NCBI RefSeq assembly: GCF_964204645.1
Contig: NC_134030.1
Coordinates: 1,405,855 to 1,469,854, forward strand
Source: Tubulanus polymorphus
Taxonomy: Eukaryota > Nemertea > Palaeonemertea > Tubulaniformes > Tubulanidae
Reading direction: 5' to 3'
Length of the DNA: 64,000 nt
A model generated the notes under the pieces. The model made no database searches, was not told the origin of the DNA, and saw only the letters and a program-made list of their open reading frames with translations. The position numbers and the translations under genes are program-made. Shown here in pieces: positions 1 through 64,000 of this stretch; position 1 is the stretch's first letter, and each line of letters starts with the position of its first letter.

Positions 1-180
1 CTTATAAAACTGTGTTAACCGTTGAACAGGATTCTAAGACTGTGCAGAAAACCCGTTATCGCTGCTTTGCAGCTATAATTATCTGATAAATTAGTATGGA
101 ATGCCAATTTTACATTTTTGCATTTAAGTTTAAGTGAGTTTAAAATCACGTTTCATTTGTTGTTTATTTTGTCTTTTCAG

Positions 181-2040
181 TTTTCAATTTGCCGAGGTCA
201 GTCGTCAAAAACTGTTACAACGGAAACTAAGATAACAAAGACTTGATTTGGCAAAGATTGAAGAAATCCTGCGAAAAGATTATTCATGAATTGTTCATAC
301 AACTGTCAACATGGAGTTCATCTCACAAGCAAATTAGGTAATTATCTTATGATTTTGTATGAAATGCTAATTTTTACTCGTTAATTTTTTACAAATAAGT
401 TGACTTTGAAATCTTTATTAATTTCTTGTTTATTTTGTTTTTTCAGTTTTCAATTTGCCGAGATCAGTCATCAAAAACTGTTACAACGCAAACTAAGATA
501 ACAAAGACTTGATTTGGCAAAGATTGAAGAAATCCTGCGAAAAGCTTATTCATGAATTGTTCATACAACTGTCAACATGGAGTTCATCTCACAAGCAAAT
601 TAGGTAGTTATCTTATGATTTTGTATGAAATGCTAATTTTTACTCGTTAATTTTTTACAAATAAGTTGACTTTGAAATCTTTATTAATTTCTTGTTTATT
701 TTGTTTTTTCAGTTTTCAATTTGCCGAGATCAGTCATCAAAAACTGTTACAACGGAAACTAAGATAACAAAGACTTGATTTGGCAAAGATTGAAGAAATC
801 CTGCGAAAAGCTTATTCATGAATTGTTCATACAACTGTCAACATGGAGTTCATCTCACAAGCAAATTAGGTAGTTATCTTAGGATTTTGTATGAAATGCT
901 AATTTTTACTCGTTAATTTTTTACAAATAAGTTGACTTTGAAATCTTTATTAATTTCTTGTTTATTTTGTTTTTTCAGTTTTCAATTTGCCGAGATCAGT
1001 CATAAAAAAACTGTTACAACGGAAACTAAGATAACAAAGACTTGATTTGGCAAAGATTGAAGAAATCCTGCGAAGAGATTATTCAAGAATTGTTCATACA
1101 ACTGTCAACATGGAGTTCATCTCACAAGCAAATTAGGTAATTATCTTATGGTTTTGTATGAAATGCTAATTTTACATTTTTGCATTTAAGTTTAAATGAG
1201 TTTAAAATCACGTTTCATTTGCTGTTTATTTTGTCTTTTCAGTTTTCAATTTGCCGAGATCAATCGTCAGAAAACTGTTTCAACGGAAACTAAGATAACA
1301 AAGACTTGATTTGGCAAAGATTGAAGAAATCCTGCGAAAAGCTTATTCATGAATTGTTCATACAACTGTCAACATGGAGTTCATCTCACAAGCAAATTAG
1401 GTAGTTATCTTAGGATTTTGTATGAAATGCTAATTTTTACTCGTTAATTTTTTACAAATAAGTTGACTTTGAAATCTTTATTAATTTCTTGTTTATTTTG
1501 TTTTTTCAGTTTTCAATTTGCCGAGATCAGTCATAAAAAAACTGTTACAACGGAAACTAAGATAACAAAGACTTGATTTGGCAAAGATTGAAGAAATCCT
1601 GCGAAGAGATTATTCAAGAATTGTTCATACAACTGTCAACATGGAGTTCATCTCACAAGCAAATTAGGTAATTATCTTATGGTTTTGTATGAAATGCTAA
1701 TTTTACATTTTTGCATTTAAGTTTAAATGAGTTTAAAATCACGTTTCATTTGCTGTTTATTTTGTCTTTTCAGTTTTCAATTTGCCGAGATCAATCGTCA
1801 GAAAACTGTTTCAACGGAAACTAAGATAACAAAGACTTGATTTGGCAAAGATTGAAGAAATCCTGCGAAGAGATTATTCAAGAATTGTTCATACAACTGT
1901 CAACATGGAGTTCATCTCACAAGCAAATTAGGTAATTATCTTATGATTTTGTATGAAATGCTAAATTTTACTCGTTATTTTTTTACTAATAAGTTGACTT
2001 TGAAATCTTTATTTATTTCTTGTTTATTTTGTCTTTTCAG
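181..2040 (+). repeat. 266-bp tandem array of exon-like units, unit 1
   Basis: Eight acceptor-like sites of the form TTTTTTCAG or GTCTTTTCAG end at 180, 446, 712, 978, 1242, 1509, 1773 and 2040. Seven are followed by a ~157-nt block ending AAATTAG and a donor-like GTAATT or GTAGTT (181-337, 447-603, 713-869 and so on), then a ~109-nt intron-like spacer. The eighth opens a variant block, TTTTGAATTTGCCGAG, that runs into the 46-bp satellite. All three frames of the block contain stops, so it is not coding as a whole. Each block ends with a tiny ORF, MEFISQAN plus stop, whose TAG abuts the donor. It reads like a multi-exon non-coding RNA or 5' untranslated region, but no transcript evidence is available. 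Confidence 0.8.
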
Positions 2041-2163
2041 TTTTGAATTTGCCGAGATTCACATGTAGCAGATATAATGGAATTTAGTATTGAGAACCGC
2101 AACTTAACAATAAACCGGATCAACTTAATATAGTGCTGAGGACCAAAAATAAAGGATAAACCC

Positions 2164-2920
2164 GACCAGTGTAATTCAGTGTCGAGAACCGCAGTTAAAC
2201 GATGAACCCGACCAGTGTAATTCAGTGTCGAGAACCGCAGTTAAACGATGAACCCGACCAGTGTAATTCAGTGTCGAGAACCGCAGTTAAACGATGAACC
2301 CGACCAGTGTAATTCAGTGTCGAGAACCGCAGTTAAACGATGAACCCGACCAGTGTAATTCAGTGTCGAGAACCGCAGTTAAACGATGAACCCGACCAGT
2401 GTAATTCAGTATTGAGAACCACAATTAAACGATGAACCGGACCAGTGTAATTCAGTGTCGAGAACCACAATTAAACGATGAACCGGACCAGTGTAATTCA
2501 GTGTCCAGAGCTGCAGTTAAACAATGAACCGGACCAGTGTAATTCAGTGTCGAGAACTGCAGTTAAACGATGAACCCGACCAGTGTAATTCAGTATTGAG
2601 AACCACAATTAAACGATGAACCGGACCAGTGTAATTCAGTGTCCAGAGCCGCAGTTAAACAATGAACCGGACCAGTGTAATTCAGTGTCGAGAACCGCAA
2701 TTAAACGATGAACCGGACCAGTGTAATTCAGTGTCGAGAACCACAATTAAACGATGAACCGGACCAGTGTAATTCAGTGTCGAGAACCGCAATTAAACGA
2801 TGAATCGGACCAGTGTAATTAAGTGTCGAGAACCACAATTAAACGATAAACCGGACCAGTGTAATTCAGTGTCGAGAACTGTAATTAAACGATGAACCGG
2901 ATCAGTGTAATTCAGTTTCG
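2164..2920 (+). repeat. 46-bp satellite, unit 1
   Basis: About 16 copies of a 46-bp unit beginning GACCAGTGTAATTCAGTGTC and ending GTTAAACGATGAACCC. Variants alternate between CCGCAGTT, CCACAATT and CTGCAGTT forms, giving a higher-order pattern. It directly follows the last exon-like block of the 266-bp array. Confidence 0.95.
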
Positions 2921-3103
2921 CAATAACCGCAATAAAACGATAATCTGGAGTTGTAATAGTGTTGTGTATTTGCGTAGTGGATCAAGTGGAAGGATTTTAA
3001 GTGTATTTGGTGACTTTAATTCGTTCGCATCCAACAGAATCAACAAAGACATTACAAAAAACGACAAAAAATGATTGAATGTAAATGCATTGAATTTAGG
3101 TTT

Positions 3104-4020
3104 GATGATCAAGATAATCACTGATCAAGATTGACAGTTATAATCCATAATTGTTGAACTTGATCAGAGATTTTCAAGATCGATTTTAAGGTGATTCAGA
3201 AGTTTAAATCTGATGTTTTAATCTCTGGGACTCAGATATTAAATCAATAGATTTTTACTGCTGAATGATCTTCATGTACAGATGAGCTACAATTGTTCCT
3301 AGTGTGTTCTGTTAAGACTGATTAAAGGGTGGAAAAACTTGACTCAAATTCAAATTGAGTCGAGTTTTTCCAAGATAATCTCTGATCAAGATCAGCAGTT
3401 ACCGGTATAATCCATAATTGTTGAACTTGATTGGTGATTTTCAAGATCTGTTTTAAGGTGATTCACAAGTTTAAATCTAATGTTTTAATCTCTGGGTTCC
3501 AGATATTAAATCAATAGATTTTTACAGCTGAATGACCTTCGTGTTCAGATAAGCTACAATTGTTCCTAGTGTGTTCTGTTAAGAAAGGGTGGAAAAACTT
3601 GACCCAAATTCAAATTGAGTCGAGTTTTTCAAAGATAATCTCTGATCAAGATCGGCAGTTATAATCCATAATTGTTGAACTTGATTGGAGATTTTCGAGA
3701 ACTGTTTTTAAGGTGATTCAGAAGTGTGAATCTGATGTTTTAATCTCTGGGTTTCAGAGATTAAATCAATAGGTTTTAACTTCTGAATCACTTCGGGTTT
3801 TGGTAAGTTAAAGTGTTTCCTATTGTAATCTGTTAAACTGATTAAAGGGTGGAAAAAATTGATTCAAATTAATAATCTGAATCACAATTCACAATTAAAT
3901 GAACTTTTTTAAGGTGATTCAGAAGTATAAATCTGATGTTTTAATCTCTGGGTTTCAGAGATTAAATCAATAGGCTTTACTTCTGAATCACTGTTAGGTT
4001 TTGATAAGTTGTAAGTTGTT
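3104..4020. repeat. ~260-bp palindrome-rich repeats, unit 1
   Basis: Three to four imperfect copies of ~260 bp. Each contains nested inverted repeats: GTGATTCAGAAGT with ACTTCTGAATCAC, inside it TTAATCTCTG with CAGAGATTAA, and the near-perfect hairpin GGAAAAACTTGACTCAAATT with AAATTGAGTCGAGTTTTTCC. The last copy lost 59 bp near 3885 relative to unit 2. Such arms resemble foldback elements. No protein is encoded. Confidence 0.85.
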
Positions 4021-4725
4021 CCTATTGTTTAATGAATTGGTAGAAATTCTATTTTTAGGTGACAGGTCAAATAGATTAGAACAGTAATTTATGCAGAGGT
4101 TGAATTAATTTAATGTTTGATATACCAAAGAATGGTTTATTGTGAAGATTTAATTAAAATCTTAAATAAAGAGTTGTTCAATTTCATAAATGTTTTGTTT
4201 TCGATGAAGTTTTTTCATTTTCTGGATTTGAGGAATTTGACTTTAAACACATCGGTGGATTCAGCACAGTTCTGTGGACACAGTTTTGGGACCGAGACAC
4301 AGCTCAAGACCCAGTTACAAGTTCAACTGGACTCCATCCCAAAAAACCCTGGGCCCTTCAAACCTTTAAGTAAGATGCTCACTTACAGATTCATAAAATT
4401 GACCCTTATTATCTTGTCATCTGCAGAACCATCTCAAGAGGCTTAAACCAAGAATTTCTTGTAATGTTCAACAAATGTGAATTACATTAAGTAATTTTTG
4501 AGATCGACTAACACCAGTATTGAGTTTTTTCTAAATCACAGTCTACTTATTTTATATTCATCCACGATTTCATAGCTCTTTAACTATTCAACCCTTTCCC
4601 TGATGGGCCCTGGCCCCAATTGCTGAACCCAGTTCTCCAAGTCTAACTTCTGGGTTTAATGGTTTATCAGAGAATTAATGGATTAATTGGAAATAATCTA
4701 ACAATCAATAAAGTTGTTCTTTTTT
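4021..4725. other. Gene-free spacer with a weak ORF
   Basis: Mostly AT-rich sequence. A 109-codon plus-strand ORF (4117-4446) includes a more protein-like stretch (CGHSFGTETQLKTQLQVQLD), and a GTAAGATG donor-like site sits at 4370. I see no family match and no independent support for coding. The unit 2 counterpart is ~33305-34009. Confidence 0.35.
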
Positions 4726-4783
4726 GATACGGGCTAGAAGTTGAGGGGCCCGCGCCCCGGGTTTTCTTTAAAGCTTTTGGCAT
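4726..4783 (-). pseudogene. Inverted truncated copy of exon 1, unit 1
   Basis: Read on the minus strand this starts MPKALKKTRGAGPSTSSPY, clearly exon 1 of the main gene, and it is preceded by the same intron end (TTTTTCTAG plus ATA). It stops after CCGTATC, before the last codons and the GTAAGT donor, so the breakpoint is inside the exon. The ~70 nt of upstream intron match the intact gene, yet the exon differs from both intact exon 1 copies. It cannot make the full protein. Confidence 0.85.
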
Positions 4784-4852
4784 TATCTAGAAAAACAAGT
4801 AAAAATATTAAATCATTTGAAAATATATCAGTCAGTCTTATTCTGGTTCAGT

Positions 4853-5338
4853 GAACTAATTCTCTATATGGTGCATGTAGGGGTCCGGGGACACGACATC
4901 CACTAATTCTCTATATGGTGCATGTAGGGGTCCGGGGACACGACATCCACTAATTCTCTATATGGTGCATGTAGGGGTCCAGGGACACGACATCCACTAA
5001 TTCTCTATATGGTGCATGTAGGGGTCCAGGGACACCACATCCACTAATTCTCTATATGGTGCATGTAGGGGTCCAGGGACACCACATCCACTAATTCTCT
5101 ATACGATGCATGTAGGGGTCCAGGGACACCACATCCACTAATTCTCTATATGGTACGTGTAGGGGTCCAGGAACACCACATCCACTAATTCTCTATACGA
5201 TGCATGTAGGGGTCCAGGGACACCACATCCACTAATTCTCTATATGGTGCGTGTAGGGGTCCAGGAACACCACATCCACTAATTCTCTATACGATGCGTG
5301 TAGGGGTCCAGGGACACCACATCCACTAATTCTCTATA
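4853..5338 (-). repeat. 47-bp satellite, inverted block, unit 1
   Basis: About 10 copies of the 47-bp unit that occurs in the opposite orientation at 11452-12220. The plus strand reads CACTAATTCTCTATATGGTG then CATGTAGGGGTCC. Copies vary (ATACGATGCATG, ATATGGTACGTG) more than the forward block. It lies between the inverted exon 1 and exon 10 fragments. Confidence 0.95.
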
Positions 5339-5612
5339 TGTCGAGGGAGCTCTATCAATCAAGGAACAGTCGGCTCACAAGCAGCCCCTGCCCAAAAGGT
5401 TTTGACATTATATTTTCAAAAGCTCTAGTTGTTCTGTAGAACCGAGAGCGGAGCTCTGACTTGTTCCCCTCACTGCTGAGGTCTACTTTCTCTGATTCGC
5501 TGATTGGCTTCTCTTTGGTACATTTTAGATGATCAAAAACTAGAAACTGTCATGCGTTTATTCATTTGGGTATATGTTAAAATTCTTTTACAGTAATGGC
5601 ATATTAGGCACA

Positions 5613-5966
5613 TCAAAACAAATCCGGAATTGTCCCCGAACGAAGTGGCTCCCTCCACTCTCCATCAGTATGCCGGGCCACCACCTCTACCTCTCGGGCA
5701 ACTCGATCCCTCGCCAGCTTTTTGGCGAGTGAACGAGTGACCGCCCGAGATACGGATGGAGAAGCAGGAGGAGCAGGACCCGCACCTGCCCCAGCCCCAC
5801 CACCATCCCTCTTCGGCCTCTTCCTATTTATCCCCTCCCCTTCCTCCCGATTACCTTCGTCAGCCGCACCATCCGCCGGGACCACTCTTGCTCCTCCTCC
5901 CTGCAGAGCCACGACGACCGCAACTGGTACTTTTCGGTTTCTCATGGTTTCCCCACCATCTTTCAA
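5613..5966 (-). pseudogene. Inverted partial copy of exon 10, unit 1
   Basis: The minus-strand ORF (117 codons) parallels exon 10 from VAVVVA through GTIPDL. The N-terminal part differs (MRNRKVP in place of TKRKRK), the tail ends at PDLF without LKNILSVKGY, and the core carries substitutions such as LARDRVAR for LASERVAR. The frame is still open. It could be a pseudogene fragment, or antisense-transcribed sequence able to pair with the real exon 10 transcript. With the inverted exon 1 and satellite it gives the minus-strand order exon 10, satellite, exon 1, like the junction of two tandem gene copies. Confidence 0.8.
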
Positions 5967-6846
5967 AAGAGAACTATCAATATATCATTAGCTACAAGGA
6001 AATTTTTCAGAAACTTTTTCAGGTCATTCTTTCTTGTATTATTAGCATTTGATTCTCTATATATCGTCAGAACATGGACTCAGAGTGTTTCTTTAATGGT
6101 TAAGAATGTCTCTTTAACCAACATCCCCCTAGCCTGCTTCCTACATATCCCTTCCCTTTCCTCCTGATTACCTTTGATCCCCACTGCCTAGCAGCTAACA
6201 GCTGCTGCTATTTTATCTGGTTTACATGTTTTGCAGATAGTGTCTGTTATGCTATAGTTGTTCTTTTAATCGTTTAACTTCTTCATCTGAAATTTCATTA
6301 TTCTAATTTCAGTTTCACGCAGGAAATGGTTCATGAAAATCTGCATTGAGACTGGGACGAAATGTGCATTGAGACGGATGAAATCTGCATGAACAGAGAT
6401 ATACTTTAAGATCCCCATTTTATCCATCGGAGTGAATGTACATCCACTACTCACAGGTAGAAAACCTACAAACGCTAAACACTCATCCCTGGGCCCTGAT
6501 TCAAAATAAAAAAAAAAAGATTAAATTAAGAATTAACATTTTTATGAATCAGTGATCAGTTTCATAAAATAATTCCTAAATTAATTTTAGGGGTTTATTA
6601 TTTCAGATTGAAATGAATTCTTCATGTTTATGCAATTCTCATTATCTTTCATTGCAGCATTTATATATTCAATTTTAATCATACATGTGAAATATATAAT
6701 GTATTTTCAGGGAAACGTAAACAAGAAAGGAAGGGAAGAAAGAGAAGGGAAGAAAGAGTTGGATGATTAATGCGCACTTATTCTCCATTCCGAATTCCTG
6801 TATTCGACTCTAGGTGATCATCATACGAACGAGATATAGAAAAAAA
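5967..6846. other. Gene-free stretch with a degenerate exon 10 relic
   Basis: Around 6125-6200 the sequence CTTTCCTCCTGATTACC is a decayed inverted copy of the exon 10 region that reads TTCCTCCCGATTACC in the better preserved inverted fragment. At 6711 an acceptor-like TATTTTCAG precedes a very basic short reading frame (KRKQERKGRKRREERVG then stop), which could be an orphan terminal exon, but nothing else supports it. The unit 2 counterpart is ~35251-36130. Confidence 0.45.
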
Positions 6847-7145
6847 CATTACTGAAGTCATCTCTATTTTTTAGTCTCAATTTGTATTTCTAATTCAATT
6901 TACTAAGTGTGTAAGTCATCATTTGGATAAGTCGTCACATTACTGAAGTCATCTCTATTTTTTAGTCTCAATTTGTATTTCTAATTCAATTTACTAAGTG
7001 TGTAAGTCATCATTTGGATAAGTCGTCACATTACTGAAGTCATCTCTATTTTTTAGTCTCAATTTGTATTTCTAATTCAATTCACTAAGTGTGTAAGTCA
7101 TCATTTGGATAAGTCGTCACATTATTGAAGTCATCTCTATTTTGA
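6847..7145. repeat. 91-bp tandem repeat, unit 1
   Basis: Three full copies and a partial one of a 91-bp unit starting CATTACTGAAGTCATC. The first two copies are identical and the last is diverged. Confidence 0.93.
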
Positions 7146-7624
7146 AGTCTCAATTAGTATTCAGTTTACTTCAGATAACGTAATTCGGTTTAATCACAAG
7201 TCGTCAACATTATAATCAATGTAACTACAGTGACTACATTATTGTCCTTTTATTGAGAAATTTATGTTAATTTTTGATTTCTGGGATAAATCAAAATTCA
7301 AATGTTATCATTTTTTGTATCAAAAATTGTAAAAAATTGAATAATTTGTGTGCTATTGAAACATTCAGTTATGGGGAGTTTTAAGCTCAGAAAACTTTGA
7401 GCCTGTTTATACAAGTGTTGTAACAAGTGTTGAACAATTCAAAGATCATGTTTTTTATACTTTGTCATGTTAGAAAAAATGTTTTCTAGTATATTGATGT
7501 TTCTAAAAAAACATATGATTCAACTTTAAAAGGCCAAGCCTTCTAATAAAATTAGTTTGTCATATATATATATATATTACTTGGTTATTGTCAAGTTTTT
7601 TAAAAAATATTTTGGTTTTCTCAG
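7146..7624. other. AT-rich spacer
   Basis: AT-rich sequence with a (TA)n tract near 7562. No gene or repeat recognised. It ends in an acceptor-like TTTGGTTTTCTCAG. The unit 2 counterpart is ~36430-36908. Confidence 0.5.
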
Positions 7625-7902
7625 CTTTCTCTGGTGGAAATTTCTTCGTGGAATTCCTCTTCTATACAAGTTCCTCCTCAGACTGTTTTTATGCGAGAGT
7701 TTATAACAACCGGATCCTCAGAAAATGGTCGGAGTGCCAAGTCTTCGATTTAAGATCACCAGTCTTATCTGAGACCATAAGTTCACTAGCAAGTTTCACT
7801 AGCGATTCCAACAGCTATAGGATGGAACAGTATTATTATATAGGTCACCACTGTGCAATTGAGCCCAGATCATCAGAAAAAGATAAAAGTGAAGATATGT
7901 GA
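7625..7902 (+). CDS. Orphan exon-like ORF, unknown product, unit 1
   Basis: After an acceptor-like TTTGGTTTTCTCAG the sequence stays open for about 92 codons (FSGGNFFVEFLFYTSSSSDC to EPRSSEKDKSEDM) and then stops. The composition is protein-like: aromatic and cysteine residues in the first half and a charged tail. It could be the terminal exon of an unrecognised gene or a relic. Upstream exons were not found. Units 1 and 2 are identical here, but so is the surrounding DNA, so conservation is uninformative. I recognise no family. Confidence 0.35.
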
Positions 7903-9589
7903 TGGGATTCATTGAAAATTTTGCATATTTAATTAATTCATTGAACTACTTGATTTGTATGATTTATTTTTTGGGAATTTTCGAATTTGTCATCAATAAC
8001 TAGTATATATTTCTTTTCAAGTTGTGAGCGATCTAGTTCTCTGTCGACCCATTGAAAGTGAATCGACTCTGAACTGTAGAACTGGACCCAGGGAGCTGAA
8101 TCTCGCGTGCCACAGCAAGATACAGAGCTCTTCAATGTCTTAACCGTCAGGTGCTGCCCCTAAACAAATCAATAGCGGTAAATCTGTGAACTAACTTATA
8201 GCTCGCTTGCCAGAGTAGAATGATAGCGAGCTGTCTAAAATCTTGAACCGTCTAGTGCTGCCCCTTAATCGATATGTATCGGAAAAGTGAATTTATTACT
8301 CGCATGCCACAGTAGTTGAGTAGTTGGAACATCATGATAGACTCGTTTTTCTGTGCAGCTATAACGGGAACTATTTCAGATCTGATAATGAATATAAACT
8401 CAGTCACAGTTCGATAACAAACGCCGCTGGGTGAAATTGATGTAAACAAATAATCGTGTTGAAATTGAATTTAGTTTAAGATATATTTTCGTGGTAGTTT
8501 TTATTTTCAAGCTGTTTACGTTCACTTCAAATGATGAAACGATGAAACCATATTAAATACATCCCTGTTTTAGTGGGGATTTTGAGTTTTGGTCCTTTCC
8601 GTATCTTCTAGAAACATCAAGTAGAAAGGCATTAACTGAACCCTATGTCTTTAACTTCAGGAGTCTATATGGAGTTTTCGGATGCCTCTTTTCCTCACTT
8701 CTTGCATTCGTCACTATTAGAAATCCGGACAAACTGAATTCAGTTCGACGAGGCCGAAGAACAGAAGATCTGCACTAGCCGCAGGGTTCGTGTTGGCTTG
8801 GATCGGTGGGAGGCAATCAAACCCCGACACGTGAAGATGTATCCTCAAAAATGGATACCGGAACGCTTCTCTGGTTTACGATGATTAGTCTGCAGGGATA
8901 ACTCTTTGGCGGGGCGTGATCGCGTGAATAGCCCAAACTAAACCTTCAGAGTTCACTGTACTACAGCATACAACATCTGATAACTTGCATAATAAAGCGC
9001 GGCGTGCATGAAAAGAATTGTATAAATGCGGGCAAGATTCCGTGCCCTGGCAATCGAACGCCGGAGTGGAGGTATTCCATACACTGGTAGGTGAGTCGGA
9101 GCATAGACTGGTTGCTTGTCCCATAGAGACCGGTAACCAGTCTAGCCACCTCACGATCAGTCTACATTGAAAAACCATTACTGAAATATGGTTGACGGAA
9201 ATATTCATTTCATATCAGATTCTGAAATATTTTCTCGTATTGACTACAAAATTTTTATTATCTTAATAAGATAAATCTGCCAAAGCTCAACAATTTGAAT
9301 TAGTGAAAACCGATGTGCGAAGTCGTCAATTCAGTAGCCCGATAGAGCCCGGTAACCAGTCTAACTGTCAATGTTCATTGCGCGGGAATGAACGGGCAAC
9401 CAGTCTACGATGAAAAATCATTTCTGAAAAATTATGAACGGAGATATTCATTTTACTTTGAATTTTGAATTATCTTATAAAACTGGCAGCCATATTAACC
9501 AAAGTATTAATAGTAAATCTGATAAAATCTAATACCGGTTTTAGAATAGGTGAAAACTGATTTATGTGATGCCGTCGGTTCAGAAGACT
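7903..9589. other. Gene-free stretch with dispersed short repeats
   Basis: At 8000-8320 there are two to three degenerate copies of a ~100-150-bp element that includes CTCGCNTGCCANAGTA and CCGTCNNGTGCTGCCCCT. The motif returns near 15520-15545 and 20497. Near 9055-9135 and 9340-9405, copies of GGTAACCAGTCTA occur beside a minus-strand GTTCGATTGCC that resembles a tRNA B box, hinting at a decayed SINE. No convincing gene seen. The unit 2 counterpart is ~37187-38873. Confidence 0.4.
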
Positions 9590-9771
9590 GATCCGTAGAA
9601 TCGTTCGCCACTTTCTTCCGGTCCACTTACTTCCGCGTTTGTGATTTGCATACAAGTAGTTTGAATGTTAAATGTATTAAGCCGCGTGTTGATTGGTTGA
9701 GGTCAGTGCGGTTTACTGAACGATGACCAGCTGTCAGCTGATCGAATCATTCGTTTCACAGACATTACGAC
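9590..9771 (+). promoter_or_regulatory. Candidate promoter and 5' non-coding exon, unit 1
   Basis: A cluster of promoter-like motifs: two ETS-like TTCC sites (CTTTCTTCCGG, ACTTCCGCG), a perfect octamer ATTTGCAT and an inverted CCAAT (GATTGGTTGAGG). A perfect donor, GACGTAAGTA, begins at 9772. The simplest reading is a TATA-less promoter whose first non-coding exon ends at 9771 and is spliced to the acceptor just before the ATG at 12294. Transcription start not determined. Confidence 0.45.
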
Positions 9772-10392
9772 GTAAGTATATTTTACATCTTTGATCAAAA
9801 ATTGTAGTGTAAAAAAACTCAAAACTAAGGCCTCTATAAATGATCGATTGACTTTAAATGATTACTTTAGCACAGCTCTTGTAGACAATGATTAGGTGTC
9901 ATAGTAGTTTAGCTCGAAAGTGCACATATAAGGTTAATTTTCATCCCTTATTTAGAGACCGAGGTATTGAGCGTCCATTTCAGCCCTTAAAATATCATCA
10001 ACCTACCTCAAACCGACTGTTTTTAAATCCAGCAATAGTTAACTATTGACTCATCATGGATTCGATTCAAAAACAATTTTAGTGATCATAGTGATTCGAA
10101 ACGTTTGAATTTTTGAAAAACACGAATGCTAAACGACGGATCCGGACTTCGATTGCGGCCCAATGGCAGAGTTGATTTTCTTATTTGGAATTTGAAGATA
10201 TAAATCACTGAAATCAATTGGTTTTCTGAACCAAAATTAAAATTAAGAAGAATTTAGGATGGAGATGTTTGATTTTCATTTTGTCTAAAATGCCGACTTA
10301 AAAATTAATTCAATTGAATCAAATTAATGAATTCATCATTTCACGATATTAGGCCTATAGATAATCAAAGTGTGAATATGAAATCACCTTTT
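9772..10392. other. Start of intron 0 (unit 1)
   Basis: AT-rich intron-like sequence with no gene recognised. Substitutions against unit 2 become frequent from about 9990 onward, whereas the preceding ~7 kb carried only about three. Confidence 0.5.
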
Positions 10393-11405
10393 CAATCGCT
10401 GTTTTTGGGTAAGATTGCAGTTTTTAGGTAAGATCGCAGTTTTTAGGTTAGATCGCTGTTTTGAGGTTAGATCACCGTTTTGTGTTAGATTGCGGTTTTG
10501 TGTTAGATCACTTTTTTGTGTTAGATCGCTGTTTTGTTTAAGATCGCTGTTTTAGGTTAGATCGCAGTTTTTAGGTTACATTGCAGTATTTGGGTTAGAC
10601 CACAGTTTTTTGTTAGATCGCAGTTTTTAAGTTAGATCGCTGTTTTGGGTTAGATCAAAGTTTTTGTGTTAGATCGCTGTTTTAGGTTAGATCGCAGTTT
10701 TTGTGTTAGATTGCATTTTTGTGTTAGATCACTGGTTTTTTGTTAGATCGCAGTTTTTAGGTTAGATGGCAGTTTTTAAGTTAGATGGCTGTTTTGTATT
10801 AGATCGCTGTTTTTAGGTTAGATTGCTGTTTTTAGGTTAGATCGCTGTTTTGTGTTAGATCGCTGTTTTTAGGTTAGATCACAGTTTTTGTGTTAGATCA
10901 CAGCTTTTAGGTTAGATTGCTGTTTTTAGGTTAGATGGCTGTTTTTAGGTTAGATCCCTTTTTTTCTTAGATCGCAGTATTTAGGTTAGATCGCTTTTTT
11001 TGGATTAGATCGCAGTTTTTGGGTTAGATCGCAGTTATTGTGTTAGATCGCTGTTTTTGGGTTAGATCGCTGTTTTTGGGTTAGACGGCAGTGTTTAGGT
11101 TAGATTGCAGTTTTTAGGTAAGAACAATGTTTTTCTGTTAGATCGCAGTTTTTTTGTTAGATCGCAGTTTTTAGGTTAGATCGCAATTTTTTGTGTAAGA
11201 TAGCAGTTTTTTGTTTGGTCGCTGTTTTTGGGTTAGAAAGCTGTTTTTGTGTTAGATTGGTGTTTTTAGGTTAGATCGCTATTTTTGTGTTAGATCGCTG
11301 TTTTTGGGTTAGATGGCTGTTTTTGGGTTAGATGGCTGTTTTTGGGTTAGATGGCTGTTTTTGGGTTAGATCGCTGTTTTTGGGTTAGATCGCTGTTTTT
11401 GTGTT
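10393..11405. repeat. ~18-bp GTTAGATCGCTGTTTTT minisatellite, unit 1
   Basis: About 1 kb of imperfect 17-20-bp units built on GGTTAGATCGC(T/A)GTTTTT. It lies in intron 0 between the candidate promoter and the ATG exon. Confidence 0.95.
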
Positions 11406-11451
11406 TTTGTCAATCATCATATCAAGATTTGCAATCCCAGTTGCCTTCAAG

Positions 11452-12220
11452 TTTCATATAGAGAATTAGTGGATGTGGTGTCCCTGGACCCCTACATGCA
11501 CCATATAGAGAATTAGTGGATGTGGTGTCCCTGGACCCCTACATGCACCATATAGAGAATTAGTGGATGTGGTGTCCCTGGACCCCTACATGCACCATAT
11601 AGAGAATTAGTGGATGTGGTGTCCCTGGACCCCTACATGCACCATATAGAGAATTAGTGGATGTGGTGTCCCTGGACCCCTACATGCACCATATAGAGAA
11701 TTAGTGGATGTGGTGTCCCTGGACCCCTACATGCACCATATAGAGAATTAGTGGATGTGGTGTCCCTGGACCCCTACATGCACCATATAGAGAATTAGTG
11801 GATGTGGTGTCCCTGGACCCCTACATGCACCATATAGAGAATTAGTGGATGTGGTGTCCCTGGACCCCTACATGCACCGTATAGAGAATTAGTGGATGTG
11901 GTGTCCCTGGACCCCTACATGTACCATATAGAGAATTAGTGGATGTGGTGTCCCTGGACCCCTACATGCACCATATAGAGAATTAGTGGATGTGGTGTCC
12001 CTGGACCCCTACATGCACCATATAGAGAATAAGTGGATGTGGTGTCCCTGGACCCCTACATGCACCATATAGAGAATTAGTGGATGTGGTGTCCCTGGAC
12101 CCTTACATGCACCATATAAAGAATTAGTGGATGTGGTGTCCCTGGACCCCTACATGCACCATATAGAGAATTAGTGGATGTGGTGTCCCTGGACCCCTAC
12201 ATGCACCATATAAAGAATTA
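11452..12220 (+). repeat. 47-bp satellite, forward block, unit 1
   Basis: About 16 nearly identical copies of a 47-bp unit (ATATAGAGAATTAGTGGATG then TGGTGTCCCTGGACCCC). It ends 73 bp before the start codon of the main gene. The same satellite in reverse orientation is at 4853-5338. Confidence 0.96.
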
Positions 12221-12293
12221 GTTCACTGAACCAGAATAAGACTGACTGATATATTTTCAAATGATTTAATATTTTTACTTGTTTTTCTAGAAG

Positions 12294-12356
12294 ATGCCAA
12301 AAGCAACAAAAAAAACACGGGGCGCGGGCCCCTCACATTCAAGCCCGTATAATAAA
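12294..12356 (+). CDS. Exon 1 (ATG exon), unit 1
   Basis: Twenty-one codons starting MPKATKKTRGAGPSHSSPYN, then a GTAAGT donor. The start was chosen because the ATG sits three bases after a TTTTTCTAG acceptor and is kept in every copy. Ungapped comparison with the unit 2 exon gives 10 differences in 63 nt, seven of them synonymous codon changes. The histidine region may instead be one inserted and one deleted base. Confidence 0.7.
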
Positions 12357-13533
12357 GTAAGTACAAATTTACTGCTTCCATGCTTATTTATTCATCCCAT
12401 ACTTAGTATTTTGTACCCCTGGGTCCAGTTTCACAAAAAGGATTAACGCCTAAATCGATTTAAGATAAACTGAATTAATGAAGAAATTAAATCGATTTAA
12501 GAGTTAAACCTGTTTGTGAAACTAGGCCCTGAATTGCATCTAGAATGAAAAAAAAAGAAAAAAAAATATTGAAAATAACGTTGGTGAAATATTTCTGGAT
12601 CTCTCTGGATTTCTGCTCAATGCATCGTTTAGTAAAATATCGATATTCTCTAAAAGTAAAGATATAAGAATAAAAATATTGTATTGAATCGTGATTAGTT
12701 ACTGTATGCGCTGCTAGTTGTTGCCCAACCCATAGCCTCATTTCTCTCCATTCTAAATTTGCATTGTTTAACATTGTCTGGTCGCTATGGAATCTATTTA
12801 TTTAAGTTTCTTTGTGGTATCCATGGCAACAGTAACGTTTAGGTAGTGGCACCAATTATGGGTCCCAACGTTCCCATGGCGATACATGAGAACATTTATC
12901 CTATTTTTGACCTTCATGACGTAAGATGGTAGTGAGTCGATGACGTCATTTTCGTCTCACCACTAATGAAAAAAAAAATGAAATGAAAAAAAAGGAAAAA
13001 ATCGTTAGAATTACGTTTATAAAATTTTTCTCGATCGGCTAAATGTATTGTTCCATTAAATATCGACATTCTCTAAAATTATAGGCATCAATATCAAAAT
13101 GATGATACAGCAGACTCCGCTTAACTCTGTTCTATTTGGACCATTAATTAACCGAATACCAACTTTTTAAAATTTTAGGATTTTTACGTTAAGGATCAGA
13201 AAATGTGTATGCAATTTCAACCGGGTACCGAGTAGGGTGGCCGAGTCTACTGTAGTCTGCTGCCCCCTCGAATCCATTACCTTATTATCTCTCAATTTGC
13301 ATTGTTTGACCTCGTCTGGTTGCTATGGAAACTATTTAGTTATATCAGGAACGGTTTTTTCGAGGTAACCAGTGGCAACAGTTAACAGACGTGTCCATCC
13401 TAGAGATAAACTGTCTGATTTCACAGCCACATCCGTCCTGGAGATAAACTGTTAGATAAACTCTGATTTCGCGTCTGTCCTATTTCTTGTCATTGTATGA
13501 ATATGTTTTCTCTTTTATAGGGTACAGCGCAGC

Positions 13534-13573
<40 letters not shown>

Positions 13574-16500
13574 GCAACAACAACAAAAATTTAATATTTC
13601 TATGTCGGGAATAGACGTAAGTTATCGTAAACGCCTGTTTGAAGTCATCATTCTTGAGCTTGAAACCGAAATTTATATATATAGAATATTAAACCCTGCT
13701 TCTGCTACTGACAGGTAATGTCCGTCATACATTACTGCATCGTCAAATCTATACCAGGGTGCACCCAGGCAGATCGTTCGCATCATCACATGCAAAGGGC
13801 TGATTATTTTGGAACCCAGTTTTTATCAGCTGGAACATTCTGCACATTCGACCATATTGATTGATAGCCCGTTATAGACGAGTGGAGAAAACTGAAAAAC
13901 CAGTTCGGAAAAACTTCGATTGATTTCACTCACATTTACAGAAATTTGGTCCGACCCCAAAACCATTTACTTACACTATACAAATCAGATCAGGTTTTTA
14001 ACATTGTCTTTGATTGTATTTTCAGTTTTTACCGACAACGCCGCCGAGCGGTTCTTCTACGCCGGTAAGTGACAACTATTTTCTAATAAATCACGCTTAT
14101 TTCAATTTGTAATTTGAAAATAGAGGGTAGTAGCTGTTATGCATAGATTATGCTAATTAGGAATAAATTCAAATTCGATTAAGTCTCATCATCGTAGAAG
14201 TCATATATTAATGATGCTATCTCTACAGTTGTCATTTAAATTAAGTGTTATATTTACTACTTCATTTGCTTCATGACCCAAAAACCTCTACTATATAACT
14301 ACTGGTTTTGTTCTAATCTTGGAGAATTTGCTGCAAAATTTACTTATCATTTGTTAAACAGTTTTTATTGAAAACCTGAATCAGTGATACATGCATTCAT
14401 GAATATCCATCTAATATTTTGTTTTATTTTATCTTTACAGGATTTATCACCGATACAGCACGTGGACGTAAGAGATTAAACATTGATCTTGAATTTTAAG
14501 TTCAAACTAATTTATTTTTTATCTCACTCGGGACTATAGTTATTGCGTTCACTTTGCGTCCAGTTGTCTCGGGTAGTTTTTGATTTATCGTGTTGATAAT
14601 TGGTTTATATACTCAAACTCAAAATATCGGCGCAATTGGAATTAAGATGGCGCACTTGTATGTCCATTTTTTTCCCCGGCAAAATTAGCACTTTAGCAGA
14701 TTTTAAGGATCAATTCTGTTGTTATATTACATTGAAATCAGAGTTTAATATATATCGGTATAGAGCAGGTTTTTGCTCTAGTTATAAATAAAGTTATAAA
14801 TAATCTCATGACATGTTCTGTATATGTGTAGTGAGTTTCAATGTCTTTGGTTCCTTTTAAACCAGGGGGAGTTAAATTTGAAAATGTCAGATCGTCGAGC
14901 ATTTCAGACCGCTTCCAAAGTGGGTCCCTGCACCCCTAGTTATACCGTTAATATTTTAATAATATATTGATATACCATACATTGATATCGGTCTTGTAAT
15001 TGGATCAACAACCATGAGATCAAAACACAGCAAATATGAACCTGCTGTGAATCAATAGATTTGTGATAAATGTAATGAAATTGTTATTTTTCATATTGAC
15101 TTTTTGAGTTAAGGGTCTGTTGTATAAGAGTATTTGGTCTCGCGTGTCAATGTATGATATCAATCTGTATTTCCTCGTTCCAATGTTTAAAAGGTGTTCG
15201 TCACCTTATATTAATAAACTACTTTTACCGTTAGATGGCGCCATAAGTGTGATATTTGATTTATGGGATACCCGCAAAACCAGCTATTCCACCAGATGGC
15301 GCAACGAGTAGTAGGTCGTTCGTTGTCAAAATTAGTTCATTTTCGATGAACTTTGAACTGGTTTGAAGAAGAAATACTTTCATTCTTCTACTCTGATATC
15401 GATTTAGTTTTCATTAATAATTGATTCATTTAAGAGAACAATTCATTCAGATTTAATTGAAATGTACAAGAAAATCGAACGCAGACGACCAACTATTTAC
15501 TAGCGACACCTGGTGGATCCTCGCCTGCCATAAGTGGAATCCTCGATTGCCACAGTAAGACTGCGGGTATCCCATTGTTTGGCGTGTGAATTAAAGTAAA
15601 GTTAGAAAACGGATGTTTAACTTTGTTGTGAAACGAAAGCGTTTTGGAGATTTTTAAACCAATCAAATCAATATTTTGATATTACGCTTGAAACCCTTCC
15701 CACTCATATTCTACTTACTAAGTATATATTCTTGTTTCCGTGGAAATCATGGTGAGTGGCGCCATCTATACAGTGGAGTTAGCTTTATAAATCGAGCATG
15801 ATTCGACAAGTGGCTCCATCTATTCCCTAATACTGAAGCGAGGTAACCAGCAGCGCCCTCATATACAGGAAATGAACGCCTATCAAGTTTAACAATGCAC
15901 GGTGTATTGACCACAGCGACCGGTGATAATTATATCAATGTTGATTAGCTATTGCCATAGACAGGTCCGTAGCGTTTGACTGGACCAGAACGGGGCCCCC
16001 TAACCAAAACAAATTTTGAAAACGTGCCCAGATAAATTGCCTCTGGGAGATTGATTTAACGAGGTTTTGATTAAATGAACAAATTTTAATATTTGTAAGT
16101 TTAACATTTCTGTTTTTAATTTTTCTTTGCAAGGAACTGAATTTTCGAACCCCCCTGAACCGCCTCAAGCTACATTCCTGATATAGTGCTAGCTATACCT
16201 GAATACTTTTCTCTTATTGAAATTGTCTAAAAAACCAGCACCTTGAACTAATGAACGTCATAATGAAAATGTTTAAAAATTCAACCGTTAATGAATTTGA
16301 CTAATATATTTTTTTTATTTTCATTTCTAGCGTCAGTTTGCCTCACAGGCAAGGTCGCCGTCGCTTAATGTAAGTATCAGTGACGCCCTCAATCTCACAT
16401 GCCTCACTTCCCTCCTAATGTAACCATTTTTATGAAATTCCTCAAGAAAATATATACTAGTAATCTTAGAATACACGTTTTTGTACCCAGACCCCTTCAT

Positions 16501-16587
16501 TCTACTGAACTACCGTGTAATAAGTGCCTGTTGTGTTCATTTTCTGTTGCATTGATTTATATATTATTTCTATTTACAGTTGTCAAA

Positions 16588-16618
<31 letters not shown>

Positions 16619-19600
16619 GCACCCCTCCCGCTGGAGACGCCTCCCGACTTGCAAGCAAGAAGTAAGTTCAGTCTTCAAATACAATTTCAATGCATTCAAT
16701 TTTGTGTATGGCGTTAAAACGGTTAAAGTTGTGACTAGTTTTCATAACTCCGTGACGTCATATTTCCATCGAGTACCGGACCCTTTCCTATGTTTTTTGC
16801 CAATTTGGATTGAATGATCGCCAGCGGTTTTTCTATACGACCCGGCTCTGCTGTATTGCATTTAGCCATCCTTTTTCTTGGCGTTTTTTATAAGAAGGTG
16901 TTTGATTTTGTCTCTAAGGGATTTAGGAATTTAAGAGACACTTGTACTCTCTATACAGTGAGTTTGTTCTGTTTTTGTTCCCTCGTGAATTTTATTTTTG
17001 TTTGGTATAATTTGATTTATCATAATCAAATCAAATCAGTGCATATTTCTTGAATTGCGTGTAAGTTATAATGTTATCAAATATCTGTTATATTTAAACC
17101 GAATATTTAATTGTTGTATTTTGAATGCGATAATGCCGCTCCCTGCTAAAGTCCAGCGTCGTCATCGTGAGGGATGCGGTCATCTGTTCGGGCCCTGATT
17201 ACGTTCTGTGTTCATCCTGTTGGGCTACATCGGGCGTTATATGAGTTAATCCTTCCTCGACTTGCGGATTGTGGTTGGAAGATCTATGGGTTCGGGCCGA
17301 TAAGTCCCGGAAATAGAAAGTACAGTTTCTGCCGATGTGCCCATTGATGTCTCTATTTCAGAACATCACAGCGGTCGCCGGCTGTACAAGCACGGTCGGC
17401 TTCCCAACTCCATTCTCTGAGGAGGATCGCTTGTTCTCTAGTAACGGTCAGTCACCAGTCAATCAACGGTTCAGCTGGTTCAGTTTCCCAGGTATCGGCG
17501 CGCGACAGTTGGGATACCTGCACAGGAACTCAGGTCAGGTCCGGGCTACTCCGAGCACCGGTCCGGTCCAGGCATCACCGGATACTGAACATCCTGTCCG
17601 GTAGCTTCGAGAACTGGTCCGGTCCAGGCATCACAGGGTACTGAACATCTGGTCTGGTCAGCTTCGAGAACCGGTCCAGGCATCACCGGATACTGAACAT
17701 CTGGTCCGGTCAGCTTCGAGAACTGGTCCGGTCCAGGCATCACCGGGTAATAAACATCCGGTCCGGTCCGGGTGGCTTCGAGCACCGGTCCGGTCCAGGC
17801 ATCACCGGGTACTGAACATCTGGTCCGGGAGCTTCGAGAACTGGTCCGGTCCAGGCATCACTGGGTACTGAACATAGAGTCCGGTCCGGTCCAGGCATCA
17901 CTGGGTACTGAACATCCAGTCTGGTCCGGTCCAGGCATCACCGGGTACTGAACATCCAGTCTGGTCCGGTCCAGGCATCACCGGGTACTGAACATCCAGT
18001 CCGGTCCGGTCCAGGCATCACCGGATACTGAACATCCGGTCCGGTAGCTTCGACAACTGGTCCGGTCCAGGCATCACCGGGTACTGAACATCCAGTCCGG
18101 TCCGGTCCAGGCATCACCGGGTACTGAACATCCAGTCTGGTCCGGTCCAGGCATCACTGGGTACTGAACATCCAGTCCGGTCCGGTCCAGGTATCACCGG
18201 GTTCTGATCATCCAGTCCGGTTCGGTCCAGGCATCACCGGGTACTGAACATCCAGTCCAGTCCGGTCCAGGCATCACCGGGTACTGAACATCCAGTCCGG
18301 TCCGGTCCAGGCATCACCGGGTTCTGATCATCCTGTCCGGTCAGCTCCGTGCACCGGTCCGGTCCAGGCATCACTGGGTACTGAACATCCAGTCCGGTCC
18401 AGTCCAGGCATCACCGGGTACTGAACAGGGTTCGTCGCGGTGCTTGAAAAGCTTGAAATGGCTTGAATTTGAAAAATACTACTCAAGCGCTTGAAAACAG
18501 CTTGAAAATAGATCGAAAGCTTGAAATAATTATTTTTGACTTGAAATAAAAAGTTATGGCTTGAAATGCTTGATTATCACAAATTTTCTTCTTCGCGAAT
18601 TTTTTTCGATGAAATCGCAGACAGAATAGGTTCTTGAGTTGTTTCTACGCGTGCGTCATGTTTTAGGCATCAATAAAGAAATTAATTGAATTGTATTGAA
18701 TCGCTATGAGACTCTTGTGGTGAAACTCTACGGTGTCTGGAGACATGAACATACGGGGAAATTTCAGTCATGCATGTTATCGAGCATTGATGTAAAATGG
18801 CATTGAAATCCCACACCAGGAGTGAGAGCCATGTTGAAGGCACCGCGACCTAGTCAAAGTCATTGAACATTACAAATTTCGTATTAGGCCATCCAAAAAT
18901 CAAGGTCTGTTTGCCGTCATCCGACCGACCCGACTTCAAAGGTACCCAGTGGAAACTTTTTTCTTGGATTCATTGAAATAAATTGTATTTTTGATACAAA
19001 TGGCCGACCCACTGCCGATGTATGAGCTATGTATGTTTGAAGTTAAGTGTGCATCATGTGAAAACATGCCTCGACTATTTAGTTGAAGTTTTCCAGGAAA
19101 CTGGCAGTGTTCCAATAAGCTGCCATTCATTCTAAAGCTGGTAATGTTATAGCGTGCATATATTCAATCTACTGTTTCATTTTGAACGCAGATTTCGGAT
19201 GTTGTTTCCGCTAAAAGTGGTGATGATAAATTTGTTGTTTTTTTTGCCCCAAAATTTTGCAAAAAAAAAATGATGCTACCTTCCTACTGACTTATCCCAA
19301 AAATAGTAGGTGTGACGGCAAAACAGACAATTAATTTGGGATGGCCAAATATCCAAATCTTGATTGATATGAATATTTAAGCTAGGAAATGCTGAAAATC
19401 ATTTTGATGAACAGGTTTCATCTCTAACAGAATCGTATCAACTCGGAGGTTCCACTGGAATCAAAATTTTACCTCTTTTTTAACATTTTTATACGAACCT
19501 GTTCAAAATAGGCAAATTGGCTGTTTCGAATTTAAAACATAGTTATCATGGGTCTAGGTTTGGTAGAGGGCGCTCTTCTACCAGATGCGGGAGCGAGGTC

Positions 19601-22600
19601 ACCTTCACGGAGATCGAGATCGAAGGATTATGATTGATTCTGTAGGAACCATCATCATTCATCAGTTCAGGTCGAGGGACCGTTTAGGAAGTTCACGTCT
19701 TTCACGTCGAGGGACCATTTAGGAAGTTCACGTCTTTCACGTCGAGGGACCGTTTAGGAAGTTCACGTCTTTCACGTCGAGGGACTGTTTAGGAAGTTCA
19801 TGTCTTTCACGTCGAGGGACCGTTTAGGAAGTTCACGTCTTTCACGTCGAGGGACCGTTAAGGAAGTCGTCACAATAATCAGGATTTCCGCGATTTCGAA
19901 AGTCAGATTTTAAACTTGTTATTGTCATTGTAAGCTACCGCAGTTACAGGTAAGCCTATTCTTGATTGCCCGAGACAGGCGTGCAGATATTGTTCCCGAC
20001 TTAAGTTTTTGGTTGATTTTCTTGTGACTTGTTTGTTTTAGGGGTGAGATGGATGAGCCTTATCGTTTTTTGACATATATAGGTCATCCAAGATGGCCGC
20101 CACAGCCATTTCAATGTGTGAAATAGCCATTTTGAAGCTGGTTACCGCTCTACGGACTTAAGTTTTAAGCTTAAGACTTAAGATGGCCACCACAGTTATA
20201 TCAATGTGTTAAATCTTATCCGATTTGGAGCTTGTTACTGCTCTAAGATGTAGAGGTTTAGAGGTTTATAATTTCATTCATACTTGTACTGTGGTTTATT
20301 TATGGTGGTCAGAGGATGAGCCCTATTACAATTTGCATTCTCTACTTGACTCACTGGTCAAGGGTTAATATCTAGTTTGATAAATGTGGAGCATGTCGGT
20401 GAATCACCCCCCCCCCCCGGACTCTGATCTCAATGTCTGATGTCAATCGTCAGCAGTTTCAATGGAATGGGCTCGATTAGGTGTGGAACCAGTGGAATCC
20501 TCGATTGCCACAGTCGAACCTAGAGTATTAAGAGCTCAATTAGGTTCTTCTTTGCGTATCTTCTCCGGTTGGAGTGCTCCAGTTTCCACCGAATGGAGGA
20601 AGATTAGAGATGTGCAGATTCAAGTCCACCATGCGGACTCCGGCTCCGGCAGCTCAAGGTTCAGCTCCGGCTCCGGCAGCTCAAGGTTCAGCTCCGGCTC
20701 CGGCAGCTCAAGGTTCAGCTCCGGCTCCGGCAGCTCAAGGTTCAGCCCAACTCACACAATGCCATCTCAAGCATCTACTAATGCTGGTTGGAGAACAAGT
20801 GCACAGCTCCAACATTCTCGTGCCCCTTCTGGTCAGAATAATTCTAGTTCATATCGGGGAATGCTTTTAAAAGGAGCTCTTCCTCTCGGAGAAACTCAAA
20901 ATGAATGCTCGGGGCCAGTGAGAGGTTGTCTATAACGAGCAGCCACCTACTGATCCGGCGTTCCCGGGTCGTATCACGGCGGCTACTGTCTTCAATTCTG
21001 AACACCTCCCGACATGCGCCCGAAAGCAGGTCACGAGACACTAATCTCGTCAGCTCTCAAAGATCTGGCCAAAAAGAGAGCAATAGAACCAGTACGGGAC
21101 GAAGCCACATCCGGCTGGTTTTCATGAATATTTATGCTCCTGAAAACCACAGGGCGTCGATGGACTGTCATTCCTCGAGTGGCACCTGGATATCCCGAGG
21201 CTTCCGATGACTAAAACAGGGAGGTAATTCAAGGTCTCCGCCGAGGTTAATGGGCGGCTTCATTGGACCTGAAAGATGTCAGGTTCCTATTCACCCGAAA
21301 TCTCATCAATTTTACAGAATGAAGTGGAAACTCCGCCAGTTCCAGTTCAGGTCTCTTCCAGTCGGCCTCAGTACAGCCCACGCCCTGGGTATTTACCAGC
21401 TTGGGTCAAGTCCAGAAGGTACACTACACTCCAGGGCTGGGTTTCATAGATATGGAAGAAAAATAATTCCAGGGATCATTTTGAAATTTGTCAGTTAAAA
21501 CCATGGTTTCTCATTGTTAGTATGGTGGTTGTTACCCAGATTGAGGATTTATCCCTTTGGATAACTTTGATACTCAGTCTATGAAACCGGGTCCTGGAGT
21601 ATTTGTCTGTTGGTTTACCTCGACGACTGGTTACTAGTACCAAACTCGACTATAGAATGTCAGGAGGCGGTGACCGCTGTCGACCGCTGTCGTAGACTTA
21701 GTTCACCAGTTCCGCGTAAACTAAGTAAAATCTCACTTGATGCCGTCCCAACAGTTCACATCTCCGGATCAGCACGGTCTTTCCGTCCATGGCTCGAGTA
21801 GCCAAACTTCAAGAAGCGTAGTTACCACAAACGAGAGGACAGCTAGTTATCGGTGACGCCTGTGGCTAAATGCAATACCGCAGTGCCAGGGATCGTATCT
21901 CTGGCTATCTACACATTCAGAGAATATTAACTAAAACCATAGGAAAGGGTCAAGCACTACTCCGAAAAAAAACTAATTTTATTTCCAAAAAATTACGATA
22001 TTATATGGATTGCATGCTGTGTGGAAGAAGTTTTCAAAATTATTTAGGAGCTTATTATAATTTGAATGCATGAATTGAGAGCAATTTGAAATGTGTTGAT
22101 ATCCGAAAGTGTTTCCATTGACTTCACTCATTCACCTGATGAAGCTTCTATACATTAGTACCCAAAGCTTGTGTGTCAAATAAACTAGTTACACGTCCTA
22201 TAAAGTACTACTTGTCTCGTTATATATTCTAAACCCCAGTTAACAATTCCAGTAAGTCAGGTTTAGGGAATAGATATTTAAACCTTCAGATGATACCGAT
22301 GTGATACAATTCCAGTAAGTCAGGTTTAGGGAATAGATATTTAAACCTTCAGATGATACCGATGTGATACAATTCCAGTAAGTCAGGTTTAGGGAATAGA
22401 TATTTAAACCTTGAGATGAAACCGATGTGATACAATTCCAGTAAGTCAGGTTTAGGGAATAGATATTTAAACCTTCAGATGAAACCGATGTGATACAATT
22501 CCAGTAAGTCAGGTTTAGGGAATAGATATTTAAACCTTGAGATGAAACCGATGTAATACAATTCCAGTAAGTCAGGTTTAGGGAATAGATATTTAAACCT

Positions 22601-25552
22601 TGAGATGATACCGATGTGATACAATTCCAGTAAGTCAGGTTTAGGGAATAGATATTTAAACCCTCAGATGATACCGATGTGATACAATTCCAGTAAGTCA
22701 GGTTTAGGGAATAGATATTTAAACCTTCAGATGATACCGATGTGATACAATTCCAGTAAGTCAGGTTTAGGGAATAGATATTTAAACCTTCAGATGAAAC
22801 CGATGTGATACAATTCCAGTAAGTCAGGTTTAGGGAATAGATATTTAAACCTTCAGATGATACCGATGTGATACAATTCCAGTAAGTCAGGTTTAGGGAA
22901 TAGATATTTAAACCTTGAGATGAAACCGATGTGATACAATTCCAGTAAGTCAGGTTTAGGGAATAGATATTTAAACCTTCAGATGATACTGATGAATTTA
23001 GCAATTTTGAATGAATTAAACCAATATGAGATTTCGATCCTAAGAATATTGGAAGCTTGTGTTTAACGTTACTAAATAGTAATATTATATAAAGCTAGAA
23101 GGACACGAGCGTATCCATTTTTTTGCCCGATCGCAACAATTAAATTCGCCGGTGAATTTATACGCCCGATACGAGCGGGTACCGATCTATCTATAAATCG
23201 GCCGTCACGGTGATTTCGTCGCCCGCCGACATTAAACATGTTCGATATTTACGCCGGTGTTCAGGTCACTTGTTAATTCGCTCGTCTTGTCGGCAAGCTT
23301 AAAAAGATTTAGAAAAAACTACAAATTCTCATTCCTGAATGAACTGGATTCATCTGGGTTCAGTTTCATGAGACACAGTTCAAACTGCTCTAGAATTTGA
23401 GTTTGTAATTAATGTATGTGATTATAATGAATTGTAATTTTTGTTTTACAGCTTTGGCATTTCGGTTAAGTCGTGCGTTCCGGCGGGAGGAGTTTGTACG
23501 TTTGTTTCTCCCGGAGTGTAAGTAGTTTAACTATTTTCATACAATATCATTTAGTGTGACGTATGTCACTGATAATCAAAATCTAATAATAACTGTTGAT
23601 CCGTAGTATTAACATTGTGCAATTGAAATCCTATAGTTGTTTTTAGAAAGGATAAATGGCGCCATCAATGTGACAATCGATTGTAAAGTTTAAGAAATGA
23701 ATGTTTAACCTCGCCGAGTACCAGAATTCTTAACCGTAGCATCGAAACCATTCGACTTGTTGTTTAATGTATTTCTCTCTATTTTTATTTTACAGTGATG
23801 ATCATTTTACAAGACTGCCCGTTTGGGGACTTGGTGGGGGAATTCAAAAGAAACTTGGTTCCCGATAGGATACCACCACCGGTTAATCCTATGTCGCCCG
23901 CTGCTGCCCCTCCCCAAAATCCGATAAATTCGCCTCAGCAGCGGCCTGTCAGACAGCCGCCCCCGGCCGCCACTCGTTCGTCAGACAGAGTCCGGGGACG
24001 GCTGTTTGAAGGAGATCTGACGGAGGTAAGAATCTTTATTTGTTTTCATATTTTATTCAGGATATCAGTTGAAGTTCAGCAAATAAATTACCAGACCTGT
24101 AAACAGAAGAGTAGTTATAAATTTCCATTTGCGGGTAAAACCCCATAGTCGAAAACCTTCGGTTATTGATCTATATCTGCTTAAGACCAATGGTTGTACA
24201 CACGAGTGCGAAAACTTATCGCTCAAACTTTGATTGTATCCATGGTAACGCGTACAGTATACTATGCGTGACTTACCGTTTCCTATCACTGGAATACAAT
24301 ACTGTTTTAGACCATGAGCGCCATCTGCGGCGGTCATAACGGACTGAGTGGTGATTGGCTGAAATGCTCGTCTACCGTGGTGACGATTATTCGGTGTTAC
24401 ACGTGCAGCAGACACGTCTCTGAATATCTAACATTTGATTGTTGTAACTCATCGGGAAAAATATGTTTATGAGTCGATTTTTTGTCGAAATTTTGTTCGG
24501 CAGAAAATTGGCTGCGTACGTCAAGAAGGCGGCTGATATTTGTATCGTGTGACCCCTCGTCCCGGTAATATGCCGACCCACGTACACCTGAGACCAGTTG
24601 CATAGTCAGAGCTTAGAATTAAGACCGTTCTAAGACCAACTTAGTTCTATAGCCAATCTAATAACTTGAGACCAGTCTTTAGATTTAAGACCACTTTTGG
24701 ACTTAAGTCTTGACCATGGAATCGGCCCCAGATGCTTATTCCGCTGTATTGGATGCTGACGTGCTCGTGTCTTCCAGCAATGTTGTTATTCACCAAAAAT
24801 ATCATGTTTTCTTCGAATAACACGATTCATCTGAGTCTGGGTTTAACGGATGACACGTTCAAACAGAACTACGAAATCAATATCAGAAGTCCTTTTATAT
24901 TGAAACGGTCCCAGAAGTCCCTGTTATAATGGGTACTTTTTCAAAAAAAGTAACGAGAACTCCGATGGCTTTCCGTATCGGTAAAAACTAACTATTTCTA
25001 TGAGCGTCACTCGTAGATTTACCGAAACGCCACCTTGTGACACGATATCCTAACTACGTATAGGTGTTTTATTTGCTGAATCGCTGGTTTCTCATTCTCA
25101 TTTTTTATACTTGTGTTTAATTTTTTACTAAACAAATTTTTCACTTTTTCTCTTTACAGACACGACCACCGCCAAAAAAAACTAGAACAAAAAGGAAAAG
25201 AAAAGTTGCGGTCGTCGTGGCTCCGCAGGGAGGAGGAGCAAGAGTGGTCCCGGCGGATGGTGCGGCTGACGAAGGTAATCGGGAGGAAGGGGAGGGGATA
25301 AATAGGAAGCGGCCGAGGAGGGATGGTGGTGGGGCTGGGGATGGTGCGGGTCCTGCTCCTCCTGCTCCTCCATCCGTATCTCGGGCGGTCACTCGTTCAC
25401 TCGCCAAAAAGCTGGCGAGTGAACGAGTGGCCCGAGAGGTAGAGGTGGTGGCCCGACATACGGATGGAATGTGGGAGGAGCGGCTTCGTTCGGGGACAAT
25501 TCCGGATTTGTTAACTGATTTAAAAAATATTCTTTCAGTGAAGGGATATTAG
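12294..25552 (+). CDS. Main gene, unit 1: ten-exon nuclear-like protein, family unknown
   Basis: Proposed join: 12294-12356, 13521-13616, 14026-14064, 14441-14467, 16331-16369, 16580-16661, 17372-17491, 23452-23517, 23796-24025, 25160-25552. The sum is 1155 nt, 384 codons plus stop, with phases matching at every junction. Residues 1-21 are basic (MPKATKKTRGAG), then a Gln19 run, Ser/Thr/Pro-rich linkers, a Ser run, an aromatic segment (FSEEDRLFSSNG), a basic/hydrophobic segment (LSRAFRREEFVRLFLPEL then MIILQD), a Pro-rich linker, KKTRTKRKRK, and a Gly/Ala/Pro-rich tail ending ILSVKGY. No signal peptide or membrane span is apparent. A nuclear location is inferred from the basic cluster only. 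Junctions 5-6 and 6-7 are the least certain. Confidence 0.65.
12357..13520. other. Intron 1, unit 1
   Basis: About 1.16 kb with no separate gene. Contains ATCGATTTAAG-type palindromic half-sites and two related blocks with GTCTGGT(C/T)GCTATGGAA (near 12776 and 13313). About 14 substitutions against unit 2 (~1.2%), which sets the neutral background for the exon comparison. Confidence 0.6.
13521..13616 (+). CDS. Exon 2 (Gln run), unit 1
   Basis: Acceptor TTTTATAG, donor GTAAGT, phase 0 at both ends. Encodes GTA, 19 glutamines (mainly CAA) and KFNISMSGID. Confidence 0.68.
14026..14064 (+). CDS. Exon 3, unit 1
   Basis: Thirteen codons, FLPTTPPSGSSTP, between TATTTTCAG and GTAAGT. Six of 39 nt differ from unit 2, and four of the five changed codons are synonymous. 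Confidence 0.65.
14441..14467 (+). CDS. Exon 4 (27-nt microexon), unit 1
   Basis: Nine codons, DLSPIQHVD, between ATCTTTACAG and GTAAGAG. Phase 0 on both sides, so it could be skipped without a frameshift. Confidence 0.6.
14468..16330. other. Intron 4, unit 1
   Basis: About 1.9 kb, intron-like. Includes several GATGGCGCCAT/GGCGCCATCTAT motifs and two CCTCG(C/A)(C/T)TGCCA motifs near 15518-15545. Small ORFs at 14600 and 15120 have no support; the second is lost in unit 2. Intron-like throughout. Confidence 0.5.
16331..16369 (+). CDS. Exon 5, unit 1
   Basis: Thirteen codons, RQFASQARSPSLN, between TTTCTAG and GTAAGT, phase 0. The other two frames would not fit the adjoining exons. Confidence 0.58.
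16580..16661 (+). CDS. Exon 6 (AGC/CAG run, frame ambiguous), unit 1
   Basis: Acceptor TATTTACAG, donor GTAAGT. In the frame that keeps the whole gene open it encodes LSNN, nine serines and APLPLETPPDLQAR, leaving one base for exon 7. If splicing instead uses the AACAACAG inside the exon, the repeat reads as glutamines followed by RTPPAGDASRLASKK and hits TAA within the donor, giving a short protein. Confidence 0.5.
16662..17361. other. Intron 6, unit 1
   Basis: About 700 bp between exons 6 and 7. GC content rises near 17130-17330. No additional exon could be placed with confidence. One is possible, because the exon 6-7 phase is the weakest link in the gene model. Confidence 0.45.
17372..17491 (+). 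CDS. Exon 7, unit 1
   Basis: Frame VAGCTSTVGFPTPFSEEDRL then FSSNGQSPVNQRFSWFSFP. It begins after the AG of AACATCACAG so that one base carried from exon 6 completes a Thr codon. The stronger-looking acceptor ends at 17361 and would add NITA in the same frame, but needs a phase-0 exon 6. The donor GTATCG is weak. A second in-frame donor (CTCAGGTCAGG, exon end ~17533) would add 14 residues. Confidence 0.5.
17520..18425 (+). repeat. ~40-bp GGTCCGGTCCAGGCATCAC minisatellite, unit 1
   Basis: About 20 units of ~40 bp (GGTCCAGGCATCACCGGGTA then CTGAACATCCAGTCC), some lengthened by AGCTTCGAGAACT. It starts at the end of exon 7 and occupies the start of intron 7. GC-rich in an AT-rich region. Confidence 0.95.
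18426..19523. mobile_element. Same DNA transposon, right end deleted, unit 1
   Basis: Starts with the same CAGGGTTCGTCGCGG inside the minisatellite. It breaks at about 19523, where a ~256-bp deletion took the right terminus and the following minisatellite units. The element therefore pre-dates the separation of the two units. Confidence 0.72.
19671..19867 (+). repeat. 35-bp GTCGAGGGACCGTTTAGGAAG repeat, unit 1
   Basis: Six copies of a 35-bp unit, GTCGAGGGACCGTTTAGGAA then GTTCACGTCTTTCAC, in intron 7. The last copy is truncated. Confidence 0.94.
19868..20440. other. Intron 7 middle, unit 1
   Basis: Holds a diverged tandem pair built on AAGATGGCC(G/A)CCACAG(C/T)(C/T)AT followed by a CTTAAG-rich palindrome (near 20089-20225). 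A C run occurs at 20408. No gene seen. Unit 2 carries one extra ~175-bp copy here. Confidence 0.5.
20440..21810 (+). mobile_element. Decayed DIRS-type retrotransposon fragment, unit 1
   Basis: In three interrupted frames the plus strand reads pieces typical of DIRS reverse transcriptases: AIEPVRDEATSGWFS near 21080, VPIHPKSHQF with FQFRSLPVGLSTA near 21290-21390, and VYLDDWLLVPNS near 21613, which contains the YxDD-type active site. Upstream is a gag-like stretch with a 24-bp repeat encoding APAPAAQGS (20636-20745). Frameshifts and stops separate the pieces and no tyrosine recombinase domain was found, so it is a dead fragment in intron 7. Assignment rests on remembered family motifs. Confidence 0.7.
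22245..22990 (-). repeat. 63-bp satellite with open minus frame, unit 1
   Basis: Twelve copies of a 63-bp unit (AATTCCAGTAAGTCAGGTTT then AGGGAATAGATATTTAAACC). As 63 is a multiple of three, a 254-codon minus-strand ORF stays open (repeat SVSSEGLNIYSLNLTYWNCI plus T), but I see no start context or neighbour supporting translation. On the plus strand every copy contains a donor-like CAGTAAGT shortly before exon 8. Confidence 0.93.
23192..23240 (+). promoter_or_regulatory. Possible internal TATA promoter upstream of exon 8, unit 1
   Basis: A TATAAATCGG box lies in a GC-richer patch 260 bp before exon 8, with an ATG (ATGTTCGATATTTACGCC) 46 bp downstream. That ATG frame stops after 12 codons, so if the box is real the product would be non-coding or need other splicing. 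The unit 2 equivalent keeps TATAAATCGG near 54588. Weak evidence. Confidence 0.22.
23452..23517 (+). CDS. Exon 8, unit 1
   Basis: Acceptor TTTTACAG, donor GTAAGTAG. Enters with two bases and leaves one: A, LAFRLSRAFRREEFVRLFLP, E. An amphipathic, Arg-rich segment. Only this frame is open and it links exons 7 and 9. Confidence 0.65.
23796..24025 (+). CDS. Exon 9, unit 1
   Basis: Acceptor TTATTTTACAG, donor GTAAGAA, 230 nt. Reads LMIILQDCPFGDLVGEFKRN, then a Pro/Gln-rich linker and TRSSDRVRGRLFEGDLTE, ending in phase 0. Confidence 0.68.
24026..25159. other. Intron 9 with a possible relic or alternative exon, unit 1
   Basis: Mostly intron. From 24718 two overlapping plus frames look protein-like: MESAPDAYSAVLDADVLVSS to HVFFE then stop, and a second that continues NNTIHLSLGLTDDTFKQNYE to RSQKSLL then stop. 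Together they suggest a former exon with a frameshift, or an alternative exon. Splice phases do not join either to exons 9 and 10. The unit 2 equivalent is at ~56105-56318 with one replacement. Confidence 0.35.
25160..25552 (+). CDS. Exon 10 (terminal coding exon), unit 1
   Basis: Acceptor CTCTTTACAG, then 130 codons and TAG. Starts TRPPPKKTRTKRKRKVAVVV with a nuclear-localisation-like basic cluster, followed by Gly/Ala/Glu-rich sequence, a second basic cluster (NRKRPRRDGGG), a Pro/Ala stretch and SVSRAVTRSLAKKLASERVA, ending ILSVKGY. Much GC-richer than its surroundings. The SRAVTRS...ASERVAR region is a DNA palindrome. Three partial inverted copies lie elsewhere in the unit. Confidence 0.72.
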   Translation, partial: TRPPPKKTRTKRKRKVAVVVAPQGGGARVVPADGAADEGNREEGEGINRKRPRRDGGGAGDGAGPAPPAPPSVSRAVTRSLAKKLASERVAREVEVVARHTDGMWEERLRSGTIPDLLTDLKNILSVKGY

Positions 25553-25608
25553 GTGCCTTGAACGCATGAGTCGTTCATGCGCGCCTAATATGCCTTCACT
25601 GAAAAAAA
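25533..25608 (+). other. Long hairpin at the 3' end of the gene, unit 1
   Basis: Overlaps the stop codon. Outer arms TTTCAGTGAAGG-ATATTAGG and CCTAATAT-CCTTCACTGAAA pair over about 20 bp with one mismatch. An inner stem CGCATGA/TCATGCG closes it. It could be an RNA 3' end or stability element, or the terminus of a foldback element that supplied the stop codon. Confidence 0.6.
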
Positions 25609-26190
25609 TCAACTATAACATGTACCACATATTTTTTGATTTAATTTTAGTCCAATTCCACAATTATTTCGGCTTACAATAGTGTCTTCAATTCTTTAAA
25701 GCCCAAAGCACCTTTTTGACTCAACATCCAGTATGAAGGTGGCCGGGAATCGGGCCTGTTTTCTTCCATTTTTGTATCCCGCCCAGCATACTGGTTGTTG
25801 ACTCGAAAAGGTGCTCGCTCTGGGAGCTTATCAAAGGCAGGTGATGGGAAAGGTGCCATCACACACTCTCCTTTGATAAGTTTCCTAGAGTGTCACGGGC
25901 TTTAACGGGTTGAATTCACTATAATACCAATTTTCCAAAATCAATTTAATTTCTTTCAGGCCATTCTTTTTCCATGTTTTTCTGGTACATGTTATGGTTG
26001 ATTTCCATTTTCTAAAATCCGGAATTGAAGCCGTTCGAAGTCGGGGGGATGGTGGTGGGGTTGGGTTAGTTTAGGGTTCCTCTCTGATTACCTTCTTTAG
26101 CTCATCATCCGTGCAGGTGGCGCTTGCTCTTCTAGCCGGTGTTCCCTGGGGTAAACATTTTAAATTTAAAAAATCAAAAATAAAAAAAAA
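25609..26190. other. 3' flank of the gene with a degenerate exon 10 relic, unit 1
   Basis: No gene. At about 26050-26150 the sequence resembles exon 10 twice: GGGATGGTGGTGGGG in the sense direction, then TTCCTCTCTGATTACCTTCT and GTGGCGCTTGCTCTTC as a decayed inverted copy. AATAAA-like strings appear only in the A-rich tracts from ~26180, so the polyadenylation site is unclear. Confidence 0.45.
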
Positions 26191-26194
26191 ATTA

Positions 26195-26790
26195 TAAAAT
26201 CTTTAAAAATCTCATCTCATTTCATCCAATTTATTTATTTGCGGGTGCGATGCCTATCGCACCCATTCATGTCATCCATCAAAAAAAAAATTAAAACTAA
26301 AAACGAAAAAAAATATAAAAATTTAAAAAATCTCATCTCATTTCATCCAATTTATTTGCGGGTGCGATTCCTATCGCACCCATTCATGTCATTCATCCAA
26401 AAAAAATAAAAAACTAAAAACGAAAAAAAAATATAAAAATTAAAAAAATCTCATCTCATTTCATCCAATTTATTTATTTGCGGGTGCGATTCCTATCGCA
26501 CCCATTCATGTCATTCATCCAAAAAAAAATAAAAAACGAAAAACGAAAAAAAAATATTAAAATTAAAAAATCTCATCTCATTTCATCCAATTTATTTATT
26601 TGCGGGTGCGATCCCTATCGCACCCATTCATGTCATTCATCAAAAAAAAATTAAAACTAAAAACGAAAAAAAATTTAAAAATTTAAAAAATCTCATCTCA
26701 TTTCATCCAATTTATTTATTTGCGGGTGCGATTCCTATCGCACCCATTCATGTCATTCATCCAAAAAAAATTTAAAAACTAAAAATTAAA
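26195..26790. repeat. ~120-bp repeats each with a GGGTGCGAT hairpin, unit 1
   Basis: Five copies of a 108-124-bp unit: an A-rich half, TCTCATCTCATTTCATCC, and the perfect hairpin GGGTGCGAT, 4-nt loop, ATCGCACCC. The stem is unchanged in all copies while the loop varies (GCCT, TCCT, CCCT). Confidence 0.92.
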
Positions 26791-27039
26791 GTTCTAAGTT
26801 TGTTGTTAGATTCTATTCAAAGAACGTTGTAAAGTTCTTAATTTGTCGTAAAAAACGTTTGAAAAAAAGAACTTCTTAAAGTTCTCAATCTGCCGTAAAA
26901 TGCAATTGAAAAGATTATAACTCACATGAAAATTAAAAAGATAAAATAATTGATAAATAATCATTAATAAAAATTGAACTTTGGTCTCGCAATGTTTCCC
27001 CGTTATGCATTTTTTACTCGTCGTCAAACATCGGCAGCT

Positions 27040-27635
27040 CATAGTCGATACTCGCAGCTCGATACACACCAGCAGCTTGTCGTCGATACACACCAGCAGC
27101 TCGATACACACCAGCAGCTTGTCGTCGATACTCACCAGCAGCTCGATTCACACCAGCAGTTCGTCGTTGATACACACCAGCAGTTCGTCGTCGATACACA
27201 CCAGCAGTTCGTCATCGATACACACCAGCAGTTCGTCGTCGATACACACCAGCAGCTCGATACACACCAGCAGTTCGTCATCTATACACACCAGCAGTTT
27301 GTCGTCGATACACACCAGCAGTTCGTCGTCGATACACACCAGCAGTTCGTCGTCGATACACACCAGCAGTTGGATACACACCAGCAGCTCGATACTCAGC
27401 AGCAGTTTGATACACACCAGCAGCTCGTCGATACACACCAGCAGTTCGTCGTCGATACACACCAGAAGCTCGATACACACCAGCAGCTCGTCGTCGATAC
27501 ACACCAGCCGCTCGATACTCACAGCTCGATACACACCAGCAGCTCGTCGATACACACCAGCAGCTCGATACTCACCAGCAGCTCGATACACACCAGCAGC
27601 TCGTCGTCGATACACACCAGCAGCTTGATACCAAA
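27040..27635 (+). repeat. GATACACACCAGCAG minisatellite, open in several frames, unit 1
   Basis: Units of 21 or 24 bp (GATACACACCAGCAGCTC with GTC inserts), all lengths divisible by three, so several frames on both strands are open. The longest plus frame (26974-27708, 244 codons) starts MNFGLAMFPRYAFFTRRQTS, runs through DTHQQ repeats and ends with LLAGENLPPIGVKHDQAIIL plus GI. Non-repeat ends in frame make coding conceivable, but several frames being open equally weakens the case. Confidence 0.9.
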
Positions 27636-27708
27636 ACAGCTTTTAGCTGGTGAAAACCTACCCCCCATCGGGGTTAAACATGATCAAGCTATTATTCTAG
27701 GAATATAA

Positions 27709-28602
27709 CTGTTGCAAGGGAAGTTAAGATTCATTATATCCTAAACTTGATACAAAGAGATTATTGCTAATTATGAATTTCAAGGGTTTAAAAACTGATT
27801 TAAAAATCTTGAAAGACGCTCGGTCTCACTAGAGATTTTCATCTTAAAGATTTATTGTCCTCTTACTATTGTTTAGGTGATCTATAATTTGGTAAATGCT
27901 GCTGTTGGAAAGATGCCAGAAGAAAGTTGATTCGTGCACATCTTCACTTCACGTATTTATTGCACAAGGCGCCGACTTGCACCTGCACTACACCATTCAC
28001 ACTTCACCACTTCTGCATCTTTATCAATTAATTCTGGCATCTATTTGAAAATTACTTTAAACATCAGATCTCAAACTGAAACATTGAGGTATTGAATTTC
28101 AAACTGAAATATCGAGCTATCGAATCTCGATCTCAAATGTTTACTGGAAGCCATATTTGATGTTGTATTATTCATCATAGATTGTTTAGTGTTTTCTGGC
28201 ATATGCGGGCCATTTAAGATGGTCAGATAAATTCCCCGGTGGAAAATATATCTCGTGGAAGAGTCATGGAAATGAAAAATATCTTATGTAGATGTGAAGT
28301 TAGGAACCTTGCAACAGTTATTCCACCTGAGGATAATTTGATATAAGATGAATCAGTTATTGGATCATTTAACTGAAGCCAAATATAGTGAAAATCTTAG
28401 TAAAAATTTGTCTCAAACTACAATTGAAAGGACTTATCACAGTTCTAATTCGACTCTAGGTGCGTTCAGAAGAACTTCTTAACAGTGAAAAAACTTGACT
28501 AAAAATCAGGAATCGACCCTGTTCATTGATAAGATTTGATCTTTATTTGAAGATTAAGAATCAAACTCGCTAATTCACAATTTTTGGTAGTAAATACTGT
28601 TG
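27709..28602. other. Gene-free spacer, unit 1
   Basis: AT-rich sequence without a recognisable gene or repeat. The unit 2 counterpart is ~59115-60005. Confidence 0.5.
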
Positions 28603-28735
28603 ATCCATCATATTCGCAGCCCCCGTGGGCTTATCGATCCATCATACGTGCAGCCCCCGTGGGCTTACCAGTCCATCATACAGCCCCAGTGGGCTTATCA
28701 ATCCATCATACGCGCAGCCCCCTTGGGCTTATCAA
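28603..28735 (+). repeat. 34-bp GCAGCCCCCGTGGGCTTA repeat, unit 1
   Basis: Four copies of a 32-34-bp unit built on CCATCATACG(C/T)GCAGCCC and a GTGGGCTTA(C/T)CA end. Confidence 0.9.
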
Positions 28736-28919
28736 TGAGAAACATTCAGACATAGTAACCGTTTTACTCGTGCTTTTCAACGACACCGTCTTATCACTCT
28801 GTAGAACGGCGATCGCAGCGTGAAATTTGTAATCGTATTTCTCCGCTGAATTTGAATATTTGATACGCGACGCGCGTGATTGAAGCTTTGTTTATGTTCG
28901 TGCTTGCCGCGATGAATTG

Positions 28920-29204
28920 TCATAAATATATCCTCCGTACAGGAGGACCATGAAAAGGTTTGAAGGGATCCCTAGTTAGCGCTTGTCCAGGTTTGGCTCT
29001 GGACCCGCTTGTTCGACTAGGCATCTTGTTGGAAATTTTGTCGACTGAAACTTCCGTAACTTTCGTTTTAGACCTCGCTGCTCGAAGAGCCGTTGCTGCG
29101 TCGGTTACTGTCATGCTTCGGCACAATTTTGAACGATTGTTGGAAACCGCCTTGTTCTTCTGCTGCAGATGTTGACTGTGTCGTACCCACAGTAAAGTAG
29201 CCAT
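28920..29204 (-). CDS. Small basic hypothetical protein (94 aa), unit 1
   Basis: Minus-strand ORF from ATG in TTTAAGATGGC, a fair Kozak context. Begins MATLLWVRHSQHLQQKNKAV, is rich in Ser, Lys and Arg, and ends VRRIYL. No family recognised. The single substitution against unit 2 is synonymous (CTG/CTA), weakly favouring coding. It could also be a relic of a mobile-element protein. Confidence 0.35.
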   Translation of the reverse strand: MATLLWVRHSQHLQQKNKAVSNNRSKLCRSMTVTDAATALRAARSKTKVTEVSVDKISNKMPSRTSGSRAKPGQALTRDPFKPFHGPPVRRIYL

Positions 29205-29479
29205 CTTAAATTCAAATAGTTTCGGACATTTGAGGTCCTCATCAACTCCGAGTCTTCATTCAACTGCAGTTACTGCCATTTGCCAGTGTCTGATGTAGAA
29301 GTTCTGACTTGACATTTTGATTTTCAGAATTAAAACCTTTTTTCTATTAAAGAAATTAGATATTGGTCAAAAAGAAATTAGATATTGGTTAAAAAACAAG
29401 TGAATAATTGTTTGTATGAAAAAAGAAAATCATGTTAGAAAAAAATATAGATGTGAAAAAATATAGATGTAAGAAAAAA

Positions 29480-29670
29480 AAAGTATATTGTAAATCGACG
29501 AGACGACAGAACCAGCATCAGCAACAACAACATCAGAGGAAGCAGTAACCAGTTATTTATCAGCTCCATAAATTACTGAAACGAAATCCACAACTCGGAA
29601 ACCAACCACACTCAACTCTAGAATTGTTCATACAACTGTCAACATGGAGTTCATCTCACAAGCAAATTAG
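29480..29670 (+). ncRNA. Possible leading exon of the 266-bp exon series, end of unit 1
   Basis: Ends with the same ~48 nt (GAATTGTTCATACAACTGTC to CAAATTAG) and a GTAATT donor as the 157-nt exon-like blocks, but its upstream part is different and unique. It could be the first or an early exon of a non-coding transcript that crosses the arbitrary unit boundary into unit 2. The upstream limit is a guess. Confidence 0.3.
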
Positions 29671-29936
29671 GTAATTATCTTATGAAATTGTATGAATTGC
29701 CAATTTAACATTTTTGCATTTCAAGTAGGTGTAATTGAATGTTTGTCAACCTTACTCTTATAAAACTGTGTTAACCGTTGAACAGGATTCTAAGACTGTG
29801 CAGAAAACCCGTTATCGCTGCTTTGCACCTATAATTATCTGATAAATTAGTATGGAATGCCAATTTTACATTTTTGCATTTAAGTTTAAGTGAGTTTAAA
29901 ATCACGTTTCATTTGTTGTTTATTTTGTCTTTTCAG

Positions 29937-31265
29937 TTTTCAATTTGCCGAGGTCAGTCGTCAAAAACTGTTACAACGGAAACTAAGATAACAAAGACTT
30001 GATTTGGCAAAGATTGAAGAAATCCTGCGAAAAGATTATTCATGAATTGTTCATACAACTGTCAACATGGAGTTCATCTCACAAGCAAATTAGGTCATTA
30101 TCTTATGATTTTGTATGAAATGCTAATTTTTACTCGTTAATTTTTTACAAATAAGTTGACTTTGAAATCTTTATTAATTTCTTGTTTATTTTGTTTTTTC
30201 AGTTTTCAATTTGCCGAGATCAGTCATCAAAAACTGTTACAACGCAAACTAAGATAACAAAGACTTGATTTGGCAAAGATTGAAGAAATCCTGCGAAAAG
30301 CTTATTCATGAATTGTTCATACAACTGTCAACATGGAGTTCATCTCACAAGCAAATTAGGTAGTTATCTTATGATTTTGTATGAAATGCTAATTTTTACT
30401 CGTTAATTTTTTACAAATAAGTTGACTTTGAAATCTTTATTAATTTCTTGTTTATTTTGTTTTTTCAGTTTTCAATTTGCCGAGATCAGTCATCAAAAAC
30501 TGTTACAACGGAAACTAAGATAACAAAGACTTGATTTGGCAAAGATTGAAGAAATCCTGCGAAAAGCTTATTCATGAATTGTTCATACAACTGTCAACAT
30601 GGAGTTCATCTCACAAGCAAATTAGGTAGTTATCTTAGGATTTTGTATGAAATGCTAATTTTTACTCGTTAATTTTTTACAAATAAGTTGACTTTGAAAT
30701 CTTTATTAATTTCTTGTTTATTTTGTTTTTTCAGTTTTCAATTTGCCGAGATCAGTCATAAAAAAACTGTTACAACGGAAACTAAGATAACAAAGACTTG
30801 ATTTGGCAAAGATTGAAGAAATCCTGCGAAGAGATTATTCAAGAATTGTTCATACAACTGTCAACATGGAGTTCATCTCACAAGCAAATTAGGTAATTAT
30901 CTTATGGTTTTGTATGAAATGCTAATTTTACATTTTTGCATTTAAGTTTAAATGAGTTTAAAATCACGTTTCATTTGCTGTTTATTTTGTCTTTTCAGTT
31001 TTCAATTTGCCGAGATCAATCGTCAGAAAACTGTTTCAACGGAAACTAAGATAACAAAGACTTGATTTGGCAAAGATTGAAGAAATCCTGCGAAGAGATT
31101 ATTCAAGAATTGTTCATACAACTGTCAACATGGAGTTCATCTCACAAGCAAATTAGGTAATTATCTTATGATTTTGTATGAAATGCTAAATTTTACTCGT
31201 TATTTTTTTACTAATAAGTTGACTTTGAAATCTTTATTTATTTCTTGTTTATTTTGTCTTTTCAG
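29937..31265 (+). repeat. 266-bp tandem array of exon-like units, unit 2
   Basis: Same array with six acceptor-like sites, ending at 29936, 30202, 30468, 30734, 30998 and 31265. Two copies fewer than unit 1 (about 531 bp), which explains the first offset change. The first donor is GTCATT rather than GTAATT. Confidence 0.8.
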
Positions 31266-31388
31266 TTTTGAATTTGCCGAGATTCACATGTAGCAGATAT
31301 AATGGAATTTAGTATTGAGAACCGCAACTTAACAATAAACCGGATCAACTTAATATAGTGCTGAGGACCAAAAATAAAGGATAAACCC

Positions 31389-32145
31389 GACCAGTGTAAT
31401 TCAGTGTCGAGAACCGCAGTTAAACGATGAACCCGACCAGTGTAATTCAGTGTCGAGAACCGCAGTTAAACGATGAACCCGACCAGTGTAATTCAGTGTC
31501 GAGAACCGCAGTTAAACGATGAACCCGACCAGTGTAATTCAGTGTCGAGAACCGCAGTTAAACGATGAACCCGACCAGTGTAATTCAGTGTCGAGAACCG
31601 CAGTTAAACGATGAACCCGACCAGTGTAATTCAGTATTGAGAACCACAATTAAACGATGAACCGGACCAGTGTAATTCAGTGTCGAGAACCACAATTAAA
31701 CGATGAACCGGACCAGTGTAATTCAGTGTCCAGAGCTGCAGTTAAACAATGAACCGGACCAGTGTAATTCAGTGTCGAGAACTGCAGTTAAACGATGAAC
31801 CCGACCAGTGTAATTCAGTATTGAGAACCACAATTAAACGATGAACCGGACCAGTGTAATTCAGTGTCCAGAGCCGCAGTTAAACAATGAACCGGACCAG
31901 TGTAATTCAGTGTCGAGAACCGCAATTAAACGATGAACCGGACCAGTGTAATTCAGTGTCGAGAACCACAATTAAACGATGAACCGGACCAGTGTAATTC
32001 AGTGTCGAGAACCGCAATTAAACGATGAATCGGACCAGTGTAATTAAGTGTCGAGAACCACAATTAAACGATAAACCGGACCAGTGTAATTCAGTGTCGA
32101 GAACTGTAATTAAACGATGAACCGGATCAGTGTAATTCAGTTTCG
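31389..32145 (+). repeat. 46-bp satellite, unit 2
   Basis: About 16 copies with the same order of variants as unit 1, consistent with very recent common origin of this stretch. Confidence 0.95.
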
Positions 32146-32328
32146 CAATAACCGCAATAAAACGATAATCTGGAGTTGTAATAGTGTTGTGTATTTGCGT
32201 AGTGGATCAAGTGGAAGGATTTTAAGTGTATTTGGTGACTTTAATTCGTTCGCATCCAACAGAATCAACAAAGACATTACAAAAAACGACAAAAAATGAT
32301 TGAATGTAAATGCATTGAATTTAGGTTT

Positions 32329-33304
32329 GATGATCAAGATAATCACTGATCAAGATTGACAGTTATAATCCATAATTGTTGAACTTGATCAGAGATTTTC
32401 AAGATCGATTTTAAGGTGATTCAGAAGTTTAAATCTGATGTTTTAATCTCTGGGACTCAGATATTAAATCAATAGATTTTTACTGCTGAATGATCTTCAT
32501 GTACAGATGAGCTACAATTGTTCCTAGTGTGTTCTGTTAAGACTGATTAAAGGGTGGAAAAACTTGACTCAAATTCAAATTGAGTCGAGTTTTTCCAAGA
32601 TAATCTCTGATCAAGATCAGCAGTTACCGGTATAATCCATAATTGTTGAACTTGATTGGTGATTTTCAAGATCTGTTTTAAGGTGATTCACAAGTTTAAA
32701 TCTAATGTTTTAATCTCTGGGTTCCAGATATTAAATCAATAGATTTTTACAGCTGAATGACCTTCGTGTTCAGATAAGCTACAATTGTTCCTAGTGTGTT
32801 CTGTTAAGAAAGGGTGGAAAAACTTGACCCAAATTCAAATTGAGTCGAGTTTTTCAAAGATAATCTCTGATCAAGATCGGCAGTTATAATCCATAATTGT
32901 TGAACTTGATTGGAGATTTTCGAGAACTGTTTTTAAGGTGATTCAGAAGTGTGAATCTGATGTTTTAATCTCTGGGTTTCAGAGATTAAATCAATAGGTT
33001 TTAACTTCTGAATCACTTCGGGTTTTGGTAAGTTAAAGTGTTTCCTATTGTAATCTGTTAAACTGATTAAAGGGTGGAAAAACTTGATTCAAATTAATAA
33101 TCTGAATCAAGTTTTCCAATGATAATCCGCGATCAAGTTCGGCAGTTATAATTCATAACTGTTGAACTCAATTCACAATTAAATGAACTTTTTTAAGGTG
33201 ATTCAGAAGTATAAATCTGATGTTTTAATCTCTGGGTTTCAGAGATTAAATCAATAGGCTTTACTTCTGAATCACTGTTAGGTTTTGATAAGTTGTAAGT
33301 TGTT
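32329..33304. repeat. ~260-bp palindrome-rich repeats, unit 2
   Basis: Same nested palindromes as unit 1, but the last copy is intact: it keeps the 59 bp around 33104-33170 that close the GAAAAACTTGATTC hairpin. Confidence 0.85.
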
Positions 33305-34009
33305 CCTATTGTTTAATGAATTGGTAGAAATTCTATTTTTAGGTGACAGGTCAAATAGATTAGAACAGTAATTTATGCAGAGGTTGAATTAATTTAATGT
33401 TTGATATACCAAAGAATGGTTTATTGTGAAGATTTAATTAAAATCTTAAATAAAGAGTTGTTCAATTTCATAAATGTTTTGTTTTCGATGAAGTTTTTTC
33501 ATTTTCTGGATTTGAGGAATTTGACTTTAAACACATCGGTGGATTCAGCACAGTTCTGTGGACACAGTTTTGGGACCGAGACACAGCTCAAGACCCAGTT
33601 ACAAGTTCAACTGGACTCCATCCCAAAAAACCCTGGGCCCTTCAAACCTTTAAGTAAGATGCTCACTTACAGATTCATAAAATTGACCCTTATTATCTTG
33701 TCATCTGCAGAACCATCTCAAGAGGCTTAAACCAAGAATTTCTTGTAATGTTCAACAAATGTGAATTACATTAAGTAATTTTTGAGATCGACTAACACCA
33801 GTATTGAGTTTTTTCTAAATCACAGTCTACTTATTTTATATTCATCCACGATTTCATAGCTCTTTAACTATTCAACCCTTTCCCTGATGGGCCCTGGCCC
33901 CAATTGCTGAACCCAGTTCTCCAAGTCTAACTTCTGGGTTTAATGGTTTATCAGAGAATTAATGGATTAATTGGAAATAATCTAACAATCAATAAAGTTG
34001 TTCTTTTTT

Positions 34010-34067
34010 GATACGGGCTAGAAGTTGAGGGGCCCGCGCCCCGGGTTTTCTTTAAAGCTTTTGGCAT
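34010..34067 (-). pseudogene. Inverted truncated copy of exon 1, unit 2
   Basis: Identical to the unit 1 inverted copy, same breakpoint and neighbours. Confidence 0.85.
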
Positions 34068-34136
34068 TATCTAGAAAAACAAGTAAAAATATTAAATCAT
34101 TTGAAAATATATCAGTCAGTCTTATTCTGGTTCAGT

Positions 34137-34622
34137 GAACTAATTCTCTATATGGTGCATGTAGGGGTCCGGGGACACGACATCCACTAATTCTCTATAT
34201 GGTGCATGTAGGGGTCCGGGGACACGACATCCACTAATTCTCTATATGGTGCATGTAGGGGTCCAGGGACACGACATCCACTAATTCTCTATATGGTGCA
34301 TGTAGGGGTCCAGGGACACCACATCCACTAATTCTCTATATGGTGCATGTAGGGGTCCAGGGACACCACATCCACTAATTCTCTATACGATGCATGTAGG
34401 GGTCCAGGGACACCACATCCACTAATTCTCTATATGGTACGTGTAGGGGTCCAGGAACACCACATCCACTAATTCTCTATACGATGCATGTAGGGGTCCA
34501 GGGACACCACATCCACTAATTCTCTATATGGTGCGTGTAGGGGTCCAGGAACACCACATCCACTAATTCTCTATACGATGCGTGTAGGGGTCCAGGGACA
34601 CCACATCCACTAATTCTCTATA
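34137..34622 (-). repeat. 47-bp satellite, inverted block, unit 2
   Basis: Same ~10 copies with the same internal variants as unit 1. Opposite in orientation to 42103-43432. Confidence 0.95.
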
Positions 34623-34896
34623 TGTCGAGGGAGCTCTATCAATCAAGGAACAGTCGGCTCACAAGCAGCCCCTGCCCAAAAGGTTTTGACATTATATTTT
34701 CAAAAGCTCTAGTTGTTCTGTAGAACCGAGAGCGGAGCTCTGACTTGTTCCCCTCACTGCTGAGGTCTACTTTCTCTGATTCGCTGATTGGCTTCTCTTT
34801 GGTACATTTTAGATGATCAAAAACTAGAAACTGTCATGCGTTTATTCATTTGGGTATATGTTAAAATTCTTTTACAGTAATGGCATATTAGGCACA

Positions 34897-35250
34897 TCAA
34901 AACAAATCCGGAATTGTCCCCGAACGAAGTGGCTCCCTCCACTCTCCATCAGTATGCCGGGCCACCACCTCTACCTCTCGGGCAACTCGATCCCTCGCCA
35001 GCTTTTTGGCGAGTGAACGAGTGACCGCCCGAGATACGGATGGAGAAGCAGGAGGAGCAGGACCCGCACCTGCCCCAGCCCCACCACCATCCCTCTTCGG
35101 CCTCTTCCTATTTATCCCCTCCCCTTCCTCCCGATTACCTTCGTCAGCCGCACCATCCGCCGGGACCACTCTTGCTCCTCCTCCCTGCAGAGCCACGACG
35201 ACCGCAACTGGTACTTTTCGGTTTCTCATGGTTTCCCCACCATCTTTCAA
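34897..35250 (-). pseudogene. Inverted partial copy of exon 10, unit 2
   Basis: Same open 117-codon minus-strand fragment, with the same protein as the unit 1 copy. Confidence 0.8.
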
Positions 35251-36130
35251 AAGAGAACTATCAATATATCATTAGCTACAAGGAAATTTTTCAGAAACTT
35301 TTTCAGGTCATTCTTTCTTGTATTATTAGCATTTGATTCTCTATATATCGTCAGAACATGGACTCAGAGTGTTTCTTTAATGGTTAAGAATGTCTCTTTA
35401 ACCAACATCCCCCTAGCCTGCTTCCTACATATCCCTTCCCTTTCCTCCTGATTACCTTTGATCCCCACTGCCTAGCAGCTAACAGCTGCTGCTATTTTAT
35501 CTGGTTTACATGTTTTGCAGATAGTGTCTGTTATGCTATAGTTGTTCTTTTAATCGTTTAACTTCTTCATCTGAAATTTCATTATTCTAATTTCAGTTTC
35601 ACGCAGGAAATGGTTCATGAAAATCTGCATTGAGACTGGGACGAAATGTGCATTGAGACGGATGAAATCTGCATGAACAGAGATATACTTTAAGATCCCC
35701 ATTTTATCCATCGGAGTGAATGTACATCCACTACTCACAGGTAGAAAACCTACAAACGCTAAACACTCATCCCTGGGCCCTGATTCAAAATAAAAAAAAA
35801 AAGATTAAATTAAGAATTAACATTTTTATGAATCAGTGATCAGTTTCATAAAATAATTCCTAAATTAATTTTAGGGGTTTATTATTTCAGATTGAAATGA
35901 ATTCTTCATGTTTATGCAATTCTCATTATCTTTCATTGCAGCATTTATATATTCAATTTTAATCATACATGTGAAATATATAATGTATTTTCAGGGAAAC
36001 GTAAACAAGAAAGGAAGGGAAGAAAGAGAAGGGAAGAAAGAGTTGGATGATTAATGCGCACTTATTCTCCATTCCGAATTCCTGTATTCGACTCTAGGTG
36101 ATCATCATACGAACGAGATATAGAAAAAAA

Positions 36131-36429
36131 CATTACTGAAGTCATCTCTATTTTTTAGTCTCAATTTGTATTTCTAATTCAATTTACTAAGTGTGTAAGT
36201 CATCATTTGGATAAGTCGTCACATTACTGAAGTCATCTCTATTTTTTAGTCTCAATTTGTATTTCTAATTCAATTTACTAAGTGTGTAAGTCATCATTTG
36301 GATAAGTCGTCACATTACTGAAGTCATCTCTATTTTTTAGTCTCAATTTGTATTTCTAATTCAATTCACTAAGTGTGTAAGTCATCATTTGGATAAGTCG
36401 TCACATTATTGAAGTCATCTCTATTTTGA
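36131..36429. repeat. 91-bp tandem repeat, unit 2
   Basis: Same copy number and the same copy-specific variants as unit 1. Confidence 0.93.
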
Positions 36430-36908
36430 AGTCTCAATTAGTATTCAGTTTACTTCAGATAACGTAATTCGGTTTAATCACAAGTCGTCAACATTATAAT
36501 CAATGTAACTACAGTGACTACATTATTGTCCTTTTATTGAGAAATTTATGTTAATTTTTGATTTCTGGGATAAATCAAAATTCAAATGTTATCATTTTTT
36601 GTATCAAAAATTGTAAAAAATTGAATAATTTGTGTGCTATTGAAACATTCAGTTATGGGGAGTTTTAAGCTCAGAAAACTTTGAGCCTGTTTATACAAGT
36701 GTTGTAACAAGTGTTGAACAATTCAAAGATCATGTTTTTTATACTTTGTCATGTTAGAAAAAATGTTTTCTAGTATATTGATGTTTCTAAAAAAACATAT
36801 GATTCAACTTTAAAAGGCCAAGCCTTCTAATAAAATTAGTTTGTCATATATATATATATATTACTTGGTTATTGTCAAGTTTTTTAAAAAATATTTTGGT
36901 TTTCTCAG

Positions 36909-37186
36909 CTTTCTCTGGTGGAAATTTCTTCGTGGAATTCCTCTTCTATACAAGTTCCTCCTCAGACTGTTTTTATGCGAGAGTTTATAACAACCGGATC
37001 CTCAGAAAATGGTCGGAGTGCCAAGTCTTCGATTTAAGATCACCAGTCTTATCTGAGACCATAAGTTCACTAGCAAGTTTCACTAGCGATTCCAACAGCT
37101 ATAGGATGGAACAGTATTATTATATAGGTCACCACTGTGCAATTGAGCCCAGATCATCAGAAAAAGATAAAAGTGAAGATATGTGA
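36909..37186 (+). CDS. Orphan exon-like ORF, unknown product, unit 2
   Basis: Same sequence and reading frame as 7625-7902, including the acceptor-like site and the terminal SEKDKSEDM. Function unknown. Confidence 0.35.
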
Positions 37187-38873
37187 TGGGATTCATTGAA
37201 AATTTTGCATATTTAATTAATTCATTGAACTACTTGATTTGTATGATTTATTTTTTGGGAATTTTCGAATTTGTCATCAATAACTAGTATATATTTCTTT
37301 TCAAGTTGTGAGCGATCTAGTTCTCTGTCGACCCATTGAAAGTGAATCGACTCTGAACTGTAGAACTGGACCCAGGGAGCTGAATCTCGCGTGCCACAGC
37401 AAGATACAGAGCTCTTCAATGTCTTAACCGTCAGGTGCTGCCCCTAAACAAATCAATAGCGGTAAATCTGTGAACTAACTTATAGCTCGCTTGCCAGAGT
37501 AGAATGATAGCGAGCTGTCTAAAATCTTGAACCGTCTAGTGCTGCCCCTTTATCGATATGTATCGGAAAAGTGAATTTATTACTCGCATGCCACAGTAGT
37601 TGAGTAGTTGGAACATCATGATAGACTCGTTTTTCTGTGCAGCTATAACGGGAACTATTTCAGATCTGATAATGAATATAAACTCAGTCACAGTTCGATA
37701 ACAAACGCCGCTGGGTGAAATTGATGTAAACAAATAATCGTGTTGAAATTGAATTTAGTTTAAGATATATTTTCGTGGTAGTTTTTATTTTCAAGCTGTT
37801 TACGTTCACTTCAAATGATGAAACGATGAAACCATATTAAATACATCCCTGTTTTAGTGGGGATTTTGAGTTTTGGTCCTTTCCGTATCTTCTAGAAACA
37901 TCAAGTAGAAAGGCATTAACTGAACCCTATGTCTTTAACTTCAGGAGTCTATATGGAGTTTTCGGATGCCTCTTTTCCTCACTTCTTGCATTCGTCACTA
38001 TTAGAAATCCGGACAAACTGAATTCAGTTCGACGAGGCCGAAGAACAGAAGATCTGCACTAGCCGCAGGGTTCGTGTTGGCTTGGATCGGTGGGAGGCAA
38101 TCAAACCCCGACACGTGAAGATGTATCCTCAAAAATGGATACCGGAACGCTTCTCTGGTTTACGATGATTAGTCTGCAGGGATAACTCTTTGGCGGGGCG
38201 TGATCGCGTGAATAGCCCAAACTAAACCTTCAGAGTTCACTGTACTACAGCATACAACATCTGATAACTTGCATAATAAAGCGCGGCGTGCATGAAAAGA
38301 ATTGTATAAATGCGGGCAAGATTCCGTGCCCTGGCAATCGAACGCCGGAGTGGAGGTATTCCATACACTGGTAGGTGAGTCGGAGCATAGACTGGTTGCT
38401 TGTCCCATAGAGACCGGTAACCAGTCTAGCCACCTCACGATCAGTCTACATTGAAAAACCATTACTGAAATATGGTTGACGGAAATATTCATTTCATATC
38501 AGATTCTGAAATATTTTCTCGTATTGACTACAAAATTTTTATTATCTTTATAAGATAAATCTGCCAAAGCTCAACAATTTGAATTAGTGAAAACCGATGT
38601 GCGAAGTCGTCAATTCAGTAGCCCGATAGAGCCCGGTAACCAGTCTAACTGTCAATGTTCATTGCGCGGGAATGAACGGGCAACCAGTCTACGATGAAAA
38701 ATCATTTCTGAAAAATTATGAACGGAGATATTCATTTTACTTTGAATTTTGAATTATCTTATAAAACTGACAGCCATATTAACCAAAGTATTAATAGTAA
38801 ATCTGATAAAATCTAATACCGGTTTTAGAATAGGTGAAAACTGATTTATGTGATGCCGTCGGTTCAGAAGACT

Positions 38874-39055
38874 GATCCGTAGAATCGTTCGCCACTTTCT
38901 TCCGGTCCACTTACTTCCGCGTTTGTGATTTGCATACAAGTAGTTTGAATGTTAAATGTATTAAGCCGCGTGTTGATTGGTTGAGGTCAGTGCGGTTTAC
39001 TGAACGATGACCAGCTGTCAGCTGATCGAATCATTCGTTTCACAGACATTACGAC
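38874..39055 (+). promoter_or_regulatory. Candidate promoter and 5' non-coding exon, unit 2
   Basis: Same ETS-like, octamer and inverted CCAAT motifs, with the GTAAGTA donor at 39056. No changes seen in any of these motifs relative to unit 1. Confidence 0.45.
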
Positions 39056-39672
39056 GTAAGTATATTTTACATCTTTGATCAAAAATTGTAGTGTAAAAAA
39101 ACTCAAAACTAAGGCCTCTATAAATGATCGATTGACTTTAAATGATTACTTTAGCACAGCTCTTGTAGACAATGATTAGGTGTCATAGTAGTTTAGCTCG
39201 AAAGTGCACATATAAGGTTAATTTTCATCCCTTATTTAGAGACCGAGGTATTGAGCGTCCATTTCAGCCCTTAAAACATCATCAACCTACCTCAAACTGA
39301 CTGTTTTTAAATCCAGCAATAGTTAACTATTGACTCATCATGGATTCGATTCAAAAACAATTTTTGATGATCATAGTGATTCGAAACGTTTGAATTTTTG
39401 AAAAACACGAATGCTAAACGACGGATCCGGACTTCGATTGCGGCCCAATGCCAGAGTTGATTTTCTTATTTGGAATTTGAAGATATAAATCACTGAAATC
39501 AATTGGTTTTCTCAACCAAAATTAAAATTAAGAAGAATTTAGGATGGAGATGTTTGATTTTCATTTTGTCTAAAATGCCGACTTAAAAATTAATTCAATT
39601 GAATCAAATTAATGAATTCATCATTTCACGATATTATAGATAATCAAAATGTGAATATGAAATCACCTTTTC

Positions 39673-42052
39673 AATCGCTGTTTTTGGGTAAGATCGCAGT
39701 TTTTAGGTAAGATCGCAGTTTTTAGGTTAGATCGCTGTTTTGAGGTTAGATCACCGTTTTTGGTTAGATTGCTGTTTTGTGTTAGATCACCTTTTGTGTT
39801 AGATCACAGTTTTTGTGTTAGATCGCTGTTTTTGGGTTAGATCGCTGTTTTGTGTTAGATCGCTGTTTTAGGTTAGATCGCAGTTTTTAGGTTACATTGC
39901 AGTATTTTGGTTAGACCGCAGTTTTTTGTTAGATCGCAGTTTTTAAGTTAGATCGCTGTTTTGGGTTAGATCACAGTTTTTGTGTTAGATCGCTGTTTTA
40001 GGTTAGATCGCAGTTTTTAAGTTAGATCGCTGTTTTGGGTTAGATCACAGTTTTTGTGTTAGATCGCTGTTTTAGGTTAGATCGCAGTTTTTAAGTTAGA
40101 TCGCTGTTTTGGGTTAGATCACAGTTTTTGTGTTAGATCGCTGTTTTTAGGTTAGATCGCAGTTTTTAGGTTACATTGCAGTATTTGGGTTAGACCGCAG
40201 TTTTTTTGTTAGATCGCAGTTTTTAAGTTAGATCGCTGTTTTGGGTTAGATCACAGTTTTTGTGTTAGATCGCTGTTTTTAGGTTAGATCGCAGTTTTTA
40301 GGTTACATTGCAGTATTTGGGTTAGACCGCAGTTTTTTTGTTAGATCGCAGTTTTTAAGTTAGATTGCTGTTTTGGGTTAGATCACAGCTTTTGTGTTAG
40401 ATCACAGTTTTTGGGTTAGACCACAGTTTTTTTGTTAGATCGCAGTTTTTAAGTTAGATCGCTGTTTTGGGTTAGATCACAGTTTTTGTGTTAGATCGCT
40501 GTTTTTAGGTTAGATCGCAGTTTTTAGGTTACATTGCAGTATTTGGGTTAGACCGCAGTTTTTTTGTTAGATCGCAGTTTTTAAGTTAGATTGCTGTTTT
40601 GGGTTAGATCACAGCTTTTGTGTTAGATCACAGTTTTTGGGTTAGACCACAGTTTTTTTGTTAGATCGCAGTTTTTAAGTTAGATCGCTGTTTTGGGTTA
40701 GATCACAGTTTTTGTGTTAGATCGCTGTTTTTAGGTTAGATCGCAGTTTTTAGGTTACATTGCAGTATTTAGGTTAGACCGCAGTTTTTTTGTTAGATCG
40801 CAGTTTTTAAGTTAGATCGCTGTTTTGGGTTAGATCACAGTTTTTGGGTTAGATCGCTGTTTTGGGTTAGATCACAGTTTTTGTGTTAGATCGCTGTTTT
40901 GGTGTTAGATCGCTGTTTTGGGTTAGATCACAGTTTTTGGGTTAGATCGCTGTTTTTGGGTTAGATCGCTGTTTTGGGTTAGATCACAGTTTTTGGGTTA
41001 GATCGCTGTTTTTGGGTTAGATCGCTGTTTTGGGTTAGATCACAGTTTTTGGGTTAGATCGCTGTTTTTGGGTTAAATTGCTGTTTTTGTGTTGGATCAT
41101 TGTTTTTTGTGTTAGATCATTGTTTTTGGGTTAGATCGATGTTTTTGTGTTAGATCGCATTTTTGTGTTAGATCACTGGTTTTTTGTTAGATTGCAGTTT
41201 TTAGGTTAGATCGCTGTTTTTGAGTTAGATCGCTGTTTTGTGTTAGATCGCCGTTTTGTGTTAGATCGCCGTTTTTAGGTTAGATTGCTGTTTTTAGGTT
41301 AGATCGCAGTTTTTGTGTTAGATCACTGTTATTGTGTTAGATAGCAGTTTTTAGGTTAGATCGCTGTTTTTGGGTTAGATCGCTGTTTTTGAGTTAGATC
41401 GCTGTTTTTAGGTTAGATCGCAGTTTTTGTGTTAGATCACTGTTATTGTGTTAGATAGCAGTTTTTAGGTTAGATCGCTGTTTTTAGGTTAGATCGCTGT
41501 TTTTAGGTTATATCGCAGTTTTTGTGTTAGATCACTGTTATTGTGTTAGATAGCAGTTTTTAGGTTAGATCGCTGTTTTTGAGTTTAATCGCCTTTTTGG
41601 GTTAGATCACAGTTTTTGTGTTAGATCACAGCTTTTAGGTTAGATTGCTGTTTTTAGGTTAGATCCCTTTTTTTTCTTAGATCGCAGTATTTAGGTTAGA
41701 TCGCTTTTTTTGGATTAGATCGCTGTTTTTGGGTTAGATCGCAGTTATTGTGTTAGATCGCAGTTTTTTGTTAGATCGCTGTTTTTGGGTTAGACCGCAG
41801 TGTTTAGGTTAGATTGCAGTTTTTGGGTTAGAACACTGTTTTTCTGTTAGATCGCAGTTTTTTGTTAGATCGCTGTTTTAGGTTGGATCGCTGTTTTAGG
41901 TTAGATCGCAGTTTTTTGTTAGGTCGCTGTTTTTGGGTTAGAAAGCTGTTTTTGTGTTAGATTGGTGTTTTTAGGTTAGATCGCTATTTTTGTGTAAGAT
42001 CGCTGTTTTTGGGTTAGATCGCTGTATTTGGGTTAGATCGCTGTCTTTGTGT
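39673..42052. repeat. ~18-bp GTTAGATCGCTGTTTTT minisatellite, unit 2
   Basis: Same array expanded to ~2.4 kb. It shows higher-order repetition: a block of about six units ending in GGTTACATTGCAGTATTTGG recurs several times between 40000 and 40800. Confidence 0.95.
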
Positions 42053-42102
42053 TTTTGTCAATCATCATATCAAGATTTGCAATCCCAGTTGCCTTCAAGT
42101 TT

Positions 42103-43432
42103 CATATAGAGAATTAGTGGATGTGGTGTCCCTGGACCCCTACACGCACCATATAGAGAATTAGTGGATGTGGTGTTCCTGGACCCCTACATGCACCATA
42201 TAGAGAATTAGTGGATGTGGTGTCCCTGGACCCCTACATGCACCATATAGAGAATAAGTGGATGTGGTGTCCCTGGACCCCTACATGCACCATATAGAGA
42301 ATTAGTGGATGTGGTGTCCCTGGACCCCTACATGCACCATATAGAGAATTAGTGGATGTGGTGTCCCTGGACCCCTACATGCACCATATAGAGAATTAGT
42401 GGATGTGGTGTCCCTGGACCCCTACATGCACCATATATAGAATTAGTGGATGTGGTGTTCCTGGACCCCTACATGCACCATATAGAGAATTAGTGGATGT
42501 GGTGTCCCTGGACCCCTACATGCACCATATAGAGAATTAGTGGATGTGGTGTCCCTGGACCCCTACATGCATCATATAGAGAATTAGTGGATGTGGTGTC
42601 CCTGGACCCCTACACGCACCATATAGAGAATTAGTGGATGTGGTGTCCCTGGACCCCTACACGCACCATATAGAGAATTAGTGGATGTGGTGTCCCTGGA
42701 CCCCTACACGCACCATATAGAGAATTAGTGGATGTGGTGTCCCTGGACCCCTACACGCACCATATAGAGAATTAGTGGATGTGGTGTTCCTGGACCCCTA
42801 CATGCACCATATAGAGAATTAGTGGATGTGGTGTCCCTGGACCCCTACATGCACCATATAGAGAATAAGTGGATGTGGTGTCCCTGGACCCCTACATGCA
42901 CCATATAAAGAATTAGTGGATGTGGTGTCCCTGGACCCCTACATGCACCATATAGAGAATTAGTGGATGTGGTGTCCCTGGACCCCTACATGCACCATAT
43001 AGAGAATTAGTGGATGTGGTGTCCCTGGACCCCTACATGCATCATATAGAGAATTAGTGGATGTGGTGTCCCTGGACCCCTACATGCACCATATAAAGAA
43101 TTAGTGGATGTGGTGTCCCTGGACCCCTACATGCACCATATAGAGAATAAGTGGATGTGGTGTCCCTGGACCCCTACATGCACCATATAGAGAATTAGTG
43201 GATGTGGTGTCCCTGGACCCCTACATGCACCATATAGAGAATTAGTGATGTGGTGTCCCTGGACCCCTACATGCACCATATAGAGAATTAGTGGATGTGG
43301 TGTCCCTGGACCCCTACATGCACCATATAGAGAATTAGTGGATGTGGTGTCCCTGGACCCCTACATGCACCATATAGAGAATTAGTGGATGTGGTGTCCC
43401 TGGACCCCTACATGCACCATATAGAGAATTAG
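42103..43432 (+). repeat. 47-bp satellite, forward block, unit 2
   Basis: About 28 copies, roughly 12 more than unit 1, with segments of CACGCACC variants near 42610-42760 that suggest block amplification. Confidence 0.96.
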
Positions 43433-43501
43433 TTCACTGAACCAGAATAAGACCGACTGATATATTTTCAAATGATTTAATATTTTTACTTGTTTTTCTA
43501 G

Positions 43502-43564
43502 ATGCCAAAAGCCACTAAGAAAACCCGGGGCGCGGGGCCCTCAACATCTAGCCCCTATAATAAA
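43502..43564 (+). CDS. Exon 1 (ATG exon), unit 2
   Basis: Twenty-one codons starting MPKATKKTRGAGPSTSSPYN. The ATG directly follows TTTTTCTAG, without the extra AAG of unit 1. About 70 nt of upstream intron carry one difference and the first ~107 nt of downstream intron none, in contrast with the exon itself. Confidence 0.7.
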
Positions 43565-46500
43565 GTAAGTACAAATTTACTGCTTCCATGCTTATTTATT
43601 CATCCCATACTTAGTATTTTGTACCCCTGGGTCCAGTTTCACAAAAAGGATTAACGCCTAAATTGATTTAAGATAAACTGAATTAATGAAGAAATTAAAT
43701 TGATTTAAGAGTTAAACCTGTTTGTGAAACTAGGCCCTGAATTGCATCTAGAATGAAAAAAAAGAAAAAAAAATATTGAAAATAACGTTGGTGAAATATT
43801 TCTGGATCTTTCTGGATTTCTGCTCAATGCATCGTTTAGTAAAATATCGATATTCTCTAAAAGTAAAGATATAAGAATAAAAATATTGTATTGAATCGTG
43901 ATTAGTTACTGTATGCGCTGCTAGTTGTTGCCCAACCCATAGCCTCATTTCTCTCCATTCTAAATTTGCATTGTTTAACATTGTCTGGTCGCTATGGAAA
44001 CTATTTATTTAAGTTTCTTTGTGGTATCCATGGCAACAGTAACGTTTAGGTAGTGGCACCAATTATGGGTCCCAACGTTCCCATGGCGATACATGAGAAC
44101 ATTTATCCTATTTTTGACCTACATGACGTAAGATGGTAGTGAGTCGATGACGTCATTTTCGTCTCACCACTAATGAAAAAAAAAATTAAATGAAAAAAAA
44201 GGAAGAAATCGTTAGAATTACGTTTATGAAATTTTTCTGGATCGGCTAAATGTATTGTTCCATTAAATATCGACATTCTCTAAAATTATAGGCATCAATA
44301 TCAAAATGATGATACAGCAGACTCCGCTTAACTCTGTTCTATTTGGACCATTAATTAACCGAATACCAACTTTTTAAAATTTTAGGATTTTTACGTTAAG
44401 GATCAGAAAATGTGTATGCAATTTCAACCGGGTACCGAGTAGGGTGGCCGAGTCTACTGTAGTCTGCTGCCCCCTCGAATCAATTACCTTATTATCTCTC
44501 AATTTGCATTGTTTGACCTCGTCTGGTTGCTATGGAAACTATTTAGTTATATCAGGAACGGTTTTTTCGAGGTAACCAGTGGCAACAGTTAACAGGCGTG
44601 TCCGTCCTAGAGATAAACTGTCTGATTTCACAGCCACATCCGTCCTAGAGATAAACTGTTAGATAAACTCTGATTTCGCGTCTGTCCTATTTCTTGTCAT
44701 TGTATGAATATGTTTTCTCTTTTATAGGGTACAGCGCAGCAACAACAACAACAACAACAACAACAGCAACAACAACAACAAAAATTTGATATTTCTATGT
44801 CCGGAATAGACGTAAGTTATCGTAAACGCCTGTTTGAAGTCATCATTCTTGAGCTTGAAACCGAAATTTATATTATAGAATATTAAACCCTGCTTCTGCT
44901 ACTGACAGGTAATGTCCGTCATACATTACTGCATCGTCAAATCTATACCAGGGTGCACCCAGGCAGATCGTTCGCATCATCACATGCAAAGGGCTGATTA
45001 TTTTGGAACCCAGTTTTTATCAGCTGGAACATTCTGCACATTCGACCATATTGATTGATAGCCCGTTATAGACGAGTGGAGAAAAACTGAAAAACCAGTT
45101 CGGAAAAACTTCGATTGATTTCACTCACATTTACAGAAATTTGGTCCGACCCCAAAACCATTTACTTACACTATACAAATCAGATCAGGTTTTTAACATT
45201 GTCTTTGATTGTATTTTCAGTTTTTACCCACAACGCCGCCCAGTGGTGTTTCGACGCCGGTAAGTGATAACTATTTTCTAATAAATCACGCTTATTTCAA
45301 TTTGTAATTTGAAAATAGAGGGTAGTAGCTGTTATGTATAAATTATGCTAATTAGGAATAAATTCAAATTCGATTAAGTCTCATCATCGTAGAAGTCATA
45401 TATTAATGATGCTATCTCTAAAGTTGTCATTTAAATTAAGTGTTATATTTACTACTTCATTTGCTTCATGACCCAAAAACCTCTACTATATAACTACTGG
45501 TTTTGTTCTAATCTTGGAGAATTTGCTGCAAAATTTACTTATCATTTGTTAAACAGTTTTTATTGAAAACCTGAATCAGTGATACATGCATTCATGAATA
45601 TCCATCTAATATTTTGTTTTATTTTATCTTTACAGGATTTATCACCGATACAGCACGTGGACGTAAGAGATTAAACATTGATCTTGAATTTTAAGTTCAA
45701 ACTAATTTATTTTTTATCTCACTCGGGACTATAGTTATTGCGTTCACTTTGCGTCCAGTTGTCTCGGGTAGTTTTTGATTTATCGTGTTGATAATTGGTT
45801 TATATACTCAAACTCAAAATATCGGCGCAATCGGAATTAAGATGGCGCACTTGTATGTCCATTTTTTTCCCCGGCAAAATTAGCACTTTAGCAGATTTTA
45901 AGGATCAATTCTGTTGTTATATTACATTGAAATCAGAGTTTAATATATATCGGTATAGAGCAGATTTTTGCTCTAGTTATAAATAAAGTTATAAATAATC
46001 TCATGACATGTTCTGTATATGTGTAGTGAGTTTCAATGTCTTTGGTTCCTTTTAAACCAGGGGGAGTTAAATTTGAAAATGTCAGATCGTCGAGCATTTC
46101 AGACCGCATCCAAAGTGGGTCCCTGCACCCCTAGTTATACCGTTAATATTTTAATAATACATTAATATTTTTATTTGATAGAATATATTGATATACCATA
46201 CATTGATATCGGTCTTGTAATTGGATCAACAACCATGAGATCAAAACACAGCAAATATGAACCTGCTGTGAATCAATAGATTTGTGATAAATGTAATGAA
46301 ATTGTTATTTTTCATATTGACTTTTTGAGTTAAGGGTCTGTTGTATAAGAGTCTTTGGTCTCGCGTGTCAATGTATGATATCAATCTGTTGTATTTCCTC
46401 GTTCCAATGTTTAAAAGGTGTTCGTCACCTTATATTAATAAACTACTTTAACCATTAGATGGCGCCATAAGTGTGATATTTGATTTATGGGATACCCGCA

Positions 46501-49500
46501 AAACCAGCTATTCCACCAGATGGCGCAACGAGTAGTAGGTCGTTCGTTGTCAAAATTAGTTCATTTTCGATGAACTTTGAACTGGTTTGAAGAAGAAATA
46601 CTTTCATTCTTCTACTCTGACATCGGTTTAGTTTTCATTAATAATTGATTCATTTAAGAGAACAATTCATTCAGATTTAATTGAAATGTACAAGAAAATC
46701 GAACGCAGACGACCAACTATTTACTAGCGACACCTGGTGGATCCTCGCCTGCCATAAGTGGAATCCTCGATTGCTACAGTAAGACTGCGGGTATCCCATT
46801 GTTTGGCGTGTGAAGTAAAGTAAAGTTAGAAAACGGATGTTTAACTTTGTTGTGAAACGAAAGCGTTTTGGAGATTTTTAAACCAATCAAATCAATATTT
46901 TGATATTACGCTTGAAACCCTTCCCACTCATATTCTACTTACTAAGTATATATTCTTGTTTCCGTGGAAATCATGGTGAGTGGCGCCATCTATACAGTGG
47001 AGTTAGCTTTATAAATCGAGCTTGCTTCGACAAGTGGCTCCATCTATTCCCTAATACTGAAGCGAGGTAACCAGCAGCGCCCTCATATACAGGAAATGAA
47101 CGCCTATCAAGTTTAACAATGCACGGTGTATTGACCACAGCGACCGGTGATAATTATATCAATGTTGATTAGCTATTGCCATAGACAGGTCCGTAGCGTT
47201 TGACTGGACCAGAACGGGGCCCCCTAACCAAAACAAATTTTGAAAACGTGCCCAGATAAATTGCCTCTGGGAGATGATTTAACGAGGTTTTGATTAAATG
47301 AACAAATTTTAATATTTGTAAGTTTAACATTTCTGTTTTTAATTTTTCTTTGCGAGGAACTGAATTTTCGAACCCCCCCGAACCGCCTCAAGCTACGTTC
47401 CTGATATAGTGCTAGCTATACCTGAATACTTTTCTCTTATTGAAATTGTCTAAAAAACCAGCACCTTGAACTAATGAACGTCATAATGAAAATGTTTAAA
47501 AATTCAACCGTTAATGAATTTGACTAATGTATTTTTTTTATTTTCATTTCTAGCATCAGTTTGCCTCAGAGGCAAGGTCGCCGTCGCTTAATGTAAGTAT
47601 CAGTGACGCCCTCAATCTCACATGCCTCACTTCCCTCCTAATGTAACCATTTTTATGAAATTCCTCAAGAAAATATATACTAGTAATCTTAGAATACACG
47701 TTTTTGTACCCAGACCCCTTCATTCTACTGAACTACCGTGTAATAAGTGCCTGTTGTGTTCATTTTCTGTTGCATTGATTTATATATTATTTCTATTTAC
47801 AGTTGTCAAACAACAGCAGCAGCAGCAACAGCAGCAGCAGCGCACCCCTCCCGCCGGAGACGCCTCTCGACTTGCAAGCAAGAAGTAAGTTCAGTCTTCA
47901 AATACAATTTCAACGCATTCAATTTTTTGTATGGCGTTAAAACGGTTAAAGTTGTGACTAGTTTTCATAACTCCGTGACGTCATATTTCCATCGAGTACC
48001 GGACCCTTTCCTATGTTTTTTGCCAATTTGGATTGAATGATCGCCAGCGGTTTTTCTATACGACCCGGCTCTGCTGTATTGCATTTAGCCATCCTTTTTC
48101 TTGGCGTTTTTATAAGAAGGTGTTTGATTTTGTCTCTAAGGGATTTAGGAATTTAAGAGACACTTGTACTTTCTATGCAGTGAGTTTGTTCTGTTTTTGT
48201 TCCCTCGTGAATTTTATTTTTGTTTGAATCAAATCAAATCAGTGCATCTTTCTTGAATTGCGTGTATGTTATAATATTATGTTAGTTATAACGTTAAAAT
48301 ATCTGTTATATTTAAACCGAATATTTAATTGTTGTATTTTGAATGCGATAATGCCGCTCCCTGCTAAAGTCCAGCGTCGTCATCGTGAGGGATGCGGTCA
48401 TCTGTTCGGGCCCTGATTACGTTCTGTGTTCATCCTGTTGGGCTACATCGGGCGTTATATGAGTTAATCCTTCCTCGACTTGCGGATTGTGGTCGGAAGA
48501 TCTATGGGTTCGGGCCGATAAGTCCCGGAAACAGAAAGTACAGTTTCTGCCGATGTGCCCATTGATGTCTCTATTTCAGAACATCACAGCGGTCGCCGGC
48601 TGTACAAGCACGGTCGGCTTCCCAACTCCTTTCTCTGAGGAGGATCGCTGGTTCTCTAGTAACGGTCAGTCACCAGTCAATCAACGGTTCAGCTGGTTCA
48701 GTTTCCCAGGTATCGGCGCGCGACAGTCGGGATACCTGCACAGGAACTCAGGTCTGGTCCGGGCTACTCCGAGCACCGGTCCGGTCCAGGCCTCACTGGG
48801 TAATGAACATCTGGTCCGGTCCGGGCGGCTTCGAGCACCGGTCCGGTCCAGGCATCACCAGATACTGAACATCCTGTCCAGTCAGCTCCGTGCACCGGTC
48901 CGGTCCAGGCATCACCGGGTACTGAACATCTGGTCCGGTAGCTTCGAGAACTGGTCCGGTCCAGGCATCACCGGGTACTGAACATCTGGTCCGGTAGCTT
49001 CGAGAACTGGTCCGGTCCAGGCATCACCGGGTACTGAACATCTGGTCCGGTAGCTTCGAGAACTGGTCCGGTCCAGGCATCACCGGGTACTGAACATCTG
49101 GTCCGGTAGCTTCGAGAACTGGTCCGGTCCAGGCATCACTGAGTACTGAACATCCAGTCTGGTCCGGTCCAGGCATCACCGGGTACTGATCATCCAGTCC
49201 GGTCCGGTCCAGGCATCACTGGGACTGAACATCCAGTCTGGTCCGGTCCAGGCATCACCGGGTACTGATCATCCAGTCCGGTCCGGTCCAGGCATCACCG
49301 GGTACTGAACATCCAGTCTGGTCCGGTCCAGGCATCACCGGGTACTGAACATCCAGTCTGGTCCGGTCCAGGCATCACCAGTTACTGAACATCCAGTCCG
49401 GTCCGGTCCAGGCATCACCGGGTTCTGATCATCCAGTCCGGTCCGGTCCAGGCATCACCGGGTACTGAACATCCAGTCCGGTCCGGTCCAGGCATAACTG

Positions 49501-52500
49501 GGTACTGAACATCCAGTCCGGTCCGGTCCAGGCATCACTGGGTACTGAACATCCAGTCTGGTCCGGTCCAGGCATCACCGGGTAATGAACATCCAGTCTG
49601 GTCCGGTCCAGGCATCACTGGGTACTGAACATCCGGTCCGGTCCGGTCCGGTCCAGGCATCACCGGGTACTGAACATCCAGTGCGGTCCAGTCCAGGCAT
49701 CACCGGGTACTGAACAGGGTTCGTCGCGGTGCTTGAAAAGCTTGAAATGGCTTGAATTTGAAAAATACTACTCAAGCGCTTGAAAACAGCTTGAAAATAG
49801 ATCGAAAGCTTGAAATAATTATTTTTGACTTGAAATAAAAAGTTATGGCTTGAAATGCTTGATTATCACAAATTTTCTTCTTCGCGAATTTTTTTCGATG
49901 AAATCGCAGACAGAATATGTTCTTGAGTTGTTTCTACGCGTGCGTCATGTTTTAGGCATCAATAAAGAAATTAATTGAATTGTATTGAATCGCTATGAGA
50001 CTCTTGTGGTGAAACTCTACGGTGTCTGGAGACATGAACATACGGGGAAATTTCAGTCATGCATGTTATCGAGCATTGATGTAAAATGGCATTGAAATCC
50101 CACACCAGGAGTGAGAGCCATGTTGAAGGCACCGCGACCTAGTCAAAGTCATTGAACATTACAAATTTCGTATTAGGCCATCCAAAAATCAAGGTCTGTT
50201 TGCCGTCATCCGACCGACCCGACTTCAAAGGTACCCAGTGGAAACTTTTTTCTTGGATTCATTGAAATAAATTGTATTTTTGATACAAATGGCCGACCCA
50301 CTGCCGATGTATGAGCTATGTATGTTTGAAGTTAAGTGTGCATCATGTGAAAACATGCCTCGACTATTTACTTGAAGTTTTCCAGGAAACTGGCAGTGTT
50401 CCAATAAGCTGCCATTCATTCTAAAGCTGGTAATGTTATAGCGTGCATATATTCAATCTACTGTTTCATTTTGAACGCAGATTTCGGATGTTGTTTCCGC
50501 TAAAAGTGGTGATGATAAATTTGTTGTTTTTTTTTGCCCCAAAATTTTGCAAAAAAAATGATGCTACCTTCCTACTGACTTATCCCAAAAATTTTAGTAG
50601 GTGTAACGGCAAAACAGACAATTAATTTGGGATGGCCAAATATCCAAATCTTGATTGAAATGAATATTTAAGCTAGGAAATGCTGAAAATCATTGTGATG
50701 AACAGGTTTCATCTCTAACAGAATCGTATCAACTCGGAGGTTCCACTGGAATCAAAATTTTACCTCTTTTTTAACATTTTTATACGAACCTGTTCAAAAT
50801 AGGCAAATTGGCTGCGACTAACGAAAATTGCTTCCAACGTGCCTTAAAAAATAGTTTGAAAATGGTATAAATCTAGCTTGAAATGGCTTGAATTTCACCT
50901 GAGCTTGAGACAATGAACCCTGCTGAACATCTGGTCCGGTCAGCTTCCAGCACCGGTCCGGTCCAGGCATCACCGGTTACTGAACATCCGGTCCGGTCAG
51001 CTTCCAGCACCGGTCCAGGCATCACCAGGTACTGAACATCTGGTCTGGTCCGGGCGGCCTGGCATCAATGTTTCGAATTTAAAACATAGTTATCATGGTT
51101 CTAGGTTTGGTAGAGGGCGCTCTTCTACCAGATGCAGGAGCGAGGTCACCTTCACGGAGATCGAGATCGAGGGATTATGATTGATTCTGTAGGAACCATC
51201 ATCATTCATCAGTTCAGGTCGAGGGACCGTTTAGGAAGTTCACGTCTTTGACGTCGAGGGACCGTTTAGGAAGTTCACATCTTTCACGTCGAGGGACCGT
51301 TTAGGAAGTTCACGTCTTTGACGTCGAGGGACCGTTTAGGAAGTTCACGTCTTTCACGTCGAGGGACCGTTTAGGAAGTTCACGTCTTTCACGTCGAGGG
51401 ACCGTTTAGGAAGTTCACGTCTTTCACGTCGAGGGACCGTTTAGGAAGTTCACGTCTTTCACGTCGAGGGACCGTTAAGGAAGTCGTCACAATAATCAGG
51501 ATTTCCGCGATTTTGAAAGTCAGATTTTAAACTTGTTATTGTCATTGTAAGCTACCGCAGTTACAGGTAAGCCTATTCTTGATTGCCCGAGACAGGCGTG
51601 CAGATATTGTTCCCGACTTAAGTTTTTGGTTGATTTTCTTGTGACTTGTTTGTTTTAGGGGTGAGATGGATGAGCCTTATTGTTTTTGACATATATAGGT
51701 CATCCAAGATGGCCGCCACAGCCATTTCAATGTGGGAAATAGCCATTTTGAAGCTTGTGACAACTCTACAATCTACAGTTTCAAACCAATTTACCAATTA
51801 CTTATTCTGTGGTTTCATAATGGTAAGAGGATGAGCCTTATTGTTTTTGACATATATAGGTCATCCAAGATGGCCGCCACAGCCATTTCAATGTGTGAAA
51901 TAGCCATTTTGAAGCTTGTTACCGCTCTACGGACTTAAGTTTTAAGCTTAAGACTTAAGATGGCCACCACAGTTATATCAATGTCTTAAATCTTATCCGA
52001 TTTGGAGCTTGTTACTGCTCTAAGATGTAGAGGTTTAGAGGTTTATAATTTCATTCATACTTGTACTGTGGTTTATTTATGGTGGTCAGAGGATGAGCCC
52101 TATTACAATTTGCATTCTCTACTTGACTCACTGGTCAAGGGTTAATATCTAGTTTGATAAATGTGGAGCATGTCGGTGAATCATCCCCCCCTCCCCCGGA
52201 CTCTGATCTCAATGTCTGATGTCAATCGTCAGCAGTTTCAATGGAATAGGCTCGATTAGGTGTGGAACAAGTGGAATCCTCGATTGCCACAGTCGAACCT
52301 AGAGTATTAAGAGCTCAATTAGGTTCTTCTTTGCGTCTCTTCTCCAGTTGGAGTGCTCCAGTTTCCACCGAATGGAGGAAGATTCGAGATGTGCAGATTC
52401 AAGTCCACCATGCGGACTCCGGCTCCGGCTCCGGCAGCTCAAGGTTCAGCCCGAACTCACACAATGCCATCTCAAGCATCCGTACTTTCTCAAGCGGCTA

Positions 52501-55500
52501 CTAATGCTGTTTGGAGAACAAGTGCACAGCTCCAACATTCTCGTGCCCCTTCTGGTCAGAATAATTCTAGTTCATATCGGGGAATGCTCCTAAAAGGAGC
52601 TCTTCCTCTCGGAGAAACTCAAAATGAATGCTCGGGGCCAGTGAGAGGTTGTCTATAACGAGCAGCCACCTACTGATCCGGCGTTCCCGGGTCGTATCAC
52701 GGCGGCTACTGTCTTCAATTCTGAACACCTCCCGACATGCGCCCGAAAGCAGGTCACGAGACACTAATCTCGTTAGCTCTCAAAGATCTGGCCAAAAAGA
52801 GAGCAATAGAACCAGTACGGGACGAAGCCACATCCGGCTGGTTTTCATGAATATTTATGCTCCTGAAGACCACAAGGCGTCGATGGACTGTCATTCCTCG
52901 AGTGGCACCTGGATATCCCGAGGCTTCCGATGACTAAAACAGGGAGGTAATTCAAGGTCTCCGTCGAGGTTAATGGGCGGCTTCATTGGACCTGAAAGAT
53001 GTCAGGTTCCTATTCACCCGAAATCTCATCAATTTCACAGAATGAAGTGGAAACGCCGCCAGTTCCAGTTCAGGTCTCTTCCAGTCGGCCTCAGTACAGC
53101 CCACGCCCTGGGTATTTACCAGCTTGGGTCAAGTCCAGAAGGTACACTACACTCCAGGGCTGGGTTTCATAGATATGGAAGAAAAATAATTCCAGGGAAC
53201 ATTTTGAAATTTGTCAGTTATAACCATGGTTTCTCATTGTTAGTATGGTGGTTGAGGATTTATCCCTTTGGATAACTTTGATACTCAGTCTATGAAACCG
53301 GGTCCTGGAGTATTTGTCTGTTGGTTTACCTCGACGACTGGTTACTAGTACCAAACTCGACTATAGAATGTCAGGAGGCGGTGACCGCTGTCGACCGCTG
53401 TCGTAGACTTAGTTCACCAGTTCCGCATAAACTTAGTAAAATCTCACTTGATGCCGTCCCAACAGTTCACATCTCCGGATCAGCACGGTCTTTCCGTCCA
53501 TGGCTCGAGTAGCCAAACTTCAAGAAGCGTAGTTACCACAAACGAGAGGACAGCTAGTTATCGGTGACGCCTGTGGCTAAATGCAATACCGCAGTGCCAG
53601 GGGTCGTATCTCTGGCTATCTACACATTCAGAGAATATTAACTAAAACCATAGGAAAGGGTCAAGCACTACTCCGAAAAAAAACAAATTTTATTTCCAAA
53701 AAATTATGATATTATATGGATTGCATGCTGTGTGGAAGAAGTTTTCAAAATTATTTAGGAGCTTATTATAATTTGAATACATGAATTGAGAGCAATTTGA
53801 AATGTGTTGATATCTGAAAGTGTTTCCATTGACTTCACTCATTCACCTGATGAAGCTTCTATACATTAGTACCCAAAGCTTGTGTGTCAAATAAACTAGT
53901 TACACGTCCTATAAAGTATTACTTGTCTCGTTATATATTCTAAACCCCAGTTAACAATTCCAGTAAGTCAGGTTTAGGGAATAGATATTTAAACCTTCAG
54001 ATGAAACCGATGTGATACAATTCCAGTAAGTCAGGTTTAGGGAATAGATATTTAAACCTTCAGATGATACCGATGTGATACAATTCCAGTAAGTCAGGTT
54101 TAGGGAATAGATATTTAAACCTTGAGATGAAACCGATGTCATACAATTCCAGTAAGTCAGGTTTAGGGAATAGTTATTTAAACATTCAGATGAAACCGAT
54201 GTAATACAATTCCAGTAAGTCAGGTTTAGGGAATAGATATTTAAACCTTGAGATGATACCGATGTGATACAATTCCAGTAAGTCAGGTTTAGGGAATAGA
54301 TATTTAAACCTTGAGATGAAACCGATGTGATACAATTCCAGTAAGTCAGGTTTAGGGAATAGATATTTAAACCTTCAGATGATACCGATGAATTTAGCAA
54401 TTTTGAATGAATTAAACCAATATGAGATTTCGATCCTAAGAATATTTGAAGCTTGTGTTTAACGTTACTAAATATTAATATTATATAAAGCTAGAAGGAC
54501 ACGAGGGTATCCATTTTTTTGCCCGATCGCAACGATTCAATTCGCTGGTGAATTTATACGCCCGATACGAGTGGGTACCGATCTATTTATAAATCGGCCA
54601 TCACGGTGATTTCGTCGCCCGCCGACATTAAACATGTTCGATATTTACGCCGGTGTTCAGGTCACTTGTTAATTCGCTCGTCTTGTCGGCAAGCTTAAAA
54701 AGATTTAGAAAAAACTACAAATTCTCATTCCTGAATGAACTGGATTCATCTGGGTTCAGTTTCATGAGACTCAGTTCAAACTGCTCTAGAATTTGAGTTT
54801 GTAATTAATGTATGTGATTATAATGAATTGTATTTTTTGTTTTACAGCTTTGGCATTTCGGTTAAGTCGTGCGTTCCGGCGGGAGGAGTTTGTACGTTTG
54901 TTTCTCCCGGAGTGTAAGTAGTTTAACTATTTTCATACAATATCATTTAGTGTGACGTATGTCACTGATAATCAAAATCTAATAATAACTGTTGATCCGT
55001 AGTATTAACATTGTGCAATTGAAATCCTATAGTTGTTTTTAGAAAGGATAAATGGCGCCATCAATGTGACAATCGATTGTAAAGTTTAAGAAATGAATGT
55101 TTAACCTCGCCGAGTACCAGAATTCTTAACCGTAGCATCGAAACCATTCGACTTGTTGTTTAATGTATTTCTCTCTATTTTTATTTTACAGTGATGATCA
55201 TTTTACAAGACTGCCCGTTTGGGGACTTGGTGGGGGAATTCAAAAGAAACTTGGTTCCCGATAGGATACCACCACCGGTTAATCCTATGTCGCCCGCTGC
55301 TGCCCCTCCCCAAAATCCGATAAATTCGCCTCAGCAGCGGCCTGTCAGACAGCCGCCCCCGGCCGCCACTCGTTCGTCAGACAGAGTCCGGGGACGGCTG
55401 TTTGAAGGAGATCTGACGGAGGTAAGAATCTTTATTTGTTTTCATATTTTATTCAGGATATCAGTTGAAGTTCAGCAAATAAATTACCAGACCTGTAAAC

Positions 55501-56941
55501 AGAAGAGTAGTCATAAATTTCCATTTGCGGGTAAAACCCCATAGTCGAAAACCTTCGGTTATTGATCTATATCTGCTTAAGACCAATGGTTGTACACACG
55601 AGTGCGAAAACTTATCGCTCAAACTTTGATTGTATCCATGGTAACGCGTACAGTATACTATGCGTGACTTACCGTTTCCTATCACTGAATACAATACTGT
55701 TTTAGACCATGAGCGCCATCTGCGGCGGTCATAACGGACTGAGTGGTGATTGGCTGAAATGCTCGTCTACCGTGGTGACGATTATTCGGTGTTACACGTG
55801 CAGCAGACACGTCTCTGAATATCTAACATTTGATTGTTGTAACTCATCGGGAAAAATATGTTTATGAGTCGATTTTTTGTCGAAATTTTGTTCGGCAGAA
55901 AATTGGCTGCGTACGTCAAGAAGGCGGCTGATATTTGTATCGTGTGACCCCTCGTCCCGGTAATATGCCGACCCACGTACACCTGAGACCAGTTGCAGAG
56001 CTTAGAATTAAGACCGTTTTAAGACCAACTTAGTTCTATAGCCAATCTAATAACTTAAGACCAGTCTTTAGATTTAAGACCACTTTTGGACTTAAGTCTT
56101 GACCATGGAATCGGCCCCAGATGCTTATTCCGCTGTATTGGATGCTGACATGCTCGTGTCTTCCAGCAATGTTGTTATTCACCAAAAATATCATGTTTTG
56201 TTCGAATAACACGATTCATCTGAGTCTGGGTTTAACGGATGACACGTTCAAACAGAACTACGAAATCAATATCAGAAGTCCTTTTATATTGAAACGGTCC
56301 CAGAAGTCCCTGTTATAATGGGTACTTTTTCAAAAAAAGTAACGAGAACTCCGATGGCTTTCCGTATCGGTAAAAACTAACTATTTCTATGAGCGTCACT
56401 CGTAGATTTACCGAAACGCCACCTTGTGACACGATATCCTAACTACGTATAGGTGTTTTATTTGTTGAATCGCTGGTTTCTCATTCTCATTTTTTATACT
56501 TGTGTTTAATTTTATACTAAACAAATTTTTCACTTTTTCTCTTTACAGACACGACCACCGCCAAAAAAAACTAGAACAAAAAGGAAAAGAAAAGTTGCGG
56601 TCGTCGTGGCTCCGCAGGGAGGAGGAGCAAGAGTGGTCCCGGCGGATGGTGCGGCTGACGAAGGTAATCGGGAGGAAGGGGAGGGGATAAATAGGAAGCG
56701 GCCGAGGAGGGATGGTGGTGGGGCTGGGGATGGTGCGGGTCCTGCTCCTCCTGCTCCTCCATCCGTATCTCGGGCGGTCACTCGTTCACTCGCCAAAAAG
56801 CTGGCGAGTGAACGAGTGGCCCGAGAGGTAGAGGTGGTGGCCCGACATACGGATGGAATGTGGGAGGAGCGGCTTCGTTCGGGGACAATTCCGGATTTGT
56901 TAACTGATTTAAAAAATATTCTTTCAGTGAAGGGATATTAG
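43502..56941 (+). CDS. Main gene, unit 2: ten-exon paralogue
   Basis: Proposed join: 43502-43564, 44728-44811, 45221-45259, 45636-45662, 47554-47592, 47803-47884, 48590-48709, 54848-54913, 55192-55421, 56549-56941. The sum is 1143 nt, 380 codons plus stop. The protein matches unit 1 except for H to T in exon 1, Gln15 instead of Gln19 and N to D in exon 2, S to V in exon 3, R to H and Q to E in exon 5, three changes in exon 6, and L to W in exon 7. Exons 8-10 are unchanged. The open frame in both copies, despite many exon 1 and 3 substitutions, argues that both are, or recently were, functional. Confidence 0.65.
44728..44811 (+). CDS. Exon 2 (Gln run), unit 2
   Basis: Same exon with 15 glutamines and KFDISMSGID. 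The 12-nt length change keeps the frame. Outside the run there is one synonymous (TCG/TCC) and one replacement (N/D) change. Confidence 0.68.
45221..45259 (+). CDS. Exon 3, unit 2
   Basis: Thirteen codons, FLPTTPPSGVSTP. The ~87 nt of intron before it are identical to unit 1, and the ~90 nt after it carry about three changes. Confidence 0.65.
45636..45662 (+). CDS. Exon 4 (27-nt microexon), unit 2
   Basis: Identical to unit 1 in sequence and splice sites. Confidence 0.6.
47554..47592 (+). CDS. Exon 5, unit 2
   Basis: Thirteen codons, HQFASEARSPSLN. Both differences from unit 1 are replacements (R/H and Q/E), unlike exons 1 and 3. Confidence 0.58.
47803..47884 (+). CDS. Exon 6 (AGC/CAG run, frame ambiguous), unit 2
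   Basis: Same length as unit 1. Three differences: in the Ser frame they give S/N, L/P and P/L; in the Gln frame all three are synonymous. The whole-gene phase supports the Ser frame and the substitution pattern supports the Gln frame. Confidence 0.5.
48590..48709 (+). CDS. Exon 7, unit 2
   Basis: Same exon with two differences: a synonymous CCA/CCT and TTG to TGG (L to W). The same two possible acceptors and two possible donors are present. Confidence 0.5.
48752..49714 (+). repeat. ~40-bp GGTCCGGTCCAGGCATCAC minisatellite, unit 2 left part
   Basis: Same minisatellite, interrupted at 49715 by a DNA transposon and resuming at 50923. Confidence 0.95.
49715..50922. mobile_element. Non-autonomous DNA transposon (1.2 kb), unit 2
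   Basis: Begins CAGGGTTCGTCGCGG and ends CAATGAACCCTG, giving 8-bp terminal inverted repeats CAGGGTTC/GAACCCTG. It is flanked on both sides by CTGAA, and removing the element plus one CTGAA restores a perfect minisatellite unit (GTACTGAACATCTGG). Both ends carry subterminal AGCTTGAAATGGCTTGAATT. No transposase is visible. The CAGGG ends and subterminal repeats resemble hAT elements, but a 5-bp duplication is not the usual 8 bp, so the superfamily is uncertain. Confidence 0.75.
50923..51065 (+). repeat. ~40-bp minisatellite, unit 2 right part
   Basis: Three to four units continuing the array after the transposon (CTGAACATCTGGTCCGG). Missing from unit 1. Confidence 0.93.
51218..51484 (+). repeat. 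35-bp GTCGAGGGACCGTTTAGGAAG repeat, unit 2
   Basis: Eight copies, two more than unit 1, with a CTTTGACG variant in alternate early copies. Confidence 0.94.
51664..51990. repeat. ~175-bp GATGGCCGCCACAGCC duplication, unit 2
   Basis: Block from GATGAGCCTTATTGTTTTTG through GAAATAGCCATTTTGAAGC is present twice in unit 2 (about 51667 and 51830) and once in unit 1 (about 20050), followed in both by a diverged relative. Confidence 0.8.
52222..53520 (+). mobile_element. Decayed DIRS-type retrotransposon fragment, unit 2
   Basis: Same fragment with the same RT motifs (YLDDWLL near 53327). The 24-bp gag repeat is contracted to about one copy. The ATG that opens the upstream reading frame in unit 1 is followed here by TAG at codon 3, further evidence of decay. 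Confidence 0.7.
53956..54391 (-). repeat. 63-bp satellite with open minus frame, unit 2
   Basis: Seven copies of the same unit. The minus frame is open for 149 codons. Confidence 0.93.
54848..54913 (+). CDS. Exon 8, unit 2
   Basis: Identical to unit 1 over all 66 nt, while the neighbouring introns carry substitutions. Confidence 0.65.
55192..55421 (+). CDS. Exon 9, unit 2
   Basis: Identical protein to unit 1, no nucleotide difference seen. Confidence 0.68.
56549..56941 (+). CDS. Exon 10 (terminal coding exon), unit 2
   Basis: Same 130-residue reading frame as unit 1 with no amino-acid change; same splice acceptor and stop. Confidence 0.72.
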   Translation, partial: TRPPPKKTRTKRKRKVAVVVAPQGGGARVVPADGAADEGNREEGEGINRKRPRRDGGGAGDGAGPAPPAPPSVSRAVTRSLAKKLASERVAREVEVVARHTDGMWEERLRSGTIPDLLTDLKNILSVKGY

Positions 56942-56998
56942 GTGCCTTGAACGCATGAGTCGTTCATGTGCGCCTAATATGCCTTCACTGAAAAAAAA
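56922..56998 (+). other. Long hairpin at the 3' end of the gene, unit 2
   Basis: Same hairpin. One change in the inner arm (CATGTGCG for CATGCGCG) and one extra A after the outer arm; the outer stem is unchanged. Confidence 0.6.
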
Positions 56999-57583
56999 TC
57001 AACTATAACATGTACCACATATTTTTTGATTTAATTTTAGTCCAATTCCACAATTATTTCGGCTTACAATAGTGTCTTCAATTCTTTAAAGCCCAAAGCA
57101 CCTTTTTGACTCAACATCCAGTATGAAGGTGGCCGGGAATCGGGCCTGTTTTCTTCCATTTTTGTATCCCGCCCAGCATACTGGTTGTTGACTCGAAAAG
57201 GTGCTCGCTCTGGGAGCTTATCAAAGGCAGGTGATGGGAAAGGTGCCATCACACACTCTCCTTTGATAAGTTTCCTAGAGTGTCACGGGCTTTAACGGGT
57301 TGAATTCACTATAATACCAATTTTCCAAAATCAATTTAATTTCTTTCAGGCCATTCTTTTTCCATGTTTTTCTGGTACATGTTATGGTTGATTTCCATTT
57401 TCGAAAATCCGGAATTGAAGCCGTTCGAAGTCGGGGGGATGGTGGTGGGGTTGGGTTAGTTTAGGGTTCCTCTCTGATTACCTTCTTTAGCTCATCATCC
57501 GTGCAGGTGGCGCTTGCTCTTCTAGCCGGTGTTCCCTGGGGTAAACATTTTAAATTTAAAAAATCAAAAATAAAAAAAAAATT

Positions 57584-58050
57584 ATAAAATCTTTAAAAAT
57601 CTCATCTCATTTCATCCAATTTATTTATTTGCGGGTGCGATGCCTATCGCACCCATTCATGTCATCCATCAAAAAAAAAATTAAAACTAAAAACGAAAAA
57701 AAATATAAAAATTTAAAAAATCTCATCTCATTTCATCCAATTTATTTGCGGGTGCGATTCCTATCGCACCCATTCATGTCATTCATCCAAAAAAAATAAA
57801 AAACGAAAAACGAAAAAAAAATATAAAAATTAAAAAAATCTCATCTCATTTCATCCAATTTATTTATTTGCGGGTGCGATCCATATCGCACCCATTCATG
57901 TCATTCATCAAAAAAAAATTAAAACTAAAAACGAAAAAAAATATAAAAATTTAAAAAATCTCATCTCATTTCATCCAATTTATTTATTTGCGGGTGCGAT
58001 TCCTATCGCACCCATTCATGTCATTCATCCAAAAAAAATTTAAAAACTAG
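57584..58050. repeat. ~120-bp repeats each with a GGGTGCGAT hairpin, unit 2
   Basis: Four copies with the same intact stem. Loop variants include CCAT. Confidence 0.92.
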
Positions 58051-58308
58051 AAATTAAAGTTCTAAGTTTGTTGTTAGATTCTATTGAAAGAACGTTGTAA
58101 AGTTCTTAATTTGTCGTAAAAAACGTTAGAAAAAAAGAACTTCTTAAAGTTCTCAATCTGCCGTAAAATGCAATTGAAAAGATTATAACTCACATGAAAA
58201 TTAAAAAGATAAAATAATTGATAAATAATCATTAATAAAAATTGAACTTTGGTCTCGCAATGTTTCCCCGTTATGCATTTTTTACTCGTCGTCAAACATC
58301 GGCAGCTC

Positions 58309-59035
58309 ATCGTCGATACTCGCAGCTCGATACACACCAGCAGCTTGTCGTCGATACACACCAGCAGCTTGTCGTCGATACACACCAGCAGCTCGATACA
58401 CACCAGCAGCTTGTCGTCGATACTCACCAGCAGCTCGATTCACACCAGCAATTCGTCGTTGATACACACCAGCAGTTCGTCGTCGATACACACCAGCAGT
58501 TCGTCATCGATACACACCAGCAGTTCGTCGTCGATACACACCAGCAGCTCGATACACACCAGCAGTTCGTCATCTATACACACCAGCAGTTTGTCGTCGA
58601 TACACACCAGCAGTTTGTCGTCAATACACACCAGCAGTTCATCGTCGATACACACCAGCAGTTCGTCGTCGATACACACCAGCAGTTCGTCGTCGATACA
58701 CACCAGCAGTTCGTCGTCGATACACACCAGCAGTTGGATACACACCAGCATCTCGATACTCAGCAGCAGTTTGATACACACCAGCAGCTCGTCGATACAC
58801 ACCAGCAGTTCGTCGTCGATACACACCAGAAGCTCGATACACACCAGCAGCTCGTCGTCGATACACACCAGCAGCTCGATACTCACAGCTCGATACACAC
58901 CAGCAGCTCGTCGATACACACCAGCAGCTCGATACTCACCAGCAGCTCGATACACACCAGTAGCTCGTCGTCGATACTCACCAGCAGCTCGATACACACC
59001 AGCAGCTCGTCGTCGATACACACCAGCAGCTTGAT
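58309..59035 (+). repeat. GATACACACCAGCAG minisatellite, open in several frames, unit 2
   Basis: Expanded version. The equivalent plus frame (58242-59114) has 290 codons with the same N-terminal and C-terminal non-repeat segments apart from S to R in the first. Confidence 0.9.
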
Positions 59036-60005
59036 ACCAAAACAGCTTTTAGCTGGTGAAAACCTACCCCCCATCGGGGTTAAACATGATCAAGCTATTA
59101 TTCTAGGAATATAACTGTTGCAAGGGAAGTTAAGATTCATTAACCTAAACTTGATACAAAGAGATTATTGCTAATTATGAATTTCAAGGGTTTAAAAACT
59201 GATTTAAAAATCTTGAAAGACGCTCGGTCTCACTAGAGATTTTCATCTTAAAGATTTATTGTCCTCTTACTATTGTTTAGGTGATCTATAATTTGGTAAA
59301 TGCTGCTGTTGGAAAGATGCCAGAAGAAAGTTGATTCGTGCACATCTTCACTTCACGTATTTATTGCACAAGGCGCCGACTTGCACCTGCACTACACCAT
59401 TCACACTTCACCACTTCTGCATCTTTATCAATTAATTCTGGCATCTATTTGAAAATTACTTTAAACATCAGATCTCAAACTGAAACATTGAGGTATTGAA
59501 TTTCAAACTGAAATATCGAGCTATCGAATCTCGATCTCAAATGTTTACTGGAAGCCATATTTGATGTTGTATTATTCATCATAGATTGTTTAGTGTTTTC
59601 TGGCATATGCGGGCCATTTAAGATGGTCAGATAAATTCCCCGGTGGAAAATATATCTCGTGGAAGAGTCATGGAAATGAAAAATATCTTATGTAGATGTG
59701 AAGTTAGGAACCTTGCAACAGTTTTTCCACCTGAGGATAATTTGATATAAGATGAATCAGTTATTGGATCATTTAACTGAAGCCAAATATAGTGAAAAAT
59801 CTTAGTAAAAATTTGTCTCAAACTACAATTGAAAGGACTTATCACAGTTCTAATTCGACTCTAGGTGCGTTCAGAAGAACTTCTTAACAGTGAAAAAACT
59901 TGACTAAAAATCAGGAATCGACCCTGTTCATTGATAAGATTTGATCTTTATTTGAAGATTAAGAATCAAACTCGCTAATTCACAATTTTTGGTAGTAAAT
60001 ACTGT

Positions 60006-60277
60006 TGATCCATCATATTCGCAGCCCCCCGTGGGCTTACCAATCCATCATACGTGCAGCCACCTTGCGCTTACCAGTCTATCATACTCGCAGCCCCAGT
60101 GGGCTTACCAATCCATCATACGTGCAGCCACCTTGCGCTTACCAGTCTATCATACTCGCGGCCCCAGTGGACTTATCAATCCATCATACGTGCAGCCCCC
60201 GTGGGCTTACCAGTCCATCATACTCGCAGCCCCAGTGGGCTTATCAATCCATCATACGCGCAGCCCCCTTTGGGCTT
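60006..60277 (+). repeat. 34-bp GCAGCCCCCGTGGGCTTA repeat, unit 2
   Basis: Eight copies, including diverged CACCTTGCGCTTACC forms absent from unit 1. Confidence 0.9.
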
Positions 60278-60466
60278 ATCAATGAGAAACATTCAGACAT
60301 AGTAACCGTTTTACTCGTGCTTTTCAACGACACCGTCTTATCACTCTGTAGAACGGCGATCGCAGCGTGAAATTTGTAATCGTATTTCTCCGCTGAATTT
60401 GAATATTTGATACGCGACGCGCGTGATTGAAGCTTTGTTTATGTTCGTGCTTGCCGCGATGAATTG

Positions 60467-60751
60467 TCATAAATATATCCTCCGTACAGGAGGACCATGA
60501 AAAGGTTTGAAGGGATCCCTAGTTAGCGCTTGTCCAGGTTTGGCTCTGGACCCGCTTGTTCGACTAGGCATCTTGTTGGAAATTTTGTCGACTGAAACTT
60601 CCGTAACTTTCGTTTTAGACCTCGCTGCTCGAAGAGCCGTTGCTGCGTCGGTTACTGTCATGCTTCGGCACAATTTTGAACGATTGTTGGAAACCGCCTT
60701 GTTCTTCTGCTGCAGATGTTGACTGTGTCGTACCCATAGTAAAGTAGCCAT
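60467..60751 (-). CDS. Small basic hypothetical protein (94 aa), unit 2
   Basis: Same predicted protein as the unit 1 copy, with one synonymous nucleotide difference. Function unknown. Confidence 0.35.
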   Translation of the reverse strand: MATLLWVRHSQHLQQKNKAVSNNRSKLCRSMTVTDAATALRAARSKTKVTEVSVDKISNKMPSRTSGSRAKPGQALTRDPFKPFHGPPVRRIYL

Positions 60752-61036
60752 CTTAAATTCAAATAGTTTCGGACATTTGAGGTCCTCATCAACTCCGAGT
60801 CTTCATTCAACTGCAGTTACTGCCATTTGCCAGTGTCTGATGTAGAAGTTCTGACTTGACATTTTGATTTTCAGAATTAAGACCTTTTTTCTATTAAAGA
60901 AATTAGATATTGGTTAAAAAGAAATTAGATATTGGTTAAAAAACAAGTGAATAATTGTTTGTAAGAAAAAAGAAAATCATGTTAGAAAAAAATATAGATG
61001 TAAAAAAATATAGATGTAAGAAAAAAAAAGTATATT

Positions 61037-61217
61037 GTAAATCGACGAGACGACAGAACCAGCATCAGCAACAACAACATCAGAGGAAGCAGTAACCAGT
61101 TATTTATCAGCTCCATAAATTACTGAAACGAAATCCACAACTCGGATACCAACCACACTCAACTCTAGAATTGTTCATACAACTGTCAACATGGAGTTCA
61201 TCTCACAAGCAAATTAG
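61037..61217 (+). ncRNA. Possible leading exon of the 266-bp exon series, end of unit 2
   Basis: Equivalent of 29480-29670, joining unit 2 to unit 3, with the same donor. Start uncertain. Confidence 0.3.
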
Positions 61218-61483
61218 GTAATTATCTTATGAAATTGTATGAATTGCCAATTTAACATTTTTGCATTTCAAGTAGGTGTAATTGAATGTTTGTCAACCTT
61301 ACTCTTATAAAACTGTGTTAACCGTTGAACAGGATTCTAAGACTGTGCAGAAAACCCGTTATCGCTGCTTTGCAGCTATAATTATCTGATAAATTAGTAT
61401 GGAATGCCAATTTTACATTTTTGCATTTAAGTTTAAGTGAGTTTAAAATCACGTTTCATTTGTTGTTTATTTTGTCTTTTCAG

Positions 61484-62539
61484 TTTTCAATTTGCCGAGA
61501 TCAGTCGTCAAAAACTGTTACAACGGAAACTAAGATAACAAAGACTTGATTTGGCAAAGATTGAAGAAATCCTGCGAAAAGATTATTCATGAATTGTTCA
61601 TACAACTGTCAACATGGAGTTCATCTCACAAGCAAATTAGGTAATTATCTTATGATTTTGTATGAAATGCTAATTTTTACTCGTTAATTTTTTACAAATA
61701 AGTTGACTTTGAAATCTTTATTAATTTCTTGTTTATTTTGTTTTTTCAGTTTTCAATTTGCCGAGATCAGTCATCAAAAACTGTTACAACGGAAACTAAG
61801 ATAACAAAGACTTGATTTGGCAAAGATTGAAGAAATCCTGCGAAAAGCTTATTCATGAATTGTTCATACAACTGTCAACATGGAGTTCATCTCACAAGCA
61901 AATTAGGTAGTTATCTTATGATTTTGTATGAAATGCTAATTTTTACTCGTTAATTTTTTACAAATAAGTTGACTTTGAAATCTTTATTAATTTCTTGTTT
62001 ATTTTGTTTTTTCAGTTTTCAATTTGCCGAGATCAGTCATAAAAAAACTGTTACAACGGAAACTGAGATAACGAAGACTTGATTTGGCAAAGATTGAAGA
62101 AATCCTGCGAAGAGATTATTCAAGAATTGTTCATACAACTGTCAACATGGAGTTCATCTCACAAGCAAATTAGGTAATTATCTTATGATTTTGTATGAAA
62201 TGCTAATTTTTACATTTAAGTTTAAATGAGTTTAAAATCATGTTTCATTTGTTGTTTATTTTGTCTTTTCAGTTTTCAATTTGCCGGATCAGTCGTCAGA
62301 AAACTGTTACAATGGAAACTAAGATAACAAAGACTTGATTTCGGCAAAGATTGAAGAAATCCTGAGAAGAGATTATTCATGAATTGTTCATACAACTGTC
62401 AACATGGAGTTCATCTCACAAGCAAATTAGGTAATTATCTTATGATTTTGTATGAAATGCTAAATTTTACTCGTTATTTTTTTACTAATAAGTTGACTTT
62501 GAAATCTTTATTTATTTCTTGTTTATTTTGTCTTTTCAG
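61484..62539 (+). repeat. 266-bp tandem array of exon-like units, unit 3
   Basis: Five acceptor-like sites between about 61483 and 62539. The copies carry private substitutions such as AACTGAGATAACGAAG near 62062 and a shortened spacer near 62210, so this array has drifted from those of units 1 and 2. Confidence 0.78.
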
Positions 62540-62662
62540 TTTTGAATTTGCCGAGATTCACATGTAGCAGATATAATGGAATTAAGTATTGAGAACCGCA
62601 ACTTAACAATAAACCGGATCAACTTAATATAGTGCTGAGGACCAAAAATAAAGGATAAACCC

Positions 62663-63143
62663 GACCAGTGTAATTCAGTGTCGAGAACCGCAGTTAAACG
62701 ATGAACCCGACCAGTGTAATTCAGTGTCCAGAACCGCAGTTAAACGATGAACCCGACCAGTGTAATTCAGTATTGAGAACCACAATTAAACGATGAACCC
62801 GACCAGTGTGATTCAGTGTCGAGAACCACAATTAAACGATGAACCGGACCAGTGTAATTCAGTGTCCAGAGCCGCAGTTAAACAATGAACCGGACCAGTG
62901 TAATTCAGTGTCGAGAACCGCAATTAAACGATGAACCGGACCAGTGTAATTAAGTGTCGAGAACCACAATTAAACGATGAACCGGACCAGTGTAATTCAG
63001 TGTCGAGAACCGCAATTAAACGATGAACCGGACCAGTGTAATTAAGTGTCGAGAACCACAATTAAACGATAAACCGGACCAGTGTAATTCAGTGTCGAGA
63101 ACCGTAATTAAACGATGAACCGGACCAGTGTAATTCAGTTTCG
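62663..63143 (+). repeat. 46-bp satellite, unit 3
   Basis: About 10 copies with a different order of variants from units 1 and 2. Confidence 0.95.
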
Positions 63144-63326
63144 CAATAACCGCAATAAAACGATAATCTGGAGTTGTAATAGTGTTGTGTATTTGCGTAG
63201 TGGATCAAGTGGAAGGATTTTAAGTGTATTTGGTGACTTTAATTCGTTCGCATCCAACAGAATCAACAAAGACATTACAAAAAACGACAAAAAATGATTG
63301 AATGTAAATGCATTGAATTTAGGTTT

Positions 63327-64000
63327 GATGATCAAGATAATCACTGATCAAGATTGACAGTTATAATCCATAATTGTTGAACTTGATCAGAGATTTTCAA
63401 GATCGATTTTAAGGTGATTCAGAAGTTTAAATCTGATGTTTTAATCTCTGGGACTCAGATATTAAATCAATAGATTTTTACTGCTGAATGATCTTCATGT
63501 ACAGATGAGCTACAATTGTTCCTAGTGTGTTCTGTTAAGACTGATTAAAGGGTGGAAAAACTTGACTCAAATTCAAATTGAGTCGAGTTTTTCCAAGATA
63601 ATCTCTGATCAAGATCGGCAGTTACTGGTATAATCCACAATTGTTGAACTTGATTGGTGATTTTCAAGGTCTGTTTTAAGGTGATTCACAAGTTTAAATC
63701 TGATGTTTGAATCTCTGGGTTCCAGATATTAAATCAATAGATTTTTACTGCTGAATGACCTTCGTGTTCAGATAAGCTACATTTGTTCCTAGTGTGCTGT
63801 TAAGAAAGGGTGGAAAAACTTGACCCAAATTCAAATTGAGTCGAGTTTTTCCAAGATAATCTCTGATCAAGATCGGCAGTTATAATCCATAATTGTTGAA
63901 CTTGATTGGAGATTTTCGAGAACTGTTTTTAAGGTGATTCAGAAGTGTGAATCTGATGTTTTAATCTCTGGGTTTCAGAGATTAAATCAATAGGTTTTAA
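63327..64000. repeat. ~260-bp palindrome-rich repeats, unit 3 (partial)
   Basis: Same palindrome family, cut by the window end, with several substitutions against units 1 and 2. Confidence 0.85.

Follow-up and report, generated by a model that had tools for sequence, protein, structure and literature searches.

Gene family and its genomic copies

In the window analysed here, 64,000 nucleotides of contig C6 (1405855-1469854), a unit of ~31 kb is present in more than one copy. The gene of this unit lies on the plus strand and starts at 12294 in copy 1 and at 43502 in copy 2. Its exon model (E1-E9) was predicted from the reading frame and the splice consensus. E1 of copy 1 (12291-12356) comprises AAG and a 63-nt coding part, the latter found at 43502-43564 in copy 2. 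E2 (13521-13616 in copy 1) contains a CAA tract; its copy 2 counterpart came from a spliced-exon search (C6:1450582-1450665, equal to 44728-44811 in the window after subtraction of the offset). E3 lies at 14026-14064 in copy 1 and at 45221-45259 in copy 2, and E7 is predicted at 23452-23517. The remaining exons of copy 1 are E4 (27 nt, 14441-14467), E5 (39 nt, 16331-16369), E6 with a CAG tract (16580-16661), E8 (23796-24025) and E9 with the stop codon (25160-25552). In copy 2, the region from E7 to E9 lies at 54848-56941 (C6:1460702-1462795). E7 was present in both window copies and in three of 20 other fetched regions; the other 17 were unalignable there.

The predicted protein contains runs of poly-Q and of poly-S, and its tail is basic. 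Its 345-aa version had no match at E 0.001 among the best 8000 candidates by shared words, and residues 90-323 of a 324-aa version had none at E 1. The sole Pfam match, to DUF6508, was sub-threshold (E 0.15). No tRNA and no Rfam match were found in the window.

Upstream of E1 there is a 47-bp minisatellite on the plus strand, with 16 units in copy 1 (11455-12222) and 28 in the second unit of the window (42103-43433). The same minisatellite, together with a further version of E1, occurs in an inverted fragment on the minus strand (4703-5340, with a counterpart at 33987-34624 in the second unit). This version had already been reported in the preliminary description and is real. Inverted E9-like sequence adjoins the fragment (5616-5984, minus strand).

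In the 268-Mb assembly (77 contigs, with introns of eukaryotic type) we found at least 18 unit copies on C6, at least nine on C3 and at least one on C8, which are lower bounds from the 40 scored of 773 candidates. The main set consisted of 28 copies (18 from C6, nine from C3, one from C8) over E1-E6, giving 378 pairs. For E8 and E9 we used 20 regions (16 from C6, four from C3), from 27 listed outside the window that reach the end of E9 at full or near-full length. Shorter, rearranged family members, here called fragments, were found in the same region of C6, mostly on the opposite strand.

Divergence at the splice sites

The preliminary description had placed the divergence between the two window copies in E1 and E3 only. 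Alignment gave the same 10 of 63 and 6 of 39 substituted positions, with 13 codons changed, 11 of them synonymous (alignment inspected by eye). The flanks were also much as described. One substitution was found in the 70 nt 5' of E1, plus the loss of the AAG directly before the ATG, which we read as probable exon sequence. None was found in the 87 nt 5' of E3. The 107 nt 3' of E1, said to be without differences, were nearly identical, with one substitution in the new alignment. Intron 1 differed by the expected 1.2% (14/1163), intron 2 by 0/408 and intron 3 by 4/376, and E8 and E9 were identical. The restriction to E1 and E3 was slightly overstated, because smaller differences exist in E2, with four substitutions and a CAA tract of another length, in E5 (2/39) and in E6 (3/82). 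Overall, 22 of 251 exon positions and 37 of 4164 intron positions were substituted (Fisher P = 2e-13, CAA and CAG tracts excluded). Along the aligned segments of the unit, clusters of at least four close substitutions occurred in tandem repeats (one at the alignment edge), E1 and E3.

Over more copies, substitutions plotted across the exon-intron borders rose in a step at the splice sites, on both C6 and C3. On C6, diversity was 0.0032 over the final 20 bases of the preceding intron, 0.066 within exons and 0.0018 over the 20 bases that open the following intron (the 18 copies gave 19 rows, window copy 2 being counted twice, as W2 and L022, here and in the E2 alignment). The corresponding C3 values were 0.0097, 0.108 and 0.0056; the step was less steep than on C6, and introns farther from exons reached 0.026. 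In the border alignment of E4-E6 both window copies were counted twice, and in some alignments of E4-E9 the borders of E4, E5, E7, E8 and E9 were shifted by 1-2 bp. The counts for borders, dS, exons against introns, linkage, blind scan and close pairs omit the CAA and CAG tracts. W2 was excluded from the dS, distance-correlation, site-frequency, linkage, blind-scan and close-pair analyses, and kept as partner in the comparison of the window copies.

A divergence scan run blind to exon positions returned eight intervals. Five were exonic: 16331-16353 in E5, 12292-12355 in E1, 14029-14061 in E3, and 13587-13613 and 13521-13528 in E2. At either end, the E1 interval stopped 1 base and the E3 interval 3 bases short of the splice site. 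The E5 interval and one E2 interval began exactly at the acceptor; E1 is variable from acceptor to donor. The three intronic intervals were 13907-13927, which adjoins an insertion in C3, 16423-16426 and 16225-16314.

With respect to silent sites, mean divergence (dS; 28 copies, 378 pairs) was 0.49 in E1, 0.66 in the E2 tail, 0.41 in E3, 0.12 in E4, 0.18 in E5 and 0.057 in the E6 tail, against 0.017 in introns. Equal divergence of exons and introns in more copies, which would have spoken against the early observation, was not what we found; the effect was larger than first described, and it also involved E2 and, partly, E4, E5 and E8. Silent-site variation was 18.8 times intron variation within C6 and 23 times in seven proximal C3 copies. 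Exon divergence exceeded intron divergence and dN did not exceed dS; pooled dN/dS was 0.21, with E5 as an exception (0.72). In E4, the first bases were different in some C3 and C8 copies. Among the 20 fetched regions, E9 diversity was at the intron level and E8 variation was clustered at 23802-23818 and 23919-23927, with none of the 60 bases of its 5' intron flank variable. The pattern is real and strong. Silent sites and introns both serve as neutral clocks, and here they disagree ~20-fold inside the same gene copies, with the shift at the splice junction.

Boundaries at splice sites are also what RNA-based polishing of the assembly would produce, and an assembly or polishing artefact has to be weighed. 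Polishing is expected to make exons more similar, not less. The 28 copies had 21 nucleotide haplotypes of E1, with an intact reading frame in 27 (L015 has a 1-nt gap), and exons joined without introns were found as well (see below). An artefact is scarcely credible.

The end of E2 was the most informative place. Among the 28 main copies, eight of its last 27 positions were variable, seven of them third positions, against two of 151 at the start of intron 2; when 10 fragment copies were added, the values were 12 of 27 (eight third positions) and three of 151. These counts exclude the window rows and matches beginning more than 2 bases inside intron 2. The silent variation extended to the fourth base from the donor, and the encoded peptide, ISMSGID, was invariant in all 28 main copies.

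These observations bear on the main rival explanation, in which DNA gene conversion homogenizes the unit throughout, while conversions that cross an exon are eliminated because selection favours differences between exons. Its precedent are the catarrhine L/M opsins. In gibbons, synonymous and nonsynonymous exon divergence both exceed intron divergence, the nonsynonymous is not higher than the synonymous, and conversion occurs mostly in introns, which was explained by homogenized introns and selection-protected exons (PMC3213168). Exchange was frequent across our arrays too, introns included. Both types of the E1 right block were present in C6 and in C3, up to one silent site. A Tajima-type D was 0.27 and 0.80 in exons and -0.93 and -0.95 in introns, so that exon frequencies lean toward intermediate values. 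The amino acid varied at E1 codons 5 and 15, on which selection could act. The same kind of proposal has been made for MHC exons.

On the other side, the exon differences are mostly silent, and the E2 tail varies at silent sites beside a nearly invariant intron although its peptide never changes. Linkage within exons faded over ~20-30 bp, and we therefore dropped the sharp border alone as an argument against selection, relying instead on the E2 tail and on fragment copies. A correlation test of exon and intron distances gave no discrimination, most C6 segment pairs being weakly correlated. Homogenized introns with protected exons, one of the three explanations offered in the preliminary description, have a precedent in the opsins, and are weakened by the E2 tail and unlikely as the whole cause.

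Block-wise differences, joined exons and paralogues

In the 22 of 378 pairs whose introns were most alike, the exon differences came in blocks. L032 and L034 differed at four of 3863 intron positions, at 11 of 66 positions in E1 and at none in the other exons compared (Fisher 2e-17, post hoc). L032 and L037 had 11 differences in E1 and one other exon change; L011 and L022 had 12 in E1, one other exon change and one in E6. Other close pairs, among them L020/L021 and L023/L024, had zero exon differences. In ten pairs that had no more than one intron difference nearby, E1 differed at 0 or 1 positions in five and at 7-14 in the other five.

Other exons differed between arrays. E3 had no substituted site (0/39) in the nine C3 copies, five of which carried a 9-nt insertion, and 11/39 in C6. 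E4 was variable at 1/27 positions in C6. E5 was variable at 17/39 positions in C3, and at 2/39 without L028 and L036. These two share with L035, across two contigs, a variant E5 that differs at 15-17 of 39 positions from three compared copies. The next 40 intron bases were identical (0/40), whereas the preceding 60 bases had 5-12 differences and bases 41-100 after the exon 7-10. The diverged flanks point to an older background of this lineage around E5.

Mutation confined to exons could act together with purifying selection, for instance if spliced RNA were reverse-transcribed with errors and the product re-entered the gene. Such a process agrees with the low dN/dS and with the number of C6 variable sites in three or four states (10/41 in exons, 1/152 in introns). 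Four-gamete violations at 16-60 bp were also more frequent in exons (0.72-0.79) than in introns (0.17-0.29). It agrees poorly with the unsubstituted E3 of C3, the nearly invariant E4 of C6, and the E6 tail and E9, which are near the intron level, and it leaves E1 changed at 11 sites in a pair whose other compared exons are identical. For E1 and E3, discrete replacement probably fits better than a uniform exon mutation rate. This second explanation of the preliminary description is very unlikely.

In several copies, exons were joined without introns. In L042, introns 1 and 2 are absent, so that E1, E2 and E3 form one block, preceded by the usual upstream intron and followed by intron 3. In the loci L038, L040 and L041, E1 and E2 were joined and intron 2 followed normally. 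These four were read letter by letter, one extending to E3. By coordinates, seven of 40 matches in a search with the L042 sequence spanned E1-E2, two of them reaching E3. The spliced-exon search added four E1-E2 joints (at 678107, 1041281, 1044724 and 1047404), and three more lay in loci whose sequence was read, near 1622103, 1723057 and 1492996. In all, E1 and E2 were joined without intron 1 at 14 places, some copies being frame-disrupted.

Intron 1 looks ancestral, since its start can still be aligned in old E1 copies whose flanks have diverged, and we therefore read the joined forms as putative intron losses rather than intron gains in the other copies. Intron loss with joined exons is the usual mark of cDNA recombination. 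In the reverse transcriptase model, adjacent introns are reportedly lost from a cDNA or mRNA template, exons joined and outer introns kept. The candidate losses have this form: adjacent introns are missing and the exons joined. Loss alone does not produce the exon-limited divergence of intron-bearing copies. In the joined copies, E1 ends in a motif missing from the main genes, which argues against these cassettes as recent donors of the E1 end. No donor of the variant exons was identified in this analysis, and no reverse transcriptase was noticed by eye in the list of open reading frames of window positions 1-33000.

We rejected a mobile, Introner-type origin of intron 2. Recurrence at unrelated genomic sites, a trait of Introners, was not seen among the matches listed, all 58 of which lay inside family regions of C6, C3 and C8 (40 of 46 candidates scored, intron 2 alone queried).

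The fragments repeated the pattern in E8. Six of eight matches were used, two incomplete ones (L039) being dropped; for E3, two fragment copies were captured. Five of the six differed from the window copy at 9-28 of 216-230 exon sites, with 1-3/60 differences in the 5' flank and 1/30 in the 3' flank. In two of the five, E8 carries a 14-nt deletion; here 26/216 and 27/216 exon sites differed, against 1/60 and 1/30 in the flanks, which also weakens selection against conversion as the cause. In L042 the 5' flank had diverged too (12/50), so that the pooled 5' flank looks variable (13/60).

Inverted, exon-bearing fragments in both window units could also be a source of small RNAs, and the copies might then evolve away from antisense small RNAs by silent change. 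Exon-limited and mainly silent changes agree with this. However, inverted E9-like copies recur on the minus strand while E9 is undiversified, and exon divergence is found in the fragment copies too. We regard this explanation as highly improbable.

Diverged paralogues were also found: ten C8 matches to the E8 region had 49-74% amino-acid identity, and others lay on C6. The C8 paralogues are located at 15.07-16.34 Mb of that contig. Old paralogues of this kind, whose introns have diverged beyond recognition, could act as donors, with DNA conversion halting at the exon ends and no RNA step. The old E1 copies with diverged flanks agree with such exon-only homology. Diverged exons of 27-96 nt would, however, be very short homology for gene conversion, and the joined intronless exons stay unaccounted for. 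This route is quite unlikely.

Proposed exon import and comparable systems

We propose, at roughly even odds (~0.5), that exon-sized old segments from diverged relatives were copied into a young array; the simplest source would be templates that lacked introns. The family would be a large one of a multi-exon gene in arrays on three contigs, with 31-kb units that are young or kept homogeneous, their introns ~1-2% apart. The old parts, mainly E1, E2, E3 and part of E8, would derive from long-diverged family members. As the import is bounded by splice sites, the template would most simply have been one without introns, either cDNA made from a spliced transcript or cassettes of joined exons, themselves of cDNA origin, within the array. 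Ordinary gene conversion would then have spread the variants inside the array. Import would account for the excess of silent change and the low dN/dS, for the step at the border, for the block-wise differences and for the joined exons. Of the three candidate explanations in the preliminary description, exon-length conversion from a paralogue or cDNA fits best: divergence is splice-bounded, E1 differs alone between otherwise near-identical copies, diverged paralogues exist, and E1-E2(-E3) occur joined without introns.

Several observations count against import. Introns exchange freely as well, and three of the eight divergent intervals lie in them. The variant E5 tract is not exon-bounded upstream, where the intron has diverged. 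E6 and E9 are unaffected, for which the model does not account. Both E1 types in two arrays and intermediate exon frequencies are expected from long-term maintenance as well, and a mixed model of import followed by maintenance is quite possible. The more specific proposal, that spliced transcripts of diverged relatives repeatedly rewrite single exons in the germline while the introns stay, is tentative, and we lean against it.

If import from spliced templates is true, the arrays hold a natural, many-fold replicated record of germline RNA-to-DNA information flow, and dating duplicates by dS calls for caution. RNA-templated replacement would mean that exons and introns of one gene differ in age, and that a eukaryotic gene family routinely diversifies by passing information from RNA to DNA. 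Were selection responsible instead, the arrays would show an extreme form of escape of exons from concerted evolution.

Exon divergence above intron divergence is already known from converting gene families. For the combination of a large silent excess, a step at the splice sites and intronless relatives, we recognized no report in the open-licence literature searched. Among the systems compared, the L/M opsins are the nearest precedent, sharing exon divergence above intron divergence and dN not above dS. In catarrhines they are two functionally fixed genes with a synonymous divergence of ~6% (PMC3213168). In contrast, our family has 28 copies, silent divergence up to 0.66, joined-exon copies and a splice-site step, and its exons are mosaics without the fixed classes that opsin exons separate.

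The parallel with toxin genes, drawn in the preliminary description, holds in part. In the viperid three-finger toxins (ASSET), short segments within exons are switched and the introns remain similar, by a mechanism stated as unknown; the switched segments end up distinctly different and change the protein, and insertions lie away from exon-intron borders (PMC2474615). Here too exon rather than intron segments appear replaced, as in E1 of L032 and L034, but the changes are mainly silent, apart from E5, and extend to the borders. Our analysis suggested no toxin-like signs in this gene family.

The Tetrahymena 90-bp-exon LRR genes are a young subtelomeric and pericentromeric family with exon shuffling, in which exon-intron repeat units shuffle and one possible fusion of two exons is described (PMC6564038). 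The likeness lies in a young family and exon shuffling; the difference is that whole exon-intron units move there.

Placement of the family and repeat length

The gene family members among the matches listed lay at 0.65–1.75 Mb of the 23.0 Mb contig C6, which carries the window, at 0.40–1.33 Mb of 27.8 Mb in contig C3 and at 15.07–16.34 Mb of 16.7 Mb in contig C8. In all three contigs, no more than about 2 Mb separated them from one end of the contig, which suggests putative subtelomeric arrays as the setting of the family. The two window copies differed in tandem repeat length, with 54 units of a 19-bp repeat in copy 1 (10395–11405) vs 127 in copy 2 (39674–42053), and 16 vs 28 units of a 47-bp minisatellite.

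Exon 7 region

Two versions of the exon 7 region (window 23452–23517) were recognized, which could not be aligned with each other. The non-window version was found in 17 of the 20 copies fetched from outside the window.

Exon 1 in rearranged copies

Compact copies had an extra exon 1, fused to exon 2, past the start of intron 1, e.g., at about 2190–1300 (reverse strand) in locus L040, a shorter rearranged member. This arrangement recurred about every 2.7–3.4 kb. Where the second exon 1 enters, both sides have the string GATTTAA in common, a join whose sequence resembles a microhomology junction. In L042, another shorter member, the joined exon 1 carried one additional and one missing base, mutually compensating.
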